Of a stretch of 47,643 nt of DNA, positions 1 to 47,643 are shown piece by piece (positions within the stretch are counted from its first letter, which is position 1; each line of letters begins with the position of its first letter). Below the pieces are notes generated by a model, which did not search any database, was not told the origin of the DNA, and saw nothing but the letters and a program-made list of their open reading frames with translations. The translations under genes and the position numbers were made by a program. Origin of the DNA: Boothiomyces macroporosus (taxonomy: Eukaryota > Chytridiomycota > Chytridiomycetes > Rhizophydiales > Terramycetaceae); contig JADGKB010000106.1 in the NCBI GenBank assembly GCA_027604185.1, forward strand, positions 1 to 47,643, written 5' to 3'.

Positions 1-2
1 AA

Positions 3-71
3 GCTGACGAGAAAACTCTCAGGGCAGACAAGAAAGCCGCCAAAGCAGCAGCTACCCCAGCTCCAAAATAA
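3..71 (+). CDS. 3' end of a secreted Ala/Lys-rich helical-repeat protein (partial)
   Basis: The last 22 codons and a TAA stop of a gene whose body lies left of the window. Positions 1-91 match 3726-3816, the end of the intact paralogue at 3266-3796, with one substitution before the stop and a shared start of the 3' untranslated region. The encoded tail is Ala/Lys/Asp-rich and ends in ATPAPK, as in the paralogue. This is therefore a further member of the same lineage-specific family. Function is unknown. Its frame is fixed by the paralogue. Confidence 0.85.
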   Translation, partial: ADEKTLRADKKAAKAAATPAPK

Positions 72-142
72 ATAACTGTAAATACCAAATACTTGTTCAC
101 ATACAAAATTTAAAAGTTTATGAAATTGTTTTATAAATACAG

Positions 143-388
143 TTAAGCACATTCTGGACAATCAAACATAGAGTTCAAGTGGACACAAACGTCCTTGACA
201 TCATTACGCATTGCATTTTCAAATGTAATTTCGTCGTCAGTTTCAAACCCAGGAGTGAGTTTATGCTTTTCAATAGTGGGCCTTGATGGGACAGCACATT
301 TCTTGCAGGGCTCTTCGAATAAGGTATCCAAACAAGTGCATACTTCTTTGACAGTCCTTTTCATTGGTCCTTCATTCTGTTCAGTCAT
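143..388 (-). CDS. Small protein with two CxxC-type Cys repeats
   Basis: 81 residues from ATG 388, no intron needed. I do not recognise a family. The protein contains two copies of one pattern: VK[ED]VC, then L[DN][TS][LM]F, then C-x-x-C. The first copy is at residues 13-32 and the second, closing the protein, at 63-80. The Cys spacing suggests a small metal-binding or disulfide fold built from a duplicated unit. There is no signal peptide, so it is more likely intracellular. The middle (about 33-60) is charged and probably disordered. It is convergent with the partial helical-repeat gene to its left, about 70 bp away. The internal repeat supports a real gene. Confidence 0.6.
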   Translation of the reverse strand: MTEQNEGPMKRTVKEVCTCLDTLFEEPCKKCAVPSRPTIEKHKLTPGFETDDEITFENAMRNDVKDVCVHLNSMFDCPECA

Positions 389-610
389 ATTTTTAATTAG
401 CTTTTATTTTTTTGAAGTTATATATGTACACATGTAATCATGATTCATAATTTTAAATGTTGCCGTTGCTATTAAAGATAACCAGATTCCGATTGTTCCG
501 CCGCTATCAACTCTGGCACCAGATGCAAGGCTTAAATTAGTAGTCATTAGTAATCAAAAATTGCACTTTCACATTCGCATTTTAAATAATTCCGAATCGT
601 AACTACCAGT

Positions 611-705
611 CATATTCATGCAGGAATTTATACCCATATTCATGAGGAATTCATACCCATATTCATGCAGGAATTCATATTCTTATTCATGCAGGAATTT
701 ATATT
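611..705. repeat. Four-copy tandem repeat, about 24 bp
   Basis: Four consecutive units start at 611, 635, 658 and 682 (24, 23, 24 and 24 bp), each built on catattcatgcaggaatt. They lie in the AT-rich gap between the small Cys protein and the KxDL gene. The rest of 389-932 has no long ORF. An open stretch at about 773-920 runs in one frame towards the KxDL gene and could be a 5' exon or leader. Confidence 0.85.
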
Positions 706-932
706 GAAGGTTTTCAAATATGGATGTTGAATTATGCATAAAGATGAAGCGAATTAATTAGGGAGAATGGTCTTTTTATAGGACAAGCATCTTTGTAGAA
801 ATATTCGTTTCATTCAATGAATCAATTGCCGCACCTCGCTTGCAATACTCTGACGGATATGAAATGCTAAATGACCCAGCCACCGGGCAACAACAGATCA
901 AAGTTTCCCAACTTTTTCCAGTGAATATATAG

Positions 933-1219
933 ATGGAGAATGAAATTAAACAAAAGCAACTGGAAATGTACTTTGCATTGACAATAGACTAGAATCGCTA
1001 ACAAGCACAAATAAAACACTCACCGGATTCAACAAGTTTTCGAAAAAGCGGTTTAATGAAATATCCATCGACTTTAATTTCATTGACCAGATGCACAAGG
1101 ATTTACTAAATGTGATTAGTAGAACCAGACAGCTGCGGATGAAGATTCAGAAAGATTTCCCAGATCAGTATGACCAAGTGATAGCTGAAATTGGAGAGCG
1201 AGTTGAACTAGACGATTAA
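933..1219 (+). CDS. KXD1: KxDL-domain protein (BORC subunit KXD1-like)
   Basis: 88 residues after removing a 20-nt intron at 968-987 (gtactttgcattgacaatag), which joins two frames into 89 codons. The product resembles animal KXD1 in its helical core: an E-SLTSTNKTL segment, then F-N-K-x-S-x-x-R, then a segment equivalent to the KxDL signature (here HKDL) followed by R-x-R-x-L-x-x-K. KXD1 belongs to BORC, which couples lysosomes to Arl8 and kinesin. The whole protein is predicted helical with no membrane segment. ATG 933 gives a compact product. An open frame upstream (ATG 864) ends at a TAG just before 933 and could be an alternative 5' exon if a GT..AG segment there is spliced, so the N-terminus is uncertain. 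Confidence 0.7.
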
Positions 1220-1280
1220 CGAATAAATAATCTCTTGAAAAGCATTTTCCTTTTTTGGATTTTTAAAAGTTGGTGTGAGA

Positions 1281-2376
1281 ATGCAAGCGACTGAAGAACC
1301 AAAAGAAAAGGGATTGTATCCACCAGTAGACCCATACCATGTGTTTGGATTCCCTTGCCACAACTTTCACGAGCTGTATGTTGAATTGACTGGGAATCCA
1401 TTAGGAACACCAGTATTATTCTTGCATGGAGGGTAATCATTGCTAATGTAGGCCAGGTAAATTAATTTAACGCAGGCGGAGGAACTACAGCTTTGGACAG
1501 ACAATATTTCAATCCCCAAAGATATCGAATAGTTATATTTCATCAGAGAGGAGCAGGAAGATCGAAGCCTGCTGCCAGTCTGGAAGATAATGACACTTGG
1601 TCATTAATCTTTGATATTGAAAAGATTAGAAAGCACTGCAATATTGAACGATGGGTTGTCTTTGGAGGCTCTTGGGGTACTTTGTCGTTAATCCAGGATC
1701 AACGCTTGCTTTGGCTTATGCCATCGAACATCCATACAGAGTTAAAGCAATGATTCTGAGAGGAGTGTTTTTATTGCGTCCAAAGTAATAGGCTTTAATT
1801 CAGGGAGTTGAATTGGTACTATCAAGAAGGAGGTGCATCAAATATCTTTCCAGACTATTGGGAAGACTTTGTTAGGATCATCCCGCCTGAAGAAAGAAAT
1901 GACATGATTGCAGCTTACTACAAGAGATTGACTGGTACGGATGAAAAGGTAATGTTGGAGGCTGCTATGGCATGGAGTCGATGGGAAATGGCTACTTCCA
2001 AATTAGAAGTGGATGAGAAATTACTAAAGAAAGTGCAAGATCCAATGTGGGCTTTACAATTTGCTAGAATCGAATGCCATTACTTTATAAACAAAGGATT
2101 CTTCAAAACCGATAACCATATTTTGGATAACATTGAAAAAATCAACCACATTCCTTGCCACATTATTCAGGGAAGATATGGTAGTTTAATATTGATATAG
2201 ATGTTGTTTGCCCTATGAGATCCGCGTGGGATTTGAAACAAAAGTGGCCAATAGCACAATTGCACATTGTAATTAATGAATAACTGTAGATGCCTACTAG
2301 TGGTCATTCTGCTACTGAAGTTGCGATTACCAAGAAGATTATTGAATGTACTGATGAATATCAAACCATGCTGTAA
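1281..2376 (+). CDS. Prolyl iminopeptidase-like alpha/beta hydrolase (S33)
   Basis: 325 residues in seven exons. Introns are 1433-1451, 1457-1475, 1677-1696, 1785-1803, 2181-2200 and 2269-2289 (19-21 nt). Removing them gives exactly 326 codons. The family cleaves N-terminal proline from peptides in the cytosol. Visible motifs are the oxyanion hole HGGPGGG, DQRG-like HQRGAGRS, nucleophile elbow GGSWGST, the cap-domain run with IECHYF, the acid loop QGRYD and the catalytic His in GHS. Every one of HGGPGGG, GGSWGST and GRYD is interrupted by an intron and is restored only by splicing. Length matches the family. ATG 1281 is the first in frame. Confidence 0.93.
1452..1456 (+). other. 5-nt microexon (gccag)
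   Basis: Five bases lie between two 19-nt GT..AG introns (1433-1451 and 1457-1475). They complete one Gly codon, supply the Pro codon and begin the next Gly codon of the HGGPGGG motif. Without the exon the conserved Pro is lost and the frame breaks. Confidence 0.88.
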
Positions 2377-2580
2377 TACGCCGTTGCAGGCAAACATACA
2401 TCTTCCTAGACAGATGTATGTCATCCCACAATGGTAATAAAGCAACTTGAATTACGTCTACTGATTGAAACGTAAATTTGCAGTTTTGACTTTTACATCA
2501 AGATGAAACCTCGTTGTAATTATGTAACTGCATAAATTTTACTAACCGTTCTTCTAACTGTCTCTCATCAATCATTAACA

Positions 2581-2800
2581 GGCTTGAATGGGAAGACCAC
2601 AGTCGATGCAGCCTAGAATGATCTCAAAGCAAATCTCTCGATTAATCAAGCAATTCAAATGTTGCAAGGTGATAAACAAAGCCAGCTATCAAATCTGAGG
2701 TAGCAGCTCTTGCAAATTCCAAAAGTTGCTGGCTGATCGGAAAAGGCAAGAGCAGAAAGCTCAAAAAGTTGGAAAGAATGGTGCAAAGTCGGAAATGCTG
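2581..2800 (+). pseudogene. Decayed copy of the Ala/Lys helical-repeat gene
   Basis: Conceptual translation across frames recovers pieces of the family in the correct order: GLNG, then TVDAA, NDLKA-L, QMLQGDK, then in another frame KSEVAALANS, and in a third frame KFQKLLADRK. In-frame TAG/TGA stops and at least two frameshifts break it. It sits between the partial copy at the left edge and the intact copy at 3266, as expected for a dying tandem duplicate. The flanks, 2377-2580 and 2801-3228, show nothing else I can support. Confidence 0.7.
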
Positions 2801-3228
2801 CTCCGAAATAAAAAAAGTCCGTGATTTGTTGTATTATTCTTTCATAGCCCTTGCTGAATCTCAGAGGGGATGCAATTCAACTGAAACGGAATCGGGGATT
2901 GTCCTACGCAATGCTTGTGGGAATCGGTACCTTAGAGGAGCCTACAACATATATTTGAAAATTGGGACCAACAAACTTCACTTAGTAGGGAGACCCTGTA
3001 AGATTTGGTTGACATTGAATATAAAATTCTCAAATCCAATAAGCCGCCAATGCTTTAGGGATACTCTTTACATTTCATGTCCAAAGATTTCCAAATGAGA
3101 ATTACTCATCAGAAATCAGAAAAGCATTGAGCCCTGCTTTCTTTGGGTCGTCATTACAAAACCATTGCATCAAACTCCCCTGTCAAAAATTCCCATCGAG
3201 CCTGCAACAAAAGCCAGCCACAGCAAAG

Positions 3229-3236
3229 TATAAATA
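3229..3236 (+). promoter_or_regulatory. TATA box (TATAAATA)
   Basis: Perfect TATAAATA 37 nt upstream of ATG 3266. It matches the position of the same box before the other intronless secreted-protein genes in the window. Confidence 0.7.
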
Positions 3237-3265
3237 ACGAGCAGCAAATACTTGGTCATCTCAAA

Positions 3266-3796
3266 ATGAAGTTCGCTCTCTTTACTGTTGCTCTCTTATC
3301 TGTAAACGCCATGTATATCCGCCGAGATGTTGCTGCCGACAAGGCTCTCGTGCAAGCCGACAAGGCAGCTCTCGCAAACGACGCGGCCTTCCAAAAGCTC
3401 GAGTCGGACAAGAAGGCAGCAAACACTGCCATCAAAGCCGACAAGGCCGCGCTCGCCAGCAATGCTGACTTTACTGCTCTCAAAGCAGCAGAAAAGAACC
3501 TGCACCAAACCGCCAAGCAAAACAACGTGTCTCTGAAGGGATTGAATGGGGCTGCCACCGGGAACGCAGCAGTCGATGCCGCGTTGAAGACTGTAAACGA
3601 CTTGAAAGCCAAGCTTGCTAGCGATCCAAACTTCCAGAAACTCCAAGCAGACAAGGCAGCCAAAAAGACTGCCACCAAGGCAGACAAGGCAGCCCTTGCC
3701 AACAACGCCGGATTCCAAAAGTTGGAAGCTGACGAGAAAACTCTCAGGGCAGACAAGAAAGCTGCCAAAGCAGCAGCTACCCCAGCTCCAAAATAA
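3266..3796 (+). CDS. Secreted Ala/Lys/Asp helical-repeat protein, one module
   Basis: 176 residues, no intron. A signal peptide (about 1-15, MKFALFTVALLSVNA) precedes MYIRRDV. The mature chain is almost all Ala, Lys, Asp, Leu and Asn with spaced FQKL blocks, predicting a long alpha-helical or coiled structure. The module order is ADKAAL-NDA-FQKL, a central NN-V-LKGLNG-ATGNAAVDAAL linker, then a second ADKAAL-NNAGFQKL segment, and it ends in an Ala/Pro tail. I recognise no named family. A paralogue with two modules is encoded at 7705-8763. The coding bases are richer in GC than the neighbours and there is a strong TATA box, suggesting high expression. A cell-wall or extracellular structural role is inference. 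Confidence 0.9.
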   Translation: MKFALFTVALLSVNAMYIRRDVAADKALVQADKAALANDAAFQKLESDKKAANTAIKADKAALASNADFTALKAAEKNLHQTAKQNNVSLKGLNGAATGNAAVDAALKTVNDLKAKLASDPNFQKLQADKAAKKTATKADKAALANNAGFQKLEADEKTLRADKKAAKAAATPAPK

Positions 3797-3836
3797 ATAA
3801 CTGTAAATACCAAATATTTATTCTATTATTGTCAGA

Positions 3837-4882
3837 TTAGGTACTAATTTGATTTTGTTTTTTGAAATATAAATGGCATTTCCCAACTATAAAGAATGTA
3901 ACTGCCGAAGACGGAGCAGCTTTCAACATTGAAGGCCATATTCCTTTAAATAATGCTAGGAATCCTTCATTCAAGATAATTCCTCTAGCAGTTGAAATGA
4001 CACCTGTCGATTTTGGGACGTCTGATACTATAATTTCATTTCTTACAGGTCCTTGAACTTGTAATCTCTTCCTAACATTAATATAGTGTACCTAATTACA
4101 TCAAATGGCATGGTACAAGCTTTGCTAAACATTCCAGCAAGTCCTCCGCATACAAGATCTTTCCATCCTCCTATATATGGCTTAAGTGTAGGATAAATAT
4201 CTTCTATCCTGCTGTATCTCTGTTTCAAAAACCTATGGGACTCAAAGACGAGCCCCATTTGTGGCATAATTTGTATTGCAGAAGGCAGCACTCCTCTATA
4301 GAATCCTCTTATGCCTTCCATCTTATAAATATCAACTACAGCTCCATATATACTATTATATATTGCAGAATTTCCTTGAACTGCAAACCTAGTTCGTAAT
4401 AAATCAAATGGAAATGTAATTAACGTGGCTGTTATTCCAGAAATAGCTCCTGAAGTAAAGGTATGAAGGCTTTTAGGTACTGCCTTTGCTATTGTGGTCT
4501 ATATTAGTATTAGGTACATCCGCTTTGAAATATTCTGTCATTTTGTGGTATGTATAAAATTGTACTGCACCATAGGATAAATATAGATATTCCGCAGCTA
4601 AATTCCCCTTCCATAGAGCCTATATTACCAATTACTTACAGTAATCCCCTCTTCTTCCACAATTAACCTAGCAGACTGCATTATTGTCTTGTATTTTCTT
4701 TCCTCTGACCATAATTTCGATGATTGAAGCTGAATTAGTATTGGGTACCTGAAGCCTGGATTAATAATTCTGTACCTAATCTTGATTACATCAAAAGGCG
4801 ATATGACGAATCTTGAAATTACTCCTGCTGTTGCACCGCTGACTGTGTGCTGAAACGACGTTAATTTTTCCTTTTCACTCAT
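3837..4882 (-). CDS. Mitochondrial carrier, thiamine-pyrophosphate (TPC1)-like
   Basis: 328 residues in four exons. Introns are 4620-4639, 4499-4517 and 4072-4091 (20, 19 and 20 nt), giving 329 codons exactly. Mitochondrial carriers have three repeats of about 100 residues, each with P-x-[DE]-x-x-[KR]. Here these are SPFDVIKIRY, FPFDLLRTRF and MPFDVIRKRL. The segment with LWKGN and a Tyr-rich stretch after repeat 1 resembles yeast Tpc1 and animal SLC25A19, which import thiamine pyrophosphate across the inner membrane. Substrate assignment rests on this resemblance and is moderate, while the carrier fold is certain. The stop is about 40 bp from the convergent helical-repeat gene. Confidence 0.88.
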
Positions 4883-4955
4883 TTTACTGTTTGGGAAAAA
4901 TGAAAACAGATTTTTTGGACGGTGGGATTTAAAAAAAGGAATATATTACGAGGCC

Positions 4956-6286
4956 TTAATATTTATAATCTAAAGAATCGACCGTCAAGGTCGGACTGAT
5001 ACAATTGTGGGTGTTTATACCTGGAGAAAGTGTCTGGAGATGAGTGTGGTGTGTGGTCTCAGAATAAGCAATCTCTTGGTCAACTGCTGATAGCTCGTGG
5101 TAGACTCTATCCAGTTCAATCTGGTGGGACAACTTCATATTCACCAACACAGTCTGCCGCTGATCCAAGAGTTTTTTCAAAGACTCCAATTCGGATTCAA
5201 AAGAAGCTTCCAGCCGAGATTTCGAATCATCCAACTCCTTTAGTGTATCTTGAATTTTAGAAACTTGTTTTCTAATTTTTGGGTTATTATTCCGGGCTTG
5301 GAAATAATTTGATGAGCGCTTATCGTAGTCTATTTTTTCCGGATTAGTTGTAGTCTGAAAATTAGGGCAGGACTGTGATCTGGCTAATTTTTTCTCTTGG
5401 GATAAATCCTGTAGAGTGGCGAATGATATGCTATCTGCATCCATGAATCTGGTGATCATATCTTCGTACTCTACCAAAGTTTTTTGTAGTTTATCCATTT
5501 CGATTTGGTGCGCTGAATTCATCAAGGATATTTCAGACTGTAAAGATGCAAGTGAAAACTTTAGTTGTTTGATTTCCAGCGATTTGGATGACTGCATACA
5601 GGTATAAAGTTGTTTAAGATGGAAAAAGTTTTGGTTCAGCACTTCAACCAGCTGTTCATTTGAACTGGATTCGGGATCAAGAGTTATCTTATACTGGGAT
5701 ATAATGTGATAAATTTGGGTTATTTTCGACTCGATGCGAAGCTGATTCTTCTGCTCCCAAGATTGGACTTGATCCAAGTTGAATTGACTGGAAGGGAATA
5801 CTTCGTTAAACCGAAGTATTTCCAGTATCCCTTCGATTTCCATATCAAAATAATCTTTGAGCTTAAGAAGCTTTTCCTTTTCCACTTGCCTTTTTTCTTG
5901 CAGTGCTTTGACTTGTTCATTCTCGCTTTCAATCTTTCTTTGTGTATTTAAAAGCACTTGTTCCAGGAACGAAATCTGCTCCCTTAAGCGCTCATTTTCA
6001 AGTTGTATCGAAGCAGAAGGGAAAATAGCATCTGAAATGTTGCCAAACAACTCTTTAAATATGCTTACAGATGGTCCTGCTATATGATACAGAATAAATG
6101 CCAAATAACCTTTCATTAGTAAATATTACTGTACAGGATCATTTTTCCTTTGAGGGGATTCTTTCTGACCATGGCACGGGCCAGCGGAAGTAGAGGACTG
6201 ATATACTGAAGCAGGGGCTGAAAATTAAACATCAGCACCTCCAGTACATGTCCTTTGGAGTGCTTATATCCTGAATACTGTTTCAT
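4956..6286 (-). CDS. Coiled-coil protein with an N-terminal membrane segment
   Basis: About 436 residues from ATG 6286, with one 20-nt intron at 6110-6129 (gtaatatttactaatgaaag). One hydrophobic stretch (about residues 50-65, SYLAFILYHIAG) is followed by long Glu/Gln/Lys-rich heptads (about 90-150, 200-260, 310-370) and a disordered C-terminus. This layout fits a membrane-tethered coiled-coil such as a golgin or tether, but I recognise no family. The 5' end is uncertain. The frame stays open upstream to about 6310, and another open stretch beginning near 6375 might be a first exon, but I found no convincing micro-intron to join it. Confidence 0.65.
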
Positions 6287-6680
6287 TTGCGGGAAAAAGT
6301 ATAAACCCAAAATGGCCTATAGCAGTCAGCTGTTCTTGTGAGAGGCTCGGTTTTCTAAAAAATTTCTCCATCAACCATCACTGGTTCATGGAATATTCCA
6401 TATATATCCTAATGTCTCTATTGCAAAATGTATACAGACTAAATGAATTCTAATGTGCGATAGCCAATATTCCCTGATCGTGTTTCATTTAGGGTGAAAT
6501 GAACTAAATAACACCTGACTCCGGCCGACTGCCCAGTTCAATTTATATTTTCCCGAAAAGGCAATATTGAGGTTGATATCTTTTCATCAGCTAGCCAGTA
6601 ATTAGTAAGTAGTCATTGCTTACCAACGAGAGTTGCACATTTTGGTTTTATTATTTTTTAATGTTTATTTTCATATGTTC

Positions 6681-6815
6681 ATGGCCGGACATGATCATTT
6701 TAATCTCCAACCTCGCACAAGAGACCGAGGAACTGTTGATCTAATTGATAATAATAATCTCCGTGATATGTGGATGACCACTCTAATAAGGTGGTTCGTA
6801 CCAAGATCAAAGTGA
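6681..6815 (+). CDS. Possible small protein, 44 aa
   Basis: ATG 6681 opens 44 codons rich in Asp, Asn and Arg, with a Trp-containing C-terminal helix (MWMTTLIRWF). It lies alone in the 600-bp gap between two minus-strand genes and reads like coding sequence rather than a shadow. I do not recognise it. The remainder of 6311-6891 holds nothing else I can support. Confidence 0.3.
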   Translation: MAGHDHFNLQPRTRDRGTVDLIDNNNLRDMWMTTLIRWFVPRSK

Positions 6816-6891
6816 GATTTACATGTTCAAACCATCCAAAGAAAGAGAATATTTATTTACTTGATATGTACATTTATAATACGGAATAGGC

Positions 6892-7275
6892 TCATTTGTA
6901 ATATCGCACGCTGATTCCATCTCCTTTCGCTCCGCTAACCACCAACTGCGGCAGTAGGCTATCTATCTGTTGCTCTATTCCTTCTTTACCAATCTTCTGG
7001 TCGACATCAATGATATTTGGAGCTATCTGCGCATTTCTAAAGAATTGTTCAATGGTCTGCTTCTTTATCTGATATTTGCTTACGCAACTATGCTTGATTC
7101 TTTCAATAAAGTTGGCTGATCTATGTCCAGAGTCTTTTATCGTGGAGTGTTCAGTTTGCTGGATTATGTACACCTGATCGGTGAGCTTATTCAGCAAGTT
7201 TTCTAGAGCCCAGTTTATAATTTGGAGTGCGTAAGGAGTTTCGTCGACCACTAAACAGACCTTTCTAATTGACAT
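6892..7275 (-). CDS. Universal stress protein (UspA)-like protein, short
   Basis: 127 residues from ATG 7275, no intron. The start fits a UspA beta1-alpha1 unit: KVCLVVDETPYALQIINWAL followed by an alternating strand VYIIQ. A later hydrophobic strand (LLPQLVVSGAKGDG) fits UspA beta4. UspA proteins are small Rossmann-like nucleotide-binding or stress proteins. The usual G-x2-G-x9-G[ST] nucleotide-binding tail is absent because the protein stops about 10 residues after SGAKGDG. It may therefore not bind ATP, or a 3' exon may have been missed. Neighbours give no functional clue. Confidence 0.65.
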   Translation of the reverse strand: MSIRKVCLVVDETPYALQIINWALENLLNKLTDQVYIIQQTEHSTIKDSGHRSANFIERIKHSCVSKYQIKKQTIEQFFRNAQIAPNIIDVDQKIGKEGIEQQIDSLLPQLVVSGAKGDGISVRYYK

Positions 7276-7704
7276 TCTAATTGCCGATTGTAATCATTGC
7301 CTCTTTATAAATTGTTATCGGAAGGTCCATGTGGTCCCCGCTTAAATCATGAGGATAACACAAAAATTGTGCGCTTCCCTTTCGCAGTCGCTCAAAGTGC
7401 CTAAAAAGGTAAATGCATAAGATTGACTCATTTGTTGACATTTCAAGTCGTACTGCGGAGCTATTGAAATAATACATTCCTTATTCTACTAAATCTAGTG
7501 GGTTTTTAATATACCCGATTTTAATATATTGCTCTGTCATTCATAACTAGCGCAACGTGGCAAACAGACCCGCCCAGACATCTTTAGCAGAGAGAGTAAA
7601 AGAGGAAAGTGTCATATGAGCCTCTGCCAATATGGACGAACGTTTATGAAATATGACGTATGATAAGATAAAATGAAACACCGATTTGAATATACAAGGT
7701 TTTA
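7276..7704. other. Intergenic, nothing supported
   Basis: AT-rich. A minus-strand open stretch at 7277-7477 immediately upstream of the USP-like gene has no recognisable protein character. No repeats or RNA genes were seen. Confidence 0.4.
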
Positions 7705-8763
7705 TTACAAGGCAAGAACAATAGTGACTAATCCTAATGCTACCATTGATTTGGAAGCACTAGACACTTGACTCTTTCCGTTGCCAGCAGCCGGAGCAGG
7801 AGTAGCAGCGGCACCTTTCTGTTTGTGGTGAGCAGCCTTCTTGTCAGTATGCAGCTGTTTTTGATCAGTAACCAGCTTTTGGTAACCAGCGTCGTTTGCA
7901 AGAGCAGACTTGTCAGCAGTGATGGTAGTTTTAGCTGCAGCTTTATCAGCTTCGAGTTTTTGGAAAGCTGCATTAGAGGACAATTTGGCTTTCAAATCAG
8001 AAACAGCTTTCATCGCGGCATCAACCTCTGCGTTACCAGATGCTTGTCCCGGTTGAAGCGCTTTCAAATTAACATTGTTCTTTTTGGCAGCTTGGTGAAG
8101 AGCTTTCTGCGCTTTGTGAAGAGCTTGAACATCTGCATCGCCTTTTAGAGCTGCTTTGTCTGCTTTCAAAGTGCTGTGAGCTGCTTTCTTGTCGGATTGG
8201 AGCTTTTGGAATCCAGCATCATTTGCCAATGCAGCCTTGTCTGCCTTTACAGCATCCTTGTCAGTTTTCAAATCGGCTTTAACTTTCTTTTCATCATTAA
8301 CCAATGTTTGGAAAGCCTGATCATTAGCAAGAGCTGTCTTGTCAGCGGTTAGAGCTTCATGCGTGGTTTTCTTGTCAGCTTGCAACTTTTGGAAATCAGC
8401 ATTTGAAGATAACTTTGCTTCCAAATCAGAAATAGATTTCAAAGCAGCATCAACTTCAGCATTACCAGAAGACTGTCCAGGCTGCAGATTTTTTAAAACG
8501 ATATTGTTTTTTTTGGCAGCTTTGTGAAGTGTCTTGTGAGCTTTCTTCAATGCTTTGAAATCTGGGTTTGCTTTAAGAGCCGGAGTGACGTCTGCTTTAA
8601 CGGTTTGGTGAGCAGCCTTTTTGTCAGTTACGAGTTTTTGGAATCCAGCATCATTTGCCAATGCAGATTTGTCTGCTTGAACTTGGTTGACATCGGCGGT
8701 GACATCCCGGATATACATAGCGTTGGTAGAAGCGATAGCGAGGGTTAATAAATACAATTGCAT
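7705..8763 (-). CDS. Secreted Ala/Lys/Asp helical-repeat protein, two modules, GPI-anchor-like tail
   Basis: 352 residues, no intron. The signal peptide (about 1-15) is followed by MYIRDV, as in the paralogue at 3266. Two tandem modules of about 150 residues (about 25-172 and 173-320) each read ADK-AL-NDAGFQKL, a KKNN-LK-LQPGQ-SGNAEVDAA linker, then DLEAKLSSN or DLKAKLSSN. The paralogue has one such module. The C-terminus is a Ser/Ala-rich stretch followed by the hydrophobic end VALGLVTIVLAL, which fits a GPI-attachment signal. The product is therefore probably a wall- or membrane-anchored surface protein, whereas the short paralogue lacks the tail and should be released. The family is unrecognised and the role is inferred only from topology. 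Confidence 0.9.
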   Translation of the reverse strand: MQLYLLTLAIASTNAMYIRDVTADVNQVQADKSALANDAGFQKLVTDKKAAHQTVKADVTPALKANPDFKALKKAHKTLHKAAKKNNIVLKNLQPGQSSGNAEVDAALKSISDLEAKLSSNADFQKLQADKKTTHEALTADKTALANDQAFQTLVNDEKKVKADLKTDKDAVKADKAALANDAGFQKLQSDKKAAHSTLKADKAALKGDADVQALHKAQKALHQAAKKNNVNLKALQPGQASGNAEVDAAMKAVSDLKAKLSSNAAFQKLEADKAAAKTTITADKSALANDAGYQKLVTDQKQLHTDKKAAHHKQKGAAATPAPAAGNGKSQVSSASKSMVALGLVTIVLAL

Positions 8764-8793
8764 GTTTGATTGCTTATACTGCCTTTTCCTTCA

Positions 8794-8801
8794 TATTTAT
8801 A
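8794..8801 (-). promoter_or_regulatory. TATA box (TATAAATA)
   Basis: TATAAATA on the minus strand 31 nt upstream of ATG 8763. The remaining gap to 9195 shows no gene or repeat that I can support. Confidence 0.7.
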
Positions 8802-9195
8802 TTGCTTCAGTTTGCGGCTCCAATTAGGCATGATTATTCCCTCATTGCTTTTTTTTGACAGGGGTGAATGACAGTTGCAAGGTTGGCTCAAGTGCAAAAC
8901 CGTCTGCTATGAGGAAATAATGAGCATCCAATTACATGGTATGGAAATACACACTACAGGTTGCCAGTATACGAATGTTCTTTTTTATATCCGTGGTTTT
9001 GTTTCTGGTCAATGATGACCAATTCCAAATGTTGAGGCTGCTGGTTACCTGTTCCATGATCCTGAATGGATGATGAAACATAAATAACGCAATCAAATCA
9101 TGCCCTCAGCTACAACCAGATACCCTGTAGTTTCACAACAAATACCTCTCCAATGTTACCAGGAAAACAAACTAAAAGAAATAATATATTAAAAA

Positions 9196-10588
9196 TTATA
9201 ATGGAACTTGTTCTAAGCGAATGATTACATCAGTTAAAATAGGAATCAATCTAACATTAGCAAACCTTACTCTTTGATCGGAGAAGACCTCTTGACTCCA
9301 TAAATGGAGTTTTCAGTAGCGTGCTTTTGGCAAAGAATCAATCCGTCATTAATAGCAGCCTTGTCTGGCTTATTACTCAGTGTCAAAAAACAATTGACAC
9401 ATCTAAAACACTCCTCGTGCCAGATCCACTCGTTCAGAGTAAACCCATCAGTATCAATACCAGTTTTGCAGTTCTGACATACACTATACTTTTGGAGTTC
9501 CTTTTCGTTGTGAATTGACCCATTTGATTTCAATGTAGATATCTGTTCAACGTTTTCCAAAAATCTAGAAATCCATCTTTCCCTTGGCGAGTAGTCGTAC
9601 TATATAAACAAACAATTACCAGCTTGATTGCATGATGAAGCCCAGATTTAATCAATTCCAACATTGAATTTGCAAACGCGGTTACTCTAGCAATGTTATC
9701 TTGAGGGTCTGGAGAGTAACTCTTTACCAAAATAGAGAACCAGTTCAACAATGAAGTCAACAATTTCTTGCATTGAGCCATCCCAGTTCCTTCCAAATTC
9801 TTTGCTCTCAGTTCCTCATCCAAGGACGAAATCAATGTAAGGAGGTACCCAACGTGGTAAATCAACAGCTTTTGATTCTTCAGCTGGACGCTGCGATTTT
9901 TCAATGACGATGAAACCACAATTTCCGCTACTAGCTCAGCGTTAATCTCTTCAAAGCTTGACAATACAGATAAAATCTTTTCCACAATTAAAATGGTATC
10001 GACATGGATTTCAAATTGATCTCGTTAGCAGGTATTTACCTTTAGGACTAAACTTTTCATAGTTTGCGACTTTGACGTTGCAGCCCCACAGCTGGTTAAG
10101 CATAAAACAAGATGGATGCCAGATAGCATCCTGCTCCTCGACCAAATTCTCAGAGACAAAGGTATTACACCCTGCACAAAAAGTGCCACCAATTAAAAAA
10201 AAGTGTTGTTCACAATAAATTTGGCCTTCATGTTCCAAATACTGCTCATACGACCTAATTTTTTCATCACAGACAACGCAACTAGGATTAGAATCGATTA
10301 CCAAAAGTGCTCCTCGTGGTATTTGGCAGAAGTGGTTGATACGTATGGACCCCTCAAGGGCTTTGTACAATGTGTACACAACAAATCCTTTCTTCTAAAA
10401 TAATCTAATTCGCAAAAGAACTGCGGTGGTCTGTTTGGTTCCTGAATACTAAAGTACTGGTCTGCGATGGGTTCGCTGCAGTCCTGACAGTTGAAGCATT
10501 CCAAATGAAATTTCAAGTCTTTTGAGCGCATGTAAGGGCCGGAAATATCCTTTTTGCAATGAAAACATATCCTCTCTGCATGCACCAT
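9196..10588 (-). CDS. Four-LIM-domain protein (Lrg1/paxillin-like) without RhoGAP
   Basis: 437 residues in five exons. Introns are 10282-10301, 10021-10039, 9600-9619 and 9251-9270 (19-20 nt), giving 438 codons exactly. LIM domains are zinc-binding double fingers used as protein-interaction modules. LIM1 starts CFHCKKDISGPY, LIM2 CTHCTKPLRGPY, LIM3 CAGCNTF (its second half is degenerate), and after a helical middle region of about 170 residues LIM4 starts CQNCKTG and ends in CQKH. This LIM-LIM-LIM-helical-LIM order resembles the N-terminal half of fungal Lrg1 Rho GTPase-activating proteins. However, the chain ends about 18 residues after the last LIM with no RhoGAP domain. The last intron removes a stop-containing segment, so the final exon is inferred. 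Confidence 0.87.
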
Positions 10589-11001
10589 TCTTTAGTAAAC
10601 TTTTTCTGAAACTGCGGTTGCTTAAAAGATAGCTAAAAATAGAACCTCAAATGATGGGGGCGGGGACATTGCACGGCCTACACTCTAGAAACCAAGACGG
10701 CATTCTTCAAGGCGGAGCTGATCGAATAGCTCAACATTATCCATCAATATTATTTACTGATGTCCAAGTGAGGCTCAGCATGTTTTAAATTTGCAATTGA
10801 TTAACATTCAATTCGGTCCCTTTGGATATTTTCAATCAATCCAATGAGATAAATGCCTCAAATTGCACTCCTAAATATACAGGACTAGGCAGGCATTGTT
10901 GAGAGCGCCAACAGAGAAACCTCCCAAAAACAGCCGCCAATGAAATTTCAACTGGGTCGTCGAATGATTATCAATCTTTAATTGTCCAATGGAAAATATG
11001 A
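10589..11001. other. Divergent intergenic region
   Basis: About 410 bp between the LIM gene and the four-helix membrane protein. There is a G-rich run near 10656-10668. No ORF, repeat or RNA gene was recognised. It presumably holds both promoters. Confidence 0.4.
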
Positions 11002-11804
11002 ATGTCTTGTGTTGGAAAAATCGCCGCGCCTCATTTTATGGTGAATTCAGAAAAAGTTTCACTATTTATCATGCCTTGGGATCCAACAGTCAGACCGCCA
11101 GCTTCGTACAGAGGACCAGCACTAATCATCGCCTTCATCGCAACAATATATTACTCTTTTGGACTGATGAGCTACTCGGCTTCCGACTCCACCATTTATA
11201 TTACACTCGTTCAGTTATTCATGTCGATAGTGGGAGTATTTGCGATCAGAGTTGAACACTTGCTTGCAGTCATGGTTTATGTAGTCTATTTCATACTCAA
11301 TTTTATATCGGACACTGTTTTGATTTCAATATACGAATTTGCCCAAGTGGATCAGCTTCGATCAGACCTGATGTCATCTTGTATTGCAACTTCTTCACCA
11401 GACGGAAGCATTTCTCAAACTCCGGATCAGTGCCAGGGAATAGTTGAATCGCAAATACGATACTATATTTCATACTATGTTATTGTTATTGTCGTGGAGG
11501 TAATTAAGTGTTAATTTAGCTTATCGCTTCCTTAATCATGTTTATGTACTATCACCGATTGAAAATGCGAATAATAGAGGAAGCAGCGTATAATGAAGAA
11601 ATGGCTGCAGCCGCTAATGAACCCGCGATTTATGAAATATGCAGGGAAGAAGTGGAGCTTGCAAATCTCCCTCCTTATACTCCGCCAGAAGAAAAACCTC
11701 CAAAGTATGACGTTTCTCTATCCACCAATACTTTGGGAGAATCCAGCCATCCAACCATCCCTGACGGTGAAGAGGAAGACCAAGTGGTTGATTTGCAAAA
11801 GTGA
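11002..11804 (+). CDS. Four-helix membrane protein with C-terminal PPxY motifs
   Basis: 260 residues with one 20-nt intron (11500-11519), exactly 261 codons. Four hydrophobic segments lie at about residues 40-58, 66-85, 88-110 and 150-180, with a Cys-containing hydrophilic loop between the last two. The cytosolic tail is acidic and carries LPPYTPPEEKPPKYD, i.e. two PPxY-type motifs. These are the recognition sites of WW domains in NEDD4/Rsp5 ubiquitin ligases, so the tail may direct ubiquitination and sorting. The first ATG in frame is 11002. ATG 11071 would give a shorter N-terminus. No family is recognised. The stop is 37 bp from the convergent hydratase gene. Confidence 0.75.
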
Positions 11805-11841
11805 CTCTAGTTTTGTTAATAAAATCGTGAATAGTTGTTTA

Positions 11842-12764
11842 TTACAACTTTGCATCAGTTGAATGTAGTTTACAAACACCTCCAGTAAAGACGACTTTTT
11901 CTCCTACAAAACAGGTGAACGCAATTACAACTTCTTTACCACTGGATACTTTCCACATTCTGGTTTCCAACTTGTCTCCAGGATAGACAGGCGAAGAGAA
12001 TTTGCCACCAATAGACTTGAACAACTTGTCGTCATTGCCAGCAAAGTGTTTTAGAATCGCAGCACTAGCAAAGCCAAGCGTACACAATCCATGCAGAATA
12101 GCGCCTTTCATTCCGATTCTTTTCCCAATTGAAGGATCCGCATGTAGCGGGTTGTAATCGCCAGATAGTCTGTAGAGTAATGCTTGCTCTGGATGAGTCT
12201 GATCTACTTGAACTGCATCTGGTTGACGTGCTGGCGGTTTGATTTCTTGAGCTTTAGGCTTTGGTGGACCTATATTACAGTTTAAATACCTCCGAATCCT
12301 CCTGCTCCAATTACAAATGCAGAAGAAACCATTTTAATCAGTGGTAGCCCTTTGCCATCGACTAAAGTTGATTCAGTAGCTACAACCATAGATTTACCTA
12401 CATCGTACACCCCAGCCAATTTGGTCTTTAATGTGAATTTCCCACCGGTTTTAGGTAAAGGATTCAACACTTCATAGTATTGCTCCCCGTGTACGAGTTT
12501 GTTGAGGTTGATTTTTGGCATTCCAGGGATATTCCAAGTCTTGCTGGACTGAGCTGCATAAGAATTAATGTCCAAGTAAGATCCTTTTAGTGGCAAGACG
12601 AGAGCATAGGTAGGGAACGCTGCAAAGTTCTTGTCCAATTCATAAGTGTATTTGAGATCATGAACCCCAATACCTAGGGCATAAAGAATGAGCTCTCTTT
12701 GATTGAATGTAACAGTTTCGTCTGGATACTGGTATCCTACTACTTTGCTTTGATCAAAAGACAT
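11842..12764 (-). CDS. Peroxisomal (R)-specific enoyl-CoA hydratase 2 (standalone MFE-2 hydratase)
   Basis: 300 residues in two exons; intron 12270-12289 (20 nt). The protein matches the hydratase 2 part of multifunctional enzyme type 2. An N-terminal non-catalytic hotdog half is followed by a MaoC-like hotdog with YRLSGDYNPLHADP and the G-x-x-x-P/S-I-L-H-G helix (GAILHGLC). Asp and His of the first motif are the catalytic pair in this family. It hydrates trans-2-enoyl-CoA to (R)-3-hydroxyacyl-CoA in peroxisomal beta-oxidation. The C-terminus is AKL, a type 1 peroxisomal targeting signal. Fungal MFE-2 normally fuses this domain to dehydrogenase domains, whereas here it stands alone, as in plant ECH2. 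The start at 12764 is the first in-frame ATG. Confidence 0.93.
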
Positions 12765-12891
12765 TGGGGAAAGAATCTCCAATGCAGAAATCCTGATATC
12801 GGCCGCGCCATATGATTGAACAAGATTCGGCCAAAGTGAACCCTGGATTAAATGGGCTGTATTCCTTCAAAATTAACCTTTATTTACATAT

Positions 12892-13840
12892 TTAAACCTC
12901 AATTTCCCATTCAATCGTTTGGGTGGATTCTCTATGTTCGCGACTGGATGGGTATAGATTTGTTGGTATCTTTAGTGAAGTTATTGACGTAGAGAATAGA
13001 GTATCCAGGTTCTTTACGCTGGTAAACACATCCTTGGAATCAGTAGATGAGACGCTCTTTGGTTGGAAAAAGGCCAGCCTTACCAAACTGTTGAAAACCA
13101 GCAGCATCATTGAAGAATGAACCGCCAAGACCGCACTAATGAATAGTTCCGAGATTGCATAAAACTCTGGGACTAGATTTGTGTAATTGATCAGAAAGAA
13201 TGAGGCTAAACTGATCCAGTCACAAAAACAACTCCCGATAATTGCACTAATACATTTTAAAACAGCTCTATATGATTCAGATCCATGTAGCGGTTTGTGA
13301 GTGCTTACCAAGTAAGCAAGATAAGATGCCTGAATATTGTCATAGAATACACCACCAACAGTGAATAATAGACCCACATTGGATGCCAACTAGAGTTAAC
13401 TATAGAAATACTGAATGGAGCCAGCTCTTGGAACTTTCTAATCTCAATACAATTACCGTCGCCCGCAATGATAAAACAATAGTTCCAAATACAATAGTGC
13501 ACACTTTAAATACATATATCCTGTCAGGAGTGATGATGCGTGGTCGGAATATCCCAAAAATATCTAATATCTGGATATTCACCAAGTAAATTCCCAAAGT
13601 TACTGCTGACCATAAAAAGATTACCGCTTCCAATTCAGATCCACTTGGATGGAAATATAAGTGAAATGACATTCCCATTTGTATCATATTAAGTACTTGC
13701 AGAAGCACCATGTGTGGTGTGAATTTTTGAATATGTTTGCGTTTCAATAGGATCGTTAGTGAGGTAAAGGTAGTGATATATCCAACGACTATAAGTACAT
13801 AATTAAATACAGTCCATGCTGTTACTAGAGTTGCAGACAC
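12892..13840 (-). CDS. Seven-helix membrane protein A (tandem GPCR-like family)
   Basis: About 308 residues; one 22-nt intron at 13390-13411. Seven hydrophobic segments are visible. Family landmarks shared with four downstream paralogues are a basic loop R-K-H-I-Q-K-F-T-P before helix 2, YDNIQ at the end of helix 5, CDWI in helix 6, and H-S-S-M-M-L-x-V-F-N in helix 7. The C-terminus is IEWEIEV. Helix 7 lacks the retinal-binding Lys, so it is not an opsin. No in-frame ATG precedes the conserved start. The open frame begins at a GTG (13840), so the true first exon, or a start through an unresolved micro-intron, is missing. Function is unknown; a receptor role is inferred from topology alone. 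Confidence 0.8.
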
Positions 13841-13986
13841 TATTAAAAAATGACTTTGTTTAGTGGCTTAAATAGCATGGATTCTTGTCAAAAGATCGGG
13901 GCAGTTTCAGGTATACCGTTTAGTTGTGTTGCCAGAAAAGAGCATAGAAAACGGACAGTGAATTAATTGGAGTGAAAAATACTACT

Positions 13987-14430
13987 TTATTCATTAATTT
14001 GTGAGGGGTCTATGTTGAAATAAGAGACTTGTTGGTTTAAGGAAACACAAATTCCATGAAATAAGTAGTCATCACAAAACTTGTCTTTTCCTGTCCAATA
14101 CTTTCTTTGTAATCGGGTAGGTCTATAATTTAACATGAACAATTCCAATATATTCTTGTGATTGTAAGTACAGGACTCAAGTAAATGTAATGCCATCTAT
14201 TCCGTCATATCATCAACATTCCAACTTCCAAACTCTTCATTATTCATGGATACCACCCCCAAAATATTACATTCGATAGCCTCGCAGCTTTCCCAATGCA
14301 AATTTAATTGGTTGGTGGTGCGGTTGCATTTCCGCGCTAAGCCACTTTTCCAAATTGGTATTAACTGTTTATGTGATAAGGATACTAGTTTCCCTCGTAT
14401 GCAATATTCAATTAGCCTTGGTGGATCCAT
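13987..14430 (-). CDS. Hypothetical protein, 140 aa
   Basis: ATG 14430 opens 71 codons, then a 21-nt intron (14197-14217) with a branch-like ATGAC and AG end leads into 70 further codons, with both frames closing exactly. No signal peptide, membrane segment or recognised domain is seen. The sequence has scattered Cys and Trp residues (HWESCEAIEC, KYWTGKDKFCDDY). It sits inside the seven-helix gene array but shows no relation to it, and its start is 46 bp from the three-copy repeat. Confidence 0.5.
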
Positions 14431-14475
14431 TACAAAAAATGAATTAACTGCTGATATCCAATGCAGCTGGACTCC

Positions 14476-14566
14476 CAATTATGTCCGTATAAGATTAGGG
14501 TATATTCAATTACGTCCGCTTAAGGCTACGGTATATCCAATTATGTCCAAATATTATGCGGTATAG
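14476..14566 (+). repeat. Three-copy 31-bp tandem repeat upstream of crystallin-like gene
   Basis: Units at 14476-14506, 14507-14537 and 14538-14566 share caattatgtcc, a variable 11-12-nt core and ggtata. The ends are conserved while the middles differ, which looks like a selected pair of short boxes with free spacers. The array lies 87-177 bp before ATG 14653 and ends 45 bp before the TATA box. On the other side it is 46 bp from the start of the minus-strand gene at 14430. Confidence 0.85.
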
Positions 14567-14611
14567 TCAGCCCTACTCAGGGTCAATCAGAATAAATGTA
14601 AGGGACCTTGG

Positions 14612-14619
14612 TATAAATT
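14612..14619 (+). promoter_or_regulatory. TATA box (TATAAATT)
   Basis: TATAAATT 41 nt upstream of ATG 14653 of the crystallin-like gene. Confidence 0.6.
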
Positions 14620-14652
14620 CAGAGTTTACAGCAAAGAACACTGCAGTAGAAG

Positions 14653-14994
14653 ATGATCTTGTCCACTATTATTGCCATGATGACTGTTGGAGAAGCCGCT
14701 GCATGGAAGCTTACTATTTACAACCAAGAAAACTACCAAGGCAATCACTTGCAATATCATAGCAACACTGGAGATAGAGGCTGTTACAGCTGGGGTACTT
14801 ATCCAAACATGAATGATAAAGTTAAATCATTCAAGTGGGAAGGAGATAGCTTAACCTGTCTTAAATTTTATGCAGATGCAGAATGCCGTGGAGATAGACT
14901 AGGTAGTTTCGTAGCTGATACTGACAGACCATCTGTCACTCAAAATGGTCAAAGAATGTCTAGTGCTTTCGTAGATGGACGTTTTGGATGCTAA
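14653..14994 (+). CDS. Secreted beta/gamma-crystallin-like protein
   Basis: 113 residues, no intron. A signal peptide (about 1-18, ending GEAAA) precedes a single domain of about 95 residues. The pattern is a Greek-key type motif: W-K-L-T-I-Y-N-Q-E-N-Y-Q-G, then a GCYSW turn and a V-K-S-F-K-W strand, followed by Y-A-D-A-E-C-R-G-D and a final Ser-containing strand ending in FGC. Four Cys (CYSW, LTCL, AECR, terminal FGC) could form two disulfides. Beta/gamma-crystallin domains in microbes often bind calcium, and secreted forms occur in fungi. Family assignment rests on spacing and is moderate. TATA box and repeat array lie upstream. Confidence 0.78.
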   Translation: MILSTIIAMMTVGEAAAWKLTIYNQENYQGNHLQYHSNTGDRGCYSWGTYPNMNDKVKSFKWEGDSLTCLKFYADAECRGDRLGSFVADTDRPSVTQNGQRMSSAFVDGRFGC

Positions 14995-15299
14995 ACAATA
15001 GAATAAAGGTACACTTTGCGTCTAAATTGTTCTTTTTATATTGTGATTTCACAGTTTCGTATTACCTTACAATCGACTGCAGGTATAACACAGTGCATTG
15101 AGGGTGGTTCGAAGCGCTATGTGGTTGCAGCAGGGAAACGAGGGTAGATGCCCTCTCCTAAAATAGCATTCGTTAATAGTATTGCATTTTGGGATTCGAG
15201 CCAATACAGTTTAAATTGCTAGTTGGCGATATTATTTGTCGAGCTAATCATCGAAACGCATATTTTCTTGCTCAGAGAACTAATTGCTTTATTCAATTT
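14995..15299. other. Intergenic, nothing supported
   Basis: About 305 bp between the convergent crystallin-like gene and seven-helix gene B. I looked for tRNA T-loop patterns (ggttcgaagc near 15108 and gggattcgagc near 15190) but could not fold a tRNA. Confidence 0.4.
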
Positions 15300-16268
15300 T
15301 TATCTTGCTGACCATTCAATGGTATCCAAAGAAAGTCTGTTGGAATCCAAAGCATCTTTTGGATATTTGATTAGACTGCAAAGTGAGGAGCTGTCACTCA
15401 TCAAATCGAGTATTGAAGATTCTTGGCTATGGTATAGCAGATTTGTCAAAGAATCTTTCCTCTCTTGAACCCCTGAACTAGTAAATCTCTTTCTTTGAGC
15501 AAAAGTCAAGTTTAATAGTTGATTAAAGAATATGAGCATAATTGATGTGTGGATTGAGAGCGCTGCTCCTGTTAATATTGCCGTTGTTTGGTAGAATTTA
15601 TTCTGTTGCGTTGATAAATGGACATAAAAGTTTGAGATTACACAAATCCAGTCGATAAATATACATATTACTATTGTTACTATTGCTTTCTTCATAATGT
15701 TCATTCCTTGGTTTCCCCTGTTAATTTTGAGCGAAGACACTAGTTTGAACAAGCAAATTGCTTGGCAGTTGTCATAGAGCACCCCTATCACCGCGTAACT
15801 GACACTGGCCAGGATATTGATCTGAGTTAGCACATTCTATACTCTACACAGTAAACTTTCACGGGGAATCTTCAAGACTATAGCAACTATTTCTATACAT
15901 TCCACAGCTAGCCAGTAGCAAGTGATCAGTGTTTTGAACACTGCAACTTTTGAACCAATGTAAATATCCGATCGCATCACGCTAAATATGTATAGCACTT
16001 GTATATTTACTTGAAAGATCCCCATTATTACAGTTGCCCATAACAACATTAAAATCCTGAACCCAATTGGTGTACTCACAACATACAAAACTATTGACAT
16101 GCATATTTGTACGACATTAACAATCAGCAGGGCTACAATGTAGTTGGTATACTGCTGCATTTTTCTTTGAAGCAGAATTATTACAATTGAATACAGTATT
16201 AGCAAGAACGCGACTGTGATCCACACGAAACAGAATAAGGTATATGCAATAAATAAGGCTTCGTCCAT
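15300..16268 (-). CDS. Seven-helix membrane protein B (tandem GPCR-like family)
   Basis: 315 residues from ATG 16268; one 21-nt intron at 15822-15842, giving 316 codons. It has seven hydrophobic segments. Shared landmarks are R-K-M-Q-Q-Y-T before helix 2, YDNCQ at the end of helix 5, IDWIC in helix 6 and H-T-S-I-M-L-I-F-F-N-Q in helix 7. The C-terminus ends DTIEWSAR, with the IxW signature one or two residues before the end seen in the paralogues. The cytosolic tail is Ser-rich and suited to phosphorylation. The intron sits in the same place as in A, D and E, just before helix 5. Function is unknown. Confidence 0.85.
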
Positions 16269-16403
16269 CTTGCTTGATTGCCGTATTCCAGTTTTTTATA
16301 GTTGCAAGGCTTTAGCGGGCTTAACACAAACTCAAGTGGAAGCCTGGAATCACACATGTGCCGACAACTTAACAAACAGTTGATTATCATGGTATAGTGT
16401 TTA

Positions 16404-17327
16404 TTATACATCCCAATCGATTGTATCGATGGTTCGATAGTTTTCTTCATTGTACTTTACAGGTGTCCAGTGGTAAACATAGGCTGGGCGAGTAAAACTT
16501 TTAGTTTCGGCTATGGCGGCAAAGATGTTGCATGTTGGTTTTGTAATAGTTAGATCATTCCTGGCACTAAACGGTTTTTGTTTCTTTAAAAAAGCCATGC
16601 TTACAAGTTGGTTGAATACCATTAGCATGACTGATGAATGAATGGCAAACGATGATGCGGTAAGGTTTGCCAATGGATGAAGCAATTCGTGCTTTAGGTG
16701 CGTATACCACATTAGAATGTATGCGCACACTCCAAGCCAGTCAATTAATAAACATGCAATGATGAGAATAACTGAACTTTGCAAGATTGTGATATCTTTA
16801 ATGCCACGATCGACCTTTTCTGAATATATCAGCCAGGTCAAAAAAATGGTTTGACAGTTATCGTACAAGATTGCAAACAATGAAAAAGCCAGACCAAAGT
16901 AATCCGAGATAATATGGATTGTGCTTTTGTACGGAGATTGAGTAATCAAAATTACCATTCTTAGTAGAATTGTAGCTAATCCATAAATGATCACTGTCCA
17001 CTTTGCAATTTTTACTCTTGAAGGGCTGACTATCGATGTCATGACGGAAAATATTCGCAGCACCTGTAGATTCACTAGCACAATCCCCCATGAAGACAAG
17101 AACCAACACAGACTGATGTATTCTTCTTTTTTCGCTGTGGGGATGAAAATCTCTGCGGTTAGTCCCAGCTGGATAAGGTTGACTAGTTGAAGCGCTATCA
17201 TGTACGGCGTGTATCTTTGAATTACCTTCCGTTGCAGCAGGTGGTTGATTGTATACAGGCTGTACAGAACAGCAAACGCAACCACTACATTCGCTAGCAC
17301 TTTCCAAAATAAATGAATGTCAAACAT
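16404..17327 (-). CDS. Seven-helix membrane protein C (intronless paralogue)
   Basis: 307 residues from ATG 17327 with no intron, unlike A, B, D and E. The family landmarks are present: R-K-V-I-Q-R-Y-T-P-Y-M-I before helix 2, YDNCQ at the end of helix 5, IDWLG in helix 6, H-S-S-V-M-L-M-V-F-N-Q in helix 7. The tail ends DTIDWDV. The sequence runs straight through the site where the paralogues are interrupted, so the micro-intron was lost precisely, or never gained. ATG 17327 was chosen because upstream in-frame codons only offer a TTG. Confidence 0.87.
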   Translation of the reverse strand: MFDIHLFWKVLANVVVAFAVLYSLYTINHLLQRKVIQRYTPYMIALQLVNLIQLGLTAEIFIPTAKKEEYISLCWFLSSWGIVLVNLQVLRIFSVMTSIVSPSRVKIAKWTVIIYGLATILLRMVILITQSPYKSTIHIISDYFGLAFSLFAILYDNCQTIFLTWLIYSEKVDRGIKDITILQSSVILIIACLLIDWLGVCAYILMWYTHLKHELLHPLANLTASSFAIHSSVMLMVFNQLVSMAFLKKQKPFSARNDLTITKPTCNIFAAIAETKSFTRPAYVYHWTPVKYNEENYRTIDTIDWDV

Positions 17328-17534
17328 GAGGAAATAGATACATTGATCCAATATATATTACTCGTATTAAGAAATTCGGGCTCTGGCATTGCAGCCACAC
17401 AGGGGACAAGGTAAAACCATGACACCAAGTCCAGTAACATTCTAGAGTGGATTGAAAGGGAGCCGCCCAATGGATTTGAAACGTTTGCTTAAGGCTTGAT
17501 TGAATTGGTCATATACTTTATGGACAATTTTATT

Positions 17535-18485
17535 TTACACTTCCCAATGAATGGAATTTAGTGTTCCAAAAACCGACTTTCTTCTTACTGGCTCTGGATA
17601 GTTCATGGTAATTGAAGCTTCTGCTTTCTTGCACATTTTTTGGAAAATGTTTGTATGCTCGTCTTTGGTATATGCGATTGCTACAGAATCCTTTTCATTT
17701 GATACATTTCTGGATTTAAACAGAGCTAGATCAACTAGCTGAATGAATACCATCAGCATAAATGAGCAGTGAATAGAAATTGAGGATGCAGTGAAATTTG
17801 ATAGGGCAAAGTAATAGCGCTCTTTCATTCCTGTGAATTGATTGAATAGTTGAGATGTCACTCCAAGCCAGTCAATCAAAGTGCAAACTACAATAACTAG
17901 CACCGCTTTCTTTGTAGAATTCGAAATATTGACTCCTTGAAGCTGCTTTTCAGAGTGTATAATCCACGTCAAAAACACTGACTGAAGGTTGTCGTATATC
18001 AAACACACAAGAATAAACCCCAAAGTAAAATAGCCAGCCAACTAAAGTTAAAAGGTAATTACTGGATTGATATAATTAGAAGGTGAGATATCAAATACCA
18101 AAATAGCAGTTCGCATTCCAACTGGTATCAGCCCCAAAACAAAAAAGAAAACGGCTGCCAAGTATATTCTTGAATCTGTAACAGAGGCTGGACATAGTAC
18201 TGAGAATAATTTGAGCACTTTGAGGTTGATGAATACTGCCCCAATGGTAACAAACACCCAGAGGATTAAGATTACTTCTATCTTTGTGCGGCTGTAGAAT
18301 GACAGGTCCGCTGTCATTGCTACTTGTGATATACTAAATATTTGCAAGACTATCATGTAAGGGGTGTAGGACTGAATGTGTTTAAGTTTGAGGAGAACTG
18401 TAATTGTGTAAATGCTAATTATAATCGACAGAGCAACTGTAACATAACTGGTTATGTTGACAAGCTGATCAGAGTTCACCTGCAT
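17535..18485 (-). CDS. Seven-helix membrane protein D (tandem GPCR-like family)
   Basis: 309 residues from ATG 18485; one 21-nt intron at 18042-18062 (310 codons). Landmarks are K-H-I-Q-S-Y-T-P-Y-M-I-V-L-Q before and in helix 2, YDNLQ at the end of helix 5, IDWLG in helix 6 and H-C-S-F-M-L-M-V-F-I-Q in helix 7. The C-terminus is NSIHWEV. It is closest by eye to C. The extracellular N-terminus is short, with a possible N-glycosylation site (NIT). Function is unknown; neighbours on both sides are paralogues on the same strand. Confidence 0.87.
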
Positions 18486-18735
18486 TGTAATCCGCAGCGG
18501 TTTATTATTGGTTTTTAAACACAAACCAAATTGTTGCCTCACGCAAGCCCACTGTCATTCTGAAACAACGACAAATTTAAAATCAATTCAGAATCATAAG
18601 AATAAAGCTGCGGCTACAAAATGAATTCCTGTTTATTAAATCACTGTTGAATTTGATTTACAAGTTGTCGCTCATGGCAACCGTCCATTTGCATGAAATT
18701 AAATCATTATTAACTCACTTCCAAATATAGAAGGC

Positions 18736-19763
18736 TTAGCGAGCCAATTCAGAATTGTTGGGAGTGAACTGCCACTCAATTTCGAAATTGGTTTCAGAAG
18801 GTGGTTGTGCTTGGCTATTGTGTACACCAGCCATGTCTTCATCTCGACGTGAACTACATATGGAGGAATTGATTCCCCCATTCACCTTACTGATATCTGT
18901 CGTAGCACCTTTGCTAAAAGAGAATGAGGTTTGAGTTGGATCTCCCAAGCCCAAAGTAGGTATATGAATCTTCCTACTGAATGCAAGCGTAACTAGCTGA
19001 TTAAATACAATCAGCATGATAGAAGAATGGATCGCTAGCGCTGAGGTTGCCATCAGCGAAGAGATGTTGTAGTAATCTGCATCTATGTATCCAGAATAGT
19101 TGATTATCAGGAAAATTGCGAGCGCAATGTAGTCTATCACACAGCAAGCAATGATCACAATTATTGAATTCCGCAGAATCAGCTTTTCATCCTTGTTTGG
19201 GAAGAGTTGTTGCGAATACACCAACATGGTTAGCCCAACTGCTTGCACATTATCGTAGATGATTCCGATACAGGTATAAGTAATTGCACATGCAGAAGTA
19301 AACTAGATTAATAAACGCTTACAGTATGCAGAGGATTGTCGGTGGCTCCTGCATTCAATACCCAAAGTAACACTCGAAATGTCAAGACGATCATTCCAAA
19401 AAACACCACGAGTATCTTTGCCTTGTTGATTCTTTGTACGGTAATCAGCTCCGGTTTGAATATTCCAAAGATGCCCAGTACTTGCAAGTTCAAATAATAG
19501 ATGCACATGGTCACCAATGACCAAAGAAAAGTAATCAACTGGTACTTCCATAGTGAGGTATCAAAGAGATAATCCACTGAACTGACTATCTGAGCAATAT
19601 TGACTAACTGCAGCAAAATCAAATATGGTGTATATAACTGAATATGCTTTTGCTGAAATATGATTGTGTACAATGACCAGAATATTGACAGGATCGCAAT
19701 CCCCAGAAATGCCAGACAAAATACTCCCCATGCATAAAGAGGATCATTGCTTTGAAATGGCAT
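18736..19763 (-). CDS. Seven-helix membrane protein E (tandem GPCR-like family)
   Basis: 335 residues from ATG 19763; one 20-nt intron at 19303-19322 (336 codons). Landmarks are K-H-I-Q-L-Y-T-P-Y-L-I-L-L-Q, YDNVQ at the end of helix 5, IDYIA in helix 6 (DW replaced by DY) and H-S-S-I-M-L-I-V-F-N-Q in helix 7. The tail is the longest of the five and Ser/Asn-rich. Its FEIEWQF motif is followed by about nine more residues, so the signature is not terminal here. It is the rightmost and most divergent member of the array. Confidence 0.87.
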
Positions 19764-20069
19764 TCTCCAAACTCCACGAAAAAAGTATTATTTACTAGTC
19801 ATAGCTTTGTGGCTGTCTGTTAATTTTTTCATGATGTGAATTATCCATAGTTCGGCCGGCTTACAGTGGTGCACTAATGAGATTGATAATTCTTGATTGG
19901 ACAGCATTCCGGAAATACCACGCGACCACACTATGACACGCCGGTAACCATTGACAATTTAACTTTCATTTATGAAAACATTTCTTGGTAGTAAAAGAAA
20001 CAGACATACTGCACATTGTCATACCACGTTGTTGCTATTAATGGTAGAAACGCGTGATAGAAAACAAAC

Positions 20070-20077
20070 TATAAATT
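20070..20077 (+). promoter_or_regulatory. TATA box (TATAAATT)
   Basis: TATAAATT 32 nt upstream of ATG 20102. The rest of the divergent gap 19764-20069 shows no gene or clear repeat. Confidence 0.6.
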
Positions 20078-20101
20078 GGGTTGTTGAACAACAAAAGAAA
20101 A

Positions 20102-21406
20102 ATGCGTGGCTTCCTTCACCTCGGGTGTGTCTACGCACATGGCGTGAAGAATGTGATTCATGTAATGTTGGAAAACAGGGCTTTTGACACTGTATTTGGA
20201 TTTTTGAATCATACCACGGATATTGAAAACTTGGTTGGCAAAGATCCTATTTGCAATTACGTGAATGTCAATGATCCAACCTCAGCAAAGGCATGTACCA
20301 GTCCAAATCTGCCATCTAAATCACAATATGACCCAGATCATCAATACTATGCTACTACGAATGAAATATACGGTACTAATGATCCCAACGTTCCTTTACC
20401 ACCAGTTGCCCCAATGTCTGGATTTGTTCAACAAGCAAGTATTGGAGCATTAAAAGGTGCTCCAATTCAAGACTTGCAACAAGTCATGGCTTCTTTTGAT
20501 CCTGCAAATATCCCTATTCAAGCTACTTTGGCAAAAGAGTTTACAATTTTCGATAAATGGTTTGCTGCCATCCCTGGTATAGAATATACTTACCCCAGGC
20601 CCAACTCAACCAAATCGAGTGTCTGCTCATTGTGCAACTTCTAATGGGTGGTACGATAACAGCAAGATTATTTTCGGTAATAACTGCAGATCAATATTTG
20701 AAGATTTGGCAGATGCCGGATTAACTTGGAAAGCTTACTACCAAGAAAACCCACCTTCTATCGATTGCTTGAGCAACCTTCGCTTCAGTAGCAACATTCA
20801 ATCCTATTCCAATTTTCTGTCAGACGCAAAGTCAGGAAACCTTCCTTCATATACATTTTTAGAGCCAAAGTATGGAAACCTACCACAAAACAAAAATACT
20901 TATACCGATGGGCACTCTGGTTCATCTTCATTCGCTAACGCTGAGGCATTTATCAAGCAGATTTATGAAACTCTTAGAGCTTCCCCTCAATGGAGTTCGA
21001 GCTTACTCCTGATAACATACGACGAACATGGTAATTCATATTTGATCTAGGTGGTTTCCATGATCACGTACCACCTCCAAAAGCCCCAAACCCAGATGGT
21101 ATAACTGTCAATGATCCAAACCATCCAGGAGTGGTTTATTCCTTTGACAGACTCGGCCTTAGAGTTCCAGTTACACTCATTTCACCGTGGGTTCCAAAAG
21201 GACAAGTTATACACGAGCCAAATGGTCCACAATCTGACAGCCAATTTAGTCATGCTTCCATTCCTGCCACATTGCGATCAATCTTCAAACTAACTTCACC
21301 TGCACTAACGAAACGAGAATCTTGGTCTGGAAACTTTGAATCGTATCTGTTGGATACACCAAGAACAGACTGTCCAACGACTCTACCTTCAGTTGTTCAA
21401 TTTTAG
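20102..21406 (+). CDS. Phospholipase C / acid phosphatase-type phosphoesterase
   Basis: 420 residues in three exons; introns 20577-20598 (22 nt) and 21031-21050 (20 nt), giving 421 codons. It belongs to the phosphoesterase family that includes non-haemolytic and phosphatidylglycerol-type phospholipases C and AcpA-like acid phosphatases. Motifs in order: metal-site N-terminus HVMLENRAFDTVFG (usually ENRSFD; Ala replaces Ser here), GPTQPNR restored by the first intron, TYDEHGGFHDHVPPP restored by the second, and a C-terminal LGLRVPVTLISPWVPKG. The short N-terminal extension is only weakly hydrophobic, so secretion is uncertain. Substrate cannot be told from sequence. Confidence 0.9.
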
Positions 21407-21444
21407 TAAAAACTTTGAATACCACTTTATTAAATTATGATCTT

Positions 21445-24344
21445 TTAAAAGTTAAAGACACCGCTAATTACGTGTGCTTGTTCCTTTTTGTACACTTTGC
21501 TGATTCCAGTAGCTGGAGCGGCCAATGGTTCTCGTCCATGGTAGTTCAACTTTTTGCCCAATAATTCTTGCAATCTTGGGGCACAGAATGTATATGCACC
21601 TTGGTTTTGTGGCTCTTCTTGAACCCAGAAGTAGTCTTGAACATTCTTGAATTTGGCGATTTCCTGAACCAAATCGGCAGTTGGGAATGGATTTAATTCT
21701 TCAAGACGGATAAAGGCAACTTCAGCATCTTTTCCTTTGTTGCTTCTTTCTTTGATCAAATCATAGTAAAGCTTTCCGCTAACGAAACATACTCTTTTAA
21801 CACCATCGTGGCTTTCAGGAGTAGTGAAAATAGGGTCGGAAAGAACTGGTTGCCAAGTTGTACCTGGTCCCATATCTGTCAAATCGGAGGTACAAACTGG
21901 AGATCTTAATAATGCTTTTGGCCCAACGACAATTAATGGTTTTCTGTAATTTCTGACCATCTATAATTAAAGAGATATTACTTGACGTCTCAATACATGG
22001 AAGTATTGAGCTGGAGTAGTAGGATTTACAACATGCATGTTTGGATTGTCATCCTTTGGCTCACCTGCAACATCGAATCTATGGTCACATAATTGCAAGA
22101 ATCTTTCAACCCTGCAAGAAGAATGTTCTGGACCGGCACCTAATATTAGTTGCAATTACCATCGTATCCGTGAGGAAGTAGCATTACAAGGCCAGATTGT
22201 CTCATCCACTTGGCTTCTCCTGAAGACAAGTATACATCAATAACGATTTGTGCACCATTAAAGAAATCACCGAATTGTGCTTCCCAGATACATAAACGGT
22301 TTGGAGTTTCCCAGGATACACCATATTCAAATCCTAATACTGCAAATTCGGACAAGTGAGAGTTTGCAATTTCCAACTTTGCTTGTGGTTTGTCAGAGAT
22401 ATGATTTAAAGGAATAATGGTTCTTTCTGTTTCAGAATCTACAAGCATAGCATGTCTTTGAGAGAAAGTACCACGACCAACATCCTGTCCGGAGATACGA
22501 ACATGATAACCTTCAGTTAAAAGTGATCCAAAAGCTAGTGCTTCGGCAGTAGCCCAGTCTAGGTTCTTGCCGCTTTCCAATTTTTTAACTCTGTTTTCAA
22601 TATGGTACTTGGCAATACGAGGATGGACTGAAACACCATGGGATGCAACAGAAGCAAGACCTACCTGTCTTAATGCTTCAACATCAACACCAGTATTTGG
22701 TCTAACATCAGCTTTGGTAGTTGGAATCATATTTTCCCATTTTCCTTTGAAAGCCTCGACTTCTGGTTTGTAGTTGTCTGAAATTGCCAATTTTTCTTCA
22801 AGGGCAGTATAATACCCTTTTCTAAAGTCTTCAATTTCCTGTTTTGATGAGAATACACTTTCTTCCAGCAACTGCTCTTCATACTTGAGCGGAACACTCT
22901 TTTGGCCTCTGATCTTCTTGTACATCAATGGCTGGGTAAATGCAGGTTCGTCCAACTCATTGTGACCCAGTCTTCTGTAGGAAATCATATCCAGAATAAT
23001 ATCTTTTCTGAATTTCTGACGATATTGATATGCAATTGAGGTGGCGAATGCAACTTCTTCTGGGTAATCAGCATTAACATGCAATACAGGGCAGTTAATC
23101 ATTTTACCAACATCTGAAGTGTAGACAGTAGATCTGGCATTCATAGATGGGGTGGTGTAACCGATTTGGTTATTTACAATAACATGAATGGACCCACCAG
23201 CGGTAAAGTGAGGCAAGTTTGACAATCCAAGAGTTTCAGTAACTACACCTTGTCCAGTGAAAGCAGCATCACCGTGCATTTGGATACAAACAACTTTGTC
23301 ACCAATATAGCAATCCTTTTCGGTACCTTCTTCATACAAATACATTTGTCTTGCTCTAGCTTTTCCCAAAGCAACAGGGTTGGCAGCTTCCAAATGGGAT
23401 GGGTTATGAAGCATAGAGACGTGCAATGGTTGGTCCTTACCATAGCGTTCCAAATCAGTTGAAATTGCCAAGTGAGAAATAACATCTCCAGATGCTGGCA
23501 AACCTTCTGCCAATTCCGAATTTCCTTTAATTTTGTGGAAGAGTGCTTCAGGCTTGAATTTCAGAATATCCGTCAGCAAATTTAATCTTCCACGGTGAGG
23601 CATACATACAATAGCGTCTCTTACACCAGCTAGCATTAGAAATGATTACCATCGCCGGCTTCCTTGAAAAGAGTATGGAGTACAATCATCATACTTTCAG
23701 AACCTTCCAAACCATATCTCTTTAATTGCGGGAACTTTTTAGCCATAAAATGATCAAATACCTGTTTTAAATCAATAATACTTCAGACTTAGACAATAGG
23801 GAGAAGAAGGTCTTTTTATCTTCAACGGAATACTTTGGTTTCTCGTAAGATTCAACTAATCCTGCAAACCAACGACGTTCAGCAGATGAAGGAAGATGTT
23901 GGAATTCAAATCCGATTCTTCCAGTGTAAGTAGAGCGCAAATGCTTCAAAATAGTCTCTACTTTTGCATTTTCCCTAGAGATAGTTGGATCGCTGGTTTT
24001 CCCAATATGAAGGATACCAGCTAGAGGGAAGGATTTACCAGATTCAGGAATTCCGTAGCGAGCAGGGTCAAGTTCTGGAAGAGGATCCAATTTAGTCAGA
24101 TTAAGCGGATCCAAATCTGCTAATCTATGCCCATTTGCTCTGAAGGCATGAACGAGACGCAATAGGTTAGAGTTTTCAATGCGATTATTGATTTCTTGTG
24201 CAGAATCTACGATTAGGATCAATTACAATCGTCAATTTTTGCTTCCCTGGTGTATCTGAATCCATAGACGTCTTCGTGGTTGTAGTGATACTTTCTGATT
24301 GCCTGCAATGGTTTTGCAGTTTTTATGATTCGCACTCGCATCAT
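21445..24344 (-). CDS. DHTKD1: 2-oxoadipate dehydrogenase E1 (DHTKD1 type), mitochondrial
   Basis: 932 residues in six exons. Introns are 24207-24226, 23762-23781, 23630-23649, 22140-22159 and 21961-21981 (20-21 nt); total exactly 933 codons. This thiamine-diphosphate enzyme decarboxylates 2-oxoadipate in lysine and tryptophan breakdown. It resembles DHTKD1 more than 2-oxoglutarate dehydrogenase: the length is close to human DHTKD1 (about 919) rather than about 1,000; there is VYGFR near the start; [16 protein letters not shown]; and [14 protein letters not shown]. Cofactor and active-site motifs [27 protein letters not shown] and [14 protein letters not shown] are intact. The basic N-terminus ([19 protein letters not shown]) suits a mitochondrial presequence. 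The stop is 38 bp from the convergent phospholipase gene. Confidence 0.93.
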
Positions 24345-24675
24345 TTTTAAAAATTAAAATTTTGGAGTGCAGTATGTTCGTCATCCGCTCCAAGTGTGGC
24401 TCCCGCTGCTAAACGGTCATTTGCGCTTAATTTGAGAGACGAGGATGATTCAAGTTGCTAAATGATGCTGCGGTAATTTTTATCACTTTAGGCAGTTCAA
24501 ATTAAGCTATTTTGACAGGTTTTTGGCAAATGGAGATGAAATATTTCTGTGCCCTCACTAAAATGGAACGAGCCCCATGTTCAAATTGCGGTAGGCGCAA
24601 GACACTGAAAACAGAAAGGGAAAAAATGAATAAAGGAGGAGGCGGTATGGCTCATGAAAGAGTGTGAGATTAAAT

Positions 24676-24714
24676 GATAGATTCCTGTGGATAGATTCCT
24701 GTAGATAGATTCCC
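24676..24714. repeat. 14-bp tandem repeat, nearly three copies
   Basis: gatagattcctgtg at 24676, gatagattcctgta at 24690 and a partial unit at 24704. It lies in the 830-bp gap between the DHTKD1 and ERO1 starts (24345-25175), otherwise without clear genes. Confidence 0.8.
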
Positions 24715-24953
24715 TTGCCCTATTAGGCCATCATTACTGACTAATGTTGTTTGAGCTGTAAGAGTAACTCGTAGCATTTATAACGGTGCACCTCCTCTTT
24801 GGTGTTACAATTACATGAACTAACAGCTTGTTCTATAGTTTTACCAAACAGATGGACTTGCATATCCACGGTCAATGAGGTAGTGCTCTATTATGAATCA
24901 CAATGAATTGACACTTTCAAGATTAATGCTCACCCAAGGTAAATTTGTCATTG

Positions 24954-25076
24954 TTACTCACAAGTAATAATGTGAATAATTGGAATTAAAATAACAGTAC
25001 TAGTACCCGCACCTATGAGTAGCATTAGTATCATGCTCATCCGAATGATAGTCAATATCATCCAATTTCGATCCAT
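24954..25076 (-). CDS. Possible 40-aa membrane peptide
   Basis: ATG 25076 opens 40 codons with one strongly hydrophobic segment (MILMLLIGAGTSTVILIPII). It would diverge from ERO1 about 100 bp away. Composition alone supports it and no family is recognised. It could be chance. Confidence 0.22.
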   Translation of the reverse strand: MDRNWMILTIIRMSMILMLLIGAGTSTVILIPIIHIITCE

Positions 25077-25144
25077 TCCTTGGAATTTAAACTTTTTTTG
25101 GAAATTCACACCCTGAGATTTCAACCAATCAAATCGTTCCACTT

Positions 25145-25152
25145 TATAAAAA
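25145..25152 (+). promoter_or_regulatory. TATA box (TATAAAAA)
   Basis: TATAAAAA 31 nt upstream of the ERO1 ATG at 25176, the same spacing as in other ER-targeted genes here. Confidence 0.55.
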
Positions 25153-25175
25153 GTCGAATGATTTTTATCTTTTTA

Positions 25176-26637
25176 ATGAAACCCGTTCTGTTTCTTGGTG
25201 CTGCGCTGGCACAGGGATTCACTCAGGCAACAGTCACCTGTCCCAAGGATGCAATTATATCCACCAACAATGAGCTTCTTCCTATCTTGAATCAGTTGGT
25301 GAAAACATCAGTGTTCCGCTATTACAAGGTAATCAGTGCTAATCTAGGCCAATCTACACAAGGAATGCAAATTCTGGAGAGAAGATCAGTTGTGTAATTT
25401 AAAGGATTGTACCGTTTATGAAGCCCAGGAAGATGAAATCCCAACAGAGTGGAAAAAAGAAGCCCTCTCGTTTGTTGATTATTCCCCTTCTCAATCGTTT
25501 CAATTTATAAAGAAATGTCAGGATATCGATGAATCAGACTTTTGTGTCCTGGAAGATCAATCAGATATTGGTAATCTATGCTGATATAGATGGTGTGTAC
25601 ATCAACTTGCTTAAAAACCAAGAAAGGTACTCTGGATACGCCGGAGAAAGTGCCGCAAGAGTCTGGTCTTCCATCTATAACGAAAACTGCTTTGATGTTA
25701 CCTCAAATCCCCTCACATTGCAAGACACTTGCTTGGAAAAACAAACATTTTTCAAACTTATTTCAGGATTACATACTTCCATTTCCCTTCACATATGCAA
25801 CGAGTGGTTAGATAGGACAACTGGAAATTGGGTCAAGAACCAAGACTGTTACAAATATAGGGTTGGAAACCACCCTGAGAGGATAGAAAACTTGAATTTC
25901 ATTTGGGCCGTTATGGTCAGAGCGGTTTCCAAACTTACACCGTATTTGGCCAATCATCCATTCTGCAATGGTAGTGGGGATGAAGCCATAGTGGTGAAAA
26001 ATGTTGACAAAGTAATTGAAGCAGTAAACTCTTGCCCAACTACTTTTGATGAAACGATATTGTTTGCCAACGAATATGAAGTAAATGTTTCTAATGTAGA
26101 CGTTGAAAAATGACTTTAAAATGCAATTTAGAAATATATCAGAAATCATGGACTGTGTTGGATGTGAAAAATGTCGCTTGTGGGGAAAGATTCAAATTAC
26201 TGGATTAGGAACAGCTCTTAAAGTCTTGTTTTCTCTCGACCAAGAGTAACTATCATTAATCTAGTCCAAAATATTACAAACTCACTCGAGCTGAATTAGT
26301 TGCACTGATGAATGCATTCCACCGACTATCTGAATCAATTCAAATTGTTCAAGATTTCCAAAGCATGGAGAAACGCAAGATTATAGACCACAGTGAAAAC
26401 AAAGTGCTTGACGAAGAACAATTTATCAAGCATATGCAGTTTGATGGATTTGTGCGTGGGTATACCTGGTACGCTGGTTTTGTGGCTCTTTTATACGGAA
26501 TCTATGTTGTGATAAAGAAAGGTATTCAAATGGAACGGCTACATGCTAAAGGCGAACGATCGGAAGAAGCAAAAATCCGTTTACAAGAGCAGCAGCCAAA
26601 GAAAAAGCTGGGGAAAAAGAAACACAAGACTGAATAA
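25176..26637 (+). CDS. ERO1: ER oxidoreductin ERO1 with C-terminal membrane anchor
   Basis: 461 residues in five exons; four introns of exactly 19 nt (25329-25347, 25571-25589, 26081-26099, 26246-26264), giving 462 codons. ERO1 is the FAD oxidase that reoxidises protein disulfide isomerase in the ER lumen. A signal peptide (about 1-15) precedes [14 protein letters not shown], the Cys-rich shuttle loop, [14 protein letters not shown] (FAD site) and the active-site run [19 protein letters not shown]. An unusual feature is a C-terminal transmembrane segment ([15 protein letters not shown], about residues 405-420) with a Lys-rich tail, so this ERO1 is probably anchored in the ER membrane. The tail ends KKHKTE. 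The stop is 27 bp from the convergent golgin stop. Confidence 0.95.
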
Positions 26638-26664
26638 AATGTATTTTAAATCTGCATTTCCCTT

Positions 26665-28676
26665 TTATAGTTGGATGACTGGGTTGCCAGCGCATTCACC
26701 ACAATGAATTCTAATACTTTCCTTCTTTACAGCTACTACTTCCTTTTTACTTTCTTGCAAATTGATTTTGTTTACTTTTTGCAGCAAATTCTGCCTTTCT
26801 TGGTGATACTTTTGAATCATATCTGGGAGTGCTTCCAGTTCAGCTATATTAGTGTAGTTTACCTTGGAGTAGGACAGTTAGACGTTTTTCATTGTCAAGT
26901 TCTTTTTCTAGGTGTCGTATTACATTTTGGTTTTGGTTTATCGTTTGTTGAAGGTTCTCTATGGTTGCCTGTGATGCTTTTGAGTTGCCAAGCTGTTTCC
27001 TTAGTTCGTCGTTTTCTAGTTTAAGCGACATCATTTGTTGTGTCAAATTTGCAACTGTCGCTTGCTTTTCTTTGACTAATGCGGTATAATTGATGTTCAA
27101 ATCTAATAGTTTGGCTTTCTATGTTAATATAGTCTACCAATTGATCGATATTTTCTTCAGCTGCAGCTTCTTTTGTATCGTTTGTAATTGGCGATGGTAC
27201 AGGATGCTCAGCATTATCAGCAGATTGAACATTGGGGCTTTTCTCTGTTATTGGATTGCTAGGAGATATCAATCCAGGTGAAAGTAAACTTGGCGAAGTC
27301 TGATTTCCCATTTGATACATTTGCGGCTGAGGAACAGATACACTTGAGCTTCTGGTCGCTCCAATAGAATTTCTCCTACCTTCCTTCTCCATTCGAGATA
27401 TATAATACTTTAATTTGCTCGTTTCTTCCACCAATTCCTGCTTTTCATTTTGAGTAGAAATTATCTTTTGCCGCAACTCTGACAACTGCGAGAACAACTC
27501 TTGATTTTCATTCTTTAATTTAATTTCGTCTTGTTTGGTGACGTTAAATGCATCCTGCGTTGTTTGTAACTGTTTGGTAATATCTTGAACTTTTTGCTTC
27601 ATCAGCTGTACAGTTTCTTGTTGAGTGGCTAATGTATTGTTTACAGCGTCCAATTCCAACTTGCTCCTTTGTTTTGTTTCTTGCAGTAGAGACTCTAGCT
27701 CTCCCAATTTTGCCTCACTTTCCTCTATTATTGAACTTTTAACATTTAATTCATTATTCAATTCCTCAATCGCGGTATCTCGGTCTTGTAGATCATTTGT
27801 AATCCTCAAGAAATCATTTTCCAGCTGCTTATTGCTTGATATTAATTGCTGGTTATCTTCTTCTAACGCGCTGCACTTTGCTTGCAGCTGCTGATGAAGG
27901 ATTTCCAACTCGTGGTATTTCCCTTCATATGCATCTGATTTTGCGTGATTATTCGTCTCCTTTGATTGTAATTGCTGGTTTTTCAAGAGGACTTGCTTGA
28001 GTTCTTTTACGTGTTGATCTATCTTTAACTCTAGCGATGCTTGAATTTGCTTTTGCTTCTTTATCTCGGTGTGTAATTCAGTATTTTCATTCCTTTGAAT
28101 TTGGTTTTCACTGCTAATCTGATTTATTGTTTCAACCAGCTGGTATTTCTCGTTTTGCAGCTGAGCAATCTCGTTTAATAGTGCATTTTGGTCATAAACA
28201 CTTTGATTATTCTGGTACTGTGAAGAATAATCATTAAAAGATTCATTTGGATACTGCGGGGCTTCTTGGTACTGTTGGGACTCCTGATATGAATGAGTTT
28301 CTTGATACTGCTGAACGTGGGAATCCTGATATTCGTGACTAGGATTATCCTGCTGATATTGATTAGTATATCCCTCTTGATATAGTATTTGATCCTGATA
28401 GTGTTGCTGATTTCCAGTATGATGGTTTTGGCTATTATCCTGATATTGATGTGTAACTTCCTGTTGAACCAATACTTTAGGCGAGCCGGAAGTTGCTATC
28501 GGTGACTTTTTTGGGGAGTTAGGGTATACCATAGAGGTGCTCTCTGTTGCAGGTTCAACCACTGCCTTTGATTGATCTGAATTTTCCATCGCTTCCGATT
28601 CTCTCTTTTTCTTTTGGTAGCTCTTGAATTTACTCTTCGCAAATTCCAGTCTTTGTTGCTTCTCCTTTTCGTCCAT
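26665..28676 (-). CDS. Golgin, GM130-like coiled-coil protein
   Basis: 657 residues in three exons; introns 27119-27137 and 26844-26862 (19 nt each), 658 codons. The N-terminus (about 7-22, LEFAKSKFKSYQKKK) resembles the basic start of GM130/GOLGA2, which binds p115. Residues about 75-165 are Gln/Tyr-rich with repeated YQ[DE] units. Then come about 330 residues of heptad coiled-coil, a Ser/Pro linker, a second coiled-coil and a short C-terminus HCGECAGNPVIQL. GM130 tethers COPI/COPII vesicles at cis-Golgi, and its hydrophobic C-terminus binds the GRASP65 PDZ domain. The CxxC plus terminal hydrophobic residues here would fit, but that is inference. Its ATG is 25 bp from the divergent kinase ATG. 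Confidence 0.75.
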
Positions 28677-28701
28677 TTTTAGATTCACCAAAGAGAAAAG
28701 A

Positions 28702-29471
28702 ATGAATATAAAAGCGTTTCACGCTCTAGTGTTTGAATCAATACAAATGGTTCCGCAAACTGAATTCGATAATCTTTTGGAAAGCGAATTGTCTATTTAT
28801 ATCCGGCGGATCAAAGATATGACGAATATCAGGGTTGCAGGGCATCCATCAATAGAAATTGCACATACGATAAAAAAGCAATCTACAGAAATAGAAATCA
28901 ATTTCTATAAGCAAATGAAATGCTTTGATATATTTCCAAAGCTGTTTAATATAGAAGGGAACGAAATTGAAATTGAAAATATCAGTCATGGAATGACTGA
29001 TATAATGGACTTGAAACTAGGAAGAATTTGCTATGGGAAGGATGCGGATGAGAAAAAGAAGGAACGAATGATCAAACAAGCCCAAGAAACAACGCTCTTG
29101 GAAACAGGAATGCGGTTAAGGTAATACCCATATAACATAGTGGTATGGTAATAACTCATGGTAATTCGCACTACCATTTCCTCAAAGAGTATGGAAGACA
29201 GCTCACGCCAACAACTTTACCAATCGCATTCAAGATTTTTATAAAATCGAGCAAAATTAAACAGGCAGTATTAGCAAGACTTGAAGAAATCATTGCGGTA
29301 GTGAAAGAGTCTGATTTGGCTTGCTTTGGATGTTCTCTTTTGATCTGCCATGATGAAAGTAGCGTAAAGATGAAACTAATTGACTTTGCACATTCGTGGT
29401 GGGAGAAGGATGATAATCTACTTGATGCTCTTCTTAGTTTTGAAAGCTATGTAACCAACTTGGAATTTTAG
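28702..29471 (+). CDS. Inositol polyphosphate kinase (IPMK/Arg82-like)
   Basis: 249 residues; one 20-nt intron (29121-29140), 250 codons. Inositol polyphosphate kinases carry P-x-x-x-D-x-K-x-G, SLL and IDF motifs. Here these are DIMDLKLGRICYG, CGCSLLICHD and KLIDFAHS. The small size and the short spacer between the DxKxG and TT-x-x-x-G-x-R region (TTLLETGMRL) fit the multikinase subgroup (Arg82/IPMK) better than IP6K. It phosphorylates IP3/IP4 in nucleus and cytosol. The start is the first ATG downstream of the golgin start, and the intergenic space between the two start codons is only 25 bp. Confidence 0.88.
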
Positions 29472-29587
29472 TACTATTATACAATAAATGTTGCATTAGA
29501 GCCTTGTCTTTAGTTACTGATGTGCTTGATCTGACAGTCAAATTCTTTCTTGTAATCAACCTACAGTATAACACGATCTTTATTGAA

Positions 29588-30181
29588 TTATCTATTTCGT
29601 TTTTCTAGTTCCACTGTTTGCGTTTGTGGTTTGGTGCCAGTTTCCATAGAAAGACTATGTTTGCCTTTACTTGCCTTGGAAATCACTCTAGATATTTTCG
29701 AGTTGAGCAAAGAAAGCACAGCAAGCGGAATACACTGGTAAGGAATAGTGTTGTTGAATGCCAAATCATTTCCAAGTAAAGAAGTAGAAAATTTAATGTA
29801 AAACACAGCAGCGTACATGATGAACGCCATCACTTGACCTGGAATGTAATATTTCAGCTTGGGATCCAGGTCATTGATACTGGTGGTGGTTGAAAAACTG
29901 GATTTGATCCTGTAGGCAACAACGATAGGCACAACCGTGTTGTAAGTGAATATAAACAGGTACCAGTATATGATCTAGCATTAATTACCAACTACAAATT
30001 TACTCCATGTAGAGACAAAGTTGTACACTGAATTAGGATACACTCCTGGCCCCATTTCCATTATCCATTCAATATAGCCAGATCCATATAATAATAAATG
30101 AATAAATCCCAAGGTGACTGCATTGACTCTTTGTGCCAATACTTTACGATCTCTAAAGATGATATTCAGAATTTGGAAAAG
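29588..30181 (-). CDS. Multi-pass membrane protein, 5' exon unresolved
   Basis: A 21-nt intron (29975-29995) joins two open stretches. The product has four hydrophobic segments, including TLGFIHLLLYGSGYIEWI, IIYWYLFIFTYNTVVPIVVA and QVMAFIMYAAVFYIKF, and a polar Lys/Thr-rich cytosolic tail. The W-Y-x-x-x-x-x-x-N-x-x-x-P pattern in the second is faintly reminiscent of EXPERA/emopamil-binding proteins, but I cannot assign it. The open frame begins after a stop at 30182-30184 with no good ATG, so at least one upstream exon between about 30182 and 30240 is missing. None of the short GT..AG choices gave a clean frame. Confidence 0.6.
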
Positions 30182-30284
30182 TTACGTCAGCTTGCTATGC
30201 CACCAATCATCAAATACCAGTTAAAACCAACATCTAAAGACTTATGTTAACAAAAACATTCGCTACTAATAATGATCAGCTGTT

Positions 30285-30555
30285 TTATTCGTAATCTGGA
30301 GTCTTTCCAGGCACCAGCATTGCGATATTATTCCCGTTCAAAAGCATATTTTCCAAGTGATTCTTTTTCATTCCATCCGCAGTCCTTTCATACTCTGTAA
30401 CATCCGTTAATACCATATTCACAAAGTCATCAAAGCCCAACAGCGTCCCGACAAACTCTCTTTCCGATTTCATCAGCACCCAGATTTGCGATCCGATGCA
30501 TTTATCTACAAGTTCTGCGTTAGTTGAAATTACCAAGCGGAAGTATTTGCGACAT
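30285..30555 (-). CDS. LSM5: U6 snRNA-associated Sm-like protein LSM5
   Basis: 83 residues, two exons, intron 30515-30533 (gtaatttcaactaacgcag, 19 nt). Splicing creates [16 protein letters not shown], matching the start of LSM5, while the unspliced frame lacks it. Sm1 ([15 protein letters not shown]) and Sm2 ([13 protein letters not shown]) motifs are intact. LSM5 is part of the LSM2-8 ring on U6 snRNA in the nucleus and the LSM1-7 ring in mRNA decay. It is therefore part of the machinery that must excise these micro-introns. Its ATG is 20 bp from the divergent ATG at 30576. Confidence 0.97.
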
Positions 30556-30575
30556 TAGATTTTATTTTTTTTCAA

Positions 30576-30845
30576 ATGAAGTCCAAACTGAAGCACAAAA
30601 TTGAGAAAAAGAATGGCAAGCGGGTCTTTCAAGTGAATAAATTGGCAATGGAATTGGAAAAGGAGACCGAGAGCATATACCAGATTAATAATTCCGTTGT
30701 AAACAAGGAAATCAAAGAAAAAGAAATTCAGACAAAGAAAGAGATTGTGAGGGAGCTGACAAAGCAGGACAGGGTTAAAAAGGAGCGGAAAAAGAAGGCG
30801 AATGCAGATTTGGACTCTGCGTTGGAATTATTTAATAATTTGTAA
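30576..30845 (+). CDS. Lys/Glu-rich basic protein, 89 aa
   Basis: 89 residues from ATG 30576, no intron. The protein is dominated by Lys, Glu and Asn and is predicted fully helical with a very basic start (KSKLKHKIEKKNGKR) and a second basic patch (KQDRVKKERKKK). This resembles small nucleolar or ribosome-biogenesis proteins in character, but I recognise no family. It is divergent from LSM5 with 20 bp between start codons. It is likely real because the frame is long and the bias coherent. Confidence 0.6.
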   Translation: MKSKLKHKIEKKNGKRVFQVNKLAMELEKETESIYQINNSVVNKEIKEKEIQTKKEIVRELTKQDRVKKERKKKANADLDSALELFNNL

Positions 30846-30879
30846 TAAACATGGTTTGCATCAGTTAAAATATGTCGAC

Positions 30880-31065
30880 ATGGAGCCGGTCTCACGCGGC
30901 TTCCGTCTCATTAAATCATTTTACCATCATTTGCAAAGCTGTGAGAGCAAGCTGTTTGTCAAGAAAGAGATTGCTCCAACAGAAAAAAACAAAAAAATTC
31001 CAGGTGTGTGGCATTTGAAAAGAGTTTTATTTTTTGTTTCCAATGTAGTATCCAACTGCGAATAG
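30880..31065 (+). CDS. Possible small protein, 61 aa
   Basis: ATG 30880 opens 61 codons with basic, non-repetitive content (RGFRLIKSFYHHLQSC). It overlaps the last 39 bases of the aldehyde dehydrogenase gene on the other strand. An alternative frame from ATG 30872 gives 48 codons. Neither is recognised, and one may be a real short gene. Confidence 0.2.
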   Translation: MEPVSRGFRLIKSFYHHLQSCESKLFVKKEIAPTEKNKKIPGVWHLKRVLFFVSNVVSNCE

Positions 31066-32613
31066 AACCAGCGAGTGTGTGATTCTGGAAACCAGCACTT
31101 TTCTGACCGCGTTCTTTAGTTTGATTATCCACAGTGGTCTGAGTTTATGGAAGAGCAAACTCTTAACAATCTTGAAAATGAGTGAATTGTGATTTCCTGA
31201 TACTTGCGGATATCTTACGAGGTTCCCTAAATCATGAGATATATCCCTGATTAGCACCGCTTGTGGACGGGTGAATGCATAGTAAGAGTGCTTGCCATGA
31301 TAACTGCCCATTCCACTTTCACCGACGCCTCCGAATGGTAAATCTTCAATGGCAGCATTCATCAAACAGTCATTCGCCATTACATGCCCAGCGTTGACTT
31401 TGGAGATAATCTTTTCGATCGTTTTGCGATTCTTGGAGAATGGATGGATGGATAGAGGAGTAGGGCCAAATTTGTTTACCAATTCAATTGCTGAAATTAA
31501 AAGAAATTACCTTCATCCACAGATTCAATTTCAATAATTGGAATAATAGGTCCAAAAAGTTCTTGGGACATGATTGGGTTGGTCTTTGGATCCTTGCCGA
31601 CTCCAGTGAGGATTGTTGGAGGTACATACAATGTATTCTTATCCCAAGTTCCTCCAAGCTCTTCTACCGTACCAGATACCTTTAATTGATCCTGCACAAG
31701 TTTATTCAGTCTGTTAAAGTGGTTTTCAGAAACAATGTGGCAAAAGTGGTCGGATTTACCAGGATCGCCTTCAAACAGAGTGGATACAGCCTCCTTGTAA
31801 TGCTTTACGAATTCTTTAGCTACTTTCTTGTGGACCATAACTATGTTAATGAAAAGTACCATAATCAGGGGCAATGCAGGTTTGTCCAGCATTAATGGTC
31901 TTGCCCCAAGCAACGCGAGTTGCTGCAATCTTTGGATCGACAGTGTCATCAACAATAACTGGACACTTTCCTCCTAGTTCGAGCAACACTGGAGTAAGGT
32001 TCTTTGCTGCTGCTTGCATAACTATTCTTCCAACTTGTGTATTCCCAGTGTAGCAGATGAAATCAAACTTTTGCTTCAACAACGCAGTTGATTCTGGAAC
32101 CGCACCTTCAACAACTTGTACAGCCTTACTGTCCAAATATTTTGGAATCAATTTTGCGAGTAAAGCAGAAGTGTGAACACTGATTTCGGATACTTTTACA
32201 ACTGCAGCATTACCGCCGCCAATTGCACCAATCAATGGTAAAAGTGTCAATTGAACAGGATAATTCCATGCTCCGATAATCAGTACAACACCATGCGGTT
32301 GACGACGTACTTGTGCTGTATCTGCCAAGAAAACTGCTGGGTTAGTTGCAGGATATTCATGCGTCATATAATCATCCAATCGTTCTACCATATCCACAAT
32401 TCCGTTCGCAACAATTCCCAGCTCCATAACAATCGATTGCGAAGTTGATTTATGCAGATCAAGCTTCAAGGCATTTGCAATAGCTGCTTCTTCCTTTGTA
32501 ATGAGGTCATACATCGCATAGAGTTGCTTAATACGGAATTCCTTTTCTCTAGTAAAGCCAGCATCGTAGTTTTTTCGTAGGGCTGATACAATGTCTGCGA
32601 TTTTCTGTTCCAT
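31027..32613 (-). CDS. Fatty aldehyde dehydrogenase, ALDH3 family, tail-anchored
   Basis: 515 residues in three exons; introns 31841-31859 (19 nt) and 31491-31510 (20 nt), 516 codons. NAD-dependent ALDH3 enzymes oxidise long-chain aldehydes to fatty acids. Motifs seen: GAWNYPVQLTL, general base Glu in LELGGK, nucleophile Cys in NAGQTCIAPD, and C-terminal PFGGVGESGMGSYHGK. A final hydrophobic segment (SLVLFAVGYYIG) with NKK at the end is a tail anchor, as in human ALDH3A2 and yeast Hfd1, placing it on ER, peroxisome or mitochondrial outer membrane. The second splice junction restores DYVMVHKK of the family. An open frame upstream (32614-32795) is out of frame and probably leader. Confidence 0.95.
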
Positions 32614-32978
32614 CGTTGTTTGGCAAAAATGTTAGTCACGCCACCTGTAGTTTCACAAGTGCGGGCCTTATTCCTTTGAATGCGGAATAGTAACCAATCA
32701 ATGATGATCCCCATAAGATGAACCTGGAAAGAGAAAATTATCCGTTCGCAAACGTATATTTCAAAGATGTTTACATTTAAAATACATATATTCAACCTCG
32801 ATCATTATTTAGGGTGGATAGAGGGTAACGTAGTTGGGTGTGAGATAGTCAATCCAAGATTGACATGATTGTCATTCTTGCCATCGTTTGGTAACATTGG
32901 TAACGGCACATACTCCTAAAGTCAAAAGCGATTACCTTGACTTTGCTCTCTTTATGACGCGGTTGTGATTTTGTCGTA
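32614..32978. other. Intergenic, nothing firm
   Basis: A short minus-strand open stretch (ATG about 32717, MGIIIDWLLFRIQRNKAR) precedes and overlaps the ALDH start in another frame. It could be an upstream ORF. Otherwise no feature. Confidence 0.3.
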
Positions 32979-34553
32979 TCAATCAACAGCGGCAGATTGG
33001 TTGCTTTCTCCTGCTTGATACTTGGCAACTAGATTAACATTAAATACTTTTTGCAATTGAATTTGCTTTCCAAAAGAGTTACTCTTGGTATATTCCTTCT
33101 TTTTCATCCTTCTAACTCTGGTGTTTCCCATTCCAACAGGGAACCGTTCGTCCTGCTGTTTCACTTTTGCATAGTAGGCTGAATTATTGGCTGTGCTCGT
33201 CGATGTGCTGGAAACTATGGAATGAGAATCTGAATTGTCTATTTTTGATTTTTCTGGATGATTTACATGAACTGAGTGGTGAGACCCATGCGCGTGTGTG
33301 CGGTTATTAGCGTGTTTCGCAGGCTTTTTTGTTTCCTCATCGTGCGCAACTTCTTTAGGCTTCTCTGCCTGTTTTGGTGGTTTTTCTATGGTGGTTTCTG
33401 CAACTACCGTCTGTTCCGAGTTGACCACTTTTTCTTTCTTTATATAATTGGAATTAGTGTGAGGAATCTCTTTTGGCTCTGAATGTTGCTGGGTTAGTTT
33501 AGAGTACCTTTTTTAATGACGTTGGTCGTGCTGCTTTAGCTTCTGCTGCTTCGGTGTACTCTCGAAAGAATGGATGTTTTAAAGCCTCTCGGGATGTTAT
33601 TCTTTGTAAGGAAGGAATTACCTGATATCTGGGTCATAGATCAATAATGAAGTTAGTAGGTCAATGCATTCGTTCGAAACATTTGGAAGAAGGGCAGGAA
33701 GCCCAGTCCCTTCTTTCGGAGTGAAATTGTACTCTGGGGCTATTCCTTTTGGTCTACAAGTAAGCATATTGTTACCCAAGCATTTTCTTTAACAGCTTCT
33801 GCGAAGGGGTTCCCAACACTCCATGGATACGATGCAGTTGGTCTAGTTCATTAGAGCCCGGGAATAAAGGCGCCTTTGTGATAATCTCATAAAGAACGCA
33901 CCCTGCTCCCCATAAATCCATTTTAAAAGTATAAATCCCATCACAAAGTAAACATTCTGGCGATCTATACCATCTGGTAGCAATGTATTCGGTATATGGC
34001 TGCTTTGAATGTATTCCCCTGCATGATCCAAAATCAGCTAGTTTTATCGTGTTTTCCTTGATTAGGATATTTTCAGGTTTGATATCTCGATGGAATATTC
34101 CTTTACTATGGTAAAAATCAATCAACCTATGCATGTAGTCTATTGCTTTGCATATTTGGTAAAAGTAGTTTTTGGCTCTGCTCTCTGTCATCACTGTGTT
34201 TTTTCTAGATATCAATTCGTACAGGTTGCAGTCCATCAGTTCGAAATTCAGTGCCAACACACCATGCTTCTGATCGCTATGGTTACATTTCGCTTACAAA
34301 ATCACCTCTATCAGCTGAATAACATGTGTATGCGGGTTCAGTCTCCTTAACGCCTGTATCTCTCGCAAATTCTGAATCTCTTCAAACGTACTATTGAATC
34401 GCTTCCTAAACCTCTTCATTGCATATATCTTTCCTGTCGTCTTGTGCTTTACTTTTAATACTTCTGAAAATGTTCCTTCACCCAGCTTTTGGGTCATACG
34501 GAAATCTAGTTTAGAATTATATTCGTGCCTTCAAATTTTGAATGTTCTGCCAT
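32979..34553 (-). CDS. MOK: MOK/RCK-family protein kinase
   Basis: 482 residues in seven exons. Introns are 34506-34528, 34277-34297, 34106-34126, 33754-33775, 33602-33621 and 33489-33507 (19-23 nt), 483 codons exactly. MOK (RAGE) is a CMGC kinase related to MAK and ICK. The match is close: GEGTFSEV, catalytic Lys in YAMKRF, NLREIQALRRLNPH, ELMDCNLYELI, HRDIKPENIL, DFGSCR, activation loop with T-E-Y and RWYRSPECLL, and NELDQLHRIH. The tail (about 340-482) is His/Lys/Ser-rich and disordered. The first intron begins GC and the third is stop-free and a multiple of three. Family members regulate cilia in animals and protists, so a ciliary role here is inference. Confidence 0.93.
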
Positions 34554-34770
34554 CTTAACAGGTGTGTGCAAGTGATTGGTACGTTGTTTGCAATATTTGA
34601 GCAAAGGTGTCTGCACCCGACGTCATTTTCTTCACACAATCCCTTCCAAGATAATATCCAATCACATTGAGGTGACGAAAGTACTCTAAGATCTTAATTA
34701 TGAGCTGAGATGAGAGCCAGTTAAAAGAGTTTCGTAATAGACTCCATAACGCGTACGTCTATGCTCTGGT

Positions 34771-34973
34771 TTATACCAATTTATTCCTACAAAATGGAGC
34801 CGGTCTTTCTTTTGAACGAGCAAGAGTTGCGATTGGATGCAGCTGCTCAGACTCAGTTTCTGGACACGCTGTTCGTTCGGGCTCCTTGATCCAATCGCCT
34901 AAAGAAGCTGGCAGAAACTCACTACATTTGCTACTCATTAATAGCCTGGATTTAACAAGATTTTTTGGTCCAT
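34771..34973 (-). CDS. Possible small protein, 58 aa, spliced
   Basis: ATG 34973, a 26-nt putative intron (34931-34956, ending ttaatgagtag) and a second exon give 59 codons exactly. The product has a compact start (KCSEFLPASLGDWIKEP) and a polar Glu/Arg tail with further Cys. No family is recognised. It occupies the 500-bp gap before the PP2C gene, the rest of which (34554-34770) shows nothing. Confidence 0.35.
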
Positions 34974-35055
34974 TGGTGTTCAGCTCGACAGCCCTAGCCA
35001 CCAGATTTTCAGTTTGAAGAAAAAGTAAAAACGGCAATCAAACTATTGAACAAAT

Positions 35056-36120
35056 ATGGGTCAAACACTATCAGAACCAGTAGTAGAAAAGCACACAACT
35101 AGCGGAAGGGATAACAGGATCAGCTGGGCTGCCAGCGAAATGCAAGGATGGAGAATTAGTACTAGTGTCCTAACAAATAGCCATGGAAGACGCCCATACC
35201 ACTCTAACAGATCTTGAACAGGACAACAAACATATATCGTTCTTTGCTGTTTTCGATGGACATGGTGGTACACATGCAGCCAAGTTCAGCGGAAAGAATT
35301 TACATTTGAACATTGTGAAAACAGAAGAGTTTAAGGAAGGAAAATATCAAGAGGCTCTGAAAAATGGCTTTTTAAATACTGATAGCGAATTGCGAGCAGG
35401 TAGATTTGTATTAAACAAGACCCTACCCATGAACGTGAACCTTCTGGTTGTACAGCTGTAGCAGTTCTTATAACGGATGATCATACCATTTATTGCGCAA
35501 ATGCTGGAGACTCTAGAGCAGTACTATCAAACTCTGGAATCGCTGTACCTCTTTCTTTTGATCACAAACCATCTAATCAGGGTAGAGTGCAATTAATGAT
35601 AGGCGAATACAATCGTATTGTTGCTGCGGGTGGATTTGTAGAGTTTGGAAGGGTTAACGGTAATAATCACTTTAACATGAGGTAACCTTGCGCTCTCTCG
35701 GGCTATTGGTGACTTTGAATTCAAAGCAAATCCAGACAAGTCGCCAGAAGAACAAGCCGTTACCTGTAACCCAGATATTTTGGAAAGGGCACATCAAGCG
35801 GGAGACGAATTCTTTGTTATCGCCTGTGATGGTACGATTTGCTAACAACAGGTATTTGGGACTGCATGACCAATCAGCAAGTTGTAGATTTCGTCAGTGA
35901 AAAGCTCTATTATGGGATGGGCTTGCCGGAAATCTGTGAAGCAATGACTGACCGTTGCTTGGCTGCAGACCCAATGGCAGGAATTGGATGCGATAATATG
36001 ACTGTTATCATCTGTGCGGTATTAGCTGGACAAACTGTAGCTGAATGGACAGAAAAAGTTGTAAAACGTTACAAGGAAACAGCCCCAGTATCTAATATTC
36101 CTGAGGAAGGTGTCAATTAA
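35056..36120 (+). CDS. PP2C-type protein phosphatase, N-myristoylated (Ptc2/3-like)
   Basis: 319 residues in six exons; introns 35159-35180, 35400-35419, 35582-35602, 35660-35681 and 35832-35851 (20-22 nt), 320 codons. Metal-dependent Ser/Thr phosphatase. Motifs: MGQTLSEPV (Gly2 myristoylation context, as in yeast Ptc2/3), MQGWR-x-x-[63 protein letters not shown] and DNMTVIICA. Several of these span introns. All metal-binding Asp positions look present. Ptc2/3 enzymes counter stress MAP kinase and checkpoint signalling. Confidence 0.95.
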
Positions 36121-36246
36121 TAAACAATTTTTGCTCTCAACATTCTCTTTGATTGCGAACCCGATTCTTGGATTTGTTTTGCCGACTGGGGTTGGGGTTT
36201 GAAACGTTTCCAGTCTCGGTGATGACATTCCATTAGAATTCGCCAT
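36022..36246 (-). CDS. Doubtful small ORF, antisense to PP2C 3' end
   Basis: ATG 36246 opens 74 codons. The first 50 (Ser/Pro/Thr-rich, RLETFQTPTPVGKTNPR) lie in the gap after the phosphatase and look protein-like, but the last third runs antisense through its coding sequence. It is probably a short gene with a missed 3' exon, or chance. Confidence 0.2.
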   Translation of the reverse strand: MANSNGMSSPRLETFQTPTPVGKTNPRIGFAIKENVESKNCLLIDTFLRNIRYWGCFLVTFYNFFCPFSYSLSS

Positions 36247-36423
36247 GTTGGAAAAAGATTGGGAGTCCCTTAAATTCAAAAACCCTTTATTTACCTATGG
36301 CAATCCATCCTGGTACTCAATCAACCTTTCTGTATTCAGCAGTCAATCGCATGTTTGTAAGTGGCGCTTTCCCTTTTCAGAAGGCCCAGAACAGGTACAA
36401 CTCAACTTTGCTTTTTAAAAGTG

Positions 36424-39400
36424 ATGCCGGCGAAACATAGAACGGATATTGAATACATTGAAATTGTCGAAGTCCTGTATGACTACGTCCCTACCGAAGA
36501 TGGAATGCTGACATTGAAGCAGGGGGATTTGATTTATGTCCACAGCAAAGATAATTCAGGATGGTGGAATGGGACTGTTGGAAACACTTCAGGTAGAAAT
36601 TTATTTGACAATAGGTTGGTTCCCATCCACATGGATTAAAGGCGTTGAGATGGTTATTATCGTTTAATTGTAGCCTGAAATGGAAGAAGTGAGCAAGCAG
36701 CTGGAAGATTTAATTGCGGAGGATAACAAGGAAGCCGATGAGGACAAAGACGTAGTGGAGGAAGTAAGCGAAAGCCTAATTTAGCTTCCTGAGTTTTGGA
36801 GAAAGAAGCGAACCACTTCTGGGCAAATTTACTATTACAATACCAACACAAACCAAACAACTTACAACGTCAATGAAGTCAATGCGGTAAGTAACCTTTG
36901 CTTTTATTCCATTTTGAGCTCTTCAATTCCTTTCTTTGGAACAGTTGCTTATTTTTTAGCCTCTCAAAAAGCGTGCAAGCTTGATTTGGAAAGACAATGA
37001 AGTGGTAGCAAACCAAGATATCAAGGCTCTTCCAACTCCAAAAACAGCGCAATGGATTGCAGGGCCTCCAACTCTTTTGGAGAAAGGAGCAACAATTACT
37101 TGGGAAGTATTGATCAACAACATCTTGCAATCCATTTCTGATTTGAATTATTCTGCTAAAAATGGGATCAAGCAGAACTATATCTCTCAATCATCTCAAA
37201 TTATTACTGCTGTTCGGGACATGCTTTCATGCTCTGGAACAGTGTCTGTTGATTCGCCTACGATAAAGCAAAACAGAGCATTGGCTACCTATCACAAGAG
37301 TATCATGGCCTCCATGTCTAGAATGATTTTAGCGGCAAAAGTGTCTTCAGGTATTTGGCCACCACCTGACTCTGTAAGGACTTTGCGCCATCATGCTGGT
37401 CAGGTGCTCTTGGCAGTGCGTAACTTTGTGTCTACTGCTCAAGATTTGAATTTGCTGTTGGAATCACCTCCTGACGTCCCAGTAGAAGAGTTTGATATTA
37501 AAGGAAATGATTTATCTCAAGCCGAATTATTGTCCAACGTAGAACAAACCAATGAAATTGTCATGAATTCAGTTGCAAATCTAATCACCAAAATTACTCG
37601 TGATAAGGCACTATCTACTCATTTGATTGATCTTGTCAAGAAGACTGTTGCCGAAGTTGGGCAACTATTGTCGTTTATGGAAGAAATTGATTTCGAAGAT
37701 CCAAACGAAAACAGTGCTGGCGAAGAATATAGCCAGAAAAAGCAGGTACTGTACACAACCCTGAATGCCCTGGTTTCCTCTGCACACACAGGCGAGGATG
37801 GCTTTGCTCCTGCGAACGCTGTTAATTCAATTTTGGACAACTCAACTGCTCTTCTAAAAGCTGTTGAAGAATTTGTAACTTCATCAAAAGTATTGATTGA
37901 TCATTCTAGCCATCATTTTGAAAAGAGGCTCCATGAAGAAAACGAAAACTCTGATTTGTTACTCCTACAAAAACGTGCCCAAGAATTGAGCTTTTTGGAA
38001 TATGGTCAAAGTGCTAACAGTGCCACTTCTCAATCCTCCAAGCCGGGTTCGCCGTCACCTTGGAGTAGAGAAAGAACTTTATCGGGAGACACTGAGAGGA
38101 AAAGTAGCATTAGAATGTCAGGGGGATCATTCAATACCAGTCGCAATTCTGTAGACAACAACTCCTCACAAGACACTCTTGTAACACGCTTTTAATATTA
38201 GAGCATCAGACCCTGGATTTTGAAAAATGAAGTAAACTATGATTTATCATTCAACAAAGAAGGTGCTGTCAATGGTGGCACTTTTGTTGCCCTTGTGGAA
38301 AGACTAACTGTCCACGATCAACCAATTGGTATTTAGAGTACTTATCTAGACCCTATTTTCTTAAACTCATTTTTAATGACTTTCCATTGCTTTGGAACTG
38401 GACAGCAGCTACTTCAGTGCTTAAAAGATCGATATAACCTGGAGCCACCCCAAGGTATTACTCCAGAAGAGTACAAGATTTGGACCGAAAAGAAGTTGAG
38501 TCCAATTCAACAAAGAGTTTGCAACACCTTGAAAACTTGGATTGAAAACTATTGGATTAACAGATTCGACGAAGTTTGTTTGGACGACGTTCATGATTTT
38601 GCAAATGGAGTAATAATGGAGACTCAACCTGCGCTTGCCACTCAAATTTTGGGTCTAGTTACCACAATGGTTTTCCTTATCTGACTATAGATCAACAGCG
38701 ATGTCTATGGCACGCCATTCATGTCTTCAAAAACAAAGAAAATCATCAAACCAGAAGAATACCAACCACCAATATTACCAAGGAATTTGAAGAGATTTTC
38801 TGTCTTAGATCTTGATCCCTTAGAGCTTGCGAGACAGTTGACTATTCTATTTTCAAACATCTTTATCAAGATCCAACCGGTGGAGCTGATGAACCAAGAG
38901 TTTGCAAAGAAATACTCCAACATTGCGGTCAATGTACGGGCAATGTCAGATGTTTCCAATAAGGTTACTGGATGGATTATCAGTTGCATTGTACAGGAAG
39001 AGAATGTCAAAAATCGCGCAGCTATATTAAAGTTCTTTGTCAAGGTTGCTTGTGTAAGGCTCTTTTTAACTTAGAAACTACTGGCGTTAAACAATTTCCA
39101 TGCACTATTCGCTGTACAGAGTGCATTTTCCTCTTCTACTGTCAGCAGGCTGAACAGAACATGGTCAACTTTGTCTGAAAAAACTATGGTTTTGTTCCAT
39201 TCTATCAACCAAGCCACAGATATAAATAGAAATTATGCAGAGTACAGACAGCTGTTGAGACGTGCTACATTGCCTGCCATTCCATTCTTGGGGCTTTTCC
39301 TGACTGACTTGACATTCACCGACGATGGAAATGCAAATACTAGAAATAACGGAAGGCTGATCAACTTTGACAAATACGCCAAAACCGCCAGAATTATCAA

Positions 39401-39617
39401 GGATTTGACAAATTATCAAGTTCCTTATGCCATCACCGAAGTTTCTGAAATCCAAGATTTCCTGCGCCAAGTGATGTATGAGCATGGCAATAGGGACCCT
39501 CAAGAGCTGTATGAAATCTCTCTCCGTTTGGAACCTAGGACTCCTACAAATACAGATAATCCAGAACTCATTTTGGAGCATAAAATTGAAATGCTTCTTC
39601 AAGCTGGAATGCTATAG
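36424..39617 (+). CDS. Ras guanine nucleotide exchange factor 1 (SH3-WW-RasGEF_N-RasGEF)
   Basis: 990 residues in nine exons. Introns are 36593-36614, 36653-36673, 36764-36784, 36887-36959, 38181-38201, 38329-38349, 38670-38690 and 39054-39074; all are 21-22 nt except the fourth, 73 nt. Total 991 codons. Domains: SH3 about 10-67 (ALYDY-type LYDY, NSGWW, WFPSTW), WW about 100-130 (LPEFWRKK, IYYYNTNTNQTTY), a helical middle region typical of fungal Cdc25-like proteins (GIWPPPDS, AGQVLLAVRNFV), a Ser-rich linker, RasGEF_N about 541-690 and RasGEF about 715-950 (LPAIPFLGLFLTDLTF, NGRLINFDKY). It loads Ras with GTP. Its paralogue follows 287 bp downstream. Confidence 0.95.
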
Positions 39618-39904
39618 AATAAATTTATCTTTTTTACAAAGGCATTTACGTAAGGGTGAATCATACTGTTGCTCATTCCCATTGATGCATTAAATTTTCA
39701 TCTATACTCCAACAATAGAAAATGACGTGTAACCAAATAGAGAACTGGGCGGCGGAGGGTGCTTGTTCTTGCCATTGAGTGATTAATTACATGCGAGTGA
39801 CCACCTCCCATATTAATAACTGGAGTGCCGTATAATATCGTGGCGTCCTGTTTTGTGGCGTTTCAATCCTCTTTTTCCGTGCGCAAAGTGCTTTCAAACA
39901 ATTA

Positions 39905-42900
39905 ATGCAGCCTCCACGACGAGCAGACTTGGAGTACATTGAAGTCGTGCGAAGTTTACACGACTATACAGCGACAGAAGCCGGCGTATTGAACCTGAAA
40001 GCGGGTGATATAATATACGTGCATTCAAAAGATTCTTCTGGATGGTGGAGTGGAACCGTTGGCAATGAGAAAGGTAGCAATATATTAATGACTAGGTATA
40101 AATATATAGTTAACATGCAGGATGGTTCCCTTCGAATTGGATTGAAGCTGTGGAGACAGTAATAATTATCTCATTTAGGCCGAATCACCAAGTGCAAATA
40201 TAGAGAATGTAACAAAGGAATTGGAAGAAACCCCACCAGTATCGCCAGCCAAAACCACATTAGACAGGGATAGCAAGGCACCGGAACAGCTCCCTCAATT
40301 CTGGCGAAAGAAAGAAACCCCTTCGGGACAAGTATACTATTACAACACACAAACTAATCAAACAACTTATAATTTAGAGCAAGTGATGGCGGTAAGTGAT
40401 TTACATCATATTACAATCAGAGCAGGACTAACCCTAGACCTCGGTAAAGAAAAGAGTGAGTTTAATCTGGAAGCAGAATGGAGTGGTTGCTAATCATGAA
40501 GCAAAGCCATTGCCATCTGCCCCTCAATCAGCTTCTTGGGTTCCAGGGCCAAAATCCCTGTTGACGGATGTCGCAGAAATCAATTGGGAAATCTTGATCA
40601 ACAATATTCTAAAGTCAATTTCTGATTTAAATTATTCTGCCAAAAACGATATTAAATCAAACTATGTACAACAATCGGGACAAATAGTCAGAGCAATTAG
40701 GGATATGCTTGGTTGTTCAGGAACAATCTCTTCAGAATCAGTCATCATTCAATCCAACAGGGCACTCGCACAATATCATCAAAACATCATGTCTTCCCTC
40801 TCAAAAATCATATTAGCTGCCAAGGTAGCTGCGGGATTATGGCCACCGCCAGATGCTGTTCACAGTATGAGATATCAGGCTGGACAAGTCCTTTTAGCTG
40901 TCCGACACTTTGTTGCAGTTGCTCAAGATTTGGGGATTACTCTGGGACCCCTCCCAGAAGACGCAGCTGATGAATTCGATGTTAAAGGAAATGAATTATC
41001 AGACACTGAAATGGTTACAAGACTTGATCAAAATTGTGAAATTATCATGAATTCAATTGCCACTTTAGTCACCAAGATTACTAGAGACAGAGCATTGTCA
41101 ACTGGACTGATCGATATGGTTCGAAAAACAGTTACTGAAATTGGGCAGCTATTATCGATTATCGAAGATATCAAATTTGATACGTCTTTGGATGTAGATA
41201 ATCTTGTTGCAGATTTTATGCAAAAGAAGGGCAATCTCTACACAGTATTGAACGATTTAGTGAGCGCCTCGAGTACCGGCGAAGATGGATTCGCTCCGGC
41301 AAATGCTTTGGGATTGATGTTGGAAAGCGCCACCTCAGTTTTAGAATCTGTAGAAGATATTGTTGTGGCAGCAAAGTTGTTGATTGATCACAAAGAATTG
41401 ATTCTTCAAAAATCCTTGCAAAACGAAACAGAAAAATCAGAAGAGTCTGATTTGCTAGTGCTGCAGAAACGTGCTCAAGCATTAAACTTTTTGGACAACA
41501 GAAATAGCCAAAATAGTGCACATTCAATTACATCTGGTCAATATCCGCCAAGCTCGGTGTCCCCGGGTGGAAATTGGAGCAGAGACGGAAGAACATTATC
41601 TGCTGAGTCTCGTTTGAATAGCGGGGCCCCGACTCAAGAGCAATATGCATCCTACAGAAAAGGATCAATCAGTGGTATCCAAAGCGGCAGAAGAATATCA
41701 CAAGATGCAATCAACTCACCTCAAGATATGGGAAGTGCTTCGAAATTATCTCAATTCTTTGGGGAAGAGCCAGTTAACCAATCTGCACGTACTTCGGAGG
41801 TAACTGAATCCTAACATCAGAGTATGAGACCATGGTTTTTGAGAAAAGAGACCACCTATGATCTGTCCTACAACATGGAAGGAGCAGTGAATGGCGGTAC
41901 ATTCCAGGCATTGGTGGAAAGATTAACAGTTCATGACCAACCTGTTGGTAAGTCCTCTTTTATCATAGATCCTGGATTTGCACAGTCATTCTTGATGACA
42001 TTCCATTTGTTTGGAAATGCAGAGATGCTGTTCCGTGCTCTTAAAGGAAGATTTATGCTAGAACCTCCTCAAGGTCTAACACCAGAGGAGTTGAATATTT
42101 GGGTTGAAAAGAAGCTCACCCCCGTACAAAGAGGGGTCTGCAACGCGCTCAAGATGTGGATTGAACAATATTGGCTAGAAAGCAGTGATGATAGTTGTTT
42201 AGATGATATTCACGCATTCGCATCTGGAGAAATGATGGAGTATCAACCTCAAGCTGCCACAAAAATTTTGGAATTGGTTTCCAAAAAAGTTACTACTGAC
42301 GTTTATGGCACTCCTGTAGTTACTCCGAAATTGAAGAGAGCAAATCCACAAGACTATCAAGCACCTATTCTCCCAAAGAATTTGAAACGATTCACACTGA
42401 CCGATTTGGATCCGCTAGAAGTAGCACGTCAGCTGACGCTTATTGAATCAAATATCTTTTTGAAAATTCAGCCAGTCGAGCTAATGAAGCAGGAATGGTC
42501 GAGAAAGAATGGCCCTTCCTTGGCAGTCAATGTTCGTGCCATGACTGCAATGGCCACCAAAATAACTGGATGGGTTATTTGCACCATTCTGCAAGAAGCA
42601 GATTTAAAGCGAAGAGCATTTATTCTAAAGTTCTTTATCAAGGTAGCAGAGGTAAGTCAAAATTAACCATAGCGCTGTTTAATAATGAATAACTTTAACA
42701 CACTGTTGGCTATCCAGTCCGCTTTCAACTCTTCCACCATCAGCAGATTGAAGAAAACCTGGGAAGTATGTAGATTTTTAACCTAGTTATTATCATCTAA
42801 AACAAGAGGTGCTTTTGAAGTCTTGAAGAAGGCTACTGATCACTCAAGAAATTATGCAGACTATAGGCAGGCATTGAAAAGATCGGCTCTTCCCACCCTT

Positions 42901-43254
42901 CCTTTCCTTGGACTCTTTTTAACTGATTTGACGTTCACGGAAGATGGAAATCCTGATATGCGTAATAATGGTAAATTAATCAATTTCGACAAATATTCTC
43001 GCATATCAAAGATTATTTCAGACTTAATGCGATACCAAGTTCCTTACCCAATTACTGAAGTGCCTGAAATTCAGGATTACTTGCAGCAGTCTATTCAAGA
43101 CAGAGGCACTAGAGATGTACAAGATTTATATGAATTATCCCTTCGTCTTGAACCAAGAGATGAAAGAGCTAGTGCTGGAAGTGGAGGTCCGGAAGAAGTA
43201 AATCGTGAATTGGAAGCCAAGATTGAAATGCTTCAAAAAGCGGGTATGCTGTAA
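39905..43254 (+). CDS. Ras guanine nucleotide exchange factor 2 (SH3-WW-RasGEF_N-RasGEF)
   Basis: 1,050 residues in eight exons; introns 40074-40120 (47 nt, double), 40159-40178, 40392-40437 (46 nt), 41800-41820, 41948-41968, 42652-42672 and 42766-42786, giving 1,051 codons. Same domain order as its neighbour: SH3 about 8-65, WW about 105-140, helical middle (GLWPPPDAVHSMRYQAGQ), RasGEF_N about 600-740 and RasGEF about 770-1,010 (LPTLPFLGLFLTDLTF, NGKLINFDKY). It is an old tandem duplicate with clear protein divergence and partly different intron positions. It lacks the intron at RasGEF1 38670 and has one at 42766 absent there. Both catalytic domains look intact, so both are likely active towards Ras. 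Confidence 0.95.
40074..40120 (+). other. Two apparent introns back to back (22 + 25 nt)
   Basis: The 47-nt insertion between the SH3 codons for KG and W divides into 40074-40095 and 40096-40120. Each begins GTA, has a TTAATG or TTAAC branch-like site and ends AG. The first resembles the single 22-nt intron at the same site of the paralogue (36593-36614). Confidence 0.7.
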
Positions 43255-43414
43255 TTGCTTTCAGTTGAAATAAATAGATTTTTATACATGAACACTTTAC
43301 AATGATCTATTGATGCAACAGCATAGTATAATGAACCTCAATCGACCCTTCAGAACAAGTTCACTTTACAACTAAGAGTAAGACGAAAAGTTTATTGAAA
43401 TCTATGAAAAGGAT

Positions 43415-44446
43415 CTATTGGCAGTATTGCAAGCCATATTGGTCACCAGGTAGTCCTAAGGCAGACAGAGCAGTGTGGTAGTAGTTTAATCTGGTCTGTC
43501 CAGCTTGCAGGTTGGAACCAGAGCCGCATTCGAATCCTCCATTTTGGATCTGGACGGATTTTCCGAAATAACCTTGTTGAACCAAAGGATCAGAAACACT
43601 CCAGCTCCATACAAACATGGAACTGACCCAGTTGAGATTGATATCAGTTGCCACTTTATCGCAAGCACCCCAGTTGAGACCGCAGCTTGAAGTAACATCA
43701 ACCCCAGAGAATTGCTGAAGTTTGCTGTAGTTGTCCTGGCCAGTAAGCTGCATGAACCCTCTCCCAACCCATGGCTGGTAAGCCGAGGCAGGGTAGCTGT
43801 AGCAAGTACCGTCTTGCACGCAGTACTCTCTAGTGGCGGTAAAAGACGTTTCTTGCATGATATGAGCAAGCAACATGGCGATATGCAATGGCTTTGGGAA
43901 CAAATCGGTGTGCGATTGAACCTGGTCGTAGAAAGCCTGGGCGACACTGCGATCAACTCCTCCGTTCAAAGACTTGATTGCACTCCAGTAGCTGTCGACT
44001 GAATAACCATAAAGCCCGCTGCCTTGCGGTGGTGGTGGGGTGGTGCCAAAGCATGCACCGCATTTACATCCGTTTCCGCAATAATCAGCTGTAGTACCGC
44101 AGTATCCCCATTGAGACAGACATTCTCCAGGGCTGCATTGGCAGCTGCCGCCAGTATTTCCAGGTGGGTTGTTAATACCACAGATCACACCTTGCTTGTA
44201 GACCGCATTGTTTCTTCCCAGACCACCAGACTTGGCATAGCAAACACCCTGGTAGTAGGCATATTGAGTACAGCCTGACACAGATCGGCAGAATGCAGAG
44301 CAAGACGGCCCATCAGTTTGTTTGTTTGCAATGTCGTTTCCAGGAAAGTCACAGTCAGCAGCCCAGTCGCCGTTTTGGTCGCGATTCCAGTCAATTGCTG
44401 CAACCAAAGTGACGATGGTGGCAATTAGAGCGTATCCAACGAGCAT
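43415..44446 (-). CDS. Secreted GH19 chitinase with PAN-like and chitin-binding domains (copy 1, intact)
   Basis: 343 residues, no intron. Signal peptide about 1-17; Cys-rich PAN/apple-like domain about 18-92 (CDFPGND, CSAFC, GCTQYAYYQG-CYAKSGG); hevein-type chitin-binding domain about 97-135 (CQCSPGECLSQWGYCG); Pro-rich linker; GH19 catalytic domain about 145-340. The catalytic acid is likely the Glu in AHIMQET, with a second Glu in TATREYC. YQPWVGRGFMQLTG matches the family's YxGRG-x-x-Q segment. The chain ends YGLQYCQ. It hydrolyses chitin outside the cell. It diverges from the CAP gene across 421 bp. TATA box 30 nt upstream of the ATG. Confidence 0.93.
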   Translation of the reverse strand: MLVGYALIATIVTLVAAIDWNRDQNGDWAADCDFPGNDIANKQTDGPSCSAFCRSVSGCTQYAYYQGVCYAKSGGLGRNNAVYKQGVICGINNPPGNTGGSCQCSPGECLSQWGYCGTTADYCGNGCKCGACFGTTPPPPQGSGLYGYSVDSYWSAIKSLNGGVDRSVAQAFYDQVQSHTDLFPKPLHIAMLLAHIMQETSFTATREYCVQDGTCYSYPASAYQPWVGRGFMQLTGQDNYSKLQQFSGVDVTSSCGLNWGACDKVATDINLNWVSSMFVWSWSVSDPLVQQGYFGKSVQIQNGGFECGSGSNLQAGQTRLNYYHTALSALGLPGDQYGLQYCQ

Positions 44447-44475
44447 GATTGTATGTATCCTTGATGTATTGCCTG

Positions 44476-44483
44476 TATTTATA
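44476..44483 (-). promoter_or_regulatory. TATA box of chitinase copy 1
   Basis: TATAAATA on the minus strand 30 nt upstream of ATG 44446. The 421-bp gap 44447-44867 is the shared divergent promoter region and has no ORF of note. Confidence 0.7.
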
Positions 44484-44827
44484 TTTCAGCACCCTTTAAC
44501 ACCCTTGAAATAGCTCCCTTTGGCATGTTTTGAATAGGGTCCAGCCGCAGCTAGATGTGGGCACAAATCCAACTGTCTTTGCCAGAACAACTACAGAGAA
44601 TGGTTCCATGGCATATACACCAGCAGTGGGGCCTTTTTAACACCAGTAAATGAAAGCAGCTGAACAATTTTTTGAAATGTTAGGGTCCAGTATAGAACTT
44701 TCCAACAAATTTGGGAAACCTCGCAACTACAGTAAACCCTTGAGAATACAGGGAACCTCTTTCCTCTATGAACTGTTTTAAAGGGTTTAATAGCGAATTC
44801 GGAAGGGTCAATCACAGACACTTCCAA

Positions 44828-44835
44828 TATAAATA
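44828..44835 (+). promoter_or_regulatory. TATA box of CAP copy 1
   Basis: TATAAATA 40 nt upstream of ATG 44868. Confidence 0.7.
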
Positions 44836-44867
44836 GCTCACTATTCTTTCATCTAGCCACAATCAAA

Positions 44868-45728
44868 ATGTTCTCTACTGCTTTAATCTTTGCTTCAATC
44901 GCTTCTGCTCAAATCCAATGGAACAGAGACCAAAACGGAGACTGGGCTTCCGACTGTGATTTCCCTGGAAACGACATTTCTTGGCAGCAAACTCAAGGGC
45001 CAGACTGCTCTGCTTATTGTCGCTCTGTTTCTGGCTGCACCCAATACGCTTACTACCAAGGATGGTGCTATGCAAAGTCTGGCGGATTAGGAAGAGGAAA
45101 TGCCGTCTACAAACAAGGTGTTACCTGTGGAATCAACAACCCGCCATCCAGCCCACCCCCATCAGGACCAAATGGAGACATTGGGAATGCAGTCAACTTG
45201 ATGAACAACCTCAGAGGAAGTCTCGGTGTCAGCCCTCTTTCATACGACAATGGACTCCAATCTGGTGCACAAAACCAAGCCAATTCATTGGCGAGCCAAA
45301 ACTGCAAATTGGACCATCAAGGGCAAGTGTCAAACCTGTTTGCAATCTACGGTATCGATGGAATTCCAGGGGACATGTTTACTTCCTCTGCTAATGGTTG
45401 GATTGGCGAAGGGCCAGGTCCTTATCCTGACCATGGTCACTACAACCTCATTGCAAACCAAGCTGGATGGAATGTCAACAGGGTTGGGTGTGCCGCCGCT
45501 TACAATTCCAACCAGCGCTGCGCAGTTGTCTCCTGTTTCTATGGTCACCAGGTAGTCCTAAGGCAGACAGAGCAGTGTGGTAGTAGTTTAATCTGGTCTG
45601 TCCAGCTTGCAGGTTGGAACCAGAGCCGCATTCGAATCCTCCATTTTGGATCTGGACGGATTTTCCGAAATAACCTTGTTGAACCAAAGGATCAGAAACA
45701 CTCCAGCTCCATACAAACATGGAACTGA
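44868..45728 (+). pseudogene. Secreted PAN-CAP protein, copy 1, chimeric 3' end
   Basis: 286 codons. Signal peptide about 1-14, then the same PAN/apple-like domain as the chitinase (WNRDQNGDWASDCDFPGND, CSAYCRSVSGCTQYAYYQG), a Pro linker, then a CAP/SCP (PR-1 type) domain about 105-225 (LMNNLRGSLGVSPLSYD, GWIGEGPG, GHYNLIANQAGWN, RCAVVSCFYG). CAP proteins are secreted and often bind sterols or act at cell walls. At 45541/45542 the sequence crosses into antisense chitinase DNA, so the last about 60 residues (from HQVVLRQ on) are not CAP-derived. The CAP fold is nearly complete, so the product might still be made. Confidence 0.85.
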
Positions 45729-46548
45729 CCCAGTTGAGATTGATATCAGTTGCCACTTTATCGCAAGCACCCCAGTTGAGACCGCAGCTTGAAGTAACAT
45801 CAACCCCAGAGAATTGCTGAAGTTTGTTGTAGTTGTCCTGGCCAGTAAGCTGCATGAACCCTCTCCCAACCCATGGCTGGTAAGCCGAGGCAGGGTAGTT
45901 GTAGCAAGTACCGTCTTGCACACAGTACTCTCTAGTGGCGGTAAAAGACGTTTCTTGCATGATATGAGCAAGCAACATGGCGATATGCAATGGCTTTGGG
46001 AACAAATTGGTGTGCGATTGAACCTGGTCGTAGAAAGCCTGGGCGACACTGCGATCAACTCCTCCGTTCAAAGACTTGATTGCACTCCAGTAGCTGTCGA
46101 CTGAATAACCATAAAGCCCGCTGCCTTGCGGTGGTGGTGGGGTGGTGCCAAAGCATGCACCGCATTTACATCCGTTTCCGCAATAATCAGCTGTAGTACC
46201 GCAGTATCCCCATTGAGACAGACATTCTCCAGGGCTGCATTGGCAGCTGCCGCCAGTATTTCCAGGTGGGTTGTTAATACCACAGATCACACCTTGCTTG
46301 TAGACCGCATTGTTTCTTCCCAGACCACCAGACTTGGCATAGCAAACACCCTGGTAGTAGGCATATTGAGTACAGCCTGACACAGATCGGCAGAATGCAG
46401 AGCAAGACGGCCCATCAGTTTGTTTGTTTGCAATGTCGTTTCCAGGAAAGTCACAGTCAGCAGCCCAGTCGCCGTTTTGGTCGCGATTCCAGTCAATTGC
46501 TGCAACCAAAGTGACGATGGTGGCAATTAGAGCGTATCCAACGAGCAT
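45475..46548 (-). CDS. GH19 chitinase copy 2 with altered C-terminus
   Basis: 357 residues, same domain order as copy 1. Three residues differ in the catalytic domain: Ser-to-Asn in CYSYP, Ser-to-Asn in DNYSKL and Asp-to-Asn in HTDLF. At the duplication junction the native ending YGLQYCQ is lost. After LGLPGD the frame continues 22 residues (HRNRRQ...HTQPC) into antisense CAP sequence. The terminal Cys of copy 1 may pair in a disulfide; the new tail supplies other Cys residues. Catalytic Glu residues are retained, so activity is possible. It overlaps CAP copy 1 antisense over 45475-45728. Confidence 0.88.
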   Translation of the reverse strand: MLVGYALIATIVTLVAAIDWNRDQNGDWAADCDFPGNDIANKQTDGPSCSAFCRSVSGCTQYAYYQGVCYAKSGGLGRNNAVYKQGVICGINNPPGNTGGSCQCSPGECLSQWGYCGTTADYCGNGCKCGACFGTTPPPPQGSGLYGYSVDSYWSAIKSLNGGVDRSVAQAFYDQVQSHTNLFPKPLHIAMLLAHIMQETSFTATREYCVQDGTCYNYPASAYQPWVGRGFMQLTGQDNYNKLQQFSGVDVTSSCGLNWGACDKVATDINLNWVSSMFVWSWSVSDPLVQQGYFGKSVQIQNGGFECGSGSNLQAGQTRLNYYHTALSALGLPGDHRNRRQLRSAGWNCKRRHTQPC

Positions 46549-46577
46549 GATTGTATGTATCCTTGATGTATTGCCTG

Positions 46578-46585
46578 TATTTATA
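46578..46585 (-). promoter_or_regulatory. TATA box of chitinase copy 2
   Basis: Copy of the box at 44476-44483, 30 nt upstream of ATG 46548. Confidence 0.7.
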
Positions 46586-46929
46586 TTTCAGCACCCTTTA
46601 ACACCCTTGAAATAGCTCCCTTTGGCATGTTTTGAATAGGGTCCAGCCGCAGCTAGATGTGGGCACAAATCCAACTGTCTTTGCCAGAACAACTACAGAG
46701 AATGGTTCCATGGCATATACACCAGCAGTGGGGCCTTTTTAACACCAGTAAATGAAAGCAGCTGAACAATTTTTTGAAATGTTAGGGTCCAGTATAGAAC
46801 TTTCCAACAAATTTGGGAAACCTCGCAACTACAGTAAACCCTTGAGAATACAGGGAACCTCTTTCCTCTATGAACTGTTTTAAAGGGTTTAATAGCGAAT
46901 TCGGAAGGGTCAATCACAGACACTTCCAA

Positions 46930-46937
46930 TATAAATA
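46930..46937 (+). promoter_or_regulatory. TATA box of CAP copy 2
   Basis: Copy of the box at 44828-44835, 40 nt upstream of ATG 46970. Confidence 0.7.
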
Positions 46938-46969
46938 GCTCACTATTCTTTCATCTAGCCACAATCAAA

Positions 46970-47643
46970 ATGTTCTCTACTGCTTTAATCTTTGCTTCAA
47001 TCGCTTCTGCTCAAATCCAATGGAACAGAGACCAAAACGGAGACTGGGCTTCCGACTGTGATTTCCCTGGAAACGACATTTCTTGGCAGCAAACTCAAGG
47101 GCCAGACTGCTCTGCTTATTGTCGCTCTGTTTCTGGCTGCACCCAATACGCTTACTACCAAGGATGGTGCTATGCAAAGTCTGGCGGATTAGGAAGAGGA
47201 AATGCCGTCTACAAACAAGGTGTTACCTGTGGAATCAACAACCCGCCATCCAGCCCACCCCCATCAGGACCAAATGGAGACATTGGGAATGCAGTCAACT
47301 TGATGAACAACCTCAGAGGAAGTCTCGGTGTCAGCCCTCTTTCATACGACAATGGACTCCAATCTGGTGCACAAAACCAAGCCAATTCATTGGCGAGCCA
47401 AAACTGCAAATTGGACCATCAAGGGCAAGTGTCAAACCTGTTTGCAATCTACGGTATCGATGGAATTCCAGGGGACATGTTTACTTCCTCTGCTAATGGT
47501 TGGATTGGCGAAGGGCCAGGTCCTTATCCTGACCATGGTCACTACAACCTCATTGCAAACCAAGCTGGATGGAATGTCAACAGGGTTGGGTGTGCCGCCG
47601 CTTACAATTCCAACCAGCGCTGCGCAGTTGTCTCCTGTTTCTA
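46970..47643 (+). CDS. Secreted PAN-CAP protein, copy 2 (partial at window edge)
   Basis: Identical to copy 1 up to the unit end: signal peptide, PAN/apple-like domain and CAP domain through the SCF codons. The window ends exactly where copy 1 crosses the junction, so it cannot be seen whether this copy keeps the native CAP C-terminus or enters a third unit. Confidence 0.9.
   Translation, partial: MFSTALIFASIASAQIQWNRDQNGDWASDCDFPGNDISWQQTQGPDCSAYCRSVSGCTQYAYYQGWCYAKSGGLGRGNAVYKQGVTCGINNPPSSPPPSGPNGDIGNAVNLMNNLRGSLGVSPLSYDNGLQSGAQNQANSLASQNCKLDHQGQVSNLFAIYGIDGIPGDMFTSSANGWIGEGPGPYPDHGHYNLIANQAGWNVNRVGCAAAYNSNQRCAVVSCF

Follow-up and report, generated by a model that had tools for sequence, protein, structure and literature searches.

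Could a free-living fungus carry spliceosomal introns of about 20 nt, and what would such introns ask of its spliceosome? This question is raised by a contig of the chytrid Boothiomyces macroporosus (JADGKB010000106.1), analysed here as a single window of 47,643 nucleotides. Micro-introns were previously known from ciliates, from a nucleomorph and from obligate parasites, in the parasites together with a reduced spliceosome; the chytrid host is free-living.

A sequence-only reading of the window had counted 67 introns, 63 of them 19-23 nt long, and the observation of micro-introns is confirmed here. The refined gene models contain 78 introns, 70 of which are 19-22 nt; five long ones (32, 32, 35, 96 and 99 nt) were dropped by judgement as model artefacts and six short ones (3823-3844, 12878-12897, 13789-13810, 29451-29471, 44473-44492 and 46575-46594) were classed, also by judgement, as doubtful. 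Of the 67 credible introns that remain, 64 measure 19-22 nt and the others 46, 47 and 73 nt. The earlier total stands, with the short class amended to 64 introns and its range to 19-22 nt (23 nt is rare, 6 of 395 in the refined set), and "nearly all" holds with the correction that a few longer introns are real. The mode is 20 nt in the gene-finder sets from the window and other contigs. The introns at both ends of the earlier coordinate range (968-987 and 42766-42786) are present, and both quoted examples, gtaattgcaactaatattag in DHTKD1 and gtaatttcaactaacgcag in LSM5, are exact. The predicted features follow in window positions; all introns listed rest on the refined models, and "aligned" adds a homologue alignment.

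968-987, plus: 20-nt intron, gene 933-1219; retention shifts the frame
1433-1451, plus: proline iminopeptidase intron 1, 19 nt; homologues gapless (HGGPGGGT)
1452-1456, plus: 5-nt exon of the same gene between two 19-nt introns; required for HGGPGGGT
1457-1475, plus: proline iminopeptidase intron 2, 19 nt; aligned
1677-1696, plus: proline iminopeptidase intron 3, 20 nt; aligned (GGSW/GSTLAL)
1785-1803, plus: proline iminopeptidase intron 4, 19 nt; aligned
2181-2200, plus: proline iminopeptidase intron 5, 20 nt; aligned
2269-2289, plus: proline iminopeptidase intron 6, 21 nt; aligned
4756-4775, minus: mitochondrial carrier intron, 20 nt; aligned
4749-4755, minus: mitochondrial carrier 7-nt exon between two micro-introns; refined model, aligned
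4730-4748, minus: mitochondrial carrier intron, 19 nt; aligned
4620-4639, minus: mitochondrial carrier intron, 20 nt; aligned
4499-4517, minus: mitochondrial carrier intron, 19 nt; aligned
4072-4091, minus: mitochondrial carrier intron, 20 nt; aligned
6110-6129, minus: coiled-coil protein intron, 20 nt
9251-9270, minus: LIM-like protein (named by eye) intron, 20 nt
9600-9619, minus: LIM-like protein (named by eye) intron, 20 nt
10021-10039, minus: LIM-like protein (named by eye) intron, 19 nt
11500-11519, plus: membrane protein intron, 20 nt
12270-12289, minus: MaoC-like gene (named by eye) intron, 20 nt
13390-13411, minus: multi-pass membrane protein intron, 22 nt
15822-15842, minus: multi-pass membrane protein intron, 21 nt
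18042-18062, minus: multi-pass membrane protein intron, 21 nt
19303-19322, minus: multi-pass membrane protein intron, 20 nt
20577-20598, plus: phosphoesterase intron, 22 nt
21031-21050, plus: phosphoesterase intron, 20 nt
21961-21981, minus: DHTKD1 intron, 21 nt; aligned
22140-22159, minus: DHTKD1 intron, 20 nt, the quoted example; aligned
23630-23649, minus: DHTKD1 intron, 20 nt; aligned
23762-23781, minus: DHTKD1 intron, 20 nt; aligned
24207-24226, minus: DHTKD1 intron in the poorly conserved N-terminal part, 20 nt
25329-25347, plus: ERO1 intron, 19 nt
25571-25589, plus: ERO1 intron, 19 nt
26081-26099, plus: ERO1 intron, 19 nt
26246-26264, plus: ERO1 intron, 19 nt
26844-26862, minus: coiled-coil protein intron, 19 nt
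27119-27137, minus: coiled-coil protein intron, 19 nt
29121-29140, plus: intron of the gene starting at 28702, 20 nt
29975-29995, minus: membrane protein intron, 21 nt
30515-30533, minus: LSM5 intron, 19 nt, the quoted example (LPL/ELVDKC)
31491-31510, minus: aldehyde dehydrogenase intron, 20 nt; aligned
31841-31859, minus: aldehyde dehydrogenase intron, 19 nt; aligned
32916-32935, minus: protein kinase tail intron, 20 nt
33029-33047, minus: protein kinase tail intron, 19 nt
33489-33507, minus: protein kinase tail intron, 19 nt
33602-33621, minus: protein kinase intron, 20 nt; aligned
33754-33775, minus: protein kinase intron, 22 nt; adjoins an alignment gap
34106-34126, minus: protein kinase intron, 21 nt; aligned
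34277-34297, minus: protein kinase intron, 21 nt; aligned
35159-35180, plus: PP2C intron, 22 nt; aligned
35400-35419, plus: PP2C intron, 20 nt; adjoins an alignment gap
35582-35602, plus: PP2C intron, 21 nt; aligned
35660-35681, plus: PP2C intron, 22 nt; aligned
35832-35851, plus: PP2C intron, 20 nt; aligned
36593-36614, plus: RasGEF paralogue 1 intron, 22 nt; aligned
36653-36673, plus: RasGEF paralogue 1 intron, 21 nt; close to an alignment gap
36764-36784, plus: RasGEF paralogue 1 intron, 21 nt; aligned
36887-36959, plus: RasGEF paralogue 1 intron, 73 nt, GTAAGT; aligned, one-residue junction gap
38181-38201, plus: RasGEF paralogue 1 intron, 21 nt; aligned
38329-38349, plus: RasGEF paralogue 1 intron, 21 nt; aligned
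38670-38690, plus: RasGEF paralogue 1 intron, 21 nt; aligned
39054-39074, plus: RasGEF paralogue 1 intron, 21 nt; aligned
40074-40120, plus: RasGEF paralogue 2 intron, 47 nt, readable as tandem 22 + 25 nt (AG/GT); aligned
40159-40178, plus: RasGEF paralogue 2 intron, 20 nt; aligned
40392-40437, plus: RasGEF paralogue 2 intron, 46 nt, GTAAGT; aligned
41800-41820, plus: RasGEF paralogue 2 intron, 21 nt; aligned
41948-41968, plus: RasGEF paralogue 2 intron, 21 nt; aligned
42652-42672, plus: RasGEF paralogue 2 intron, 21 nt; aligned
42766-42786, plus: RasGEF paralogue 2 intron, 21 nt; aligned

The introns at 34106-34126, 35582-35602 and 41948-41968 contain no stop codon if retained. The 73-nt intron of RasGEF paralogue 1 shares its place with the 46-nt intron of paralogue 2.

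The claim that joined frames restore conserved motifs is borne out by the homologues. Among 46 introns in eight conserved genes, judged by eye, 37 junctions are gapless (no gap within three residues on each side), nine are undecided and none is contradicted; 35 of the 37 belong to introns of 19-22 nt. Two deposited B. macroporosus proteins that were compared lose conserved residues at micro-intron segments and, judged by these alignments, both are wrong at those sites. The deposited RasGEF paralogue 2 protein retains 41948-41968 as an insert, and the Terramyces proline iminopeptidase model carries a seven-residue insert at the place of intron 4.

Is the pattern more than a product of the models? 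When pairs matching GTA...[CT]TAA[CT]..AG were counted per length, the window yielded 17, 13 and 11 at 19, 20 and 21 nt, where Markov sequence has about 2 at each length, and 4 at 22 nt; isolated maxima across 23-79 nt were 8 (67 nt) and 7 (30 nt). In 200 kb from 20 stretches of other contigs, the observed and Markov counts at these three lengths were 61/7, 64/11 and 40/13, with a maximum of 19/8 (70 nt) elsewhere. In this other-contig test only GTA starts gave a clear length peak, and GTG, GTT, GTC, GC and AT starts gave none; starts in GTT, GTG and GTC make up small fractions of the micro-introns (0.07, 0.03 and 0.01). A motif-free, length-uniform gene finder, run on the window and the 20 stretches, placed 61 of its 158 introns in the 19-22 nt class before self-training and 246 of 434 after it, whereas five pseudo-splice-site controls showed no peak there (5-12 of 117-139 before and 15-26 of 449-513 after). 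The genome-wide occurrence that had been proposed is thus upheld by both peaks, which recur in the other contigs, and across the genome the micro-intron pattern has 1083 matches compared to 163 for its reversal. The density of about 1.5 per kb of genome, like the window models, the 395-intron set and the 370 trained introns, depends on a model that carries a length prior; the motif-pair counts, the motif-free gene-finder runs and the geometry of 61 motif-free introns are the only results free of it. Duplicated stretches do exist in the assembly, and small assembly or sequencing errors could break frames by chance, but such errors are an extremely improbable source of segments that have GT-AG ends, a fixed branch-box position and a narrow length range in common and that turn up again in stretches from 20 further contigs.

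The tight arrangement of GTA, branch box and AG described earlier was recovered with the same spacing in the trained and motif-free sets. The branch A usually lies 13-15 nt past the first intron base (position 14-16) and 5-6 nt ahead of the last G, and the 61 motif-free introns show this geometry too. Under loose scoring, 339 of the 370 trained introns have a YTAAY-like box and 31 lack a clear one; in the motif-free set, 57 of the 61 have it. G at +5, the usual pairing partner of U1 and U6, is not favoured (0.18). Removal at the DNA level, as with ciliate-like internal eliminated sequences, or by ribosomal bypassing would also suit inserts that are short and frame-breaking. We consider it exceedingly unlikely given GT-AG ends with U2-complementary branch boxes, the use of all three phases (158/124/88 for phases 0/1/2 among the trained introns), the lack of a comparable peak for other end dinucleotides and the detection of all spliceosome parts sought. 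With canonical U1, U2 and U6 elements and proteins restored on removal, the segments are almost certainly U2-type spliceosomal introns of 19-22 nt, near the smallest size that this spliceosome tolerates. The earlier interpretation, genome-wide U2-type micro-introns in a fungus, is supported, splicing itself being deduced from sequence.

How, then, would such introns be recognized? U1, with its canonical 5' end (68.8 bits, slightly below the Rfam cut-off of 69.5), would read GTA at the 5' site, and U2, with GUAGUA, would pair with the YTAAY-like box. Every spliceosome factor sought was found, U2AF2 only as probable; Slu7 and Prp18 are present, the Yju2 N-terminus is kept, and so is the Cwc25 glycine plug (MGGGDLNLKKSWHP, identical to human). 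Of the unusual spliceosome geometry suggested earlier, the tight intron geometry is confirmed, and a strongly altered spliceosome is not supported.

The single spliceosomal deviation found is the predicted active-site N-terminus of Isy1, altered in Boothiomyces (where the exon 1 model is uncertain) and in three deposited proteins of what we take to be Rhizophydiales, the clade names of the listed homologues being our attribution. This change might allow a lariat loop of some 14 nt to fit. We see an even chance that it is instead an error of the gene models, or drift within the clade that has nothing to do with intron size: beyond the uncertain exon, the other proteins are deposited models, only three in number and one from a close relative, and the intron sizes of Globomyces and Kappamyces lie outside the comparison. 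Against this, the canonical R[NSAD]x[ED]K[AS] peptide does not occur in three frames of the roughly 1.2 kb that precede the modelled start, and it is lacking in all three Rhizophydiales proteins recognised among the 120 listed homologues, 68 of which have it, with near variants (read by eye) in 7 more.

Some introns appear to be compounds. Tandem micro-introns with a zero-length exon (AG/GT) give 13 strict pattern matches genome-wide, as against about 1-3 expected under independent placement and none for the reversed pattern; one array holds two identical 19-nt copies beside a diverged third, and the 47-nt tandem-like intron of RasGEF paralogue 2 has a lone 22-nt counterpart in paralogue 1. 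In DYNLT1 (dynein light chain), OGG1 and GID4, frames and homology indicate that the protein is restored only if both copies go, which suggests stepwise removal. Sequential removal would likewise apply where a 5-nt exon parts two introns. Each array could also leave in one piece, as a 38-57 nt intron bounded by its first 5' and last 3' sites; we take this alternative seriously without favouring it. The mRNA would be identical by either route, and long distances are not forbidden because the 46- and 73-nt introns are real; but these two have a strong GTAAGT, found in only one (on C14) of the array units listed, and in the pattern matches every unit comes with a full set of 5' site, branch box and 3' site, spaced as in a micro-intron. 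Stepwise removal has a known relative, recursive splicing at zero-length exons in long introns. As in recursive splicing and in fungal stwintrons (PMC9024468), an AG/GT junction regenerates a 5' site and more than one reaction would occur per intron position; however, in Boothiomyces complete introns of about 20 nt adjoin one another, and these units are neither ratchet points of a long intron nor nested.

A broader scenario can be offered only tentatively and is, as a whole, rather unlikely: that Rhizophydiales combine one fixed intron geometry with some longer introns that are concatenated micro-introns removed by miniature recursive splicing, new introns arising through tandem duplication of a 19-nt unit, and loss of the Isy1 N-terminus, parallel to Stentor, making room for the lariat.

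How does Boothiomyces compare with the known systems? Chlorarachniophyte nucleomorph introns (18-21 nt) fall in the same length class but belong to the relict nucleus of an endosymbiont. The ciliate Stentor coeruleus has 15-16 nt introns whose branch A occupies position 10-11; Slu7 and Prp18 are listed there among the factors not found, the Cwc25 plug is lost and the Isy1 N-terminus is not conserved (PMC9505925). Boothiomyces shares with it the near-fixed length and branch position, canonical U2/U6 elements, the kept Yju2 N-terminus and, subject to the exon 1 model, the non-conserved Isy1 N-terminus; unlike Stentor, it has longer introns with a more distant branch A and keeps Slu7, Prp18 and the plug. 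Mikrocytids, obligate rhizarian parasites with 16-17 nt introns, show a similar abundance and extremely narrow size range but a highly reduced spliceosome (PMC10245619), whereas in this fungus every part sought was found. Paramecium and Nyctotherus, also ciliates, have only very short introns, somewhat longer at about 25 bp, and tandem zero-exon arrays are not among the features described in the part of that source considered here (PMC5014332). Dicyemids, opisthokonts with reduced introns (mean 38 bp), are parasitic animals (PMC6736024). Our literature search found no report of such micro-introns in fungi.

Since all splicing factors sought were found in a micro-intron fungus, micro-introns do not seem to depend on a reduced spliceosome. 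Boothiomyces separates changes that a 14-nt lariat loop may require, perhaps that of the Isy1 N-terminus, from the dispensable ones, the losses of Slu7, Prp18 and the Cwc25 plug. The tandem arrays would allow a direct test of intron multiplication and of unit-by-unit splicing, and this chytrid appears to be a good subject for studying the lower size limit of removable introns.

The sequence-only reading had claimed micro-introns, here predicted U2-type spliceosomal introns of 19-22 nt, throughout the genome, and this claim holds: they are real and genome-wide, with the size peak recovered in the window (all of contig C106), in 20 stretches of other contigs and in a pattern count over the 15.2 Mb of the assembly (216 contigs). 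Pairs of GTA with a YTAAY box plus AG number 17, 13 and 11 at 19, 20 and 21 nt in the window, with about 2 expected at each length; between 23 and 79 nt, the highest counts, 8 at 67 nt and 7 at 30 nt, stand alone. Outside the window, in twenty 10-kb stretches from contigs C1-C20, the same count gives 61, 64 and 40 at these lengths versus 7, 11 and 13 expected, and a maximum of 19 versus 8 at all other lengths. No comparable peak was found for GTG, GTT, GTC, GC or AT starts in the motif-pair count over the 20 stretches, or for AT-AC and GC-AG introns in motif pairs and gene finder. Long introns as a class were likewise set aside: the longer GT...branch...AG pairs lack an excess comparable to the micro-intron peak, although several 5' motifs are slightly overrepresented at 51-70 nt (7 versus 2.7 for GTAAGT and 108 versus 82 for GTA[ACT][ACT]T).

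The peak does not depend on these motifs. When a motif-free gene finder whose training set was the long open frames in these sequences was offered GT-AG introns of 12-150 nt with all lengths equally likely, 61 of the 158 introns that it placed in the window and the 20 stretches were 19-22 nt long, versus 5-12 among 117-139 with five other end pairs. After self-training on motifs, length still being uniform, the figure rose to 246 of 434 (15-26 of 449-513 in the controls). The introns of 31-150 nt are probably mostly noise because they are fewer than in every control. Across all 15.2 Mb, a tighter single pattern matches 1083 times versus 163 for the pattern read backwards, a lower bound given that its first gap is one base too long and excludes 19-nt introns. 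Of the 395 introns in a refined model, which has a length prior, 369 are 18-23 nt long, and extrapolation gives about 22,700 introns in the assembly, which includes some duplicated stretches. Identical 3-kb stretches, either retained haplotigs or duplications, lie on C49 and C100 (L029/L030) and twice on C20 (L046/L047). To our knowledge, the size is extreme for a fungus. This is a known kind of thing, here in a new lineage, Boothiomyces macroporosus being a chytrid (Chytridiomycota, Rhizophydiales, Terramycetaceae); none of the titles and abstract openings searched, subscription journals and genome portals lying outside the search, describes micro-introns in chytrids or any other fungi.

The window also contains the following features, noted apart from its introns:
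1-72, 3266-3796 and 7705-8763: secreted-looking proteins of ADKAALANDAxFQKL-like repeats; by eye, bases 1-72 nearly match the last part of the 3266-3796 gene, though not exactly
13390-19760: a tandem cluster of about five multi-pass membrane proteins that are related to one another (by eye)
43440-47643: a repeated 2102-bp unit (2097 of 2101 bases identical) with a GH19-type chitinase and a CAP-like gene (names by eye); contig and second unit end together, and the repeat is either a tandem duplication or an assembly loop

The geometry of the introns is tight. Of the 370 trained introns, 125, 135 and 36 have the branch A at a distance of 13, 14 and 15 from the first G, respectively, 149 and 124 have a distance of 5 and 6 between the branch A and the last G, and 31 lack a clear branch box; the box was scored loosely and without a shuffled control, so that the controlled evidence is that of the motif pairs in the window and the 20 stretches. 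The 61 motif-free introns show the same spacing (22, 22 and 4 for 13, 14 and 15; 24 and 22 for 5 and 6). The 5' site consists of GTA followed by a weak A-T-T, and G at +5, at merely 0.18, is not favoured; GTAAGT starts 20 of the 361 micro-introns of 19-22 nt. Both conventional introns of two RasGEF paralogues start with GTAAGT and occupy the same position:
36593-39074 (+): introns of RasGEF paralogue 1, the conventional one at 36887-36959 (73 nt)
40074-42786 (+): introns of RasGEF paralogue 2, the conventional one at 40392-40437 (46 nt)

A look-alike at about 40456, gtgagtttaatctggaagcag, was rejected as it encodes the conserved VSLIWKQ. Stop counts at 19-22 nt gave no clear signal of selection for stops in introns of 3n length: a stop upon retention is present in 42 of 85, 92 of 141, 61 of 98 and 15 of 37 introns of 19, 20, 21 and 22 nt.

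Restoration of conserved protein upon intron removal, also claimed from the sequence, is borne out by alignments of eight window genes (the RasGEF paralogues, proline iminopeptidase, DHTKD1, PP2C, a protein kinase, a mitochondrial carrier and aldehyde dehydrogenase), in which junctions were judged by eye. Gapless alignment within three residues on each side was found at 37 of the 46 modelled junctions and contrary evidence at none, the other 9 lying beside a gap or outside the aligned or conserved part; 35 of the 37 introns are 19-22 nt long, and the other two 46 and 47 nt. Some of the exons are themselves minute. In proline iminopeptidase, a 5-nt exon (1452-1456) between two 19-nt introns is required for HGGPGGGT, and two micro-introns of the mitochondrial carrier are separated by a 7-nt exon. 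Since two spliceosomes, given their size, could hardly sit together across such exons, the flanking introns are presumably removed one after the other.

In some genes, the exon between micro-introns appears to shrink to zero, the units abutting as AG|GT. The 47-nt segment 40074-40120 of RasGEF paralogue 2 can be read as 22 and 25 nt where paralogue 1 has a single 22-nt intron, and locus L007 carries three consecutive 19-nt units. Three zero-gap pairs, one of them (L016) a candidate, occur among 259 candidates in 247,643 sample bases; ten Markov sets contain none, a weak control because each yields merely about 40 candidates. Genome-wide, a strict double pattern matches 13 times versus 0 for its reverse, again a weak control because single micro-introns are enriched in themselves. 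These matches represent 10 distinct arrays, two triples being counted twice each and one array occurring in two identical copies on C20. Contigs with tandem arrays are C1, C5, C6, C8, C14, C20, C30, C41, C90 and C92. The single strict pattern fits 101 of 370 micro-introns (about 27%), or some 6,200 genome-wide, from which independent placement is estimated to yield about one chance abutment, perhaps three allowing for the preference for AG before GT; the 12 distinct abutting pairs are a several-fold excess over this estimate. A triple on C8, in which two 19-nt units are identical and the third has diverged, looks as would be expected from tandem duplication.

Loci were fetched for 12 of the 13 matches, and in the gene models the arrays lie inside genes, the models of L041/L042 being trivial (two residues) and those of L045 and L048 uncertain; in L043/L044, further units flank the array on both sides and a BRE domain match spans it. 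DYNLT1 is matched over its full 113 residues by a solved Tctex-type 1 light chain, with no gap at any of four 19-nt introns, the pair among them, and OGG1 and GID4 align gaplessly at their arrays. Judged from these alignments, both units must be removed in DYNLT1, OGG1 and GID4, which makes these three the firm predicted arrays. Removal as one longer intron would produce the same mRNA; stepwise removal is preferred because every unit carries a full set of signals, spaced as in other micro-introns. At L016:9063-9155, four micro-intron-like units (20, 21, 21 and 22 nt) are separated by 3-nt ATG exons, an array that also stays in frame if read as one 93-nt intron. Arrays of micro-introns with zero-length exons are, as far as we know, new.

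What spliceosome could handle such introns? The 5' end of U1 is AUACUUACCUG, GUAGUA is present in both U2 copies and ACAGAGA in U6; TATAAATA boxes lie a short distance upstream of the U1 gene and both U2 genes (L028, L022, L023). The genes for Slu7, Prp18, SF1, Cwc25, Isy1 and Yju2 are all found in the assembly. With the branch so close to the 3' site, Slu7 or Prp18 might have been expected to be missing, which the finding of both genes rules out, and loss of SF1 or U2AF2 is contradicted by a clear SF1 and a probable U2AF2; the match to the latter extends over a large part of its profile, contains four in-frame stops and scores under the cut-off, and the same profile matches 2 of 14 control genomes. 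Cwc25 starts with MGGGDLNLKKSWHP, as in the human protein, and Yju2 with MAERKVLNKY, which we take to be its usual start. The paper on the ciliate Stentor (PMC9505925) reports that Slu7 and Prp18 were not found, that the glycine plug of Cwc25 is lost, that Yju2 is conserved and that the Isy1 N-terminus is not. On that account, Boothiomyces differs from Stentor in keeping Slu7, Prp18 and the Cwc25 start, and resembles it in a kept Yju2 and an apparently changed Isy1 N-terminus.

The N-terminal MARNxEKA of Isy1 is shared by the chytrids Spizellomyces, Fimicolochytrium and Borealophlyctis and the aligned animal, plant and slime-mould proteins (QARSAEKA in Ciona). It is replaced in the Isy1 model of Boothiomyces macroporosus and the deposited protein of Boothiomyces sp. 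JEL0838, and the proteins of Globomyces sp. JEL0801 and Kappamyces sp. JEL0680, both Rhizophydiales, have an altered form of it; exon 1 is ambiguous in the Boothiomyces model, and the other Rhizophydiales sequences are deposited models. In three frames of the stretch of about 1.2 kb before the modelled start, the canonical peptide is absent. Among the 120 Isy1 homologues listed of 719 over the threshold, 68 have R[NSA]x[ED]KA within the first 40 residues; the rest, by eye, are 7 near variants, 42 that start too late to judge and the 3 deposited Rhizophydiales proteins above. Alignments to solved Isy1 chains start at residue 29 or beyond, past the N-terminal part. We know of no earlier case of this Isy1 change, in common with Stentor, without the other losses.

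The two deposited B. macroporosus proteins that were compared are both wrong at micro-introns. In HK103_000478, the WW domain is short of 20 residues and the RasGEF domain of 31, and a retained 21-nt intron adds seven residues; HK103_000455 lacks PGGGTTALDR, FLLRPK and the C-terminal part. In a protein of the sister strain JEL0866, the RasGEF site of this retained intron holds another seven-residue insert, different from the first, and the iminopeptidase of Terramyces sp. JEL0728 also has a seven-residue insert. Judging from these inserts, micro-introns probably extend through the family Terramycetaceae.
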